Origin: Carposina sasakii
Lineage: Eukaryota; Arthropoda; Insecta; Lepidoptera; Carposinidae
Reading direction: 5' to 3'
Assembly: GCA_014607495.2 (NCBI GenBank)
Contig: CP053149.1
Span: 14,954,120 to 15,018,119 of the forward strand
Length of the DNA stretch: 64,000 nucleotides
Shown here: positions 1 to 64,000 of the stretch, piece after piece
Position numbering within the stretch: position 1 is the stretch's first letter
How the letters are laid out: every line of letters begins with the position of its first letter
Position numbers and translations under genes: made by a program
Notes under the pieces: generated by a model
What the model was told of the DNA's origin: nothing
Seen by the model: the letters and a program-made list of their open reading frames with translations, nothing else
The model's database searches: none

Positions 1-989
1 CGAACGGACATCTGTCACTGACCCAAAAACAATGGACAGGAATGCACTAGATTTGTTACAAAAGAAAACAGATTTTATTTTAATTTGATTTGATTTCAGA
101 ATGATGGTTAAAACTATTTAATGGTCCGTGGTTCCGTAGGGGCGTGTTCGTGAAAATGGTTTATAAACGAGGATGACAAAATCTAAGCTATCTCAGTACC
201 ATGCCTTGCTTGCGCGCCTAAATTCAATAAAAAATCACAGTTTAGGTATACAGTCAGTCATAGAAGTAAAATTAGCACATTAATGGGAACGCTAGGATCG
301 CGATGAAGTTGAGATATCATCTTCTTCTACGAGTATCTATAACATGTCCTGACTGATTTATCAACGCTGAGGCAAAACTACTGAAGCCAGAAAGTTAACC
401 GTATCTTCCTTTTGCGACATAGAGGTCCACTAAGAAGAGACCCCTGAAATTCCTACGGGAACAGGATTAACAACGACAAAGTTGTGGATAGTTTTCTATA
501 ATACTGAACCCCAAAACGAGTCTTTATTTTAATGCCTAGTATTAATGACATTATCAGAAGCATGTGACCTAGACCGGTGACAGATTCCATTAGATACTGT
601 TCGTTATTTTAAATGCTTAGCCTGGCTGCCGTCCAATAAGACGAGACGTTCCAATGTCTTGCAAATGTTAACAATTACACTAAGATGTCGCTGATATAAA
701 TATGGAAGCGCGCAGATGTTCTTTCTGCCATTTGGTGTATAATTAACATAATGTTAACGCTATAATACACGTCATTTTATCCAGTCCTGAGATGCTGTGT
801 GTATTCCAGGAAAATTGGAAATCAACCATACTAAGGGAATGCTATTGTAAAAGCAAAGCGTAAAGCCAGTAATTTACAATTACAATCTACTGTATACTAA
901 ATAGCTGTTCCCCGATATAACAAAGTTCTCCTAAAATAAAATATATCTGGTCAACCCAAGTTTCATCATTGGTCTCATCGTATTTACCA
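1..989. other. AT-rich stretch without genes
   Basis: No coding region, RNA gene or intact element is recognised. A fragment near 421-475 resembles 52722-52775 (shared core AGGTCCACTAAGAAG and AAATTCCTACGGGA), so it is probably an old interspersed repeat. One TACGAGTA octamer lies at 328-335. Confidence 0.5.
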
Positions 990-1060
990 TCAGGTTAGGT
1001 TAAGGTCCAGCAGTGGGCTGCAATAGGCTGACGATACGATAGGTTAATTAAGGTTAAACA
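990..1060 (+). repeat. LINE 3'-end fragment
   Basis: The core CCAGCAGTGGGCTGCAATAG is the tail motif seen, usually inverted, in the RTE-type fragments of this window (for example 6405-6465, 40803-40875 and 21360-21400). Only about 40 bp is recognisable. It is an old truncated insertion without coding capacity. Confidence 0.4.
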
Positions 1061-1420
1061 TGAGGATATTTTACAATAAAATATGTATCATTTATGTGAA
1101 GGCACAATAGGGTCCAGTGCGGTCAATAATAGCCTAGAATCAGGAATTGTCTAAACCAGACATAAATATGGGACCTGTCACCTCTCAGTTGATATGGAAC
1201 CTCTAGTTTGCTCAACTTACTATTTGTAATTGTCATCTTACACGAATGGTTCCATTGTAATATATGGTATTGACGCGCCTCGGAGTCTAGAGGTCGTGTA
1301 TTCAAACCCGCGGTCGTGAACTTAGCTATTGACTGAAATCTATTGTAAATTTCCTTCAGGTGCTAGCTCCTTCTATTATACTGGAACATTACCTATAGTA
1401 GCGAAGTTAATCTCATTTTT

Positions 1421-1562
1421 AGCCGACTGCGCCAAAGGGGGCTTATGTTTTTCAAGTGTATGTTTGTATGTACAATTTTTTTGGGCTTCTATTTGAGCTT
1501 GAGAGGTGTCATTTGATTCATCGTCGCGAAAGTGACACTGGGTCAAAATTTTACGCGGTCGG
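1421..1562 (+). repeat. interspersed repeat starting AGCCGACT
   Basis: The block runs from AGCCGACTGCGCCAAAGGGG to a TTTTACGCGGTCGG end. I recognise it as the style of a common moth and butterfly non-autonomous repeat whose ends carry an ACCGACTTC-like word; compare 6064-6929. No second copy of this exact subtype is in the window, so the family assignment rests on general recognition. Confidence 0.35.
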
Positions 1563-4500
1563 GTTTATTTCTTTAAACAATTAAACTTGCTCTCAAAGCT
1601 ACATATGTACATAAACCACTTAAATCTCTGATACTCGTAATTTGATATATTCGATCTCGTATGTAGTCTACAAGTATTCTTATTGAAATAAATTTAATAA
1701 ATAAATAAATAAATTTAAAGATATCGATATGTAATTATGTCACAATGTCTTGTGATCAAAATTAGTTTGGACTTGTTCCGTAGGACGTAATTCTTGTCAT
1801 CTACTAATAACAATTTTTTTTCTAATATGCTTTTATATGAAAATACACGAAAGTGGTCGATCGTTTAATATTTAATGTGAATCAATTTGTGTCGATTGAA
1901 ACTTTTATTCTATCGTAAAATTGTTAGGTTTACGTCGATGGTCTAAATAGTAATGGTTTATTTATCGATCCTTTTGAATATATTAATGGCTTTCACACGT
2001 GGTTAAAATTGTGACTATTATTGATGTGAAAAAGTTCAACATCATCCTGCCGCCTTATGAATCAAATCACGAGTTAAAATATCGAGCCATAAAAAATGTG
2101 GTACATTTTAGTACCTTGTTTAGGCCGCTTGAACTTCGCCCACTGCAAACTATGACTGACGTGAAACAATACTAACAATAAACCGCTTATTTAAACATTT
2201 GTATTTACAACTAGCTTCTCTTTAGGTCCTGTTACCTGAGAGACTTTCTTTGCATATTTTGCAATATGCAATCTACGGAATCTAAAAAAAAACACTCGTA
2301 CCTATGTCAACCAATCTTTACGCAAATGTGTTATTTTTATGGTCAATCTTGAGCATAGCATAATCATGAGCATACAACTCAGATTCGCATATGGCGTAAT
2401 ACGCTATAGATTCGTTAAAGAAAATATAATATTAATACGAATAGAAAACAGACAAAGCGTGCTATTTATAATACTTTACCGTCATGCACTAAACGTCTGC
2501 TAAATAAATTTTCAAATATCTCTGCAGTAGTCTACCGCAATGCATTGGAAACATTTTCATACGAAAACATTTTTTTATACAAGCAGATTATTCTGAACCA
2601 GAATATTGGTGTTTATTGGGGGTTCTTGCCAGGAAACAGGAGGCACTTCGTTATGGTTGCGTGTGGGCCTTTGAATTTTTTATCCGTTCTCGCCCAGATT
2701 TGCACGCGGTTTTGCAATTGTTGAGTTTTCTTAGACACAATGTAATTATGGATGTGGATTACGAAGAAGTTCGTACAATGACCCTTAATATTATTACTGC
2801 CCTAGTGGTCGCCCCCTTTCCGACTACGTGGACTGCTATTTTAAGGGTTATTTATGTACACAAACGTTGAAAGACATTTATATTTACAGCCTTTTCCCCG
2901 CAACATTTAGGTAAAAGCGGCCTGTCTTTTCCTTCCTCAGGCTCTTGGAAACACACATCTACTATGTAGATAGTTATTTTCACCTTTAGAATATTCGTAA
3001 GCTTGCGATTGTGCAGTTAATATATTCAAATCTGCAGCAACCATTGGTCCCATCTGTAAAGCTTCACAAAAGCTCATATATTATGTACTTTATCCGCCAC
3101 TTTTCACGCGATTGTTTTACATTTAGAAAGCTTGGACAGTATCCAAAACAGCTTCAGTTTTGATTGTAAAGTGTTGCATAGTGACATGCATTTAGGTGAC
3201 GCGAGATAGAAGTTATGTTATATTATAGCATTTGTTACGTAGGAGTTAGGCATTAGAATAGAATACAATACGTATTCCAATTATAGTAGGTACTGGTTGT
3301 AGATAGTAGTAGGTACTGGTTGCCCACGACTTCATCCGAATCTTAGTGTTTCATAATTTCTGTTCCCTCGGGAATTTTAGTTAATCCTTTTTTTTAGCGG
3401 ATGTCTTCAAGTCATAATCTAGCTGCCTGCCAAATTACACCTATCTTAGTTAAGTAGTTGTCGAGATTTCGTTATGAGAATTTGAGTCATTAGCGACCTT
3501 TCGGTTTAGGTACTACCTATATCTCATCATAGGAATAAAAAACGGTTTTGGCCGTCTATATAGAATGTTGCAAACTACGCAACGGATATCAATAAAGGTT
3601 TCGTAAAAGACCTTCTAGTAGGTAATAAAATTATTATAGAGTAAAAAAATTATGTAGCCAAAGCTACTAGCAACCAGGTTGTTAAAAAACTTATTTATTT
3701 AGTTACGTCTGAGCCGAACTGGGTCGTAATTGTACAATCATCCAAACTTCTCGGTAGAGGATACTAAAGAAAACTTCCCTAAAATGTAGCTTACTGAGTA
3801 ACTCAAAGATAATTTGCCCTTCCGTATTAGTTGCTGGGTTGCTTAGATCTCTGCTTTAAGAATGAGATAGGGTTGAAGTTCGTAATTTATATGCAACGAG
3901 CTGTGTCCGAAATCCAAAAGAAAATCGAGATCCCTCAGGATATTCCTCTAGAAATGCAGATAGTTACAGAGATATGATAAACCGAATGAGATTGCAAATC
4001 CGCAAAGTTGTATCGGATTAGAAACGTACGAGTATCATATTTTCTGTGTATTTTCCCGTTTTATAACGACTGAAGGACACGACAGAAGGATTTTGTGGCT
4101 AAAGAATTTTAGTACTATTGGACATATTTTAAAACGAAATACCAAAGTATAAAGGTCTATATTTCCGAGTATATGAAAGATTTCCCACCAAATATATGAT
4201 TCATTTAATTTGTGTCATAGACTCTTCATTCCATTACCATTTGTAATGAGGTAAATTCAACTAGCACCGCCCCGCGAAACTCCCTGGCGATATTAAATAC
4301 GTCAAGCGGAATAGTAACGTATGCATCTGTAATTTCATTGTGGGCTTCAAAGACCAAGGTTTTAGTAGATATGCCAAAACATTGTTTTAAAATGAAAATT
4401 GCCTTCTGGGATTGTTAGCAGCGTGAACTATATCTAATCTTGTTTTTAGTAGTTTTGTTGTTACAGCGGTATCAAATTATCTCTTTTGCCTTAAGAAGGT

Positions 4501-4575
4501 AGTTATACCAAACTGTCTTAGAATTTACGAATTAACTCTATACAAAAAGCGTTATAATTGTCTAAGTTACTAATT
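1563..4575. other. AT-rich stretch, no gene recognised
   Basis: Short reading frames here, such as one at 2616-2870 that begins with TTG, have no recognisable domain and look like chance. There is a small direct repeat of AGTAGGTACTGGTTG at about 3284-3321. TACTCGTA lies at 1632-1639 and TACGAGTA at 4027-4034. Nothing else is supported. Confidence 0.5.
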
Positions 4576-4648
4576 GACCCGGTAGCTCAGTTGGTGAGAG
4601 CACTGTACGGAATCCGAGAGGTCGTGGGTTCGAGTTCCACTCGGGTGA
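4576..4648 (+). repeat. tRNA-derived repeat (tRNA-like)
   Basis: The 73-nt segment has an A-box region (GGTAGCTCAGTTGGTGAGA) and a B-box (GGTTCGAGTTCC). The D stem pairs GCTC with GAGC, the T stem pairs GTGGG with TCCAC, and six of seven acceptor positions pair. The anticodon stem does not pair, and the first acceptor pair is G-G. A sister copy lies at 15769-15841, and both are followed by a T-rich segment containing TTCATTT. I therefore call it a tRNA-derived SINE head or tRNA pseudogene rather than a working tRNA. Confidence 0.6.
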
Positions 4649-5084
4649 AAAAATATTCATTTATTAAAAACATATTTAAATAAGTTACTAGTTTTTAAAT
4701 TCGCCAAAAAAAAAAAAGTGAGCTTTAATAATCTCATAAAATCCAAATGTACACGCCTTCCTTCCTGCTACTATTACTTACTTCATATTATTTTAGTAAA
4801 TACAAATTATTAAATTAAATATTAAATATAGGTTTAGGTTCAATGAAATAGGTAAGTAAATAATAACAGAGTGTCCATTTATAATATCTAGCTAGTCTGT
4901 GTCTCCACGGCCGGTCGGGTAATATGACGGGCAGCACAAATTGGAGCCCGCACCGGACACTAATGTCCTTTTAGTAGCTTTATGCGAGTTTTCTATTGCA
5001 TTTACACATGAAATAACTATTATTGCTGGGCCATCGTTTTATAATGATTTTTTAGCTTTATATTCGATTAAATCTTTAGAATCA

Positions 5085-5215
5085 CAGCTTACCCCCAAAT
5101 GAGAAGAGATAGTGTAGATATATGCAAATTACACACCCACTTTTAACCAATTAGCCTATGACGTTCGGGCGTAAACACAAAAATATGGTAATGGCAACGA
5201 ATCTAATGGGAAATA
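5085..5215 (-). repeat. interspersed repeat R, decayed copy
   Basis: It shares ordered words with 30545-30720, 35015-35185 and 60290-60420: a run of C near a TTATCCCCC-like word, CACCCACTTTTAACCAATTAGCC, and AACGAATCTAATGGGAAA. The family is non-coding, and two of the copies belong to the segmental duplication. Confidence 0.45.
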
Positions 5216-5276
5216 CAATAGTATTATAATATATAACTAACACAGCATACAGGGAGTGTAACATAAGCTTTATTTA

Positions 5277-5475
5277 TATGATGATGATGATGATGATCTC
5301 CGATCATATTTCGGCCAATCTCTACGGAGATTGGCCAGGTACGCAGGAGAATTACAGTGCACAAGTGTGTGCGCAAACACAGATGTACTCTATTCCCTCA
5401 CTCTCATAGTCCGATGGGACGGAAAGCCGACACGACCAGAGAGATCAGGCACAGGGCCAATTGTTTTACGTGCTT
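5277..5475 (-). repeat. SINE-A 3' portion, inverted
   Basis: This is the reverse complement of the 3' two thirds of the SINE at 42600-42950. It shares CTCCGATCATATTTCGGCCA, GTGTGCGCAAACACAGATG, the AGTCCGATGGGACGGAAAGC block and TTTTACGTGCTT. Its tail is the ATG repeat at 5279-5297. The tRNA-like head is absent, so the copy is 5'-truncated as expected for LINE-driven retrotransposition. Confidence 0.65.
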
Positions 5476-5515
5476 TATATAGGTAGGTATAGGAATGAAG
5501 GCCATAGAAGGTATA

Positions 5516-5650
5516 GGATTTTTTTCAAACGTTAGATAGTTTATCTGAAGAGTAAACTTGATGCTGTCTCTATCATGATCTAGTTTTAGAAAAGGCTGCG
5601 TCAAATTTATTCTTCAGATAGGCTATCTAATGTTTGGAAACATCGGCTCA
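5516..5650. mobile_element. MITE-C copy 1 (palindromic)
   Basis: A fold-back element with outer words GGATTTTTTTCAAACGTTAGA and TCTAATGTTTGGAAACATCGG, and inner arms containing TTATCTGAAGAGTAAA and TTTATTCTTCAGATAG. Relatives lie at 17115-17238, 51106-51216 and, as a half element, 19028-19108. There is no coding capacity. Confidence 0.55.
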
Positions 5651-6063
5651 TAATCACATCTATCAATGACAACACAAAAGTGATATCAGTATAAGCCATT
5701 CGGTCATAAATGTGATGGGGCTTAGGGATCAAACTCATTATCGTGTCCATTAGTATAAGCTCAAAGTAGCACGAAATTGTATAAAAGGCATTTACCACGG
5801 CAAAATCGTATTAAAACAATCATGGCCGCATTGCAAATGGCGCCGGAAAATGGCGGGTAATTTAATTGTGACGTCACGCTGATGAAGCCAGCTGCGGAAG
5901 CAGTCACGCTTGTGCTATTTGTGGATGGATGGATGAACGTAGATTGTGTTGTGGAACAAATATACCATCACAGTCACCCATCCACCAACCAAATACCTAC
6001 AGGTAGAATAAAAACTAAAGTTGGAAGGGGAAGAGTTTACAAAATATTTTTTTTAAAACGAAA

Positions 6064-6929
6064 AACCGACTTCCGCCCCTATGAGCCAAAACTAAAGTAA
6101 ATTTTTTCTAAAATATATGTTACGTAATGCCGTGTACGAAGTTTAGAAGGCATAATATTGTCAGATTTAGATGCCAGCAAATTATTAAATCGGCCACATG
6201 ACTAAAGGGCACAGAGAGAAATGACTAGGCTTCGAAATTTGACGTCTTACAATATATGCAACATATAATTGCACTCCTTCTTCCTGCCCTGTTCCCAATC
6301 ATTTTACCTCTTCCTCTTACCATAACCATCTTACTTAGGACACGGCTTAACGGAACATATAATTACACGACTTAATTTATTATATTTATTATCTTATTAT
6401 CTCCATCTTCATAAGCCTATTGCAGTCCACTACTCTGGACCTAGGCCTCCCCCTGCCATAGGGGGATTTTGTTACTAAAAAGTTCCACTATCTGTTTTTC
6501 GGCGGCTCCATCATCAGACCCTCGTTTCCTTTATATTATGTGTAGCTGACCAAAATTCTCTATAAAAATCTAAAAACGGACTACACGTGCCTTTTATATT
6601 TGAGGATATCCCTAGATTCCTTAGAGATTCCATCATCAGATGTTATGTTTTATATGTGGGTGATCAAAACGCTCAGTAAAAGTATAAAAACAGACTACAT
6701 GTGCCTACAATATTCGAGGATTGCCCTCGATTTCTCCAAGATCCCATCATCAGATCCTGTTGTGGTGAATATGGGACCAACCTGGAAGTATACCATGACC
6801 AACTATAAAAAAAAAATTGAAATCGGTTCATAAATGACGGAGTTCTGAGGTAACACACATAAAAAATAAAAATAAAAATAAAAAAAAAACATACAGACGA
6901 ATTGATAACCTCTCTTTTTGAAGTCGGTT
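6064..6929. mobile_element. non-autonomous repeat with ACCGACTTC ends and internal tandem units
   Basis: The ends carry a 10-bp inverted word, AACCGACTTC at 6064-6073 and GAAGTCGGTT at 6920-6929. Inside are about three degenerate tandem units anchored by CCATCATCAGA at 6508, 6630 and 6744 (spacing 122 and 114 bp); each also carries an AAAACGGACTACACGTGCC-like word. An RTE tail fragment is nested at about 6405-6465. Frames read through the tandem units look protein-like only because the unit is repeated. This resembles an abundant lepidopteran repeat class; I do not assign a superfamily. Confidence 0.5.
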
Positions 6930-7158
6930 AAAAAATTGTGAGTACGTATATTTTTTTCTCTCGAGAAATACGTAAATTATTCTGTCAGATACACACAATT
7001 ACGTATTTTAATGAGATTTTAAGAATATTTTAATAAATATGTTTACCTTTATTTCTGTAGAATTTTATTACAGTCTGTTTACTTAGTTTTTAAATCGGGG
7101 TGTCCTACGGGGCAGTAGAGGCACCTTGTGGTCCTATCGGCCCCTGGTGATTATATAT

Positions 7159-7178
7159 ATGTATGTATGTATGTATGT
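7159..7178. repeat. GTAT microsatellite
   Basis: About five consecutive ATGT units, without a clear element around them. Confidence 0.7.
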
Positions 7179-7278
7179 GTCCTACTGGGAAACTTTTTTC
7201 TGTTTATCGGGAACATAATATCAACAATATTTTACTTCATACCCACGCAACCTTACCTTAATATAAACTTTAATCCCG

Positions 7279-7350
7279 TGCCGATGTGGGGCTTCACTAT
7301 AATACATCAGCTGGATCTCCTCCCGCGTATATCGTAGGACTTGACTGAGG
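7279..7350 (+). repeat. interspersed repeat G copy
   Basis: It shares GGGGCTTCACTA, AATACATCAGCTG, ATCTCCTCC and GCATATCGTA-like words in order with 11091-11155 and, inverted, with 38945-39005. It is short and non-coding, probably the tail of a longer repeat. Confidence 0.45.
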
Positions 7351-7494
7351 GGCTTAGGGACATAAAGTAACAACTGGTCACAGATCATTTACATCTGTTC
7401 CCGTTATTATAAACGTGACTTTGGGATTTACCTATAATCTTGCAGATCTTGTTAGCCTATCTCGGGAACACAGCCGTATCTTTATATGTTTATG

Positions 7495-7600
7495 TCATCA
7501 TCATAATCATCATTCTCAGCCATGAGAAGTTCTCCATTCCGACCGATCGGAAGCGGCCTGTCTCTCGCGGGTGGTCTTCCCACGCTGCGTTTGCCGTGCC
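7495..7600 (-). repeat. RTE LINE 3'-end fragment
   Basis: Begins with a CATCATCAT-type tail. It then carries CCGACCGATCGGAAGC, GCGGGTGG and CTTCCCACGCTGCGTTTGCCG, all alignable with the minus-strand tail of the RTE copy at 21345-22247 after internal deletions. Confidence 0.6.
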
Positions 7601-7867
7601 GTTTACATAATTACGTTTATGTATTACTCGTACAATATTACTTACATTGAATGCCTACTTTTACAAACTAATCTCAATTCATGCTGATAACAGTGACTGC
7701 CATTATGCAGCGGTAAACAGTAACTCCAAGTCGCTCCCCGCGTCACACGTAGTACTTAGTTGTTGCTGTGTTATACGTGACGAAAGTTGCGCGGAACACT
7801 TTATGATATTATGTGTATGTTGATCATGAACGACGGATTTGGAGGAGATGTGACATTCAATGTGAAG

Positions 7868-7935
7868 CTACGTCATCATCATCATCATTTACAGCCCTGG
7901 AAAGTCCACTGTTGGACATAGGCCTACTCCAACTT
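7868..7935 (-). repeat. RTE LINE tail fragment
   Basis: The CATCATCATCAT tail is followed by TTTACAGCCC and CCACTGTTGGACATAGGCCT, nearly identical to the tail at 21350-21395. The insertion is truncated after about 65 bp. Confidence 0.6.
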
Positions 7936-8628
7936 ACTCTTTCTTATGCCTGTAATCTACGGTACAGATACCTAATATAATACTGTAGGTACAACGTATA
8001 TAATAAAACGAGCATGATTTTACGCGAAATAGATAGCCAGATTTTTTTTACATCTAATAAGCAATAGGGTAGTTGACTATTTGTATTTATATCGAAAGAT
8101 CATAAAATAAATGTAACATTTGCGAAAGAAAAACTTCGCTAGCGTGAAAACTTTCCGGGATATAACGATTTCAAAATCACAATTTTAGACTTGCCAAAAA
8201 ACGCTCCATACAAACGGCTACCACGACGTGACGTCACTCTTTCAATAACTTTTATGCGCGTAAAAGATTTTTTGTTCTACGATGTAGCAGTTCTGGCTAC
8301 CCTATTTCGGGAACATGTTAGGCCATATCCTTCTTGTCCTTCTTTCACAATGCAGACTGAGCGGGTTCTGAAGTTATTGAGAACATTATTAAAGCAGAAT
8401 ATATTTCGCAACGCTGTAATAATGCGAGTATTGTGTTTGTCGGTTGGCAGACATGGGATAAAGTTTATGTTGAAGGATGTTTATTCTGAATTACCGGTAG
8501 TTCTCAAGAACTCTTGTTTGAGTAGTGTAACAGGGTCTTTATTTATATATAATCTCAGCTATTTATTATTGTTATAACCTTTTCCGCGTAAAATTTTGTT
8601 CAAAAAACTTAAAAATTGCTGTGCAAAA
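7936..8628. other. stretch without a supported gene
   Basis: A 128-codon open frame at 8191-8577 begins at TTG and has no recognisable domain. Its 5' part (8195-8235) looks like a lepidopteran interspersed repeat containing CTACCACGACGTGACGTCAC. I do not call a gene here. Confidence 0.4.
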
Positions 8629-8851
8629 TTAAATACATACATAAATATAATCACGCCTCTATCCCTTACGGGGTAGGCAGAGCACCAAGGGCTAGATAGA
8701 ACCACATAGTGCCACTTCTGACCAATTTTGAGAGTATAGTTGACATGTACAAGTTCGGTTAGTAGTGACAGGTGGTCAGCCCATCGCCTACAAAACACCA
8801 AGACCCTCTTGTTCCTCTACTGACTTGTACAGTATGCCCGGGAAGAGAAGT
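8629..8851 (+). repeat. interspersed repeat H copy 1
   Basis: An ACATACATA lead-in is followed by TAATCACGCCTCTATCCCTT, GGGTAGGCAGAGCACCAAGG, AGAACCACATAGTGCCACTT and CAGTATGCCCGGGAAGAGAAG. A nearly full second copy is at 50255-50470 and a short one at 57224-57310. No coding frame is conserved among the copies. Confidence 0.6.
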
Positions 8852-9095
8852 AAATGTTTTCCTGATAATAATTACCTAACAATAGCTATGATCTATGGAT
8901 GCATGTGTGATATACACCAATCATATTCATTGGTCCATGGCGTCAATAAGTAAAATATTTTTTAAATGTTAACAGTACTTCATAGTACCATAGAGGAATA
9001 AGATAGTACTGTTAAAACACTGTAAATTTGTAATACGAATAGGACATAAGCATAATGGATATGTAGAGATACAATATGCACGTATGGATTCTTTG

Positions 9096-9270
9096 ATGGC
9101 CGATTGGGGTAGCGGGCAGTGGCCCTGCCTGCGACGCCTTAGGTCCGGGGTTCGAATCCCGGTAGGTGCAAACGTTGATATGATGATGAATACCGATGTT
9201 TGTTTCCGAGTCATGGATATTCTATACTATCTATGTATTTATGTACCGTTGCTTAGTACCCACGACACAA
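9096..9270 (+). repeat. SINE-B copy 1 (tRNA-derived)
   Basis: The head GGCCGATTGGGGTAGCGGGC plus a B-box GGGGTTCGAATCCCGGTAGG shows tRNA ancestry. The body contains CGATGTTTGTTTCCGAGTCA and ACCGTTGCTTAGTACCCACG. Sister copies are at 36673-36890 and 44166-44368. This copy lacks the last 80 or so bases present in the others. An ACTAG-ended repeat follows after about 23 AT-rich bases. Confidence 0.7.
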
Positions 9271-9293
9271 TACTTTTGATTATTTATTTACTT

Positions 9294-9612
9294 ACTAGTG
9301 GACGCCCGCGACTCCGTCCGCGTGGACTACAGAAAAAACAAAATGTCGAAATTATCCGGGATAAAAACATTTTCCCGGTATAAAAAGTAGATAATATGTT
9401 AAGTGGGACCTGTCACAATATATTCTAGAAAACTGCATCGAAATCGGTTCAGCCGTTTCTGAGATTAGCGTGCACAAACGCACAGACAAACCGGCAAACA
9501 GACATAAATTCCAAAAATCATTCTATTGCGTTAATAAAGGTCTCCTATAATATTTTTTCTCATATATCTTCCATGCAGACAGCGATCCGTTAAATTTTTA
9601 TTATATGTATAA
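9294..9612 (-). mobile_element. ACTAG-ended Helitron-like repeat, copy 1
   Basis: Read on the minus strand, it ends with a GC-rich segment able to form a short GGACG/CGTCC hairpin, followed by ACTAGT. This matches the CTRR(T) terminus of Helitrons and the non-autonomous Helitron-like repeats described in Lepidoptera. The interior holds ATCGAAATCGGTTCAGCCG and TGCACAAACGCACAGACAAA. Copies at 36905-37256 (same orientation) and 43371-43683 (inverted) align over the whole length. No protein is encoded. Confidence 0.6.
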
Positions 9613-10793
9613 TATTATCAATTACTTTTCATGCACCGTACCCTAATCGCCCCTACTCCAGTTTTCGTTTCGGGTTTCCCCAATGCATTTATAGGTTGAA
9701 AACTCGGTCGAGACGTAAAATTGCTTTATCTCCAGTACTTGGTTACACTTTGACGTTGAGATCGGAAGTTATATTCGTCTTTCCTTTAGTTTTAGATGCT
9801 CCGAATGCTTTTTCGGTATCTGCTATGTTGATTACGCGAATTATTTGGGAATGATGAATATTCAGTTGAAAAGTACAGTTTCTGACTTTGAATTTGCTAT
9901 GGTTTTAAACGCTTTCGTTTGAAGTTCCTATGTAATTATGAGTGAAAATTCTTCTATGTTTTTTCTTCTAAATTTACACTTACGAGTATTTTACATTTGT
10001 CATCAGCACCATACATTCTGTACTCCATTTATTTCTTACATAAAAATATTAGATGAAACGTTATCAGGTAGGTTAGTAAGTAGATGCTTTCGTATCTTTT
10101 TTCAAACTGTAGTTTCAAAAGTCTTAAACTTATTTTTGATTGTAATAATAGCGATTTTAAACATTCCTCATATAGTTATGGTTTGATTTATGTAAGACCA
10201 TTGGCGTGTACGATTACAATGTACCTATATCTGAGTAAGTCAGGCCCATTGAGATTATTTATTGCTGCCGGAATGATCGACTCTTGGCGACTATAGGAGG
10301 CTCTAAAATTTAACTGTTTCAGTTCCAACAAAACAGATGGCATATTAACTGAAATATATTACCAACTCGTAGTTACTAGTCCAAATATTAAACCAACTAA
10401 GAGCGAGGTTAGCAAATTTGGGATGAAAATAATCTAAGAGTTATTCAAATTAAATTAGTTGTTTTACGAAAAAAATAAAATTCGTCTAATTCTACTAATA
10501 TTAAAATTGTAAAAGTTTGTGAAAAAAAACTTTGGATAATTGTAAATCTTTCATACAAAACCTTCCGAACGGAGTTTGATGGGATTTAGTAGTTATATAC
10601 TCGTAGGTAACATCAGAATAACATAACATATAGTTGATGCGAGTAATTTCTCGGGCGTCCTATACTAGTGTAATAGGTATGTCCTACTTATGTGAAAGTT
10701 TGTAAGGCGTATACTAAACTTCTACCTTTAGTATTTCCTAAAGGATAATGTATCAATAAACTGACTTTACTGTCAATGTTTTCTTTGTTTCAG
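9613..10793. other. AT-rich stretch without genes
   Basis: Two overlapping short frames at 9938-10296 lack any family signature. TACGAGTA lies at 9981-9988 and TACTCGTA at 10598-10605. Nothing else is recognised. Confidence 0.45.
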
Positions 10794-10873
10794 GTAATTG
10801 CTACAACATGACAACTCGAATGGCGATCTCAGACAATAACGACGTCCTAAAGAAAATGACCGCTTTATGACAG
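10794..10873 (+). other. candidate spliced exon (80 nt)
   Basis: A strong pyrimidine tract (TGTTTTCTTTGTTTCAG) ends at 10793 and a CAG/GTTATT donor follows 10873. The block between is less AT-rich than its surroundings. It holds an ATG with A at -3 (10808) opening a 20-codon frame that begins MTTRMAISDN and stops at 10868-10870, three bases before the donor. It could be a 5'-UTR exon carrying a small upstream frame, a cassette exon that introduces a stop, or chance. I cannot link it to any protein family. Confidence 0.22.
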
Positions 10874-12470
10874 GTTATTTCCTTTGAAGTTATCCATTAT
10901 CTGACAAAGTAAGCAGAACTGCTTCTAATAGACTCGGCTTAGGATATTCTCTTGTAGTTATTGACTTCAGTATACTCGTACCTAATGAAAACATAAGCCT
11001 ACTATCTATGTAGGAGACGAGAATTATTCTGCGTGTTTTAGTTCAGGCATCTTCTTTTGGGTGACTTATTATTGGGCTCGTTTAGTCCTCTGCTGATGCG
11101 GGGCTTCACTAGAATACATCAGCTGCATCTTCCTCCGTGCATATCGCAAGAATTCGTGTGTTCTTTCAGATGATCCTTGGCTTTGTTAAGCCTTAATTTA
11201 AATGACACAATAGGAGTTTTAGTTATAGCTACTATGACTTATTATGTAGTATGATTTTTAAAAAAAGGTCCCCATTAGAATAAGGCAAATGACAAACATG
11301 CTGCATACGTACGTTTTGTGTGTATCCCTGGAGCCTATCTCAAATTGAACCTTTTCTCGCCCAATAATTGTGTAACAGAAAATAGGACCTTTTTAACAAG
11401 TACCCAATTAGAGAAAGAAAATAAACACGCTCTGAGAAAAAATACCTAATCCTCCCTGAATAATAAGGATCGACCGAGGCTGGCTTTGAATTTCAATTTT
11501 ACAGAATCAATTTTTGCTTCAGACTTATAGTCTGAGAGCTAAGTACAATTTTGATAAACAAGTAGTAAGTAATTTCTCGGTTCGATCGTAATGACGAATG
11601 TTATGCGAACTCACTACGCAGAGTTCGGTGATTAGATTTTTCTGATACGAGTATTTCTTTAGTGTAGGACAAACATTGAACAATATACTATAGTATAGTG
11701 ACTTCATATAGTTACACAGTCAATGTAACTATTCTGCTTGGAGTCGGGATTGTTTGTATTAAGTATCATATAAAAATATACAAATGATTCATGTCTCAAA
11801 TTAGGATTGTATTGAAATAGGTTATTATTCTCTTTTGAAGAAAATAAATTATCTAGTCTGTTTCTGGAATATTTGAATTTGAAATTTCTGTTGCATTTTG
11901 GATTTCATGTATATTAAAAATAGCTTTAAGATATGGCTGCTCTCTGGCACTCAGTGAGATGCAATAGGGGTAGTGTTTTCACTGTATCCGGGTATGTTCA
12001 ATAAAGTATACCTATATGTGTGTGTGTGTATTTTTAGGTTTTTATTTTTCTTGTGTTCTGATGGCTATTTGATTTTAAGCAAACTTGATTTAGGTTATTT
12101 CTGAAATACTTTATGTACGATACAAATTACATTATTATGTGATTGTTATTAAAATATTATAGGACATTTTATAGCATACACGCCCTTTATATGCCGCATA
12201 CTTAACTGCCGCCATTACATATTACATTATTAATTTTATGTTGTAACAATATTTAACAAGATTGATGATGAATTAAATCATTCACTGTCTACGTCTAAGA
12301 TAATGCGTGAAGTGTCGAATAAATTTTAATTGTAACTGTCAGCCAAGTCGAACGTAAAGTTGTTATTTATGTACTCTCAAACAGTTAATTATATGAATAC
12401 GTTGTATGCAGAAATTGAAGAAAGAAAGTTGGCGTCAGGCAAACGACAAACGCAAAATATGAGTTTCGAT
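10874..12470. other. AT-rich stretch, repeat G fragment only
   Basis: The only recognised repeat is G at 11091-11155. TACTCGTA lies at 10973-10980 and TACGAGTA at 11646-11653. A short TG run occurs at about 12017-12028. No gene is supported. Confidence 0.45.
11091..11155 (+). repeat. interspersed repeat G copy
   Basis: GATGCGGGGCTTCACTAGAA, ACATCAGCTGCATCTTCCTC and GCATATCGCAAGAA match the 7279-7350 copy in order. Confidence 0.5.
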
Positions 12471-12536
12471 AAGGAAACCCATATTGCGCCGACCCTTGAA
12501 TAATAGGATAACGGCAGAACGATGATGATGATATAT
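12471..12536 (+). repeat. LINE tail fragment
   Basis: CCCATATTGCGCCGACCCTT, GGATAACGGCAGAAC and a GATGATGATGAT tail have the layout of an RTE-type 3' end on the plus strand. Only the last 65 bases remain. Confidence 0.35.
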
Positions 12537-13009
12537 GCAGAAACTTGAAATATAGGTTAGCCAGAAGGAATTGATGCACGCCTTTGTTCATTTTCGGTGT
12601 AACTGGCTGCTTTATTTTTTGTTTCTGTTAATCAAAGAATACCATCTTGTTATGGCACTCTTCAAGTGTTTGATATGTAAGGTATGTTTTATATATATAG
12701 GTAAGGTAGCATAAAACATTTGATATATATAGAGATATCTGCAAGAAAGCTTGTTAAGTAAGAAGCAGTTGTGAGTGATGTCATAAACTGAATTGATCTA
12801 CGACTTGAAGCTAAAAAAAATAACAAGACAAGCGAGCTGAACCTTGTCCACCCAATCAGATGCAGTTTTTCTCTTTGTTATTTGATTTATTGCCAGCGTA
12901 TGTTATTTTAATAACTGCAGCGACGTAAATACTGCTGTAACCATTATTTTCGGCCAATGGTCGTTTGGGCTCGTATTTTTGGGTCTGCAGTTGATTGTTA
13001 TAACAGGCG

Positions 13010-13090
13010 AAGCGCACTGGAGTTTCATGAAATACTTCCTTTGAATGATGGCGCTACTAAATTGTTAGTTCCGAAATCACTCATAGGAGT
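13010..13090 (+). repeat. interspersed repeat I copy 1
   Basis: It shares GAATGATGGCGCTACTAA-like and ATTGTTAGTTCCGAAATCA words in the same order with 48240-48352, where about 45 extra bases separate them. The 97-codon frame across it (12957-13250) is not conserved in the other copy, so I do not call a gene. Confidence 0.4.
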
Positions 13091-14280
13091 TTATCTACAT
13101 GATTTCGGTGTTATAAGTAGGACGATTATACCTACATGGATCTACAGACGATTTTTATTTTTATTTTCATTTTTAAATTTAATTGTCCGAAAAAACTTAA
13201 TTTCTTCCTTTATGTCAACACAAATTAGAATTTTTCTACTGAACAAATAAAACCAGTGTAGTAACTATTTTGATTGAACGATGTAAGGTCATAGTCTTTG
13301 GGAAATATATATCAATATTATTTATCTAAAGGTATATAAAATAATGAATATTGAAATAGAAACGAAGCGATAGTGTATGTTGCTAGCTAACTAACGAAAA
13401 TATTACAGCATTTCAAAAGAATAGACTGAGTGCTTATTACGCCCTCGCCCACTTCTTTCCGAATGGCGGAAGGCCACTTTTCTTTACGACACGGCTTCGA
13501 GGCATTTCCGCTGAGATAATCAGAGGCACTCAAATATGCCGAATGATTGTAGTCTAATAAATATTGTAATGTATTTCTTTGTTTGTTCGGCACAAACTTA
13601 AAAACTAATGTCGATTTTTAATATTAATGATTTGTTGCTCTATCTTCAAGCTCATGGCTATATTTTATGCGGGGATGTCCAAGGAAATAAAGAAATCCGG
13701 CATACGATGACACGTCAAAATCTGGACCAATGTTGATGTATCTTTCTCTTCTAAATCTAGAGCTTTTTATCCTGGAACAAGTGCTTAGGTAGTTATTTTG
13801 ACAAATAATTCCCATACCTATAAGTAGTAGTATATTTACGTATACAGCTAAAGATAATCGTCGTCGTCAAAGTTAGTTTTTGAATCGTGGAACCTGTGGC
13901 AAGTAAAGTCAGGGCGGGTCGTACCGACCTAATACAGGCAAATACGTCATAACCTGTAACTTGGCCTATATTGTGTCGGGTTGTAATAGTTAATGCCGAT
14001 TGGTCTTTATATTGCGTCGTGAATTCGAAATGCCTAATAATTTTTATTTTATTTTATTCGGGAAACAAACGGTTGACAACAACTAAGATTATTACAACAT
14101 AAACAACTATTTACCACTTAAAAGTTTCCACATTTAGAGACTAATATAAATATATAACAGATACCTTGCATGTTATGATACCCCAGCAAATTGTGAACGA
14201 AAATCAAATCAATATAGTCTGTTATGATGCTTGGCATAGTAAAAAAGAAAAGCTAGAGAACCACATGCTCATCGAACCAC
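13091..14280. other. stretch without recognised features
   Basis: No family-level similarity, RNA gene or repeat pair was recognised. The short frames at 13387-13593 and 13624-13815 (minus) show no motif. Confidence 0.45.
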
Positions 14281-14677
14281 TCTTTGGATAATATCGTCTT
14301 AAACGTGTTTATTTTTGTATTAAACAGGTCTAGATTAGCTTGCCGCGCTAGCTTGTTGAACTCAGAAGGCGCCCTGATAAAAAATGAATTTTGCCTTTTT
14401 GATTTTGGTATAGGTTTTGAATGTCGGGTACTTTTATATCAATTAGTGATAATAGTTAATGCTAAAAGATTGGTCAAAGGTAGTTTATGTCTTTTGCATC
14501 TCGCTTCATGCGTCATATAGTTTGATTTTAAACTGAAAATTCGTTTTTGAAACTCAAGCCTAATATATGATTCCATACTTGAACTATACTCGAGAATACT
14601 GCGCACAAATGAGCAATACAAAACTTTACAGACATTCTTATCTCAGAATCTCAGCTTTACACCCCAAAGCACTCCTT
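14281..14677 (-). pseudogene. jockey/CR1-like LINE reverse transcriptase, C-terminal remnant
   Basis: On the minus strand, an interrupted frame reads LYCSFVRSILEYSS-like residues (about 14570-14620). This is the 'SFVRSILEYAS.IW' block typical of jockey/CR1-clade reverse transcriptases. After a stop it continues with FNKLARQA and DLFNTKINTFK near 14285-14370, matching the C-terminal end of such proteins. Stops break the frame, and the catalytic YADD region is absent. The upstream end, at 14678, abuts the perfect fold-back described separately. Confidence 0.5.
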
Positions 14678-14712
14678 GGGGTGTAAAGCTGAGATTCTGA
14701 GATAAGAATGTC
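14631..14712. repeat. perfect 35-bp fold-back with 12-nt loop
   Basis: Arms 14631-14665 and 14678-14712 are exact reverse complements over all 35 positions, separated by AAAGCACTCCTT. The left arm lies in the LINE remnant, so the right arm is an inverted copy of its 5'-most retained sequence. Perfect pairing implies recent origin relative to the decayed LINE, or conversion between arms. Confidence 0.85.
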
Positions 14713-14801
14713 AATAAGTATAGGCATCATTATTGGTGACCAAAAAGTTTATATACATACACTAGCGGACCACGTCTCCGCGTAAACTTTAGCATACCCG
14801 A

Positions 14802-14981
14802 CCCCTGATTACGTAAAAGTAATAGCAAAGCCGAAGCTGCGCGATCGCTATAATTGAGAGTGTGTGTATACGCGGGGCGAGGTGCGGGGCGCGGGAGGAC
14901 GTCGAGTGCTCGTTGCGCACACTCTCAATTATCGCGATCGCACGGCTTCGGCGTTGCTATTGCTTTTACGTAATCAGGGGG
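14802..14981. mobile_element. MITE-D copy 1 (GC-rich palindrome)
   Basis: Terminal inverted repeats start CCCCTGATTACGTAAAAG and run for about 65 bp, including GCAAAGCCGAAGC, GCGATCGC and AATTGAGAGTGTG. The GC-rich centre contains GCGGGGCGAGGTGCGGGGCG. A close copy is at 55340-55526, and diverged relatives at 41297-41533 and 51232-51412 share the outer ends but not the centre. There is no coding capacity. A clear target duplication is not visible. Confidence 0.7.
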
Positions 14982-15133
14982 CCGTCTTATCCGTTCCCGA
15001 GCGAATTCCAGGAAACCCTTTCTTATTGGATGCCTAAGTCATGTAAAGACTACACCCTCGAAATTTCGGCTTAAGTGCCTGAAATCAGTAGTTTAGGTTG
15101 TGCGTTGATCCGTCAGATAATCATTGAGTTTAA

Positions 15134-15328
15134 TCACTACCTACATATTATAAAACAAAGTTGCTTCCCGCTGTCTGTCTGCCCTATGTATGCTTAAATC
15201 TAGTTAAAACAACGCAGCGGATTGTGAAGCGGTTTTTAAATAGATAGAGTGATTCGAGAGGAAAGGTTTATATGTAGAACTAGGGTGTAAAAACCCTCAC
15301 TCGGACGAAGTCGTGGGCAGCCTCTAGT
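15134..15328 (-). mobile_element. ACTAG-ended Helitron-like repeat, second subfamily
   Basis: Read on the minus strand it begins ACTAGAGGCTGCCCACGACT. It continues through CTACATATAAACC, GAATCACTCTATC and ACCGC words to CAGACAGACAGCGGGAAGC, in the same order as 26129-26310. No protein is encoded. Confidence 0.55.
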
Positions 15329-15768
15329 ACGTACGAGTATATGGGTATAGCGAAGTCTTAAAGGCGTTTTTACGAGTAGAAATAATGCCACTTGTCTAGA
15401 GCGGCGTCAAATAACAAATTTCGCAAAAACAAATTTTTGTACACGAAGCTCCAGACATACAGTTGTCTACAAAAATGAATTTACCCACACATAACCATTA
15501 GTCAAGGAGGGAAAGGAAAGAAAAATTGTACCGTCCTCGTCCCAAGTATTTTAAACAACTCTAGAATTTTAATTATGTTTACATTCTTCAGCTGCACAGA
15601 AAAGTCAGCTATTTTTCACGGCAGCATGTTCTTTTCACCCTTTGTTTATTTTGCTGCAATATTTGAGTTTGGCAACAGTTTGTTAGGTTTATTACTTACT
15701 GGCTCCTTGCGATTCTGTCTACATAAACGCTCGTGGTGTTATTTAAAATTTAAACTTATTAATTAATT

Positions 15769-15841
15769 GACCCGATAGCTCAGTTGGTTAGAGCGAAAGC
15801 ACGGTTTGCGAGAGGTCGTGGGTTCGAGTTCCACTCAGGTG
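15769..15841 (+). repeat. tRNA-derived repeat, second copy
   Basis: It carries GATAGCTCAGTTGGTTAGAG and GGTTCGAGTTCC boxes. It shares GAGAGGTCGTG plus the same 3' boundary and TTCATTT flank with 4576-4648. The anticodon region differs between the two (and is unpaired in both), which supports a dispersed repeat rather than a tRNA gene. Confidence 0.6.
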
Positions 15842-16710
15842 AAGAATTTTTTCATTTCTTTATTAATAATTTTTAAACTTATTATTTTCTATTAAAAGCT
15901 TGTGATCATGGAATGCACAAGCGTGGCCGAACAAGGGGCACTGATCTTCCGATCGCCGGCATCTCTCGGAAGCCTGCAGAAAGCCTAGAAGGCTGCTGAA
16001 ATTTTGGGAAAGTCTGGTTTGATTAGAATAGGCAAATAAGATAAAATATGTACAAGGTCTCACCTTTAGAGGTTAAGTGCGGAAAATGCCCAGTCAAACA
16101 ACTAATTTCCACTCTACATTCCGCTGAATTTTAGTTGTTGAGCTAATCAGAAAAGAAAAAGAGATCAGAGAAGAAAAATGAAAAGCAAGAACTTGAGTGG
16201 AAACCATTGGAATGGAATGGAATTTATAAAATTATTAATAAAGAAATGGAAAAAATTCCTCACCAAATAACAAAATAACAAAATGGAATTTGTTCCACAT
16301 GACTTACAAGTGTGACAAAATAAACACACGATTTATAATACTTCTCAAGATAAGAGACGAATTCATCGACGTCTAGGCACTGAAAAAGTAACTGAGTTTT
16401 TAAACCACATGTCTTCTTCTTTAAATGACCTCTATATATCGTATTAAAAGTAGTCTATGTCTCATTGTATAACAAAGCAATAAACATTGATCCCTTCGAA
16501 CTTTCGTATTTTATGCGAGAATAAACATTACCTACTAAGTAATTTGTCACACATACTCTTCGAATACAGTCGCTATTGCAGCAGTAATGCAGTTAGTATG
16601 TAGTTGCAGGTCACGTAAGGTGTAAGCAGACTAGCGGAACAGGGTCTTGTGTTAACAGTTTAGCGGGGGACGTGGAATACTAAACGTAGGCGATGCGGTA
16701 TGGAACATTA
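15842..16710. other. stretch without recognised features
   Basis: AT-rich, with purine-rich runs near 16150-16290. No gene, RNA or repeat pair recognised. Confidence 0.4.
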
Positions 16711-16712
16711 TA

Positions 16713-16972
16713 CAGGGTGTAACAAAAAGGGTATGTTAAGCGAAAAGCTATGTAAATAGCCCACTGTAGAGAATCTGTCCACAAAATTTGAGACCCGAAA
16801 TCACATGTTTATTTTTCCCGATAGTATGGAGAATTTTTAAATACATCAGGAATTTTCATACAATCTTGAAAAATAAAAATGTGATTTCGAGTCTTAAATT
16901 TTGGAAATAGATTCTACATAGTAGGCTATTTACATAGCTTTACGCTTAACATACCCTTTTTGTTACACCCTG
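16713..16972. mobile_element. MITE-E copy 1 (Tc1/mariner-type, TA-flanked)
   Basis: The 260-bp palindromic element is flanked by TA at 16711-16712 and 16973-16974. Ends are CAGGGTGTAACAAAAAGGGT and its complement, continuing through GTATGTTAAGCG and TAGCCCACT words. TA duplication and fold-back structure fit a non-autonomous Tc1/mariner derivative. Copies are at 59670-59923 and 61168-61428. Confidence 0.75.
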
Positions 16973-17114
16973 TATACAGCCCTTACGTGTACGTTCTTTT
17001 TAACGGGGACATTCGGACTTCCAATTGCATGCCGCATTTGTAGAAGAGCATTTTTTCAGAAGTTACTTTAGTTCTTAGTTTTGTAAGTAAGTATACTCGT
17101 AAGAACTTTTAATG

Positions 17115-17238
17115 TCGGTTTTTCCAATGGTCTGATATCTAAAGGATAAATTGCTCTCAATCTTAATAAATTTTTAGCGGATGACAACATTAATTTTATC
17201 CTTCAGATAGGCTAGCTAACCATTGGAAACATCAGCCC
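17115..17238. mobile_element. MITE-C copy 2
   Basis: Ends GTTTTTCCAATGGTCTGATA and AACCATTGGAAACATCAGCC are inverted repeats, with an inner pair AAAGGATAAA / TTTATCCTTCAGATAGG. This matches the copies at 5516-5650 and 51106-51216. Confidence 0.6.
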
Positions 17239-17263
17239 TTAAAGAAATTAGTAGGTACCTATA

Positions 17264-17642
17264 CAGGGTGTTTTTTTGTGGCCACCTTTAACGAAGGGTA
17301 CGTATTCTATACATGAAATAAAGTAAGTTTATGCCAAAAAAATGCTGGGATTTTTTTTTTTTTTTTTTTTTTTTATTTAAATTCCTTGATCGTGCGAAAT
17401 TTATAGTGTCTAGTGTTTATGTTAGTTTTTTTATAGACAGATATTAATTATTTTCGTGAAAAAATCCTGCTACGCGCGTTTATGTGCATTTATGCAGAAA
17501 AACGCAGTCTATTTACTCAACTTTGGACCCTAATATTTTGGAAACCAGACACTTCCCAGGTATGCTTCCATGGAGAAAAATGATCGTGATGATGAGGAGA
17601 TTCCGTAGTTTTCGGGAACGTTGACGACCAAAAATCATCCTG
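17264..17642. mobile_element. MITE-F copy 1 (TA-flanked)
   Basis: Flanked by TA at 17262-17263 and 17643-17644. Ends are CAGGGTGTTTTTTTGTGG and the complement of a CAGGATGATTTTTGGTCG word. The interior includes a 24-T run at 17351-17374, CATTTATGCAGAAAAACGC, TAATATTTTGGAAACCAGAC and TTCCATGGAGAAAAATG. Full copies are at 38348-38682 and 47484-47866, a deletion derivative at 41651-41757, and a rearranged inverted copy at 20298-20519. Confidence 0.7.
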
Positions 17643-18214
17643 TATATTATTCTTTGTTTAAAAATATTTATTCTTCTCGACCTACTCATACTCTGTAATA
17701 GTACTTATGTAAGTCTGTTTGGTAGTTTCTGACCTAGTTGTTCAGGTTCAGGTACACCCTCAATTTTAATGGGTTTATTCATAGTTAAACTTAACATATG
17801 CAGCCGGGTGCAATATCCTCTAGCTCGCTGGAGTATATTTAGCATAAATTCTAACCTGTCACCAAATACTATCCTAACACAGTCTGAATTGAATTGTTAC
17901 TTCCGATCCGTATGCCGTATTGTGTATTGCATGTAATAAATATGTTCGCAGGTGATATACTGCGGGTTTTGTTAGAATTGCTGCCTGAGTTACTGGGCGT
18001 AATCACGCGATGTATCTATACTGTGTGCGGAGTTATCGTTGTATCGGTGGTAAAAATTAAAGCGCCCTATGCCCTTCATGGACTCTGGTTTTTTAAATTC
18101 ACATTACGCATATTATATCATACTGGATTCTACTCGTTGTTGTAAACATTTACACTGGCAAAGCAAGCGTAGCTCAAAGAACCGATGACCAAAAGTCCTG
18201 AACTAGTTACCAAA

Positions 18215-18388
18215 TACCCTCTCAGGCGTAAGCGTGGGAAGGCCACACATAAGTTGGACGGACGACCTAGCCAGGACTGCGAGTATCAGCTGGATTCAGA
18301 GCGCTTCCAACAAGTCGCAGTGGGAGTTGTTGGGGGAGGCCTACTCGTATGTTCAGCAGTGGACTCAAAATGGCTGAAATGATGATGC
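18215..18388 (+). repeat. RTE LINE 3' end carrying a micro-insertion
   Basis: Plus-strand words GCGTGGGAAGGCCAC, GGTTGGAT-like residues, GTGGGAGTTGTTGGGGGAGG and the ATGATGATG tail align with the reverse complement of 21345-21520. Relative to that copy it contains an extra six bases at 18344-18349, converting a TA into TACTCGTA. The insertion has no coding function; an open frame across it (18185-18382) is decayed reverse transcriptase C-terminus. Confidence 0.65.
18342..18349. other. TACTCGTA scar, candidate Minos-type excision footprint
   Basis: In the RTE tail the sister copy (complement of 21380-21395) reads GAGGCC-TA-TGTCCA, while this copy reads GAGGCC-TACTCGTA-TGTTCA. The change is thus exactly CTCG plus one duplicated TA. 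The same octamer or its complement occurs at 328, 1632, 4027, 7625, 9981, 10598, 10973, 11646, 15332, 15371, 17094, 18342, 20594, 26929, 27804, 28771, 32233, 33799, 37325, 40350, 41931, 53405, 53527, 56945, 59247, 60505, 61043, 61105, 62766 and 63392 (first base given). Minos, a Tc1/mariner-superfamily transposon, duplicates TA and leaves its four terminal bases (CGAG or CTCG) on excision. Confidence 0.6.
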
Positions 18389-19027
18389 ACTTCCGATATT
18401 AACCTTTGTTGCTATGGACAGTAAAACCCTATCACTCCGAGGCTTCCCTAGAAAAAAGATGGTCAATAATACCGATCAGGTAGGTATATCATTCTCGCCG
18501 AGGTTCACAAAGTTCTTCACAATATCTCATGCCATAAATAAAACATGGTGATACCCAAACTGAATTTATCCCCTGTTGACTAAAGACGCCTATTCCGTGA
18601 GGTTGCGAGCGAAGGCTTGCTACTAACAGTTTATATATTTACACGATCTATCAGAGCTGAGCGTGGATGATGGTACCACCGGTTCTGCTGTCAGATCGAG
18701 TCGCGATCTAGTTTCATCTCAAGATGCTTAGAATTCTGTAAATAACGCTAATAATGTTCGTATAAAACCACGACGGCAGAATAGTATCATACCATACCGA
18801 TCTAGTTTATAGATCTAGACATTCGTTTATGTAGACGCAAGTACCGATGGTGCCAACTGGCTACGTGTCGTAGAGAAGTTTCGTCAAGGAGGTCGCAAAG
18901 TTTTTTTGTATTTTTTATTACCTACCACATTTCCATGCCTTCTCTTTGCCCTATCGCCTTCGATTTCATGTAGTCATTTATGCCAGTAGATGAACCCGTA
19001 GAAATTCTTTAGCAACCAAACATTTAC

Positions 19028-19108
19028 ATTCATATAGTAGGGCTGATTTTTCCAATTGTTATATAACTTATCTGAAGGATAAAGTTTTTTTTACAATTAG
19101 CTAGGCAA
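19028..19108. mobile_element. MITE-C half copy
   Basis: GGGCTGATTTTTCCAATTGT, then TTATCTGAAGGATAAAG, matches one arm of MITE-C. The other arm is reduced to CAATTAGCTAGGC near 19096. Confidence 0.45.
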
Positions 19109-19124
19109 ACATTTTACCGCCATC

Positions 19125-19330
19125 GTGCCTGATGTTAAGAAAGATGCGGCCTAAGGTGGTACCTGTTAGAAAGTGCCTATTCACTCTAGCTTTGAAGAGA
19201 CCAATGTTGTAGTGCTCGAGAAATACATCGGCAGAAAGTGCATTCCACTCCTTAGCCGTTTGCATTACAAACGAGTTAGCATAACGTTTGGTGCGGATGA
19301 TGCTGTCTTCCTATAAATCTTGATAAAGGT
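19125..19330 (+). repeat. interspersed repeat J, diverged copy
   Basis: The words GTGCCTGATGTTAAGAAAG, CACTCTAGCTTTGAAGA, GCATTCCACTCCTTAGCCG and ACAAACG follow the same order as in the J copies at 19798-20260 and 47869-47985, but at low identity. Confidence 0.4.
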
Positions 19331-19710
19331 AGAGACAGAATCAACTTTAGGAATCCTTCGACAGACTGACTATTGGAAAAATTGGTTCATACACACTTTG
19401 ACATTATAATTAAGATTGCGAAATTTTATTATAATAGAATAGAAATATTCAGATATATTGTTTAGGTTTTCATTTTCTAAAATACTATGATTACAATTTA
19501 TAACACTAGTCAGAACCAATGGTAGGGGCCGTCTGCTGTAAAATGAATAAACTAGGCATCCCACGGGCGGCCGCTCCAGTGTACATCCCGTACCTGAGGC
19601 GTTCAGTCTTTCTTTCTTTAATTATAATCGGTCTTCTCATAGTAACTACCCTCCAAGACTCCCCGGATTAATGGTACACATCTGTTTACCTATTTCCACT
19701 ATTAGATCCT

Positions 19711-20270
19711 GGGTAGGCAAACATAATTTTATATTGTGCTTTGTTTGTTTTATAGCTCGTATATAGGTCCTATTAATATATATATATATATATTTTAATG
19801 TTAAATAGGCTTACCCTTGACCACAACGCGCCTGATGGTAAGCATCGTTGCAGTCTAAGATCGAGCGTGCTTGCCTAAAAGAAACCTGTTAAAAGAACTC
19901 TCGACTTGAAGACCGCAAGATTCATAGTTCATGGGGAACAGTGATTCAGGCAGGGAGTTCCACAGCTTGGCCGGTTCGCACTATGAATGTAGAAGCGTTG
20001 CAAAATAGTTATAGTACGAGTTTTCGGCACTACGAAACTGTGAACCGAGTGTCGCCTTGACGTTTCCCTGATGTCATCCGGCTTTCGAAGGGTGCTATCA
20101 TTATATCATTAATGCTTGAATCTAACTTCATCAGGCTCAATAGTTGAAAAATAACTCATACATCTTGTTCTTCTTCTGTCGGAAGAAAAAGGATTACCCG
20201 AACTTTGGAATATTATTGCTTGATTAATTTGAGCGTTTGTGGTTCAGATTTATAACCCTTTTTTCCCTCT
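19711..20270 (+). repeat. repeat J, local duplication copy 1
   Basis: It begins GGGTAGGCAAACATAATTTT. From about 19798 it carries the J core (TTAAATAGGCTTACCCTTGA, ACGCGCCTGATGGTAAGCAT, AGTTCCACAGCTTGGCCGG). The whole block recurs at 20524-21005 with deletions. It is non-coding; the J family is also present at 47869-47985. Confidence 0.6.
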
Positions 20271-20297
20271 AAAACCTTTGAATACTAACTTCATTTG

Positions 20298-20519
20298 ATG
20301 ATTTTTGGTCGTAACAACGTTCCCGAAAACTACGGAATCTCCTCATCATCACGATCATTTTTTATAAAAATGGAACATATGAGTTTAGAGTGGGACAGTG
20401 TCTGGTTTCCAAAATATTAGGGTCCAAAGTTGAGTAAATAGATGCGTTTTTCTGCATAAATGTCATACCCCACTTTCCCCTACATCCCGTACCTGAGGCG
20501 CGCGTAGCAGGATTTTTTC
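20298..20519. mobile_element. MITE-F, inverted and rearranged copy
   Basis: Reverse-complement MITE-F sequence (ATGATTTTTGGTCG, GTGTCTGGTTTCCAAAATAT, GCGTTTTTCTGCATAAATG) is interrupted at about 20463. A filler of about 36 bases follows, then CGCGTAGCAGGATTTTTTCA resumes. The last 20 bases of the filler (20481-20500) are identical to 19582-19601. The 5' TIR end is missing; the copy stops where the second J block starts. Confidence 0.55.
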
Positions 20520-20523
20520 ACTT

Positions 20524-21005
20524 GGGTAGGGAAACATAATTTTATATTGTGCTTTGTTTGTTTTATAGCTCGTATATAGGTCCTATTAATATATACTCGT
20601 ATATATTTAATATTAAATAAGCTTACGCTTGACCACAACGCGCCTGATGGTTAGCATCGTTGCAGTCTAAGATCGAGCGTGCTTGTCTAAAAGAAACCTG
20701 TTAACTCTCGATTTGAAGACCGCAAGATTATAGTTCATGGGGAACAGGGATTAAAAATGGCCGTTTTTGTCAAAATGCTTAAAAAAAACCGGTGTCGCCT
20801 TGACGTTTCCCTGGTCGTCCGGTGGTCGAAGGGTGCTATCATTATATAATTAATCCTTGAATCTAACTTCAATCACGCTCAATAGTTGAAAAATAACTCA
20901 TACATGCTTGCTTCTGTCTAGAGAGAAGAAAGGACCTCTTACCCGAATGCTCTCAAGGAATATTATTGCCACTAAGAATTTGAGCGTATGGTTCAGATTA
21001 TATAA
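20524..21005 (+). repeat. repeat J, local duplication copy 2
   Basis: Aligns with 19711-20270 from GGGTAGG to the TTCAGATT end. About 75 bases of the middle are replaced by a short unrelated segment (20750-20790), and smaller deletions are scattered through it. TACTCGTA at 20594-20601 lies in what is a plain TA run in copy 1. Confidence 0.6.
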
Positions 21006-21073
21006 ATGTTTGATATATATTTTTGCTATCACGGCTAGAGAAAGACTGCTTCAGCATCTCTAGATTTCGTTTC

Positions 21074-21182
21074 AAAAAGAAACAACTTTCACTATGGGAG
21101 CAGTGCACAGTGCACTGAAATGTATGGAACAACTGGTTTCAATATTTCGGAGTTGCTCCCATAGTGAAAGTTGTTTCTTTTT
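21074..21182. repeat. 29-bp perfect inverted repeat
   Basis: Arms 21074-21102 and 21154-21182 are exact complements, separated by 51 bases that include the palindromic AGTGCACAGTGCACT. It has the size of a very short MITE, but no target duplication is evident and no second copy occurs in the window. Confidence 0.6.
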
Positions 21183-21333
21183 ACCTATCCAGTTATGTGT
21201 CAAAAGATAATCACAAATTTTGGATAGATCTTATATATAAGGCTCTACTAGTAGTAGCTAACAAATATCCAAGGTTAACATTCGTCATCTTTAAAGTTCC
21301 TTGATATAACAGACAATACCATTCTAAATTATT

Positions 21334-21344
21334 AAATTTAATCT
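21334..21344. repeat. target-site duplication, left
   Basis: AAATTTAATCT here and at 22248-22258 brackets the RTE copy exactly. Confidence 0.8.
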
Positions 21345-22247
21345 CATCATTCATCATTTACAGCCCTGAGAAACCCACTGTTGGACATAGGCCTCCCCCA
21401 ACAACCTCCACTCCGACCGGTCGGAAGCAGCCTGTATCCAACCGAGGCCCGCGACCTTGGCCAGGTCGACAATCCACCTCGCGGGTGGCCTTCCCACGCT
21501 TCGTTTGCCGATACGTGGTATCCACTCTTGAACTTTCCGACTACATCGGCCATCAGTTCTTCGAGCTATATGCCCTGCCCATTGCCACTTTAGCTTGCTG
21601 GGCCGTTGATCTATGTCGGTGATCTTTGTACGTCTGCGGATCTCCTCATTTCTGATTCGATCAAGCAAAGAAATCCCAAGCATAGCTCTCTCCATCGCTC
21701 GCTGTGCGATCCTGAGCTTTATGAGACACATAGGTAGAGACCACGTCTCGGCACCGTAGGTCATCACTGGCAGCACGCACTGGTTGAATACCTTCGTCTT
21801 TAAGGACTGGGGTATCTTGGACACAAATAAACTTCGTAGTTTCCCGTACGCTGCCCAGCCGAGCTGGATTCGCCGATTTACCTCCTTCTTAAAGTTAGAC
21901 CTACCTAGTTTGACTGTCTGTCCCAGGTAAACATACTCGTCAACAACTTCAAGCATCGAGCTCCCAACCAGTATAGTAGTGGGCGGCACATGGACGTTCG
22001 ACATGATCTTGGTCTTGTCCATGTTCATCTCCAGGCCCACCTGTTGGGAGACTCGATTGAGGCCATCGAGCATTGTGCTTAGATTCTTCAGCGATTCTGC
22101 CATGACCACGATGTCGTCTGCGAACCGAAGGTGAGTGATGTATTCGTCATTAATATTGATGCCGATTCCTTTCAATTCGAGAAGCTTAAAGGCGTCTTCC
22201 ACTGCATTGGTGAAGAGCTTCGGAGAAATAACATCTCCTTGTCTCTA
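21345..22247 (-). pseudogene. RTE-clade LINE, 5'-truncated copy with reverse transcriptase C-terminus
   Basis: The minus-strand frame (21354-22202, open further to about 22244) encodes the end of an RTE-type reverse transcriptase. It starts with RQGDVISPKLFTNAVEDAF, then HLRFADDIVVMAE holding the catalytic FADD (residues 27-30 of the 282-residue open frame). VDEYVYLGQ, GWAAYGKLRSL and VLPVMTYGAETWSL follow, then KWQWAGHIARR and GRPPARW (237-243). The apparent start is GTG inside the domain, not a true initiation codon. One codon is missing in LIK(K)LRIAQ relative to the copies at 31112 and 35577. The 3' end has the ATGATGA-type tail, and an 11-bp target duplication flanks it, showing normal target-primed insertion with 5' truncation. 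No endonuclease domain is present. Confidence 0.85.
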
Positions 22248-22258
22248 AAATTTAATCT
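22248..22258. repeat. target-site duplication, right
   Basis: The AAATTTAATCT copy matches 21334-21344. Confidence 0.8.
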
Positions 22259-22282
22259 AACTAGCTAAAAATAATCATGTTA

Positions 22283-22345
22283 CAGTTCGTTGACCCGAGC
22301 GGGACTCGAACTATGCGAATGACAACCAGTCAATCAGTGCACTGG
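22283..22345 (-). repeat. tRNA-derived fragment
   Basis: On the minus strand AGTTCGAGTCCCGCTCGGGT is a B-box followed by an acceptor-like 3' end, as in the tRNA-derived repeats at 4576 and 15769. The A-box half is not recognisable. Confidence 0.35.
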
Positions 22346-22884
22346 AAAAAGGGGGCGCTTATTTATGGCGTTCTCTATTCTGTATTTCAGGTTTCATGAA
22401 ATGTGTGATAATTGTTCATTTGTGTTATGTGAACATTATAGTTATATATGCAAGTGATGTAGATGGTAGCGACACGCTGTAGCGCTGGCGGATATTTGTA
22501 GAACTAATTTGAAATGTATAAAACATATTGATAACTAAAAGAAAGAGACAATATCAAATTAAATTTATTCTTAAAATAGGCAGAAAATGAACTAATATGA
22601 AAAAGCGCTCGCCGCCGTTTCCCTAAGTAAACAAAAGGAAAGCATAAATATAAAACTTCATCTCTTCTTTTAGTATACCAAAACAGACGCTATAGGCTCC
22701 AAAAACTACATAAGTGGCTCTCGAAACACAATTTCATCGCTTATAAAGTAATAAAGAACAACTTTTCTAATCTCCTCAACTGTAATAAAGTCGCGTCATT
22801 ACACGAACATGTAACCACGGAAGCATGGAGGGCTTATTGTTGAAATTAATTTTAATACAATATCAACACAATTTTATCACAAGT

Positions 22885-22975
22885 GAGCTCGCCACTGGGC
22901 CCTACAGTCTCGCTGATCATAGAGCATAGGCAACTTCATGTGAGAAACCAGCAGGCCTATGGGTTATCTTTTCTG
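22885..22975 (+). repeat. decayed Penelope-arm fragment
   Basis: The words CCACTGGGCCCTAC, TCGCTGATCATAGAGC and GTGAGAAACCAG match, in order, the outer part of the Penelope-like arm at 44445-44560. Identity is low, so this is an old relic. Confidence 0.35.
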
Positions 22976-23754
22976 GCAGTTCATAGTGATGATCACCAGT
23001 TCATAGTGATGATAACTCATTCGTTACACCATTTCTTAAACTCAACAAGTTTCTTATCTATTTTAATATTATCACATTGCGGTTATATTACAGATTTATT
23101 GTATAAAAAATTGTATCATCTAGCCATTGTCGCTCTGCAAATATAGAAAAATTGAGGTAATTGTATTAAAAATTACATTACTCAGTTTTGGAACAGAATT
23201 GCCTGAACGTTCAGTAGTTAGTCCTCTGAACTTGGCTTGGTTCGTGATTCCCCTCTATCAAGTGCTGGAACTCGCGAAGCTTGGTGTCAGAATATTGCAG
23301 TTTTTATAATACTAATGCTAATATTGTTCTGGTTTTTATTATTGATTCTTAGAAAACTTGTCATGAATAGGGACTTTTTGTTTGGTACCAAATATGCAAT
23401 TGTTAAATATTAATCAAAAACATCATCATACTGCGTTGCAAGTCTACATTAATAATAGGACGTCCTTTTTGTCTTTTTTTCTTGACTTCACTTCAACCAT
23501 AATAACGTAAATTTCATAGAAATTCGTAAATAAACTAAAAGGTTTCACAAGAAACCTCACACACAGCTGGATAGTTCTAATACTATAAATACTTAAAAGT
23601 TTGGAGCGAAGTTTCCATTAGGGACACGTCCTTTGGTAATAAAAACGTGAATACTAAGATCGGATTCAATCTACCTAAGTGAAAAGTTTACGGTAAAAAG
23701 TACTTTTAATAATATTATTTGATCGAGTTTTATCCTTATCTTCTTAATATTATT
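22976..23754. other. stretch without recognised features
   Basis: Short frames at 22883-23146 and 23127-23309 overlap old repeat sequence or show no motif. Nothing else is supported. Confidence 0.4.
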
Positions 23755-24042
23755 AATATATAAAAAATCCGTGTCACTGTGTATGTTCCGAATAAACTCA
23801 AAAACGAGTCAACTGATATTCATGAAAATTGGCATATATATGTAATTTGGTCCAACTTAGATGATAGGATAGTTATTATTTAAATTAATGGTCTTAATAA
23901 CTAATAATTAATAAAAAACTGATCATCAGCGTTGGTTGTTGTTATTAATCGTACGTTCCATAAGTCTGCAACAGATGGCGCCTTCTGAATTCTTCTGTCT
24001 TTTCTGCAGTCCACGCGGACGGCGTCGCGGGCGTGCGCTAGT
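23755..24042 (+). mobile_element. ACTAG-ended Helitron-like repeat, diverged copy
   Basis: Plus strand. It starts in AAAAAATCCGTGTCACTGTG and ends with TGCAGTCCACGCGGACGGCG, GTCGCGGGCG and GCTAGT, the same terminus as 43371-43683. The interior differs and resembles a separate subfamily. Confidence 0.5.
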
Positions 24043-25884
24043 TAATATTATAAAATGAAAGCAAGTTCGTTAAATTGTTAAATTTTTTACGCTTTATTTA
24101 TTCATCCAATCTTGTTATGTTATTATTGTATGCTTGACACAGTAAAGTTTTCACGAATAAAGTTTACAACAAAGAAAATGTACAAAGGCGTGCTTATTTC
24201 TAAGAGAGATTTCATCCAGCAAACCAATCGTGAAAGAAATCGATCTTCTGGAAATTTTGAATTGTATCAGTAAAGGACTGTTATCTGATACAATTCAATA
24301 TATTTGGCGCTATCTGTCGATTTACCAAAAAGAAACTATACTTTTGCCCAAAACGTGCAATGTAACATTATAAATAACAAGGTGTACATATACTAATTAA
24401 CCGAAAGCTGGGCCTGATTGGACACAGTTGGGCCAACAAACAGTTTTAAGTTAAAGTTATATAGTTTGCGCAAACTTTTGGCCACAAACCGCATTCACAT
24501 ATTAAAGTCCCGGCGCGGCCAACTTCTAAGCGATATGCACCAGGTTTCATAATATAGTTTTTAATTAATAATTAATACTTGCGGGGAAAATGAGGGTTAC
24601 AATAATGTATGGTAGCATTACACATATGTAAAAGTGTCTTGCTTATGGCCGTAGAAGCTAATTTAATATTTTAAAAAATAACACACTATTATATTTTCAG
24701 CAGGAAAATAGGTGAATAAGTTTTTTTACCAAATTGCCTTTGCAATAGCAAACTATAGTATGATATTAGGTATTTCATATATCTTAACAAAATTCTATGA
24801 AATTAACAAGTAATATACTATTATTAATAAGTGAAATACGCAATTCATTCCATTCCTTATCTGAAAGCTAATAAGGATGTATCTATGGCATTAAATCTGC
24901 TCAGGTATGTAAAATGGGCACGTATCCGGGGAATACCCTAATAAAATAACTGATGGTATCTACAGGGACTATATGGCCGTTAAACGTAAGGTTAGGATTA
25001 GATGTGCCCTTAAACCTAGCGATACCTGATTTTACAAGTACAAATTAACATGAATATAAACTTGGGTACTCAAACTAAATTTGTTTTTACGATTATATTT
25101 CAAATTATTTCAACGAATTCGGTGTACGTTCGTTCATAGAAACTCTTTTCATGACGTTTGAAAACGGGAAATGTACGTGTGTACGTGTAGGCATTTGTGT
25201 TATGGAATTACTTAAAATTGTACAAGCTGCCGAGTTTTATACTCGACAAAGCTGAATGTTGTCGGCAATAAAGTTTAAAACGAAAAAAGTTCGCTGTGTG
25301 AATAAAATGTGGTATGGCAAAAACATGTATGCAAAAGTCTTGTGTAAATAAAAAATAGTACATACATATAGACACGGCTGTCCCTGAAATGGGGTTGCCA
25401 GAACTGTAGGATCATAAAGGGGATTCCGCAGCAACATAAAAAATATATAACACAAATATAATATATTAAAAAATATAACCAAAATTATACACATTGTAAA
25501 AGCCCCATGATGAAGTAAAAAAACTTGACATTATGCGAGGCCAGATCTTAATGATTTGTAATGATTTAAGGTGGTACATATAGAGATCGTCCGTATAATA
25601 TATTACTTTTTTCTTAATAACGTAGGTAAAGCTCACACTTTTTGATGAGAATGTCTGGAATAATATTGTCACTTACACACTTATTCTTAGGCCCTGTGCT
25701 GAAAATCAGCGCTACAAATTACTTGTAGCATATGCTGAGCATGGGACTTTTCTGTCCACGTGCACGACAGCATACACATTTTCTTATGTAATGTAAATAT
25801 TCATATCTAATTTTCTCTGTGTAATGTTGTGGTGCACTGTGTTACCGAATAAATTTATTTTATCTTTATTTATTTTTATCTTTA
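24043..25884. other. AT-rich stretch before the segmental duplication
   Basis: No gene or element recognised. Two overlapping minus-strand frames at 25237-25672 are low-complexity and hydrophobic, as expected of AT-rich noise. An ATAAATTTATTT run at 25849-25860 precedes the duplication breakpoint. Confidence 0.45.
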
Positions 25885-26128
25885 TCCATCCATATTTATA
25901 TCCTACACACACATACTTGCTGTGTCATAATTTAATTCCGCTGAATATTCATAAATATGAAAACCGAGAGATGATGAAAATAAAAGAACGGGTTGACTTT
26001 TAATGAGCTTGCTTACCGGCTGGTTTGGTCTATCATAATCTGCAAGTTTACCTCTTTATAAATCTTTTCGTTTTATTTACGCTTTAATTTGTCGTAAAGT
26101 AAGAATAGCAGTATGTTGTATGTAATAA

Positions 26129-26310
26129 ACTAGCGACACGCCCCGGCTTCGCACGGGCTATGCTATACATATAAACCTTCATCGTGAATCACTATATCTT
26201 TTAAAAAAAACCGCATTAAAATTCGTTCCCTAGTTTGAAAGATACATGCATACATAGGGACGGACAGACAGCGGCAAGCGACTTTGTTTTATAATATGTA
26301 GTGATGTGAT
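26129..26310 (+). mobile_element. ACTAG-ended Helitron-like repeat in unit A
   Basis: Starts ACTAGCGACACGCCCCGGCT, then GGGCTATGCTATACATATAA, AATCACTATATC, CCGCATTAAAATTCG, GGGACGGACAGACAGCGG and TATAATATGTAGTGATG. It is the same subfamily as 15134-15328. The equivalent in unit B (31612-31750) has lost many short pieces. Confidence 0.6.
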
Positions 26311-27212
26311 AGTTAGGTAAATAAGGAAGTAGGATGGAGCAATACGACAAATAAATGACTGTCATTTTACATCCTGAGCCTTAATGAAGTCACTGTGACA
26401 CGATCACGTGACTTATTACAGGCTCTACACATCTTCAAACCTGTGACGTCATACCTCCCGAATATCCCGACATATTTATTAGTAATCAGCTTGATACAGT
26501 GTTATCACGTCTCGAAGTGTCTCGAAGAATATTGGATTCCACAGGGCTTTAATTAAAGGGAATTGTGAAGGCACGTAACGTCTCTATATTGCATACATAA
26601 TATGTGGACGTTAAGGTGGTATATCAGAGATATATCATACGGGGATGTGTAATAAAAAATCTTGGAAAATGAGGGTAGAATTAAGGGTGAACGAACTTTG
26701 ATATTGCGGTCGTTTTGCTATGAATGTAGATTTTGGATACTGATATACCTATATTTGTTATGAGATCTGATCTGATATGAGATGAGATCGAGTGATTATG
26801 ACATGTTATTGAATTGTGTGCATAATGCCTTTTTACTATAGAATAGAAGTGCATCTGATTGCGTGGGGACGCCCTCCGTTAACTTTTGCAATTCTTGAAG
26901 AAGTACCCATGGCAAGATTTATGTGATTTACTCGTACTTGTATCATAAGATAGTGATTTTTTTTCACGACTGCAAACTTTTTTATTTTACCAGTGTTCAA
27001 TAAAAACGTAAGATATAATACCTAAGTAATGAAATAAGATTTGCTTGACTATAAAAATGTTTTCTTTAGGTAATTTAATACTGTTTAAGTAATATTTACC
27101 ATGCCTGCGAGATTTCAATCGGGCCCTTTTAATTAAACTCCCGCCAGACTCCCCGACGTTGATGCAAAAATTAATATTCCCGAAGTAAATTAAAGGCGGT
27201 TTATACTGTACT

Positions 27213-27300
27213 AGCGGGTGCCCGCGTCTTTGTCCGCGTGAACTATATGGGGTGTTGATTGGTTGCCACCATTTACGGCGGCATTCTTGAAGAACTCTAG
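27213..27300 (+). mobile_element. ACTAG-ended repeat fragment
   Basis: ACTAGCGGGTGCCCGCGTCT followed by GTCCGCGTGAACTA is the CTAG terminus of the Helitron-like family, continuing for about 70 bases. The unit B copy is at 32453-32540. Confidence 0.5.
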
Positions 27301-27925
27301 TGTTTTCTCAGGCAATAAGCTAGCAACTTATCACTATTATTAACATAATATGTTCCTGCTATGCTAAACGTGGTTGAGGGATGTCCTTTATGATCCTGCA
27401 GTTCTGGCTGGCTACAGCCGTGTGTCAGTATGTAAAACATAGGTATGTATGTACTTACCTTAGCTTTAACGAATAAAGAGCATGACAATATACCATTAAA
27501 TTTACAAATTTCATGTCGACCTAAGATTATGAATTCTGTTTAGTAAAAATATGGTTTAAACTTCGCCATTATTTGTTTAGACGTAATTAGATTTTGCAAT
27601 CAATAAGTTTTTTTTACATTCCTTAGTTTCTTATTCTTCGGGAATAGGCAGAATTTCTAGACTTACATACTTTTTATAGTACTTTAATACTTACTATAAA
27701 ATCATTTAAACTATTGAAACATCGAAATCCACATCAACATCGATATTTACTGGCAATGTTTGTCCCTGCCAAGATTCTAAAATAAGGCCTGCAGCTTATA
27801 AGGTACTCGTAGGGTTTAATGACAAACATATACAGCTTCTCATCTTTTCCCACTTCATAGAGGAGATAACATTTTATACATAGGTAGGTATATTATATTA
27901 ATATATTTTATACACATTTATTTTT

Positions 27926-28183
27926 TAGCCGCGTGGTGCCGGCAGAGTAGAGTTTGTACCACCCCTGTCTGCCCGTGGGTATCGTACGAGGCGATTGCTA
28001 AAGGTTTTCGGGAGGTGGACAGCAGCGCCTCCCGTACTGACAACATAGTCCGAAAATCACACTGCGGTTACCAACACGTCTACCCAGCGTGGTGACTATG
28101 GGCAAAACCCCCCATGGCAGTAGCCTTGTGGCGTGCCCTGGTGGAGGCCTACATCCAGCAGTGGAGTGCAATAGGCTGGCTAC
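27926..28183 (+). repeat. interspersed repeat K copy 1
   Basis: It carries TAGCCGCGTGGTGCCGGCAG, GTACCACCCC, GCAGCGCCTCCCGTACTGAC and CATAGTCCGAAAATCA words, with a tail CCAGCAGTGGAGTGCAATAG shared with LINE tails. A second copy is at 53594-53742 and a deletion-ridden one in unit B at 33055-33215. Frames on either strand are not conserved. Confidence 0.55.
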
Positions 28184-29003
28184 CATTCTATGTTCTCTAT
28201 GGAGTGTGAAAATATGAGATGCTGTCTTTATGTTTGTCATTAAACCCTACCTTTTAAGCTTAACTTTCAGAAATAATCCAATATAATATTTCTAATAGCA
28301 TCTAAAACCTTGATAAGACCTTTTAACAGCTAAAGGGCTAATAATACATCTGACGGCTCAGACTAATGCCAACGTCACACGACGCGAGCTACTGACGGTA
28401 GACAGCTATGCACCAGTATACTCGCATTACAGTATTTTTACTCGCCTTACCCGGTCAAGTAAGTGCAAGCTGCTGTTGAGAAAGTAGACAGAGTTGTAGT
28501 AGTTCCGCTCCTGACTGTCCCTCTTATGTTGCTTGCTCCCGCTTTGAGAGTGTACAGTGGAATGTCACACAACACTGTCCTAATCTGTTCTAGAAAAAAA
28601 AAACAGAATATAATCAATCGATCAGTCTGTTACCGCGCTTAGGCACTTAGGTGTAGTAAACCTTCTCGGTATTTTGGGTAAAGCCTTTAAAAGGGTTCTC
28701 TATTAAAGTCTAAAGTTATTAAATGGATATAAGTACTTTTATTTCGGCTTATGTGAGATTATTATAATCGTACTCGTATGTGAAGGGCGCGAATAGATTT
28801 ATTAGAAGAATGTTTATTTCAAGTTTTACCGATATAGGGATTACCAAGAACACTTAAAGCTGTTAAAAGTGTTTTTAAGAGACGCTTACTTAGTGCCTGT
28901 AAGGTCGTCTTGCTTCCACATCTGCTTTAATATTTCATGACACTAAAGACAAACGCTGGCAAAGTGTTATAATAATTAAGGTAGACAGATGATCAATGGA
29001 AGG

Positions 29004-29011
29004 TATGTCAC
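29004..29011. repeat. 8-bp target-site duplication, left
   Basis: TATGTCAC here and at 29567-29574 flanks the hAT-type element. The single empty copy is at 34051-34058 in unit B. Confidence 0.85.
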
Positions 29012-29566
29012 CAGTGGCGGATTAAGAGTATCCGAGGCCCTAAGATTGCTAAATAGTTAAAAAAATATATAATAGGGGCTTTTATTGCGTATGTGTAGGC
29101 AGTGTAGGTTATTTCAAAGTAATAAACAAAGTGCGACATCGAACCTTTTTGTTGAAGCAAACATATCTTAACTTGGAAGTCCAGTAATCGAAACCAGGCC
29201 ATATCGATAATACTCTTTGAAAAAATGACATAAATCTCATAATTTCCGAGATATTTCAGTGAAGTTATAAAATCAAATAATACGATACTCTCGGTACTTA
29301 GCGACTGATAATAGACTTCAAACTGCAATGTCTCAGAAAGTATGAGATTTACGCAAATTTACGACAGTTTTTCAAACAATAATTGTTTAAATAATATTTC
29401 TATGCGTGCGGGCGGGGCGCGCAGGGGCAATGAAACTGCTCGCGCTTGTGAACATATTTATTGTGGATGATCTCGATAAAATTAGATATAAAGAAACGCC
29501 AGCAGAGGATGGATGGAGAACAGAGGCCCCAAGCACGTGCTTGTAGTGCTTATACGTCCGCCACTG
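29012..29566. mobile_element. hAT-type MITE (555 bp), absent from unit B
   Basis: Terminal inverted repeats CAGTGGCGGA and TCCGCCACTG (10 bp perfect) are bracketed by the 8-bp duplication TATGTCAC. Both are diagnostic of the hAT superfamily. The interior is AT-rich. A 106-codon minus-strand frame (29008-29328) shows no BED zinc finger or hAT dimerisation motif and includes the terminus, so I regard it as non-coding. Unit B has the uninterrupted site. Confidence 0.85.
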
Positions 29567-29574
29567 TATGTCAC
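29567..29574. repeat. 8-bp target-site duplication, right
   Basis: TATGTCAC matches 29004-29011. Confidence 0.85.
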
Positions 29575-30544
29575 CCGTATATTCCTACCGCATAACCGAA
29601 CTAGCTAATGTAGTTTTGATGCATATTCATCGAAGTAACTAGAATCGTGTAACTCTCCCTTTATGAAGACATTTTGAGGCGAGTCGGAAACTATACGTAG
29701 GTGGTTGCACCCACAGTACCTACAGCTTGAGTATTTTCTCTTTGCACATATTTCTCAAGTCTCCACGTGAAAGTGAAAAGGTCTTTAGAATTCTATTTTA
29801 TAAATAGAGATTTGAGCTTTGTACATTGCATATAATTTATATAACGTAGGTACATTTACTAAAGTTGTCTTAAACGGATTATTTCACGGTTCACGGTGTG
29901 TGATTTTTAAGTGGAAACATCTCTATTTAAAATGAGGGCAGCACTTCCTTCCATAGTTTTAGTTTTTAACAGCAAATTAATCAAATCGCCTTTGCCCAAC
30001 AGTGGGACACGGTATAACTAGGTTGTCAAAAAAGGGCTAATCACTCAGTTCTATGATCATCATCGGTCCTCGTCCTAACCACGGTGACCCTAAAAGGGAT
30101 TTGCTGTAACGAAATAAAAGCACCAAATGGAGATGACGAATTAGTCAGGTATTTTACGCGCCCCTAGCACAATAAAATGGTCGATAAAGGGTGACATTTA
30201 CTGTAGATCAATTAATTCGAATGGCTTATTGTGACGCAACAGGTGATAGGAAAACTTAAAATAAACAGTTTAGTGTGAAGTTTTGTGTTCTTGTGTATTT
30301 CCCTTGTGTATTTCTACCTTATCATGTTACCTAGGTGAGATTTGCAATTTGTGTCGAGGTGTGTTAAAAGTAATTTTGAATTTATCTTTTGATAAAATTT
30401 AAAGTACCTGCTTATATTATTTGGTAAATAATATTTTTGAAATTGGATTCAGACATATAAAGAAATTCGTCTAGATCAACAATATACTTTTCACGGTGCA
30501 ATTTCCCCAAATTTAACAAAATACTTTACACACATAGTCAAGCC

Positions 30545-30720
30545 CCAAAGTTAAGAGAATTATCCCCCAAAGAGGTTGAGCAGAAGCGTGTAAAAATTAC
30601 ATATCCACTTTTCACCAGTTGGCCTGTTTTAAGTCCTACGTGGTAAGAGGTGAGCCTACCGCCGCTTTTCGGGCACAAATACAACAATCTAGCGACCGGT
30701 AACGAATCCAATAGGAAACG
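30545..30720 (-). repeat. repeat R in unit A
   Basis: Contains TTATCCCCCAAAGAGGTTGA, TCCACTTTTCACCAGTTGGC, CCTACGTGGTAAGAGGTGAG and AACGAATCCAATAGGAAACG. It matches 35015-35185 closely and 60290-60420 in inverse orientation. Confidence 0.6.
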
Positions 30721-31111
30721 TTTTTAAATAGGTACAATAAGCTAAAAGCAGGCATAGATATTGTCGGTAAGATACTCTAGGCACATTCACTTGCATAGTG
30801 TAGTTTTGACATAAAGGCTGGTTAACCACCATATGTAGTGAACAGTCACTGTGTAATGCAAGTGAGTGACACCCTGTCTAAACTGTAGTGGCATGTAAAT
30901 CTGTACTCGTGACATCAGTGTCAGACATCATAGGACTGACTTGTAGGTAATTAGGTAACTAAGGTCAAATAGTTACTTACTATTAGTTAAATACGTTTGT
31001 CAAGCTAAAGTAGTTTTGACGTTTTTGTACTATTAGTAAACTTAACTGATCTTAAGTAGTTAACTTATCAAACAGTTGTGCCTTAGTTATTTAGTTAGTT
31101 TTGATTTTATA

Positions 31112-31398
31112 TCAGCTACCTTTAGCTATGTCGGTGATCTTTGTACGTCTGCGGATCTCCTCATTTCTGATTCGATCACGCAGAGAGATCCCAAGCATAG
31201 CTCTCTCCATCGCTCGCTGTGCGATCCTGAGCTTCTTTATGAGGCACATAGTTAGAGACCACGTCTCGGCACCGTAGGTCATCACCGGCAGCACGCACTG
31301 GTTGAATACCTTCGTCTTTAAGGACTGGGGTATCTTGGACACAAATAAGCTTCGTAGTTTCCCGAACGCTGCCCAGCCGAGTTGGATTCGCCGATTTA
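31112..31398 (-). pseudogene. RTE LINE fragment at the end of unit A
   Basis: The minus-strand frame encodes INRRIQLGWAAFGKLRSLFV, VLPVMTYGAETWSL, AQRAMERAMLGISLRDR and EEIRRRTKITDI, then runs into non-RTE sequence (AKGS and stop). It lacks the FADD region because the duplication junction cuts it at 31398. Residues match 21345-22247 almost exactly. Confidence 0.8.
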
Positions 31399-33054
31399 TC
31401 CATCCATATTTAAATCCTACACACACATACTTTGTGATTCCGCTGTCCCAGGATAAAATAAAAGAACTTGACATGAGCTGCTTACCGGTGGTTTGTCATC
31501 ATAATCTGCAAACCTCTTTATAATCGTAACCTTTATTTGTGTAGTGAATATGTATCTTTTTTTGGGTGTCGGGCAAATTAATAAAATGTCATGTGAGTAT
31601 GTTGTATAACAAACAAAGCGACACCCCGCGAGAATTATATATAAACCTCATGAATCACTCTATCTTTTAAAAAAAACCGCATCATTCGTAAAAGATACCA
31701 TACTAGGGACGGACAACAGCGGCAACGATATTTTAAAATGTAGTGATGGATAGTTATAAATAAGAATAGGGTTACGACTTAAATGACTGTCATTTTTCCT
31801 TTAATGAAGTTGTGACACGATCACGTTTATTCAGGCCTACACAAACTGTGAGTCATACCTCCCGAATATCCCCATATTTTAGTAAAGCGATCAGTTATCC
31901 GTCCGAAGTGGAAAATAGATCCACAGGGCGAATTGTGAGGACGCGTCCTATATTGCATACATAATATGTGGCGAGGTGGCAAGATCTACGGGGGTGTAAA
32001 AAATCCCTTGGATGAGGGGAATTGGTGAACGAACTTTGATATGCGGTCGTTTTGCTATGAATGTAGATTTTGATACATACCTATATTTGTTATGAGATCT
32101 TCATAGAAGATCGACGATATCATTATTAATTGTGTGCATATGCCTTACTATGAATAGACCCAGGCACTGATGCGTGGGGACGCCCTCCGTTAACTTTTCA
32201 ATTCAAAATACCCATGGCAAATTTATTGGATTTACTCGTAGTATCAAAATAGATAGTGACACCTGCCTTTTTTATTTTAGGTTCAATAAAAACAGATATA
32301 ATACCTAAGTAATGCAATGATTTGCTTGACTATAAAAATGTTTCTAGATATTTATCTGTTTAGTATATTTACCATGCCTGCGAGACAATCGGGCCCTTTT
32401 AATTAAAAGTCCCCGAGTGATGCAAAAATTTATTATAAATTATTTATTTGTACTAGCGGGTGCCCGCGTCTTTGTCCGCGTGACTACATGGGGTGTTGAT
32501 ACAAAATGGTTACCACGGCATTCTTGAAGAACAGTGTTTTCTCAGGATAAGTAGCCTATTATTAACCTGTCATAATATATTCCTGAAAACGTGGTTGAGG
32601 GATGTCCTTTATGAAGTTCGGTGGCTCAGCCGTTGTCTGAGGATTATGCTTACTTAAACGAGATAAAGAGATGCCATAACCAAAATATTTAAAATCATCG
32701 TAAGATTTGAATTCTGTTTATAAAAAATGGTTTACTTATTATTTTTTAGACGTATTATTTGTGCAATCGTTACATTTTTATCTATATCTTAATAGGCAGT
32801 TCTAGATTCATACTTTTTTAGTACTGTTAATACTACTAAAAATATTTAAACTATTGAAACATAAATCAGCATCAACATGTGTTTTGGCTTTGTCCCGCCA
32901 AATTCTAAAATAAAATAAGACATCATACACATGCAGCTTATAATGGAGGGTTTAATGAAAAATATACACTTCTCATCTTTGTCCCACTTCATAGAGGAGA
33001 TACATTTATAATGTATTATAATTATATTATATATTTTAATACAATATTATTCTT

Positions 33055-33215
33055 TTAGCTAACGTGGTGCAAGTAGAGGTCCCTGTTGCCCGTTATCCGA
33101 GATTGTAAATCGGGATGGACAGCAGCGTCCCACTAACATATAAAAACAACCAACAACCCAGCTGAATCATCAGTAGTGTGCGTGCTGGTGCCTACATCAG
33201 CAAGTCAATAGCTCT
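33055..33215 (+). repeat. repeat K in unit B, heavily deleted
   Basis: AACGTGGTGC, GGACAGCAGCG and GGTGCCTACATCAGCA are residual words of the 27926-28183 copy; about half of its bases are missing. Confidence 0.45.
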
Positions 33216-35014
33216 CATCTTGTTCTTATGAGTGTGAAAATATGTGATGCTGTCTTTATGTTTGTCATTTAACCCTACCTTTTAAGCTTAACTTTCAGAA
33301 ATAATCCAATATAATATTTCTAATAGCATCTTAAACCTTGATAAGACCTTTTAACAGCTAAAGGGCTAATAATACATCTGACGGCTCAGACTAATGCCAA
33401 CGTCACACGACGCGAGCTACTGACGGTAGACAGCTATGCACCAGTATACTCGCATTACAGTATTTTTACTCGCCTTACCCGGTCAAGTAAGTGCAAGCTG
33501 CTGTTGAGAAAGTAGACAGAGTTGTAGTAGTTCCGCTCCTGACTGTCTCTCTTATGTTGCTTGCTCCCGCTTTGAGAGTGTACAGTGGAATGTCACACAA
33601 CACTGTCCTAATCTGTTCTAGAAAAAAAAAACAGAATATAATCAATCGATCAGTCTGTTACCGCGCTTAGGCACTTAGGTGTAGTAAACCTTCTCGGTAT
33701 TTTGGGTAAAGCCTTTAAAAGGGTTCTCTATTAAAGTCTAAAGTTATTAAATGGATATAAGTACTTTTATTTCGGCTTATGTGAGATTATTATAATCGTA
33801 CTCGTATGTGAAGGGCGCGAATAGATTTACTAGAAGAATTTTTATTTCAAGTTTTACCGATATAGGGATTACCAAGAACACTTAAAGCAGTTTTGTTTTC
33901 ATTGTAGAAGCGAGACGCTTACTCTAGTGCCTGTAAGGTCGTCTTACTTCCACAATGGAATTCTGCTTTAATATTTCATGACACTAAAAGACAAACGCTG
34001 GCAAAGTGTTATAATAATTAAGGTAGACAGATGACTCTCAATGGGAGGTATATGTCACCCGTATATTCCTACCGCATAACCGAACTAGCTTATGTAGTTT
34101 TGATACATATTCATCGAAGTAACTAGAATCGTGTAACTCTCCCTTTATGAAGACATTTTTAAGGCGAGTCGGTAACTACGTAGGTTGCACCCACAGTACC
34201 TACAGCTTGAGTATTTTCTCTTTGCGCATATTTCTCAAGTCTCCACGTGAAAGTGAAAAGGTCTTTAGAATTCTATTTTATAAATAGAGATTTGAGCTTT
34301 GTACATTGCATATAATTTATATAACGTAGGTACATTTACTTAAGTTGTCTTAAAACGGATTATTTCACGGTTCACGGTGTGTGATTTTTAAGTGGAAACA
34401 TCTCTATTTTAAATGAGGGCAGCACTTCCTTCCATTGTTTTAGTTTTTAACAGCTAATTAATCAAATCGCCTTTGCCCAACAGTGGGACACGGTATAACT
34501 AGGCTGTCAAAAAAGGGCTAATCACTCAGTTCTATGATCATCATCGGTCCTCGTCCTAACCACGGAGACCCTAAAAGGGAATTGCTGTAACGAAATAAAA
34601 GCACCAAATGGAGATGACGAATTAGTCAGGTATTTTACGCGCCCCTAGCACAATAAAATGGTCGATAAAGGGTGACATTTACTGTAGATCAATTAACTCG
34701 AATGGCTTATTGTGACGCAACAGGTGATAGGAAAACTTAAAATAAACAGTTTAGTGTGGAAGTTTTGTGTTCTTGTGTATTTCCCTTGTATATTTCTACC
34801 TTATCATGTTACCTAGGTGAGATTTGCAATTTGTGTCGAGGTGTGTTAAAAGTAATTTTGAATTTATCTTTTGATAAAATTTAAAGTACCTACTTATATT
34901 ATTTGGTCAATAATATTTTTGAAATTGGATTCAGACATATAAAGAAATTCGTCTAGATCAACAATATACTTTTCACGGTGCAATTTCCCCAAATTTAACA
35001 AAATACTTTACACA

Positions 35015-35185
35015 CATAGTCAAGCCCATTATCCCCCAAAGAGGTTGAGCAGAAGCGTGAAAATTACATACCCATTTTTCACCAGTTGGCCTGTTTTAAG
35101 TCCTACGTGGTAAGGTGTGAGCCTACCGCCGCTTTTCGGGCACAAATACAACAATCTAGCGACCGGTAACGAATCCAATAGGAAA
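35015..35185 (-). repeat. repeat R in unit B
   Basis: Near-identical counterpart of 30545-30720, with small deletions such as the loss of about 13 bases after CAAGCCC. Confidence 0.6.
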
Positions 35186-35576
35186 CGTTTTTAAATAGGT
35201 ACAATAAGCTAATAGCAGGCATAGATATTGTCGGTAAGATACTGTCGGCACATTCACTTGCATAGTCTAATTTTGACATAAAGGCTGGTTAACCACACCG
35301 TAGTGAACAGTCACTGTGTAATGCAAGTGAATGACACCCTGTCTAAACTGTAGTGGCATGTAAATCTGTACTCGTGACATCAGTGTCAGACATCATAGGA
35401 CTGACTTGTAGGTAATTAGGTAACTAAGGTCAAATAGTTATTTACTATTAGTTAAATACGTTTGTCAAGCTAAAGTAATTTTGACGTTTTTGTACTATTA
35501 GTAAACTTAACTGATCTTAAGTAGTTAACTTATCAAACAGTTGTGCCTTAGTTATTTAGTTAGTTTTGATTTTATA

Positions 35577-35957
35577 TCAGCTACCTTTAGCTATGTCGGT
35601 GATCTTTGTACGTCTGCGGATCTCCTCATTTCTGATTCGATCACGCAGAGAGATCCCAAGCATAGCTCTCTCCATCGCTCGCTGTGCGATCCTGAGCTTC
35701 TTTATGAGGCGCATAGTTAGAGACCACGTCTCGGCACCGTAGGTCATCACCGGCAGCACGCACTGGTTGAATACCTTCGTCTTTAAGGACTGGGGTATCT
35801 TGGACACAAATAAGCTTCGTAGTTTCCCGAACGCTGCCCAGCCGAGTTGGATTCGCCGATTTACCTCCTTCTCAAAGTTGGACCTATCTAGTTTGACCGT
35901 CTGTCCCAGGTAAACATACTCGTCAACAACTTCGAGCATCGAGCTCCCAACCAAGGT
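35577..35957 (-). pseudogene. RTE LINE fragment ending unit B
   Basis: The same reverse transcriptase segment as 31112-31398. Here it continues across the duplication boundary to VVDEYVYLGQTVKLDRSNFE and LVGSSMLE. It is therefore the parent copy at the original right edge. It joins repeat R sequence at about 35957. The 3' end is truncated at the same point as in unit A. Confidence 0.8.
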
Positions 35958-36003
35958 GATTTGCACACCTCTGCCCAACCTCCATGGGGGATAATGGGCG
36001 TAA
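35958..36003 (+). repeat. repeat R terminal fragment
   Basis: GCACACCTCTGCCCAACCTC and GGGGGATAATGGGCG match the end of the R copy at 60370-60410. Confidence 0.5.
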
Positions 36004-36672
36004 CCTTTATGTATGTATGTATTTTTTTATGGCCTCATAACATGTGTCGGGCACAATAATTCCGCCAATGTCACGTAGAGATGTATGTATAACAAACAAA
36101 CAGACACCTGCAAATTTGTCCGCGAGAAATTTATATAAAGCCTATATTTTATTCTAATTTAGGCATTACAGTAAAATATACCTTCTACGACCACGATATT
36201 TAGTTAAAATCAGTTTTTTTTAAATGGTTTTATTAAGATTTATTCCTTCATTTTTTCTTTATATTTTTTTTTAGTTTTCCCTAACAAGTGACGTGTGAGT
36301 GATTCTTTTCCCGCAACTTATCCTCCATTTTTCCGTCAAAGCGTCAGCCCCGGAAATAGATGGGGCGTGTGAGGACGCGGTTTCCTTCCGCAGTCGCACC
36401 TGATCCGCATGGCGATGGCAAGACTAGGGGTGTTCCCGTGGATCCGCTCGTGACCTCGGGACTGTCCCGTGGCTTCATATGCCCGCTACATATGAAGACC
36501 CCAGATTTCACTTGTACAACGATTGCTATTAATTTAGTTTTATTGTAAGTTCTTCATAAACATCGACATTCATTATTAACGCATATTGCACTTACTGTGA
36601 TTCGAACCCAGGACTGATAAGCAGGATCTTTAAGTCTATGATTTCGAATCTCAAACTATATATAGGTAAATT
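36004..36672. other. stretch with a GC-rich patch
   Basis: AT-rich DNA surrounds a GC-rich patch at about 36290-36490. A 62-codon frame (36360-36548) crosses it without a recognised motif. The words CGGGCACAATAATTCCGCCA and TGTCACGTAGAG near 36045-36080 recur inverted at 41390-41425. No gene is supported. Confidence 0.4.
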
Positions 36673-36890
36673 GGCCTATTGGTGTAGTAGATAGTGACCC
36701 TGCCTGCGACGCCATAGGTTCGAATCCCGCTGGAAGCAAACATTGATATAATGAGTATCGATGTTTGTTTCCGAGTCATGGATGTTTCTATACTTATCTG
36801 TTTATATACCGTTGCTTAGTACCAACGACACAAAAGCTCAGGGATCTTAGTCTTAGGTTAATGTGTTAAAAAGTGAGTGAGTATTTATTA
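36673..36890 (+). repeat. SINE-B copy 2
   Basis: GGCCTATTGGTGTAGTAG, GACCCTGCCTGCGACGCCAT and GGTTCGAATCCCGC form the tRNA-like head. The body and the GGATCTTAGTCTTAGGTTAA end match 44166-44368. An ACTAG-ended repeat follows, as after copy 1. Confidence 0.7.
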
Positions 36891-36904
36891 TTTATTTATT
36901 TATA

Positions 36905-37256
36905 AACTGGTGGACGCCCGCGACTCCGTCCGCGTGGACTACAGAAAAATACATAATGTCGAAATTATCCACGATAAAAACATTTTCCCGGGATAAAAAG
37001 TAGCCTGTATGTTAAGTGGGACCTGTCACAATATATTCCTGAAAACTGCATCGAAATCGGTTCAGCCGTTTCTGAGATTAGCGTGCACAAACGCACAGAC
37101 AAACAGGCAAATCGACAAACAGACAAAAATTTAAAAAAATCATCGTTTTGGGTTCTATTGCGTTGATAAAGGTTAAGGTTAATATTATATAATATTTTTT
37201 CTTATATATCTTCCATGTACAGACAGCGATCCGTTACATTTTTATTATATGTATAG
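36905..37256 (-). mobile_element. ACTAG-ended Helitron-like repeat, copy 2
   Basis: Begins ACTGGTGGACGCCCGCGACT (one substitution in ACTAG). It aligns with 9294-9612 through ATCGAAATCGGTTCAGCCG and the ATATCTTCCATGTACAGACA end. Confidence 0.6.
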
Positions 37257-38347
37257 ATATGTTCTATACAGTTGCCTATATTCATAACGCTTCGTTTGAC
37301 ATACTCCTTTTGTTACGTCCTGCATACTCGTAACCGCAAATATTATAATACGTATTGCCGATGAGGTTGTAATAAATCAGAGCATATTGCCAACATTGTG
37401 TATTCTTTGTACGCTAATTCTAATTAGTAAATGACATAATACATCATACACTATGTTCGCTCTATGATGGAGCAGGATACATTAGCGATGAATTATAATT
37501 ATTAAGGCACTTCTGTTTTGGATGTCACTGTCAGGATAGAAACAGATAATTTATAATGTATTTTAATTACATTGTATATAGTGAATTGAACTGAATATTG
37601 CAGGTACCTGTTAAGAAGTTATCCCGAGGTATGATAGCGTCCATAAGATATATAAAAAAAACAACAACTGAATCTCGTTGCGTGCGTGTCGTAAGTCTAG
37701 TTCTCATTTTTCAACATTATGCGAAAATTTATTCTCCCCTCAAATTATAATTTTAAAATTGTAGTAAATATTTAATGACACACACAATAGCTTCATGTCT
37801 ACACTCATAGTTATCTAAATCAATTTTCCCAATCAGTATTCAGTGTTGCCAGCCCCCCTCTTTCGGCTCCACTTTCACTAACACGCTCAAATACGATCCA
37901 ATTTCCCCAGATTCCATTAAATAAATTAGTTCACTAATAATGGAGGTCGAATTCTGCAGAAATTACAATAACTTGCCCATTTGTTTAGAGCTTGGAAAGT
38001 TCAAGAACGTTATTGACTTACTTTATTGTTACTAGGTTATTGTTTATTATTGTAACTTACTACTTATAATTCCTATATAGATCTGTAGCTCTCTAGCTAT
38101 CGGCATTTTACCAATTAACTTCATATAGTTTAGGTATGTAAGGCTCCGTTCCATATGTTTCATGATACTTGCTATATAGTTAGTATAGATTTAGCTATCT
38201 AGGTTTTCTACCTGTCCGATTGTAAATATTGTTTGAAAATAGCTGTAATATTTCATTTCTTATTGAAATAGTTTTCGTATTATTTATTTCATGCGCTATT
38301 TGCATTGAGTATTTACTGTATCGAACAGTATTCGGTCATAAAATATA
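37257..38347. other. AT-rich stretch with a decayed MITE-E half
   Basis: About 37275-37330 resembles one arm of MITE-E (CTTCGTTTGACATACTCCTT, TTGTTACGTCCTG) and ends in CATACTCGTA, a scar octamer at 37325-37332. Nothing else is recognised. Confidence 0.4.
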
Positions 38348-38682
38348 CAGGGTGTTTTTTTCGTTGCTACCATTTACGAGAGGTACGTACTCTATACATG
38401 AAATAAAGTGAGTTTATGCCCAAATAATAGCTGGGTAATGATTTTAATTTTTCAAGCATCTTTTTTGAATTAACTTTTTATTGCATGAATGTATGGTCTC
38501 TAGTGTTAGTATTGGTTATTTGATGGGAGATTTTAAAGTTTTTTTATGGAAAAATTGCAACCCGATAACTTAACTTTGGACCTTAATATCTTGGAGACCA
38601 GACACTTCCATGGAGAAAAATGTTCGTGATGATGAAGAGAATGCGTGGTATTCAGAAACGTTGATGACCAAAAAACATACTG
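38348..38682. mobile_element. MITE-F copy 2
   Basis: TA-flanked. Ends are CAGGGTGTTTTTTTCGTTGC and TTGATGACCAAAAAACATAC-TG. It shares TACTCTATACATGAAATAAA and CACTTCCATGGAGAAAAATG with copy 1. Confidence 0.7.
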
Positions 38683-38877
38683 TATAAGTAAAATTATTAC
38701 AGAATATTCGATATGATCATGCTGTTCTTTTCATTCAGGTATTCTTTTTATTCAGGAAGAAAATAAAGAGTTTTTAAATCAAATTAACCATATACCGTGT
38801 GTATATATGTGGTTCCGAAATCCGGTAGCCAGAACTACAAATTCATAAAAGATTCCAGCCACGCGTTAGCATAGCGG

Positions 38878-38881
<4 letters not shown>

Positions 38882-38922
<41 letters not shown>
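38882..38922. repeat. AT dinucleotide microsatellite
   Basis: About 20 uninterrupted AT units. Confidence 0.95.
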
Positions 38923-38925
<3 letters not shown>

Positions 38926-38944
38926 GATCAGTGACTATAATTTC

Positions 38945-39005
38945 CGAGTCGACGCTTACGACATACACGGCAGGAGATGATGTATTCTAGTGAAGCCCCG
39001 CACGG
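38945..39005 (-). repeat. repeat G, inverted copy
   Basis: ACACGGCAGGAGATGATGTA and TTCTAGTGAAGCCCCGCAC are the complement of the 11091-11155 words. Confidence 0.45.
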
Positions 39006-40802
39006 AATGCAAAATCTATTATTTTATTACATCACAATATCTATTCTGTGTTACCAAATGATTACCAACATCAAAGAAAGGTAGGTAGGTATTGATCAAA
39101 GACCAATTAAATCCACATTGGAAACAGAGCACGTTACCGTAACTAATCTATTCCTAGACAAAGACAACATACGCGCCGCCGACACGGGATCATATTTACG
39201 ACGTCTCCAGCCTTCTTTGTTATCAAAGAAAACTGTACGTAGCTTTTCTTAGGACAAGGCTGGAAAGACTGACGTCCAGTGCAGTGTTTTAGATAACCTA
39301 AACATATGTCGAATCGAACATAGCTGATTGTTAAAAAAGTTATTATTTTTGTTTTTTTTTTGTCACATGTTCATTTGGTCTATTCTGATTATACCTATTA
39401 CCTATTATTATGTTAGCCCGCATAGTTTACTGACGGCTATTTGTCTGCTTTCGCATTGGCTATGTGTCTGCTTTCGCGTCATGCAATCATCGCATCTTGT
39501 CTTGTCACTTCTTGACAAATTTGTCAAGATTAAGAAGCATACATTTTTCAATGAAGAAAATCGTACATAAAAAGAAAAAATATCTGGACCAAAATCGACT
39601 TAAGTGGTGTAACAATTATTGTCGGTCGGAACTATAATTACACACAAGGTAATAATAATTAAATGTTTAATATTTCACACTACAAATTAGAACTGTATTA
39701 CCATATAAAAAAATTGCTTGCGATAATCTATAGCCTATACAGCTTGTTGAAGGAATGGCATTAGCGTCGTAAAGTGTTTTATTCGGCCACAAACGCCTCG
39801 CTATTACGATACGCTCTAGGTTACGCCCTTACGGTTTTATGTGACACTGACATTTATTTTATAGTCTATGAATGTACTGCATAGACTCTGGGATACTACA
39901 AAATTGATTTAGCAGGAGGTATGAAAATAATTTGATGGCGCCCACACATGGCGACTACACAATCTTTAGAAATCTTGCTTTTTCCTGCTATCGAGGGTGT
40001 AGTTTCTCCAGTCGTAGTATCATTGTCTGTTAGTCACTCAACAATCATTGTTCTCAGTAACATTAGTAGCTAAAATTGATCCTTAATTATATCGTGTTAT
40101 TTAGCTAAACGGTTTCTGTAATTGATTGATAGATAATTAACATTTACCGAGTAATACCCCTAAATTCAATTTATGTAAAAACCTTCGGGCTCTCCACTTT
40201 CTAGAATTGTTGACCGCAATTATACCCATTCACTCTAGCTAGACTATCAAGAAATTACTTCATAACATCCACTTCAGTTTAATTGAGGCCTAAAAGCTCT
40301 CATTCTAGGGCCATATTTAAAATTGCGTCACTTAAATTAACTTAATTACTACGAGTAGTATAAACAACAGAATTGACAGTTTGACATTCGTCGCCATAAA
40401 ATCTACAGTGCACACTAATTCGGCATAGACAGTGCTGCCGTAGGGTAATTATGAAATAAATTTGCAAAACTTTAGAAATGGACAGCACAATTCAAACAAA
40501 TTGAATTGAGTTAATGGACTCGTCCGGGACGTCCAATTTGTCAGAAAACAAAGTGATAACGTGTCTGGAAGTTTTGGCACCATTCTAATTGGAGTTCGCA
40601 AAATAGCTTTTGTTAATAATACAAGTTTTTTGTGCGGTGTTGCTTGGGGAATTGGGAATATTTATTTATTGATAGAAAATTCGGTTCCTAAAATATGGTG
40701 TCTCAAAAATTATGATGTCCCTATACTGGGTACTTAGCTACATTCTGTTTGCATCATACTGTAGCTTCGTAAAGTTTTCTTTTTTTTGTCCTTATTAAAA
40801 GA
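39006..40802. other. stretch without recognised features
   Basis: No coding region, RNA or repeat pair recognised. An 80-codon frame at 39328-39570 is AT-driven and hydrophobic. One TACGAGTA lies at 40350-40357. Confidence 0.45.
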
Positions 40803-40875
40803 ATCATCATCACCATCAGCCTACCTATATCAGCCCACTGCTGGACGTAGGCCTCCCCCAGTGTACGCCACAAAG
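40803..40875 (-). repeat. RTE LINE tail fragment
   Basis: A CATCATCACCATCAG tail, then AGCCCACTGCTGGACGTAGG and CCTCCCCCA, is the complement of an RTE 3' end. Confidence 0.6.
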
Positions 40876-41296
40876 ATCAATCTCCCGTTTTTGCCATCCA
40901 TTACTACCAGTATAGAATTTTTAGAAGTTTCGACGTATATGTAGTATATTATGCACAACTTAAAGTTCCTGCCACTGCAAATACTATGTTTCGTTTATGC
41001 CGCTGAAAATAAAATTTCCAAAAATACCAGATTTAATATTTTAGGTAACAAAAGCTTTCTTCGCAAATTCATATGATTTATTTAGTGCAATAAAATCTTT
41101 ATTTGTACAATACAGAATTTAATCACACTTTTGTTTATTTGGTATGTAGACATTTTGCTATTAGGGCGCTTTCTCACTGTGATACCGATACAGATTTACG
41201 GTGCAGCCAGCTAAATAAATCCTCAAGTGAAAACGCAAACCAAATATGGTGCATCTTCTTCCGCGCATGTCGTAAAAGGAATAAGGAACTAGGCCC

Positions 41297-41533
41297 CCTG
41301 ATTACCTAATTTGCAATAGCAAAGCCGAAGATAGCGAAAATTGTACAATATTCGCCTTGAAATTCATTTTACGTAATACGAATTCTCTACGTGACATTGG
41401 CGGAATCATTGTGCCCAACACAATTGTGGCCATTAACAAAAATAGAATTAATACAAATTTGACAAGCAATCAGCGATTTTTGTACAATTTTCGCTATCGC
41501 TCTGCTTTTGCTAGTTAGGTGATAAGGGGGCTG
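41297..41533. mobile_element. MITE-D relative
   Basis: Outer words CCCCCTGATTACC and GGTGATAAGGGGG, with inner GCAATAGCAAAGCCGAAG and CGCTATCGCTCTGCTTTTGC, match the MITE-D ends. The centre (GAAAATTGTACAATATTCGC and AGCGATTTTTGTACAATTTT) is AT-rich, as in 51232-51412. An extra segment at 41385-41430 shares CTACGTGACATTGGCGGAAT with 36050-36080 and may be a nested piece. Confidence 0.55.
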
Positions 41534-41650
41534 GTAATCACTCAGGCGATAAGCTAGCAACTTGTTACTGATCATTTACTTACATCTGTCCCTGCTATGC
41601 TAAACGTGGCTGAGGGATCTCCTTTATGATTCTGCAGTTTTGGGTATATA

Positions 41651-41757
41651 CATGATGTTTTTTCGTTGCCACCCTTTACGAAGGACACGTACTCTATACA
41701 CCAAATAAAATAAATTTATGCCAAAAAAAATGACGTTGATGACCGAAAATCACTCTG
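41651..41757. mobile_element. MITE-F deletion derivative
   Basis: Both ends of MITE-F are kept (CATGATGTTTTTTCGTTGCC and GATGACCGAAAATCACTCTG) and flanked by TA. About 250 internal bases are lost between CCAAAAAAAATGA and CGTTGATG. Confidence 0.65.
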
Positions 41758-42534
41758 TATATGTATTGACATAAAGCGACGTGAATTCTACGTGCCTACC
41801 AGTTGCGTGACTAGGGAATTCTAATCGACTCTATGTTTCAAGTTGTCCGATATCTATTGTGTAATAGTATCCATTACTAATATTAGGTAATTATTTTATT
41901 TTGGTAACTTAAAGAGGCACGCAGTGGACATACTCGTATGTTAGTCTGTCTAAAGAATAAAGCAACAACCTTTACCAGCCGCTCGCTTGAAGCAAGATTG
42001 ACTCAATTATAAAATTATTAATTTTGACTCAATTGCAAATAACATGTAATTGGAAGTGGGGACAATTTTCGTATAATTAGGTCAAACACATTTCTTGCTA
42101 TAATAAGCGCAGTGTCCTAGTCAGTTAGATCCGTACAAAAGGTCAGGCACCCAGACGCCGACGCTCGTAACGTGTGCTTGCTTTCAATTATTTAATATTT
42201 ACTTGGTTATTTGTGAAAGTTTCGCTTTCATTGTGTTTGTAACTGTCTGCTTGGTACTTTATTACATACGTTTTCGCCATTAATCCGCAAGCTTTGGCAG
42301 GGTTCCCAAAAGAAGCGTTTGTGAATCAGTTTTGGGTGAATTTATTGGAGTTATGAAAAATGGCAGGTCTATTTCCGTTGCCTTTTCTCTTTGAATTTTT
42401 CGGTGCTAAACTAATTGAATTGATTTTGTGTTTTGTTACTTCTGTTATTTATTCATTCTACTCCTCACTGTGAATATTGTAATTATTAATTTTGATATAG
42501 TATAGGTAAAAAATTTATTTTATGTCTATCTATA
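41758..42534. other. stretch without a supported gene
   Basis: TACTCGTA lies at 41931-41938. A TATAATAA followed 24 bases later by TCAGTT at about 42119 was considered as a promoter and judged too poorly spaced. Nothing else is recognised. Confidence 0.4.
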
Positions 42535-42600
42535 TCTCTAATATATAATGTTATATATTAGATAATATATATAATATATATAAGATATATAATGTTATAT
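42535..42600. repeat. AT-rich near-palindromic run
   Basis: Interleaved TATATA, TAATATAT and ATGTTATATAT words, able to fold on itself. It sits directly upstream of SINE-A and may be the SINE's insertion site. Confidence 0.6.
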
Positions 42601-42950
42601 ATAGCCCAGTGATAGCCCAGCGATTAAGACGTGCACCATCCAAGCGGGAGGCGTAAGTTCGATCCCAGTCACGGGCCTGTACCAATGAATTTATTTCATG
42701 TACAGATTTTAATGTTGCAAAATTGTCACTTAGCTCGTGCCTCGGGAAGCACGCAAAACCGTTGGTCCTGCGCCTGATGTCTCTCCGGTTGTGTCGGCTT
42801 TCCGTCCAATCGGACTATGAGAATAACGGAATAGAGAGTGCATCTGTGTTTGCGCACACAATTGTGCACTATAATATCTCCTGCGTACCTGGCCAATGTC
42901 CGTAGAGATTGGTCGCCTTGGCCGAAATACAGTCGGAGATCATCATAATG
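42600..42950 (+). repeat. SINE-A, most complete copy
   Basis: The tRNA-like head includes TAGCCCAGCGATTAAGACG (A-box region) and AGTTCGATCCCAGTCACGG (B-box). The body carries CGTGCCTCGGGAAGCACGCA, GGTTGTGTCGGCTTTCCGTC and GTTTGCGCACACAATTGTGC, ending in AGATCATCATAATG. The first 11 bases, TAGCCCAGTGA, are nearly repeated in tandem at the start. Other copies are at 5277-5475 (inverted) and 63801-64000. Confidence 0.7.
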
Positions 42951-43370
42951 TCTAAATAAATCTATTGCTATTCAAAGATAATATCGAGATCAGTTTTATT
43001 TAAGCATATCAAGAAGTAGCACTCCAAGGTCTCTATGTGCACGATGATGTGGAAGATGTGGAACTGAAGGAGCTCGACATCTCCAAGATCCAATTCGCGT
43101 TCGATTTAGGTATTTTATCGCTATTACCTACTATCGAATAAAGCTGATGGCCCACCAATGTTTTACAGCGAGGATATGAAGAATAGGTCCCGTTTTTAGC
43201 CTTTGGGTACGGGACTCTAAAAAGCCTGCAATGGAAAGGGCCAGAAGAGTGATGATGAAGGGTCTGTAAGTAGATAATGTACATGACAAAATTTAACACA
43301 TAGTCAAACAAAAGCTTCGCTCTATCTGTTTTCCCAACTTCGGTGACGGTGTAAACATATCTTCTAACAT

Positions 43371-43683
43371 ATAATAAAAATGTAACGGATCGCTGTCTGT
43401 ACATGGAAGATATATGAGAAAAAATATTATAGAAGACCTTTATCAACGCAATAGAACCCAAAACGATGATTTTTGGAATTTTTGTCTGTTTGTTTGTCTG
43501 TGCGTTTGTGCACGCTAATCTCAGAAACGGCTGAACCGATTTCAATGCAGTTTGCAGGAATATATTGTGACAGGTTAACATATAGGCTGCTTTTTATCCC
43601 GGGAAAATGTTTTTATCCGGGATAATTTCGACATTTCGTTTTTTCTGTAGTCCACGCGGACGGAGTCGCGGGCGTCCACTAGT
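43371..43683 (+). mobile_element. ACTAG-ended Helitron-like repeat, copy 3
   Basis: The inverse of 9294-9612. It begins GTAACGGATCGCTGTCTGTA and ends TGTAGTCCACGCGGACGGAG, TCGCGGGCGTCCACTAGT. The GGACG/CGTCC hairpin and CTAGT end are best preserved here. A 182-codon minus-strand frame across it (43033-43581) is not conserved in sister copies. Confidence 0.65.
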
Positions 43684-44165
43684 TTCATAATAAATTCTCC
43701 AAACAAATATTAAGTTATTCTACTGTAACCCATATTTAATGGATGTCCCACTGCTATACGCCAGCCTAAACAAGCAGTAGCGCCGACACATTCGCAGGTT
43801 TACGACCTTTTTACTGCTAACTGAATGCCGACCTCCTTGTCTGGGGGTGTGTTCGAGTTCTCTAAATTCAAATTTGAAGGTAACCTGCTTGGCTGATGTA
43901 TTTGTCGGCAGTTTGATACGACTGAGGTGGTGTTGTAAAAGTAAATTAGTTTTCCTCTGTTTCTGGGAAACTGCCTTGATTTTGTTTACTTGAGGTGTTA
44001 TAGAGAGACGCTTGGTAATAAAAGTTACATTAGGTTTGTCTGGGCTACTTTTTTAATGACTGAGCTTTAAATTCATATACATAGACTGAGATAATGCCCG
44101 AGTTCGGCTCTTACTATATGCACGGATGGAGATGGAGCTGACGTATTCCCCGCAGCCTATATTGA

Positions 44166-44368
44166 CGGCCGATTGGTGTAGTAGGTAGTGACCCTGTCTG
44201 CGACGCCATAGGTCCTGGGTCCGAATCCCGGTAGGTGCAAACATTGATATGATGTATATCGATGTTTGTTTCTATACTTATCTATGTATTTATATACCGT
44301 TGCTTAGTACCCACGACACAAGACCTTAGGGATCTTAGTGTGGGACTAGGTTAATGTGTTGTGTGTGA
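44166..44368 (+). repeat. SINE-B copy 3
   Basis: GGCCGATTGGTGTAGTAGGT, GACGCCATAGGTCCTGGGTC and CGAATCCCGGTAGG form the head, ending GGACTAGGTTAATGTGTTGT. The Penelope-like insertion begins about 20 bases beyond its 3' end. Confidence 0.7.
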
Positions 44369-44378
44369 ATATTAATTT

Positions 44379-44389
44379 ATTAATTGACC
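44379..44389. repeat. candidate Penelope target duplication, left
   Basis: ATTAATTGACC here is repeated exactly at 46701-46711, immediately after the right arm of the Penelope-like element. Confidence 0.6.
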
Positions 44390-44433
44390 TATAAATGAAA
44401 TTGTATTAGGCGTTACAATTCGGAAGTTCAAAC

Positions 44434-45073
44434 ATTCACTATGGGTGCGCCCACCACCGGGCCCTACACCCTCCACTGACCCTCGGATCTGATAACTCAT
44501 AATTGCGACAACAGGCACTTGCACTAACTACAATCGCCATGAGAAACCAGACCCGAGCACCTAGCATGCAAGACGATACATTGCACCATTCCGAAATCAA
44601 AACTAGATAAATAATCTACATATGTTTCGCCAACAACCGTGGCATCCTCAGGATTATAGAAATTAGTAAATTAGTAAACCACTAATTACTATGAACCTCT
44701 AAAACCCAACACATTACTTACACAGAATTAACTACCCTCTACTAAGTATTAAAAAATATATAAATAATTACCCACCATTATTTATATTTCAAATAAATAT
44801 ATACTATTTGTGCACACAAACCAAATAGTATTGGGTGAATTAGTTAAATTTAAATGAAAAAATTCAAAAATTCACCAAAATATTGATAAATTAGTAAAGA
44901 AAACAAGGATGTATGGAACAACATATTCCATTGCCCACAAAAACAAAAATTGTTATTGACATTGACAAGCCACTACATTCTAAGGTTACTGTTTATTTAT
45001 TTATTCTAGCCAATGAGTTTAATAGCGGAGACGAAAATTCAACCTGTTCATTTAAAAGGTTTACACCAGAATA
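44434..45073 (-). repeat. Penelope-like element left arm
   Basis: Exact-order reverse complement of 46061-46700, with only a few differences (for example around 44857-44870). It contains the complementary hammerhead motif at 44611-44657. Confidence 0.85.
44611..44657 (-). ncRNA. hammerhead ribozyme motif in left arm
   Basis: The same 47-nt motif as 46477-46523, on the opposite strand. The core CTGAGGA and GAAAC, the 3-4 bp stem II and the six-bp stem I are all conserved. Confidence 0.65.
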
Positions 45074-45106
45074 ATTTCTTAAAATAACCATAAGGATGGT
45101 CTTACT

Positions 45107-46141
45107 ATGGGTTCTCCGCTTTCATCTCTTTTAGCCGATATATTTATGGATTGGTTTGAAAATGAATATATTGTTAATAGTAATAATCATATAAAATATT
45201 ATTTTAGATATGTTGATGATATCATCTTATGTTGGACAGGCACAGTTAGGCAGTTTCATCTTTTTGTTAACGTCCTTAACACAAAACATCCTAAGATTAA
45301 ATTTAAAATAGAACAAGAAATAAACAATAGTATAAATTTTTTAGATGTAACTATTACTAGATTGGGAGATTATCATGATTTTTCAGTTTACCGGAAACCA
45401 ACACATACAGATGTAACTATTCCAATTGATTCTTTCCATCCATGGCAACATAAGCTTGCGGCATACAAATCAATGATACACAGGTTAGTAACGTTACCGC
45501 TTAATAACTTTAATTATGTTAAAGAAATAAATACTATTATACAAATAGCCAGATCAAATGGATATAGTTCACAACTAATTTATAACCTAATTGATAAAAA
45601 GAAAAACATTTTAGTTAAACAAATGTTGTACCCAAAAATAGAGGAGATTACAAATATTTACACTGGTAGTTTACCATATTTTGGCTATATCTCAGAGATG
45701 ATTGCAAAATCATTGAAAAAACAAAACATCTTGGTGGCTTTTAAGACTTTTAATTCTTTAAATAGATTAATTAACACAAAACAAATATTACCAATTGATA
45801 AAAAATCAGGAGTTTATAGCTTGCACTGTCCTGACTGTAATTCTGTTTATATAGGTCAAACGGGTCGTAACTTCAAGATTAGATACCAAGAACATTTGGC
45901 AGCTTATAGGAACAATTTCCCTGAAAAATCACATTTTGCCAAACACTTGTTAGTTTCAAATCATAAAATTCCAGATGACCACAGTTTTGTTAGTCTGCAT
46001 ACGTGTGAAAAGGGCATTCGTCTATCTATTTTGGAACAGTTGGAGATTTTGAAAGCCAAATATTCTGGTGTAAACCTTTTAAATGAACAGGTTGAATTTT
46101 CGTCTCCGCTATTAAACTCATTGGCTAGAATAAATAAATAA
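45107..46141 (+). CDS. Penelope-like reverse transcriptase with GIY-YIG domain, N-terminally truncated
   Basis: The 344-residue frame opens at an internal methionine of the motif (K)DGLTMGSPLSSLLADIF. The in-frame sequence upstream (HKDGLT) is still Penelope-like, but a stop lies at 45080-45082, so roughly the first half of the reverse transcriptase is missing. The catalytic YVDD is at residues 35-38 and NFLDVTI near 77. A linker follows, then a zinc-binding CPDC (241-244) with downstream histidines (263, 280). The C-terminal GIY-YIG nuclease core has GVYSLHC (235-241), VYIGQTGR (247-254) and an arginine in KIRYQEH. Full-length relatives are much longer. It cannot prime a full cycle alone, but the sequence retained is uninterrupted. 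Confidence 0.9.
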   Translation: MGSPLSSLLADIFMDWFENEYIVNSNNHIKYYFRYVDDIILCWTGTVRQFHLFVNVLNTKHPKIKFKIEQEINNSINFLDVTITRLGDYHDFSVYRKPTHTDVTIPIDSFHPWQHKLAAYKSMIHRLVTLPLNNFNYVKEINTIIQIARSNGYSSQLIYNLIDKKKNILVKQMLYPKIEEITNIYTGSLPYFGYISEMIAKSLKKQNILVAFKTFNSLNRLINTKQILPIDKKSGVYSLHCPDCNSVYIGQTGRNFKIRYQEHLAAYRNNFPEKSHFAKHLLVSNHKIPDDHSFVSLHTCEKGIRLSILEQLEILKAKYSGVNLLNEQVEFSSPLLNSLARINK

Positions 46142-46700
46142 ACAGTAACCTTAGAATGTAGTGGCTTGTCAATGTCAATAACAATTTTTGTTTTTGTGGG
46201 CAATGGAATATGTTGTTCCATACATCCTTGTTTTCTTTACTAATTTATCAATATTTTGGTGAATTTATGAATTTTTGAATTTAAATTTAACTAATTCACC
46301 CAATACTATTTGGTTTGTGTGCACAAATAGTATATATTTATTTGAAATATAAATAATGGTGGGTAATTATTTATATATTTTTTAATACTTAGTAGAGGGT
46401 AGTTAATTCTGTGTAAGTAATGTGTTGGGTTTTAGAGGTTCATAGTAATTAGTGGTTTACTAATTTACTAATTTCTATAATCCTGAGGATGCCACGGTTG
46501 TTGGCGAAACATATGTAGATTATTTATCTAGTTTTGATTTCGGAATGGTGCAATGTATCGTCTTGCATGCTAGGTGCTCGGGTCTGGTTTCTCATGGCGA
46601 TTGTAGTTAGTGCAAGTGCCTGTTGTCGCAATTATGAGTTATCAGATCCGAGGGTCAGTGGAGGGTGTAGGGCCCGGTGGTGGGCGCACCCATAGTGAAT
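46061..46700 (+). repeat. Penelope-like element right arm
   Basis: Starts inside the reading frame, passes its stop and runs to CGCACCCATAGTGAAT. It pairs with the left arm throughout. A solo relative lies at 59940-60197. Confidence 0.85.
46477..46523 (+). ncRNA. hammerhead ribozyme motif in right arm
   Basis: In order: stem I strand ATAATC (46477-46482), core CTGAGGA, one extra U, stem II GCCA/TGGC with a CGGTTGT loop, and GAAA (46506-46509). Stem III ACA/TGT has a TA loop, and the cleavage triplet GUA ends at 46517. The stem I partner GATTAT (46518-46523) pairs perfectly. Penelope-like elements are known to encode minimal hammerheads of this kind in their terminal repeats. The unpaired base after CTGAGGA and the very short stem III make activity uncertain. 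Confidence 0.7.
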
Positions 46701-46711
46701 ATTAATTGACC
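46701..46711. repeat. candidate Penelope target duplication, right
   Basis: ATTAATTGACC matches 44379-44389. Confidence 0.6.
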
Positions 46712-47483
46712 AATAGATTGCTAATACTTTTTTCTTTCGTTGCTGTATTTACTTATTGGGCTTTAGTATGATCTCTAACTCTCTAAGGCGCATATGTTTT
46801 TGGTTTGCTTATGTGGGCCAAGATTTGAAAAACTTGATCCGATCCCTAACAGGTGCTTTTTATGGACAGCAAAAGTTTCGATATAAATTCCCTTTTTCCG
46901 GACCGCCTAGTAAGTAATAATGTCCAACGCGGTCGAAATATGTTTAGCTGTCTATATACAAAGTTTGTGAATTGTGCGGTTTGTATATTGCTGAAGTTTG
47001 GAGTCGAATGTGTTTTTGATGGACTATTATTTGTTTGAGAATATATATAGTCACTTTAGTTAGCTTTGTTAATATTTTGTTGTGTATTGATAGGCTTCAC
47101 ACTTATAGTGGTATATCTATAATAGGATTTTCGTCCTTTATTATTATAATATATTATAAAGATTTATTGTTTCATCATTAAAAGATTGTGCTGAGGGATT
47201 CAGCTTTATTTACCGGGATTTGGCTAGTGTATAGCTATCGGGATGAAAAAATAACGTTGCTAAAAACGTAATGTAAAAGCGATGGTAAAATTCGTCACCT
47301 GAGTTAATTGACTATGTAGGTGCCTATGTTTGCGCACACACTTATCCACTACCTATAATATTTTCTGCGCAGTTGTTATATATTTTGTGGGATTTTTGTG
47401 GAGTACTTAACATCAATGGATATGAGAATTATTTACAAAGTGCTAAATGTGGAAATTACTTTCATACATTTTTTTTTTATATA
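46712..47483. other. stretch without recognised features
   Basis: A SINE-A-like word GTTTGCGCACACACTTATCC at 47330-47349 is the only repeat trace. No gene is supported. Confidence 0.4.
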
Positions 47484-47866
47484 CATGTTGTTTTTTCGTG
47501 GCCACCCTTAACGAAGGGTACGTACTCTATACATCAAATAAAGTAAGTTTATGCCAAAAATAATGCTGGGAAAAAAATTGAATTTTTTTGAAAAAAAAAT
47601 TAATTACTTGATCGGGCTAAATTTATAGTGTCTAGTATTTATGTTAGTTTTTTTTATAGACAGATATAAATTATTTCCCGTGAAAAAATCTTGCTACACG
47701 CGTCTATGTGCATTTATGCAGAAAAACGCAGTCTATTTACTCAACTTTGGATCCTAATATTTTGGAAACCAGACACTTCCCAGGTATGCTTCCATGGAGA
47801 AAAATGATCGGGATGATGAAGAGATTCCGTAGTTTTCGGGAACGTTGACGACCAAAAATCACCCTG
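47484..47866. mobile_element. MITE-F copy 3
   Basis: TA-flanked, with CATGTTGTTTTTTCGTGGCC and GTTGACGACCAAAAATCACC-CTG ends. The interior is nearly identical to copy 1. It sits directly against repeat J, so it inserted at a TA at that repeat's edge. Confidence 0.7.
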
Positions 47867-47868
47867 TA

Positions 47869-47985
47869 TGTTAAATAGGCTTACCCTTGATCACAACGCG
47901 CCTGATGGTAAGCACCGTTGCAGTCTAAGATGGAGCGCGCTTGCCTAAAAGAAACCGGTTCACTCTCGACTTGAAGAAATTCAAT
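47869..47985 (+). repeat. repeat J fragment
   Basis: TGTTAAATAGGCTTACCCTT, ACAACGCGCCTGATGGTAAG and CTCTCGACTTGAAGAA match 19798-19930. Confidence 0.6.
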
Positions 47986-48239
47986 TAAAAAATTAGCCCG
48001 ATTGAGGCTGCCTTAAGACCAGAGATGTGGTATGCTTTGTTGCTACGGACGCGTGTGATGTCTACCAATCATTTTTATTGGTCCATTATTTCAATTAATT
48101 TGATATCAGATGCGTCCATAGCATAGTGCATTTCCTGTGGAAAGGCAGTCGGGAAACTTCCCATCATATCACAATGGATGTCTAACTTGAGAGCTCGAGT
48201 AATCAAAGTCGCGGCACGCGCTAGTATCGCCCACACACG

Positions 48240-48352
48240 TTAGCGTATCATAAATAAGTTCCCTTAAATGATGGCGCTAGTTACTATATGCATGACTGTA
48301 TTATCAGTGTTACTGTATATAAAAATTGTTAGTTCCGAAATCAGGCATAGGA
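48240..48352 (+). repeat. interspersed repeat I copy 2
   Basis: TAAATGATGGCGCTAG and ATTGTTAGTTCCGAAATCAG match 13010-13090, with an intervening segment absent from the first copy. Confidence 0.4.
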
Positions 48353-49145
48353 GACTGGTACTGACCCCACGCTGAAATATGAGCGGTAGTGAGTTAGTAC
48401 CGCGATCACGTACCATAGCGCGACTTATGGTGGTAACCCCCGAATGGAAGTGAAAGAGTGAGATATATACTAGTGGGTATGTATTGAAAATACTGATATA
48501 GTATTATGCTGTATTATTGGGATATGCGAAAAGCTCTAGACAAAAAGCGTTATCAAAACGATCAGCTGCGCTCTCTATTTTTCTCAGGGCCGGTTGCAAG
48601 AATTAGTCAAGATAAATCTGCGGAATAACTAAAAGTAATAACTATGAAAACAGTGAAAGGCTCAATCTGCGATTGGGGAATTTGATATTGATCCAATTTT
48701 CTGAACATAAAGACAATTTTAGTGGTCATGCCTAAGATTTTGAAGTAGTACCCATAAATTTATGTACAATATACAGTAAATAAATAATCTTTGATGATAT
48801 TTACAAATTTACTATCAAATTTTCTAATAAAATATAATAAGCGCGTTAAATGAAACCTCTGTTAGAGATAAGCTCACCTTTGTACTTGTATATTTGTGAA
48901 CGAATTGTTCAAATTTATTTTTTATATACTTGAGTAAAAGAAAGATTAGTGACGTGCCTCGGTTCCGTGTAAACTAACAAAATAGCGCTATGCAGTAATG
49001 CACCATTCTAAAATAAGAATTTTAATAAGACCACAATTCAAAAAGAAATAGCTATCCAATATCTGGTGACTCAGCATTGAGGTTTAGTTCACCTTCGCGA
49101 CTCGCGAATTGTAAAAGTAACTGGATAAGACTATACGGCTTGCCC

Positions 49146-49180
49146 TATAAAAAAGGTAACAAGCACCTTTTCTAGCAGTC
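49146..49180 (+). promoter_or_regulatory. candidate TATA/Initiator core promoter
   Basis: TATAAAAAAGG starts at 49146. A CAGTC Initiator-like word has its A at 49177, so the TATA box begins exactly at -31, the insect core-promoter spacing. No gene structure is proven downstream. A 34-codon frame opens at 49257. The promoter could equally belong to an unrecognised mobile element. Confidence 0.35.
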
Positions 49181-49256
49181 GTATTTCAGCTTTATTTTCA
49201 TGGGAGAAAGTTGGGATTGTGTTGCAATTTGGTGTGCAGTTAAAGTTTAAGTGTAA

Positions 49257-49361
49257 ATGGTTTTGAATATGGCGTGTGACACGCGAACCGAGTGCATAGA
49301 CTTATGGCCGCATCGCTGGGGATGTCGGCCAATATCGATTCTTGTTGCCGATTATTATTAA
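49257..49361 (+). CDS. hypothetical 34-residue frame downstream of the candidate promoter
   Basis: The first ATG about 80 bases after the predicted start site opens MVLNMACDTRTECIDLW, continues through PHRWGCRPIS and stops at 49359-49361. It contains three cysteines and two tryptophans. The context at -3 is T, a weak start, though G is at +4. No family is recognised. It may be a leader, the start of a spliced gene, or chance. Confidence 0.13.
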   Translation: MVLNMACDTRTECIDLWPHRWGCRPISILVADYY

Positions 49362-50254
49362 ATGTAATTATACCACTTTTTTGTATCCGATTCTAGATAA
49401 AAGTTCTCGAGTACGCGAGCGATTGTTGGAAAATGATTGTAAAGGGACTTTTGTTGTTGGTTCTGTGTGGTATTTGTCAATTTTTTTTTTATGAGTACCT
49501 ATAATGCCAGCGCTGATTGTGTATATATATTAGGTAAAGGTAAGACTTAACCTACTTTACCGTTTAGGTATTGGTATTATTAAAATTATGTCGATTTGTC
49601 AATTAAAAAGTACTTGAAAGCATTCGACCGCAGGTATCGGGGTTAGAAATAATAAACTGCAAGATTTTATACATTATAAAATCTTTACAAAATGTAATAT
49701 TCAGAATCCTAACATAAATATTGAGTTCAATCTCTACATCGATTTATGATCTTAAAAAGCAATATCTCGATATCAATTGTAAAAAAATTAAAAGCTCATA
49801 CAAATTCATAAATCCCTGCTTTCGATAAGGGTAGAAACTATCGTTCCAATTAATTAGTTTCATCCCTCCACCTACCCCCTACCCCTGAAGCTCGGATTTA
49901 TAACTAGTATTAGCATACAAATTGAAAAGTTAGAGCTAGCGGGAATCCGTGGACTAAAATATATTTGTCCGTCTTGTTCGGATCTATTGGGGACAAGTTT
50001 AAGATTAGAGTGGATATGCTTGGATCAAGATGACAGATTATTAATTTTGGTGTGTTATTGTGCAAGATTTCAATGAAAATGATGTTAGTACCTATATGAA
50101 AATCAAGACATATCAATGCATTCATTACTGTTAGTGATAAGGATATCCCACAGCCACATTTGCAAAAGATTAAGCGACAAGTTGCTTACTTGTCGCCCGA
50201 GAGAATGCCCCTCAGTGCCTTAGTTGAGTCTTACGATATGCACGGTAGGATATA
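49362..50254. other. stretch without recognised features
   Basis: AT-rich. A 71-codon minus-strand frame (49910-50125) has no motif. Part of repeat G may remain near 50230 (TACGATATGCACGGTAGGAT). Confidence 0.4.
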
Positions 50255-50470
50255 CATACATACATATAATCACGCCTTTATCCCTTATGGGGTAGGCTGA
50301 ACATCAAGGGCCGATAGAACCACATGGTGCCACTTCTGACCAATTTTGAGGGTATAGTTGAGATCTACAAGTTCGGTTAGTAGTGACAGGTGGTCAGCCC
50401 ATCGCCTACAAAACACCAAAACCCTCTTGTCCCTCTACCGACTTGTACAGTATGCCCGGGAAGAGAAGCA
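50255..50470 (+). repeat. interspersed repeat H copy 2
   Basis: TAATCACGCCTTTATCCCTT, AGAACCACATGGTGCCACTT, AGTAGTGACAGGTGGTCAGC and TATGCCCGGGAAGAGAAGCA match 8629-8851. Confidence 0.6.
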
Positions 50471-51105
50471 GCTGTAGTATTATACGTTTTTGTTTCACTC
50501 CCAGAGTAGCATAGAAAACGGAACGATATGCATCTAGTGAAGCCCTGCATTAACTGTGTACATTATTGTATAATAAATATTTTATCAAGTTAAAAGTATT
50601 ATTACAAAATCAAAGTAAACAATTACTATCCAAGTGAAGTGAAGTTCCTTTATGTCTTTCTTATGATACAGTTTTATTGTTCCTCTGCGACGAAGTCTGG
50701 AAGTAAACACGACTCGTCCGAGCGAACTTACTATACATACTTATCTACTGAGTTTGTACAGTACTTTTTATATTCAGTACATAAGCGTGACATAAGATAA
50801 GTGAGACGAGTTTGACACAACTATAATAGGTTATTAAGATACTAGTATTTACTAAACCTAACTTATTAGACGTAGTTCATAAAACTACACATAAATCTGG
50901 ATTCATATTGACCTACGAAGCATGCCTTTTAAGTTTTGTCGTTTGAAGAAAAAAACACAACTAGAACTTATAGTGCTTTTTATTGTTTTTCAAAGTGTTC
51001 ACCACGTAGCTTAATACACTTTTATTTGTTTTTTATTTTTAACTGCCGGGAAATATGACAGAACTTAAAAGGCATGCCTCGTATAAGTAAACCATTTATT
51101 AGAGC

Positions 51106-51216
51106 CGATTTTTCCATTGGTCAGATGCTGTCTCTATCTTAATCAAGTTTTAGAGAAAGGCAACATCAAATTTGTTATTCTAATAGGCTATCTGGCCATT
51201 GCAAAAATTGGCCCTT
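51106..51216. mobile_element. MITE-C copy 3
   Basis: GCCGATTTTTCCATTGGTCA and GGCCATTGCAAAAATTGGCC ends, with the inner GATGCTGTCTCTATCTTAAT shared with the copy at 5516-5650. Confidence 0.6.
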
Positions 51217-51231
51217 AGCTGCATAATAACA

Positions 51232-51412
51232 TCGGCCCCCTTATTACCTAACTAGCAAAAGCAAAGCGATCGCGAATATTGTACAAAAATCGCTGATCGC
51301 TTGTCAAATTCGTTTTCAAATTTCAAAGGAACTTTGACATTTCAAGGCGAATATTGTACAATTTTGGCTATCGCTTTGCTTCGGTTTTGCTATTGCTTTT
51401 ACGTAATGAGGG
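51232..51412. mobile_element. MITE-D relative with AT-rich centre
   Basis: Ends CCCCCTTATTACCTAACTAG and TTTTACGTAATGAGGGGG. The inner GCAAAGCGATCGCGAATATT pairs with the complementary AATATTGTACAATTTTGGCT and CGCTTTGCTTCGG region. Confidence 0.6.
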
Positions 51413-52469
51413 GGCGGTTAGTATTTAGTAGGAAATGGCTCGTCTACCAATACATAATCACTGACACATAGGGTCTTTTGAAGCAGTATGTTTCCAAAAA
51501 CGTGGTAGACAATCTACAATGGAAGCATTCATGTTTTAAGAGTTCATATAACCCCTGCAGTTGTTGTTTTCGCTATTATTATGTAAGAATCATTATATCT
51601 GGTTCTTAGTAATCTACAAACGCTTTTTGGCAGATTTTCGACCGCTGCGCTGGCGAGAATACTACTAACTATCGACGATTTTCTCGATCAAGAAACGTAC
51701 AATAGATATCCATTCTATGTAAACAAAGGAGATGCATTAGATGCTTGCAGACTGTTCACACTTCTGGCGACGACTCGTTAGATTTTTTTTATCGCTGAGC
51801 GACAAGAGCTAACAAAGATAACTCGCTCAGCGATACTCGTTACAGCGATCGCTCGTTCGTTTGGCCATATCTCTATAGCGTGTGGAGAGAGTAATCGCTT
51901 GTCGCCTTCGCATACTCGCTTACCGGTGCGGTGGCAAAACTAACAAAACTATAGCTCATCGCTAATCGCCTGCTCGCTTTTAGCTCATCGTGTCCAGTGG
52001 GACAACTGCCTATATCTATCTGAATACATACCCAAAATATATTTGAAATTCTGAACGCATCAGTATGTCGTATACCGATTTCGAATAGCGACTTAAAATC
52101 GCACGAGTTTCAATTTTCACTTTGATTTACGCCGTTCATTAGTCTTACAACAGTTTTAATAGTATTTAAGCTAAATTATAACGCAGTACACTAATGGGCG
52201 CGCCATAAATTCACACGATACGGAGACATTGTACACGGAGGATAGTAGAACTTCTTAAAGTTTAGAAAACCAGTGGCTTATGTACCTTGATGTTAAAATA
52301 AGTGAACTATATACATAAAAAAAATATAATTAATTAATTATATTTAAGTTTGAAAGAAAGTGTTTTATACAGAGATAAAAATATTGATAATAAAGATTTT
52401 ATCCAGATAAGTTTATGGATTTGTATAGCTTAGGCATATTTATGAGGCAGGGCTTCACAACACTTCACT
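51413..52469. other. stretch with a CGCT/GCGA-rich block
   Basis: About 51600-52000 is rich in TCGCT and AGCGA words. It contains a 12-bp perfect inverted repeat at 51791-51802 and 51823-51834. Outside it nothing is recognised. Confidence 0.4.
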
Positions 52470-52545
52470 AATCAGTCATTTGCAGTCTACTATTGGACGG
52501 CCTCTTCCAAGGCACGCTTCAAGGCTACTGCCATGGCTCAGAAAC
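52470..52545 (-). repeat. LINE tail-like fragment
   Basis: TTTGCAGTCTACTATTGGAC and GCCTCTTCCAAGGCACGC resemble RTE tail words in inverse orientation, at low identity. Confidence 0.35.
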
Positions 52546-52639
52546 CCCACCAATAATTTAAACAATACACGAGGCTGTATATACGATAGTCTGACCTAGT
52601 GAAACGAGCTTCAATCAGCTTCATCCTACAAAGGGTTTA

Positions 52640-52800
52640 CCTACGTAGTGGCAGTGGCTGCTTCCGACCGGAATAGATGGAGAAGAATTGTTAACTTGAA
52701 GACTACCAGTGATATTTTGATAGCAGGTCCACTAAGAAGGGATTTCTCGAAATTCCTACGGGATCTGGAAATAACGGCAATAGGGTATATGCATGAATTT
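52640..52800 (+). pseudogene. LINE reverse transcriptase C-terminal trace
   Basis: A 62-codon frame begins AVAASDRNRWRRIVN, which resembles the SDR..WR segment near the end of RTE proteins. The following block matches 421-475. The remainder is not recognisable. Confidence 0.35.
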
Positions 52801-53593
52801 TGTCCATTTATTTTTATATTCTACGTAAAAAAATGAATAAAGTTTGCCCTTGGAATGGTATATTGATATATAAAGCAATTCAAAAATACGAGCCGGCAAA
52901 ACGTTGTTTGTTGTTGTTTTTGAAACGCTCCGTTTGCTCCATACTAAAATGGCAAAGACTTTGACGTCATAGTAGACAACCGTCTCAAATTAGTATGGGG
53001 AAAAAATGAAATCTTATTTTATAAACGTAATATTTTAATATTTTGTGTATTGTCAATAAAAATTGTTTATTAATAGGTGCAGATAATTCAAAATATGGGT
53101 AAAATTATATGTTTTTACTCCTTTTATGTTGTAAATTTTTTTCGTTAAATTTTTCAAACTTTTAATCTCCTGTAACTGTAACTTTGGTATTTACTAACCG
53201 ATTGATGTTATTTTTGCACTTTTCGATTTGTAATTGTAATATCTTTAGAATAAAATATCAAAAATCTGTTTTCGTATCAGACGCATATTCCTTATTGTAA
53301 TCGGCTAGTCTAGTATAATTGTTGTACTGTGATCAACTCGCAGTGTTGGTAAACGGACAGAGTGCCAGCGTTTGTGTCGCTAGTTACCAATTAGCGGTGT
53401 ACACTACGAGTACATATATCTCTGGGTGCTAACATTGTTCTACAGGCCAGTGTGTGCTATTAAGGAATGAAAAAGTTAGCGCTTAACGTTTTTATTGTAT
53501 ATGGGTATGAAAAAACTCATATGACATACGAGTAATTTAAGAAAAATCTATGTTTTACTGTGTTCTTATAAATGCTAATAATAAGCAATCCCA

Positions 53594-53742
53594 ACTTAGC
53601 CGCGTGGTTCCGGCAGAGTAGAGCTTGTACCACCCCATACTTGCCTGTGGGTACGTACGAGGCATTTGAGGGATTCCAGGAGGTGGGCAGCAGCGCCTCC
53701 TGTGCTGACAACATAGTCCGAAAATCAGACTGCGGTCACCAC
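53594..53742 (+). repeat. interspersed repeat K copy 3
   Basis: TTAGCCGCGTGGTTCCGGCA, GCAGCGCCTCCTGTGCTGAC and CATAGTCCGAAAATCAGACT match 27926-28080. Frames on both strands here are repeat artefacts. Confidence 0.55.
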
Positions 53743-53744
53743 TT

Positions 53745-53872
53745 TTTACGCTTGCTTCATTTATCCAATCTTCTTGAAATTTTACATACATATTGTTCGG
53801 AGTTCGGTGAACACAGACATAGGCTACATTGTGTAATGCACTTGTATGATGTCGAGGGCAACAGCTAGTATG
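53745..53872 (+). mobile_element. ACTAG-type repeat, 3' fragment
   Basis: Ends GTCGAGGGCAACAGCTAGTA, preceded by AATTTTACATACATATTGTT and GACATAGGCTAC words. These are typical of the ACTAG-ended family, here without the GC-rich hairpin. Confidence 0.35.
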
Positions 53873-53944
53873 TATCTATAGTATAAGGAATTAAGAGCGT
53901 GCAATCGCATTCGTTAAAATAAAATAAATGAAAACCCGACGGTA

Positions 53945-54015
53945 CGGTTCGTAGCAATTGCTACGAGTCCGTACTTTCGTAGCTATTGATAGCTGCGTCG
54001 ACTACATCGTCGTCG
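53945..54015. repeat. cluster of TACG-rich palindromes
   Basis: TCGTAGCAATTGCTACGA at 53949-53966 is a perfect 18-bp palindrome, followed by CGTAGCTATTGATAGCTGCG (near-palindromic). A similar cluster is at 61081-61124. Confidence 0.6.
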
Positions 54016-54030
54016 TCATGACAACTAGAA

Positions 54031-54567
54031 AGAGAGTGAGTTTTGTCATTTGATAATATTATATTGAAAATTTGTATTTCGACAGTATTCTTAAAGTCAC
54101 AGGTATGCAGTTGTGCACCTATAAATAATTTAGTAGATAGTTTTATTAAAAGTATAAAAAGTTATATAATAACATAATATCTAAACTATTACATGGACGT
54201 GAACCTAATAAACACCAAGCTTATAATAGAACTTCTCATTTAACATAGTAACTACTCGGTCACACTCCACAGACTATGTTGACCATTTCTCACAAAAGAT
54301 GAAAAGTGTAGCCAAATAAATAGAGCTGCAGCGCGATATTTTACATTTAATTTGTACTTTAGTGCACATTGCGGTGTACGGATCTTTTAATCTGCTTCCT
54401 GGTAAATAGTAATTCCGGGAAGGACGGAGGTGGGACGATTGTCGGAGTTGACAAGGTAAGACTTCTTCTACTCTTTCTTACTCTTTGTTTGTTGCACCAT
54501 AGCGCCGCCGTCGTCGTCGCGTCGCGGGTCATCATTCTTATGTTATAGAGTTTTTTCTTATCATTTA
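54031..54567. other. stretch without recognised features
   Basis: AT-rich. The lower part of a 145-codon minus-strand frame starts here, but it owes its length to the neighbouring MITE. Confidence 0.4.
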
Positions 54568-54786
54568 AGGCTCGAGCAGACCGGATGCGTGTGCGTGCAC
54601 GTAAGCGTAGACGTGCACGTACCGCTGAGTTGTAATGTATGGAACTGTATAGGTACGGGCACACCGCATGTGTATGCGTAGACGTAAGCATAGACGTCAA
54701 GCGGTGACAGTTCCATACATTAAAGTCAAAGGTACGTGTACGTCTACGCTTACGTGCACGCATACGCATCCGGTGTGCTCGAGCCT
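54568..54786. mobile_element. PIF/Harbinger-like MITE
   Basis: The 219-bp palindromic element starts AGGCTCGAGCAGACCGGATG and ends in its complement, with long arms of alternating ACGT-rich words such as GCGTGCACGTAAGCGTAGAC. It is flanked by TTA at 54565-54567 and 54787-54789, the target duplication of PIF/Harbinger elements. Both arms translate as arginine-rich peptide on the minus strand, which explains the long open frame across it. Confidence 0.65.
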
Positions 54787-55339
54787 TTATTACCATACGT
54801 AGATTATTACGCTTTACATTATTTGTAAATATTATTAAACTTTAATGCTAATTTAGGCTTTATGCAAATTGAGTTTCACTTGCAGCAAATAGACTTAATT
54901 CTGTCCATGTGTTAGCGTGTCTTATTTTTTTTTTTGCAATGTATAGAAAGAGGCGCGTATGGCGATATGTGATAGCACATACAACGTTATTTCAAATTAA
55001 TCTAGGTGTAAGTGAAGCTAATATTCTGAAATCTTCACATCACCTTGTCTCCGTGGCACAAGCCAAGGTATGATTCCAGTGTATTTAATTTTGTTGTTAA
55101 ATTGCAATATGGCAACACTCACACTCTCTATGCCTATGTATAATACTCGAGTGTTGCAATATATACGTATGTAGCTAGTAGAAAAAAAAACTGGATATGA
55201 CTTGTTTTAAAGATAGCGATATCCACCGCGACAATTATATTTTATAGATGATATGTGCATGGGTATTTGGAGTCAGTTACAAAATGACGGCTGATAGGGA
55301 ATTCAACGGGATGAATGGAAGAAGACTCGTATTGTCCCA

Positions 55340-55526
55340 CCCCCTGATTACGTTAAAGCAATAGCAAAGCCGAAGCCGCGCGATAGCGAGAATTGAGAGT
55401 GTGTGTGTACGCGGGGCGAGGTGCGGGGCGCGGTAGGACGCCGAGCGCTTGTTGCGCGCACGCACACTCTCAATTATCGCGATCGCGCGGCTTCGGCTTT
55501 GCTATTGCTTTAACGTAATTAGGGGG
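55340..55526. mobile_element. MITE-D copy 2 (GC-rich palindrome)
   Basis: CCCCCTGATTACGTTAAAGC and its complement flank AGCAAAGCCGAAGCCGCGCG arms and the GCGGGGCGAGGTGCGGGGCG centre, close to 14802-14981. Confidence 0.7.
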
Positions 55527-56643
55527 CCGACCTCAAGTGAATGGGAACAGGACAGGAAGAAGAAGAAATATCGATATCCACTGAAGTAAATGAATCTGTG
55601 TGAAACAATTTACTATAAAACAATTTACTTATATTAACCAATATTGTTAATATGAAAATTGGACAATACATTTTTTTTTATAATTGGAACATGGATTTGT
55701 AATGGAATAGCCGCTTTTACGAGTTATAGAGTAATCAATTATTTTAATTAGCGTATGGGAAGATTATGTTTGTCTCTTCCAGCTGAACATATACAATTTA
55801 TTAATGTCATCTTGTTTACACGGGCCTGCATTAGTTACAGGCTTATAACATCATTTGAAGATCTTTCATAAATTTATACATATTATGCCTTTTAGGCGCA
55901 TTTACATATTTAGTAGGTATGCTTTTTATGTCCAAATTTACCTCTGTTTTTGTCAATTCTAGTTGGTAGGGTAGTTAATAATAAAGTATAGTAAGATTAA
56001 AGATATCGTATATTAACTAGATCACAAATTATCGTTTTTAAAAACAACTTAGGTTATTCGCAAATTTTGTCTTACGCCAATATAAAAATAGGTATAACTT
56101 TATACTATTTTTATAAACCGTCTATTCTAATAAACAATGCCTATGTCGACGTCCAGTAAAAATGTCGTAAGTGTAAATAAAACTTTTCAGGAGGAAGTAA
56201 TAAAGTAAACAAAATAATATTTAGTTAATAACATATTATGTTAGTTTTCTCTGTCGCTCAAAGGTCAATGTCCAAAATTCAAACTGCTCTAAAAACAGAC
56301 TGTAGTGTGTAGTAGTTATGTTACCTCTGAATCCTAAGTGCTTTTTGCCGTTGTAATATGGGGCGCGGCTATCAAAAGGTCCTCTAATGGAATTTCACTT
56401 TCATTAAAACAACAAAAGAGTCTTAAATTTCATCACAGAACTAATTGTATTTTAAATTAATATGCCGCCTTATGCATTATAAAACGGAAAGTTTTGTGTA
56501 TTTTTAAATTATAAAAATGGTTTATCACTTACCTAACTTATTCCGAATTCTTTAGGGGACATTTAATAAAAATTCATGATAAAGATCCTATAAAAATTAA
56601 CGTAACATATTATATTAAATAGAATATAAATATATATACTAAA
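55527..56643. other. AT-rich stretch without genes
   Basis: No repeats or motifs recognised. Confidence 0.4.
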
Positions 56644-56868
56644 ATGAACACCCGTGCTTGCCAAATGTGTTTAGTTTTTGCAGATTTTTCTAGAAAACAT
56701 TTTGAGTGCACAAAATGTTACCCAATAAGTCTCCGCCGAAAACATGAATACTTTAAATGTGCAGGAAATCTCGTGACGAATGGCGCCGAGTCACGCGAAG
56801 CTGCGGGGCAAAGACTAGCTAGGTTTCACGACAATTTTCCTGTCTTTTATGACGCACTCTTCTTTTAA
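56644..56868 (+). CDS. hypothetical 74-residue frame with paired cysteines
   Basis: Opens at ATG with A at -3. It contains CQMC (6-9) and CTKC (22-25), a C-x2-C-x12-C-x2-C spacing compatible with a small zinc-binding fold, plus C39. The second half (ESREAAGQRLARFHDN) is less AT-biased than its surroundings. No family is recognised, and it could be a relic exon or a chance frame. Confidence 0.17.
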   Translation: MNTRACQMCLVFADFSRKHFECTKCYPISLRRKHEYFKCAGNLVTNGAESREAAGQRLARFHDNFPVFYDALFF

Positions 56869-57221
56869 ACTAACACTAAGGTTTACAACACACATTAGCA
56901 CATAGGTATACTTTTAGTATAGTACACTACTAGAAAGTTACCTATACGAGTATATAGATTGATTTCTCTTAATTATTGTCATTTATTGTGTCTAAATTTT
57001 GCCAGAAATTCCTTCATTAATGCATTTATTAAAAAATTATATCTTATAATCTTTCCTTTCTCGAAAGATAATTACGAGTTTGTTAAATTTTATCAAGATT
57101 CATTCACCTGTTTTGTCGTGAAATGTCGACATACAGAAGTAGGTATTTTCATCTTGAGTAAGTGTTTGCTACTTTGGTAACCATTATAAAGTTTTAGTAT
57201 TTTATTGTAAACTGAAAATAT
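56869..57221. other. AT-rich stretch
   Basis: TACGAGTA lies at 56945-56952. Nothing else is recognised. Confidence 0.4.
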
Positions 57222-57223
57222 AA

Positions 57224-57310
57224 TTACATTACATTACATTACATTACATATAATCACGGGGTAGGCAGAACACCAAGAGCCGATAGAACCACATGGTGCC
57301 ACTTTTGACC
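57224..57310 (+). repeat. TTACA microsatellite plus repeat H fragment
   Basis: About five TTACA units (57224-57249) lead into TAATCACGGGGTAGGCAGAA and AGAACCACATGGTGCCACTT, as in the H copies. The H family may use an ACATACAT-like simple repeat as its end. Confidence 0.6.
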
Positions 57311-58484
57311 ATATAATATAATGAAAATATAATGGCCGCAAAATACACATGTATACGTTATAGTAATGACGTCACCTTGTTGTTAACTTCAAACCATAAT
57401 CAGTATAGACAAACAGTATAGACAAAGCACCTTCTGTTTCAAACTTAATCTCTGCCCTCAGTCTTGCAAATTCATGAACTTCCGATTTACAATTGAAAGA
57501 GTTGTCCTCACCCGCATCGGGCTTTATTTAAACACGGCCAGACGTATTTATGCGTCAAGTCCTGTTGTCTGGGCAAACATAGAGCCTATTATCCCGTTTC
57601 AACTGTTGCTACTTTCGAGCTTATTGTTTGCGAGTCTGATTGGTTTTGTTCGCACTGTTGTTAGGTGATATTTTATTATTTATTGTTTTTGAGGCTTGGT
57701 GAGTTATTTTTATGTTATTTTTGTTTGGTCATTTGAGTTGTGTTATTGTGAAATAGTTCCTATGTATGTACTGCAAAGAAAATATTCATACATTATATTG
57801 CATTTACACTTGCATTTCACCACGTCCTTAATCTTACGATTAATGATTAATGTGAACTAATGAGTATCACACGCAGTTTAAATTAAATCTGCTATTATAC
57901 ATTTAGTGCAGTTTCGTTTAATTAAGAAAAAGTTATAGTTAAAGGGAAGTGTAGTTAAAGTGACATTTAGATAGATCATTTATATTCATCTCTTTGTATC
58001 GTAGCACATCGTTTGTTTGTTTGTAATTTACATTATACGACTCCGTTAAAAAAAACCTTAGTTGTACCAAGAACTTAAAGTAAACCAAAACATATAAACT
58101 TGTGTAATAAATAATGAACAACTTATATAGAAATATGTAAAAGTGCAGTAACTGAAATCTTCAAAATAGAAATAATCGCAGAAAATAACGTTCAGTCCAA
58201 TACTCGAGGGTGCTTTAAAATCTATCAAAGCAAAGCCATTGGAAACAGATAATCCTTGCGAATTTCTTTGAAAACACTTGATAAACTGGCAACCTAGGTA
58301 CATCGTCGGAGCTCGCCGAATTAAACTTCACTCATACCACCGCTGAAACTTGTGGTACATTTGTCCGTACTATGGGTTCTCGAAAGGATATTATAGTTTT
58401 CAGAAGGCTATAATGTATTTATTTCAGGTTCGCCACAGATAACCAATGTACTATGTATAATATATTGAATTGTATCAGACGTTA
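57311..58484. other. stretch without recognised features
   Basis: A 64-codon frame at 57474-57668 and minus-strand frames at 57939-58303 show no motif. Confidence 0.4.
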
Positions 58485-58570
58485 CTATTTACAACGCTAC
58501 AGCCACCGCTGACCCTCGAACCTGACAACTTACGATGCGATCACAGATCTAGAGTATGTGATCACAGAAA
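58485..58570 (+). repeat. decayed Penelope-arm fragment
   Basis: CCACCGCTGACCCTCGAACC and TGACAACTTACGATGCGATC follow the order of the arm sequence at 44474-44515 at reduced identity. Confidence 0.4.
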
Positions 58571-58582
58571 AATCTAGATTAT

Positions 58583-59183
58583 AATAAAAAGCCGACAAGT
58601 GCGAGTTGAACTCGCGTGAAGAGGGTTCCGTACGATGTTACCTATCATGTTTTTTTAAATCTGACAAAAAGTTGGTACGCACAATATTGAGTGATTTACC
58701 ATGTTATTATTTTTAATATCATGGACTTCTTATAGGTTTTCCTATAATCTATAAGGAGAAAACTAATTTCTGTATTTTTTTCAAAATTTTAGGTTCAGTA
58801 GTTTCGGAGATAAGGGGGGGGAATGGTCAATTTTCGTCTATTTTCTTGAATAACTTGGAAACTATTTATTTTAAAATTACAAAAAAATACATTTAAGATC
58901 TTCTCAACAAGACCTTTCATTTGATATGCCACACGATGCAGTTTTCAGAATTTTTTTTTTATTTTCCCCTTCCCCCCCAAAAATGACCCCCCATATACAG
59001 ATTTCATCTGCTCACGTCACACCTCTGTGTTTGGGTCACAGGAATTGATATGTGTACCAAATTTCAACTTAATCGGTCTAATAGATTCGGAAATAATTGA
59101 CTGTAAGCGACGGACGGACAGACACACGAGTGATCCTATAAGGGTTCCGTTTTTGTATTCAGACGTACGGAACCCTAAAAAAA
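58583..59183. mobile_element. non-autonomous repeat L with GGTTCCGTACG ends
   Basis: A 13-bp inverted word, AGGGTTCCGTACG near 58622 and CGTACGGAACCCT at 59164-59176, brackets an AT-rich body. The body also holds ACAAGTGCGAGTTGAACTCG at its start and GGACGGACAGACACACGAGT near its end. I recognise this as a widespread lepidopteran repeat type, without assigning a superfamily. A short frame at 59027-59233 is part of it. Confidence 0.5.
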
Positions 59184-59669
59184 GTTATAATAAAAAAAGT
59201 TTTTTTCCGGTATCCATATGTTTATTTCGATAGGACAGCAAGTTTATACTCGTAGTTATAAAGTTATAATTTCTTTTTCTAAAATTTCAAACTTTGAATC
59301 GTTCTCATGTAAATTTCTATAAATGACGCTTATTCCAATTTGCCTATTACCCCTCGATATGTTGAAACTCATGTTTTGATGCGCTTCAAATAAATAGTAG
59401 GGGTGACCTACAAGTAAACTCGCGCCCGTCTTGTTATATTTCAGTTTGGTCCAAGTTAAAATGGTGTGTAAATTTCTTACATAAATCGTACACTGCGGTG
59501 TCAGTGGCCATACTTGAAATGCGAATTTATATGTACTTGTTAGTTTGTAAGTGGGCGGTTTAATGACTTCATATATGGACCTAACTAGCGGCATCCCGTG
59601 ACTATGTCCACGTGTCATTCTGATGTATAGGCTATACACCTGGCAAAATCCATTCAGTAGATTTATATA

Positions 59670-59923
59670 CAGGATGTAACAGAAAGGGTATGTTAAGCGA
59701 AAAGGTATGTAAACAGCCCATTATTGAGAACCCAAAATTTAAGACTTGAAATCACATGTTTATTTTTCAAGATTGTATGAACATTCCTGAGTTGTTTCGG
59801 AATTCTCCATACTATCTGGAAAAATAAACATGTGATTTCGACTCTCAAATTTTGTGGGTAGGTTCCTTTTAGTGGGCTATTTATATAGCTTTTCGCTTAA
59901 CATACCCTTTCTTTTACACCCTG
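59670..59923. mobile_element. MITE-E copy 2
   Basis: TA-flanked (59668-59669 and 59924-59925), with ends CAGGATGTAACAGAAAGGGT and CCCTTTCTTTTACACCCTG. Inner arms ATCACATGTTTATTTTTC and its complement are well preserved. Confidence 0.75.
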
Positions 59924-59939
59924 TATAAATGAAATAAAC

Positions 59940-60197
59940 ACTATAATTAGTGGTTTACTAATTTCTATAATCCTGAGGATGCCACGGTTGTTGGCGAAAC
60001 ATATTATTTAGATTATTAATCTAGTTTTAGATTTCGAAAATAGTGCGATGTATTATCTTGCATGCTAGGTGCTCGGGTCTGGTTTCTCATGACGATTGTA
60101 GGTAGTGCAAGTGCTTGTTTTCACAGTTATGAGTTATCAGATCCGAGGGTCAGTGGAGGGTGTAGGGGCCGGTGGTGGGCGCACCCATAGTGAATGT
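59940..60197 (+). mobile_element. solo Penelope-like arm fragment
   Basis: Corresponds to 46445-46700 of the right arm, with scattered differences, and continues four bases further (GTTT) than the right arm does. No coding part is attached. Confidence 0.75.
59967..60016 (+). ncRNA. degraded hammerhead motif in the solo arm
   Basis: CTGAGGA, stem II, GAAAC and the ATAATC/GATTAT stem I are identical to 46477-46523. Stem III is disrupted: ACATATGTA is replaced by ACATATTATTTA, three bases longer and unpaired. Confidence 0.5.
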
Positions 60198-60289
60198 TTA
60201 TATGTGTAATATTCATAATATATACACACACACATACATCCAAACTTTCGCATTTATGATATTAGTAAAGAGGACGATAAATTTGATCT

Positions 60290-60420
60290 ACGGTAAGATA
60301 GATAGGTAGGCTCAGCCCTTACCACGTGGGACTTATAGCTAACTGGTGAAAAGTGGGTGTGCCATTGGTACACTTCTGCCCAACTTCTTTGGGGGATAAC
60401 GGGGGTTATGTAGATAGATA
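60290..60420 (+). repeat. repeat R copy
   Basis: CTTACCACGTGGGACTTATA, TGGTGAAAAGTGGGTGTGCC, ACTTCTGCCCAACTTCTTTG and GGGGGATAACGGGGG are the complement of 30545-30660. Confidence 0.55.
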
Positions 60421-61080
60421 GGTATGAAATGACGTACCTTGATGTACTTAAGAAGAAGGACTAGGTTAACATATTGTAACTAAGTGAAGTGTGTAGATGT
60501 TATATACTCGTATTTTCGGAAGACGGCATGATGGAAATCCGTAAATAAACAGGCGTAACTAGACCTTGACCAGCTGATATTACGGCGTCACTGGTTACCA
60601 TCACTTACTCACTTTTAATAAGATGCACTCGTACATCAGGTGGGGTCATTTAGCAGGCTTTGATGCCACCTAGCGGTCGTTACCAGGATTTATGGGGTTA
60701 CCACATCCTTCTTCTGGGGTTAGGGAAGAGATATTGGTATAAAATACCGAGACCTGTTAAATCATCGTCACTAATATGGTGTCCATTTATCGAAAAAAAA
60801 AATCGCCCACGTGAATTTACGAATCAAAAGGCCAATATTAATAAACGTGAAGTTGTGACGTTATCATACTTTATTCCGAGATGTAAAGTGATATTTTTTT
60901 TTATGGAAAAGTCGTAAATTGAAAGTCGGAGTATGCTCGGACTAACATTGAAGGATGTCCATGAATCTGAGGTTTATAACTTTTATATGAAAATGAATTT
61001 CTGATCGGAAACGCAGATCTACAATTTAGATTTTTTATATCTTACTCGTAGTTAACAAATGCGCGTGTCCAACGTCATAT
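60421..61080. other. stretch without recognised features
   Basis: An 85-codon frame at 60660-60917 has no motif. TACTCGTA lies at 60505-60512 and 61043-61050. Confidence 0.4.
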
Positions 61081-61135
61081 TCGTAGTAGATACTACGCGG
61101 GCTCTACTCGTAGCAATGCTACGAATATACTACGA
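61081..61135. repeat. second TACG-rich palindrome cluster
   Basis: CGTAGTAGATACTACG (61082-61097) and TCGTAGCAATGCTACGA (61108-61124) are adjacent hairpin-forming palindromes. The latter is nearly the same word as at 53949-53966. Confidence 0.6.
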
Positions 61136-61167
61136 CGAGCGAACTCTATGCACTAAACCTACCTATA

Positions 61168-61428
61168 CAGGATGTAACAGAAAGGGTATATTAAGCGAAA
61201 AGCTGTATAAATAGCCCACTATAGAGAACCTATTTCCAAAATTTGAAACTCGAAATCACATTTTTATTTTTCAAGATTGAAATGAAAATTCCTGAGATAT
61301 TTAAAAATTCTCCATACTATCGGGAAAAATAAACATGTGATTTCGGATCTCAAATTTTGTGGATAGGTTCTCTATAGTTGGCTATTTACATAGCTTTTCG
61401 CTTAACATACCCTTTTCGTTACACCCTG
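61168..61428. mobile_element. MITE-E copy 3
   Basis: TA-flanked (61166-61167 and 61429-61430), with CAGGATGTAACAGAAAGGGT and CCCTTTTCGTTACACCCTG ends. It lies about 1.2 kb from copy 2 in the same orientation. Confidence 0.75.
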
Positions 61429-62397
61429 TATAATTGGGTTTAATCTGTAAGAATTGTATATTATGTATAGTAATCACTCAAGTATGTTATTAATAACCTT
61501 TTCATTCAGAAGAAACAGAACACTTATAATCCATAATTAAATACTTTACGTAGGTAACTTATTTACTGAATGTGTATAAGGACGAACGATTACTACGCGG
61601 AATTCTGGTCTATCTTATATCGAGTATAGCACATCACTAGTAGCCGCAAATGAAACGATTACCCGGTTTCGGTCAGGTAATTTTATTAGCATATCTACCG
61701 GGCACGTTTGAAGGTATTTTTCTTCCGAAATGGTTTCTTTATTCCGCCGGTATCATTGGCTATTGTCGTTGTATTTATGGCGGGATAGGACGTGGACGGA
61801 AAACTGATATCTACCGTAATTTGGATGTGTAATATATGATATTATATTCATAGTTAGATACATCATTCAAACAAACAAGGACCTATGCTATTGAATAGAT
61901 TAACGTACATTTATATGTATCACTCGTACCGATTTTTGAAAGTTTTATAAACAACCCCACGTCTGCCTATATCCCGACAATGTTCCATCGCTTTTTGCTA
62001 GAAAGTTTTCACTTGATATTATTTATGATATTTCTAGATATCTATGTGATACTAGGAAATACTAAAAAGTCATTCCAAAGAATAGGGAATAATGGAAATT
62101 ATAAACTTTCTTGTACGAAAGTCAACTTTTGGGCTACATAAAAAAAAAAAAAGAATTTACCCCAACGTTTTTCACCTTCAGCAACATTTTGACTTTTCTT
62201 GAGCACATGCGAACCGAGTCGGGGAAAATAGCGAGTTATTATAATATGAACCTTAAAAACATATAATTACACGCCACATTATTCCCGTAATATCACCACC
62301 GCTTAACCGCGCCAATCACAATGGTTTAAATACTGGCAACACTGTTTATTTTCCCGCCATTATAATAGGACAATGGCGGTATATTGCTAACATTTAG
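61429..62397. other. stretch without recognised features
   Basis: A 60-codon frame at 61650-61832 has no motif. No repeats recognised. Confidence 0.4.
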
Positions 62398-62763
62398 CAC
62401 AATATCGCGGAAACAATGCGGGTTTAGATGTATTTGATGTTTAATGGGTATGTTAGTGTTTATTCCTAAGGTGGTATTAAGAAAATGTGTATATTATATA
62501 GCACTAGCGAATACACACGACTTCGCGTAAGTAAAGTATAGAAATCTACAACTCAAAACGGACGCCTTATCGGATGCCTACACAATATCGCGGAAACAAT
62601 GCGGGTTTAGATGTATTTGATGTTTAATGGGTATGTTAGTGTTTATTCCTAAGGTGGTATTAAGAAAATGTGTATATTATATAGCACTAGCGAATACACA
62701 CGACTTCGCGTAAGTAAAGTATAGAAATCTACAACTCAAAACGGACGCCTTATCGGATGCCTA
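62398..62763. repeat. exact 183-bp tandem duplication
   Basis: 62398-62580 and 62581-62763 are identical at every position. The unit contains CACTAGCGAATACACACGAC and TTCGCGTAAGTAAAG, related to 63479-63515. Absence of any difference means very recent duplication, concerted change or an assembly artefact. Confidence 0.9.
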
Positions 62764-62774
62764 CCTACGAGTAC

Positions 62775-62900
62775 ATCATAAGCCGCGTCCGGACCGATCG
62801 AGCACGGCTCGCGCGGCTGCCTCGCGAGCCATTGTCTCGGTCGATGTGGACCTGCCTCGGGCGCACGTTGCCTCGGCCGAGCGTGCCTCGCGGTCGAGCT
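62775..62900. other. small GC-rich island
   Basis: A 125-bp island of CG-rich words, including TGCCTCG repeated at 62848-62892 and CCGGACCGATCGAGC, in otherwise AT-rich DNA. It abuts the 183-bp duplication and a TACGAGTA scar at 62766-62773. No coding frame is evident. Confidence 0.5.
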
Positions 62901-63800
62901 ATCGGCTGTCGCTAAACTCTAATCTCTCTCTAAGTAAGCTCTAACTGTCGGTAAACTCTAACTAAGATCAAAACTTTAAATTTAAGCTGTATGTTGATCC
63001 TTCAGTGAGCCATTCATATATCTATAGGTGAGACCTAGGAATTTCGTTTTGATGAAAAAGTTATTCTATTAAAACATAGAAAATCGACTAATAGGTATAG
63101 GTAACTACTGCAGTCAAAGCTAAACATTGTAAATGTGACATACTTAGTCTCAAGTCAAATGGAAGTATAACAATTTAGGATCACCGTGATTCAACAATTT
63201 TGGCTACGCCATTTAGCCGAAATGTAAACATTTTAGAAGCACCTTATACACATAACCAAATGATTCCTCTTATCCAAACTTGAGCAAAACCAATATTACG
63301 TTTCCAGTCAATTTCAACCTGGCGGTGAATATTTTTCATGTATGCCAATATCCCTGCGCGCAATAACTGCATCTTACGCATCTGCTGCATATACGAGTAA
63401 CCTGTTTCTCTAACAAAGTCCTGCGGATTTATGTGGAACTTTTTCAATTTCATGGAACAGTGTTAATAATATATAGACACTAGCGCCATTGTTACGAGAC
63501 TTCGTAAGTAAACTGTGGTATTGCATATGATGAATGCGGCCGATGCTGCGGCTGCCTTATTGGATGCTCTGAGGTATTCAGAAGGAGGAAATCAAATTTC
63601 GGAGGGGAATTATGTCTTGGTATGAGCAGAGATAACCCTAGCCAAGATGGCGCATATAGAGCAACACAACCGTATTAAAAAATATTTGCATTCTTCTTAA
63701 ACTTTAGAGGAGGACCATAAATGTCAAAATACATGCGTTAACACGTAGTCTTATGAATTCTTTAGCGATGTCTCTCCACTACATTATCGTTGTTATTGTA
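62901..63800. other. stretch without a supported gene
   Basis: A 69-codon minus-strand frame (63244-63453) has no motif. TACGAGTA lies at 63392-63399. A fragment at 63479-63560 resembles part of the 183-bp unit. Confidence 0.4.
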
Positions 63801-64000
63801 TGGTTTAGACGAGCGCCTTCCGATTCGGGGGCATAGGTTCGATTCCAGTCACAGGCCTGTACCACTGAATTTATTTTATGTACGGATTTTAATGTATAAC
63901 AATTGACACTGAGGTCGTGCCTCGGAAAACACGTAAAACCGTTGGCCCTGCACCTCCATCCTACAATCGTGTCAGCTTTCCGTCCTATAGGAGTAAGAGA
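63801..64000 (+). repeat. SINE-A copy, cut by the window end
   Basis: GCATAGGTTCGATTCCAGTC (B-box), GGCCTGTACCACTGAATTTA, GTCGTGCCTCGGAAAACACG and GTGTCAGCTTTCCGTCCTAT match 42640-42820. The rest lies outside the window. Confidence 0.65.

Follow-up and report, generated by a model that had tools for sequence, protein, structure and literature searches.

Most copies of the octamer TACTCGTA and its complement TACGAGTA in the Carposina sasakii genome were very probably left by the excision of a Tc1/mariner-type cut-and-paste transposon that had TA as its target and ends reading CGAG...CTCG. Where sites could be compared, exactly 6 bp have been inserted at a TA to create the octamer; this holds for both orientations and for unrelated repeats. 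We infer a like origin for the remaining octamer sites and, since no filled site was seen, excision as the cause.

An octamer in excess over background

The window is a stretch of 64,000 nucleotides (C2:14954120-15018119) from a 399-Mb genome in 31 contigs. It carries 30 octamers, against 2.1 expected from a first-order Markov model, and among window octamers with at least 12 matches on both strands this word has the highest ratio of observed to expected counts. The original prediction had listed 30 positions and claimed a large excess over chance, with 28 independent sites and two duplicate copies. All 30 positions, from 328 to 63392-63399, were recovered (Table 1), and the pairs 28771/33799 and 26929/32233 account for the two copies. 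The surroundings of the former pair are 98% identical and those of the latter 78-79%. Both pairs belong to a duplication (approximately 26800-28900 and 32100-33900) whose stretches are up to 98% identical and share these two octamers.

Table 1. Octamer sites in the window (positions in the 64,000-nucleotide stretch)
Octamer	Position	Strand	Context
TACGAGTA	328..335	-	
TACTCGTA	1632..1639	+	
TACGAGTA	4027..4034	-	
TACTCGTA	7625..7632	+	
TACGAGTA	9981..9988	-	
TACTCGTA	10598..10605	+	
TACTCGTA	10973..10980	+	
TACGAGTA	11646..11653	-	
TACGAGTA	15332..15339	-	
TACGAGTA	15371..15378	-	
TACTCGTA	17094..17101	+	
TACTCGTA	18342..18349	+	Inside common repeat end (probably a LINE-type 3' end)
TACTCGTA	20594..20601	+	TA-rich tract; paralogue 19710-19889 differs there, no clean 6-bp gap
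TACTCGTA	26929..26936	+	Common to 32233 (duplication)
TACTCGTA	27804..27811	+	Plain-TA paralogues at ~28261 (-) and 33289 (-)
TACTCGTA	28771..28778	+	Common to 33799 (duplication)
TACTCGTA	32233..32240	+	Second copy of 26929
TACTCGTA	33799..33806	+	Second copy of 28771
TACTCGTA	37325..37332	+	
TACGAGTA	40350..40357	-	
TACTCGTA	41931..41938	+	
TACGAGTA	53405..53412	-	
TACGAGTA	53527..53534	-	
TACGAGTA	56945..56952	-	Aligns weakly (32.8 bits) with one copy that lacks the octamer
TACTCGTA	59247..59254	+	
TACTCGTA	60505..60512	+	
TACTCGTA	61043..61050	+	
TACTCGTA	61105..61112	+	
TACGAGTA	62766..62773	-	
TACGAGTA	63392..63399	-	

Other features of the window include an open stretch at 45083-46138 (+) with matches to reverse transcriptase and GIY-YIG domains, both below the Pfam cut-offs, a pairing known from Penelope-like elements. 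Mitochondrial ribosomal protein S34 is weakly matched at 2508-2867 (+) (E 0.0018, below the cut-off).

A genome-wide count against a control octamer had been proposed as a check, and the excess holds at that scale. The octamer occurs 81,143 times (40,504 + 40,639) and its reversed control 9,134 times (4,525 + 4,609), about a ninefold difference that leaves an excess of some 72,000 copies (72,009). Further measurements used a 264-kb sample, 0.07% of the genome, composed of the window and 20 loci of 10 kb (L001-L020). This sample contains 82 octamers against 8.3 expected. By ratio, 22 other octamers with at least 25 matches outrank it there, many of them overlapping one another as words of one repeat would. 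The window itself is denser than average: its 28 independent sites compare with 13.0 expected from the genome mean (P ~2e-4), and they also exceed the rate of the other 20 loci (P ~0.007). Both P values are uncorrected for the window having been singled out.

The excess is confined to the exact word. In the 264-kb sample the 24 single-substitution neighbours of the octamer stand at expectation (205 versus 216), and their ratio of 0.95 is the one shown by the median control octamer of matching composition (up to 300 controls). Two near-variants that had been described as visible are at background (TACTCGTT, 6 versus 9.1 expected; CACTCGTA, 4 versus 5.0). Among TA-NNNN-TA fillings seen at least eight times in the sample, CTCG/CGAG is the furthest above expectation. 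Flanking preference at the 82 sites is mild and roughly symmetric about TA (T is scarce immediately before, 13 versus 26 expected, and A immediately after, 12 versus 26), and no base outside the eight letters is fixed. The octamer can thus be ruled out as a word of one repeat family, since no base is constant past 8 bp.

So sharp a word would also suit a functional DNA-binding motif that is kept or spread by selection and involves no insertion scar. A young footprint, however, would give an equally sharp word. A binding motif also fits poorly with exact 6-bp TA insertions in both orientations, within repeats whose other copies are empty, and with the existence of inverted nested pairs (see below), and is accordingly a very improbable source of the octamers.

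Near the end of one contig, the octamer positions of C1:40032-42396 recur at 76907-79267, an offset of approximately 36.9 kb, with neighbouring octamers 43 bp or 86 bp apart. This arrangement looks like a duplication, inside which the octamer is part of a tandem repeat.

Empty sites, insertion spectra and nested scars

Paralogues within the genome were used in place of an outgroup. Alignments to paralogues span the octamer at 11 of the 82 sample sites, not counting weak paralogues at L008:9431 and window 56945. Clean 6-bp empty alleles exist at two of these 11 sites, window positions 18342 and 27804. Four others are duplicates with the octamer in both copies, and the remaining five are ambiguous or have a gap of another size (20594, L006:1691, L007:4007 with 3 bp, L010:5743 and L015:9262 with 9 bp). 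The site at 18342 lies in a repeat end of which a fuzzy scan of the window and other extracted loci recovered 21 copies. Nineteen of them are without the insertion, 16 of these 19 have TA at that point, and TACTCGTA is present at the same TA in two (window 18342 and L039:2362). This repeat end is probably the 3' end of a LINE-type element, because the copy at 21398 (-) lies near the end of a reverse transcriptase frame at 21357-22244 (-) that matches RVT_1 above the cut-off. At 27804, two paralogues carry a plain TA, and a third at 32934 is also 6 bp shorter but has GA in place of TA.

Insertions at one TA of a repeat can also be listed without specifying the octamer. The first repeat treated in this way (flanks AGTAAGTTTA and TGCCAAAA) has 11,105 empty copies genome-wide. 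A search allowing 1 to 14 extra bases found 59 copies, in which the insertion is 1 to 12 bp long, with peaks at 4 bp (27 copies) and 6 bp (8 copies). The eight 6-bp insertions comprise four CGAGTA, two CTCGTA, one CGAATA and one GGTATT, such that six are exact scars and CGAATA is one base off. Eight inserted copies align with eight empty ones in their immediate flanks, and some diverge further out. Exact scars occupy this TA at a rate of 6/11,105 (0.05%), below the genome mean of 0.18% derived below.

At the second repeat (flanks GTGGTGACTA and TGGGCAAA; counted by eye), 43 copies have 1 to 8 extra bases. The seven 6-bp insertions are two CTCGTA and one each of CGAGTA, TGAGTA, CTTGTA, CTAGTA and TGACTA. 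TGAGTA, CTTGTA and CTAGTA are one-step variants of the scar, TGACTA is a local duplication, and a 5-bp TCGTA insertion may be a shortened scar. Across both repeats, the 15 six-bp insertions include 9 exact scars and 4 that are one step away. A fixed short residue is therefore found in both orientations at one target (four CGAGTA and two CTCGTA at the first repeat, one and two at the second), and an insertion whose residue is bounded by TA at either end is seen at these two genome-wide repeat sites and at two window sites. Because four one-step variants accompany nine exact scars at the two repeats, the young age of the scars is only loosely bounded, despite the lack of a one-step halo in 264 kb. 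A pattern tried earlier at the LINE-type TA returned five insertions of 4-9 bp, none of them a scar; this pattern required GTCC, and the two known scars have GTTC.

If TA is the target, the TAs of existing scars should also be hit. Dividing the 72,009 scars in excess by the genome's TA dinucleotides, estimated at 39.1 million, gives a scar rate of approximately 0.18%, and random TA targeting at this rate predicts 265 nested pairs. The pattern for adjoining scars occurs at 476 sites genome-wide, versus 46 for the control. The first 50 of these sites (contigs C1 and C2) include 38 perfect pairs and 12 with a CTAG or CGCG partner, which scales to roughly 362 perfect pairs, 1.4-fold over prediction. 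Twenty-six of the 38 have the same orientation, eight read CTCG-CGAG and four CGAG-CTCG. Thus, scar TAs themselves serve as targets, though inverted pairs (12/38, 32%) are fewer than the expected half. Same-orientation pairs are over-represented (26:8:4 versus 19:9.5:9.5, chi-square P 0.05). Some nested pairs may have another origin, given this surplus and the 1.4-fold excess.

These data bear on whether the 6-bp inserts could have come from local duplication or polymerase slippage. Some insertions do resemble such products (TTTA, 4 of 59 at the first repeat; TGACTA at the second), and the surplus of same-orientation nested pairs is in keeping with them. Inverted pairs at 32% instead of 50% leave room for some slippage among the rest, but the inverted ones did not come from slippage. 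Moreover, neither CGAGTA nor CTCGTA lies beside either empty site, and both orientations occur at the same TA. At the two repeats tested, the exact scars contradict slippage, which as a general source of the octamer merits almost no credence. Excision, on the other hand, had been predicted to seed this DNA with 6-bp insertions at TA, and this proposal draws support from the genome-wide excess, from the repeat copies with plain TA and from nested scars near their predicted rate.

The proposed mechanism and the search for a donor

In the proposed mechanism, the element would insert at TA, and its excision would leave 4-nt single-stranded ends, the four terminal bases on each flank. Two CGAG overhangs would pair at the outer C:G and G:C positions and mismatch in the middle. 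End joining followed by mismatch repair to one strand would yield CGAG, and repair to the other would yield CTCG, giving TACGAGTA and TACTCGTA. Approximately 72,000 such events would have been inherited in the lineage, whether a moderate number of copies hopped many times or a burst was later cleared by excision. The donor would since have died out or become too rare to be noticed. Mixed-repair products of a 4-nt overhang have no clear excess in the 264-kb sample (TACTAGTA, 20 versus 13.5; TACGCGTA, 2 versus 6.9; these palindromes were counted on two strands).

Excision of Minos, a Tc1-like element from Drosophila hydei, leaves exactly its four terminal bases. Its terminal bases next to TA, CGAG, are the same as the scar residue CGAG/CTCG found here; with the target TA included, the Minos end is written TACGAGCCCC... 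in PMC3680223. The original prediction termed the vanished mover Minos-like, a name for which these four letters speak. The 25-base Minos end has no match in the genome at up to three mismatches, no CGAG-ended element was seen, and no donor, transposase or inverted repeat is tied to the scars. Identity with Minos is unproven and should not be claimed, and Minos-type footprint serves as the working description. Reading frames in the extracted loci align to an approximate Minos protein sequence with 23-39% identity over at least 190 residues.

More generally, the excision gap of Tc1/mariner elements is described as being repaired by end joining, with terminal letters left between two TAs (PMC8151067, PMC2874221). 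Sleeping Beauty and other members of this superfamily share the TA target and a residue between two TAs with the scars described here. However, the Sleeping Beauty footprint is the three-letter CAG (PMC8151067; written TAG(T/A)CTA in PMC2874221), whereas the residue here has four letters and that of a second class has two (see below).

The sample offers little sign of an abundant donor. TACGAG not followed by TA has no excess in 264 kb (64 versus 79 expected), which lends no support there to a high-copy donor, or a MITE, whose ends read TACGAG. The description of the mover as vanished therefore stands for a high-copy donor within this sample, but not for a low-copy one. Recurrent matches to TACGAGGCGATT lie inside a longer repeat, since they have upstream sequence in common. 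A scan of the sample for TA-flanked inverted repeats gave 374 pairs, many nested in each other, with no multi-copy family beginning CGAG or CC.

Scoring of 150 of 380 candidates for PF01498, the Tc1-type helix-turn-helix family, yielded at least 118 matches. Inverted ends could be resolved at 13 of the 19 Tc1-like loci examined (all but L021, L024, L030, L036, L055 and L056) and define seven families. These resident families have TA-flanked inverted repeats around PF01498 matches. Their ends read CAGTGGGTTGCC, CAGTGTGTTC, CAGAGGGTGGCC, CAGTAGTGGAC, CAGTCTGTTTGAC and CACTCGCGAGC, or CAGGGTG in two longer elements, and none of the 13 resolved loci has CGAG or CC/GG ends. The two longer elements (L034-L038, L052 and L053) are 4.3 and 5.2 kb in length, have long inverted repeats starting around TATACAGGGTG, and carry Tc1-type open frames of 371 and 351 aa. 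The donor may still exist at low copy number or lie outside the PF01498 family.

A resident Tc1-like family might instead have produced the scars through unusual cleavage. One example is the family with ends beginning CACTCGCGAGC, which contain both CTCG and CGAG; its copy at L026 lies between TAs, and the inverted ends of this copy match. The letters next to its TA are CACT and not CTCG, though, and its footprint would need precise loss of CA on each side to match the scars. In addition, the CAGTA and CTGTA insertions expected from the common CAG ends are absent from the 59 insertions at the first repeat. A resident source is very improbable on these grounds, and the preferred source is an element with CGAG...CTCG ends that has yet to be seen.

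A probable second footprint class and its possible wider meaning

TA-GG-TA and its complement TA-CC-TA are a probable second footprint class, from another unseen element. At the first repeat, GGTA or CCTA makes up 15 of the 59 insertions (11 GGTA and 4 CCTA among the 27 of four bp). Possible decay forms there are two GATA and one each of GGTT, GCTA, AGTA and TGTA, and one 8-bp insertion reads GGTAGGTA. GGTA or CCTA accounts for 3 of 10 four-bp insertions at the second repeat (counted by eye). In the 264-kb sample, TACCTA/TAGGTA is the highest TA-XX-TA word, with 450 occurrences against 159 expected (2.8 times) and 100 sites in the window. Most other TA-XX-TA words are also raised, by 1.2 to 1.5 times, so that the excess of its one-step neighbours (3,255 versus 2,804) is weak evidence of age. 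Extrapolation by length from the 264 kb suggests approximately 400,000 GG/CC scars genome-wide, a figure to which simple repeats may contribute and whose underlying sample includes the non-random window. TACCTA/TAGGTA adjoins the octamer in nine counted arrangements in the sample, against 0.1 expected.

Taken together, the two classes could be read, tentatively and with more doubt than confidence, as a ledger in which the departures of transposons are recorded. Scars of two or more unseen elements that target TA (CGAG/CTCG with approximately 72,000 scars and GG/CC with approximately 400,000) would far outnumber any surviving donors. In the boldest form of this idea, the donors are not extinct but are removed from body tissue by programmed excision. 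The scars would then be seams left by the removal of TA-bounded elements that the germline retains but an assembly of somatic DNA lacks. Programmed DNA removal in ciliates provides a rough parallel, and the idea would account for scars in the tens of thousands when no donor is visible. This form has no positive evidence in its favour, however, while hopping over many generations explains the count and a low-copy donor is possible. Both as a source of the octamers and as an extension of the ledger it is extremely unlikely.

To our knowledge, excision footprints have mostly been studied one at a time in assays. No genome-wide scar census appears in the titles or abstract openings among the matches listed from the open-access papers searched. 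Footprints of this kind would amount to a fossil record across the genome. Even without the element in view, its entries could be counted, their age roughly gauged from decay, and the preferred targets deduced. If the excision reading is true, they offer a direct measure of how frequently cut-and-paste hopping occurred in the lineage, and tens of thousands of small insertions in a genome can stem from a transposon that is absent from its repeat annotation.
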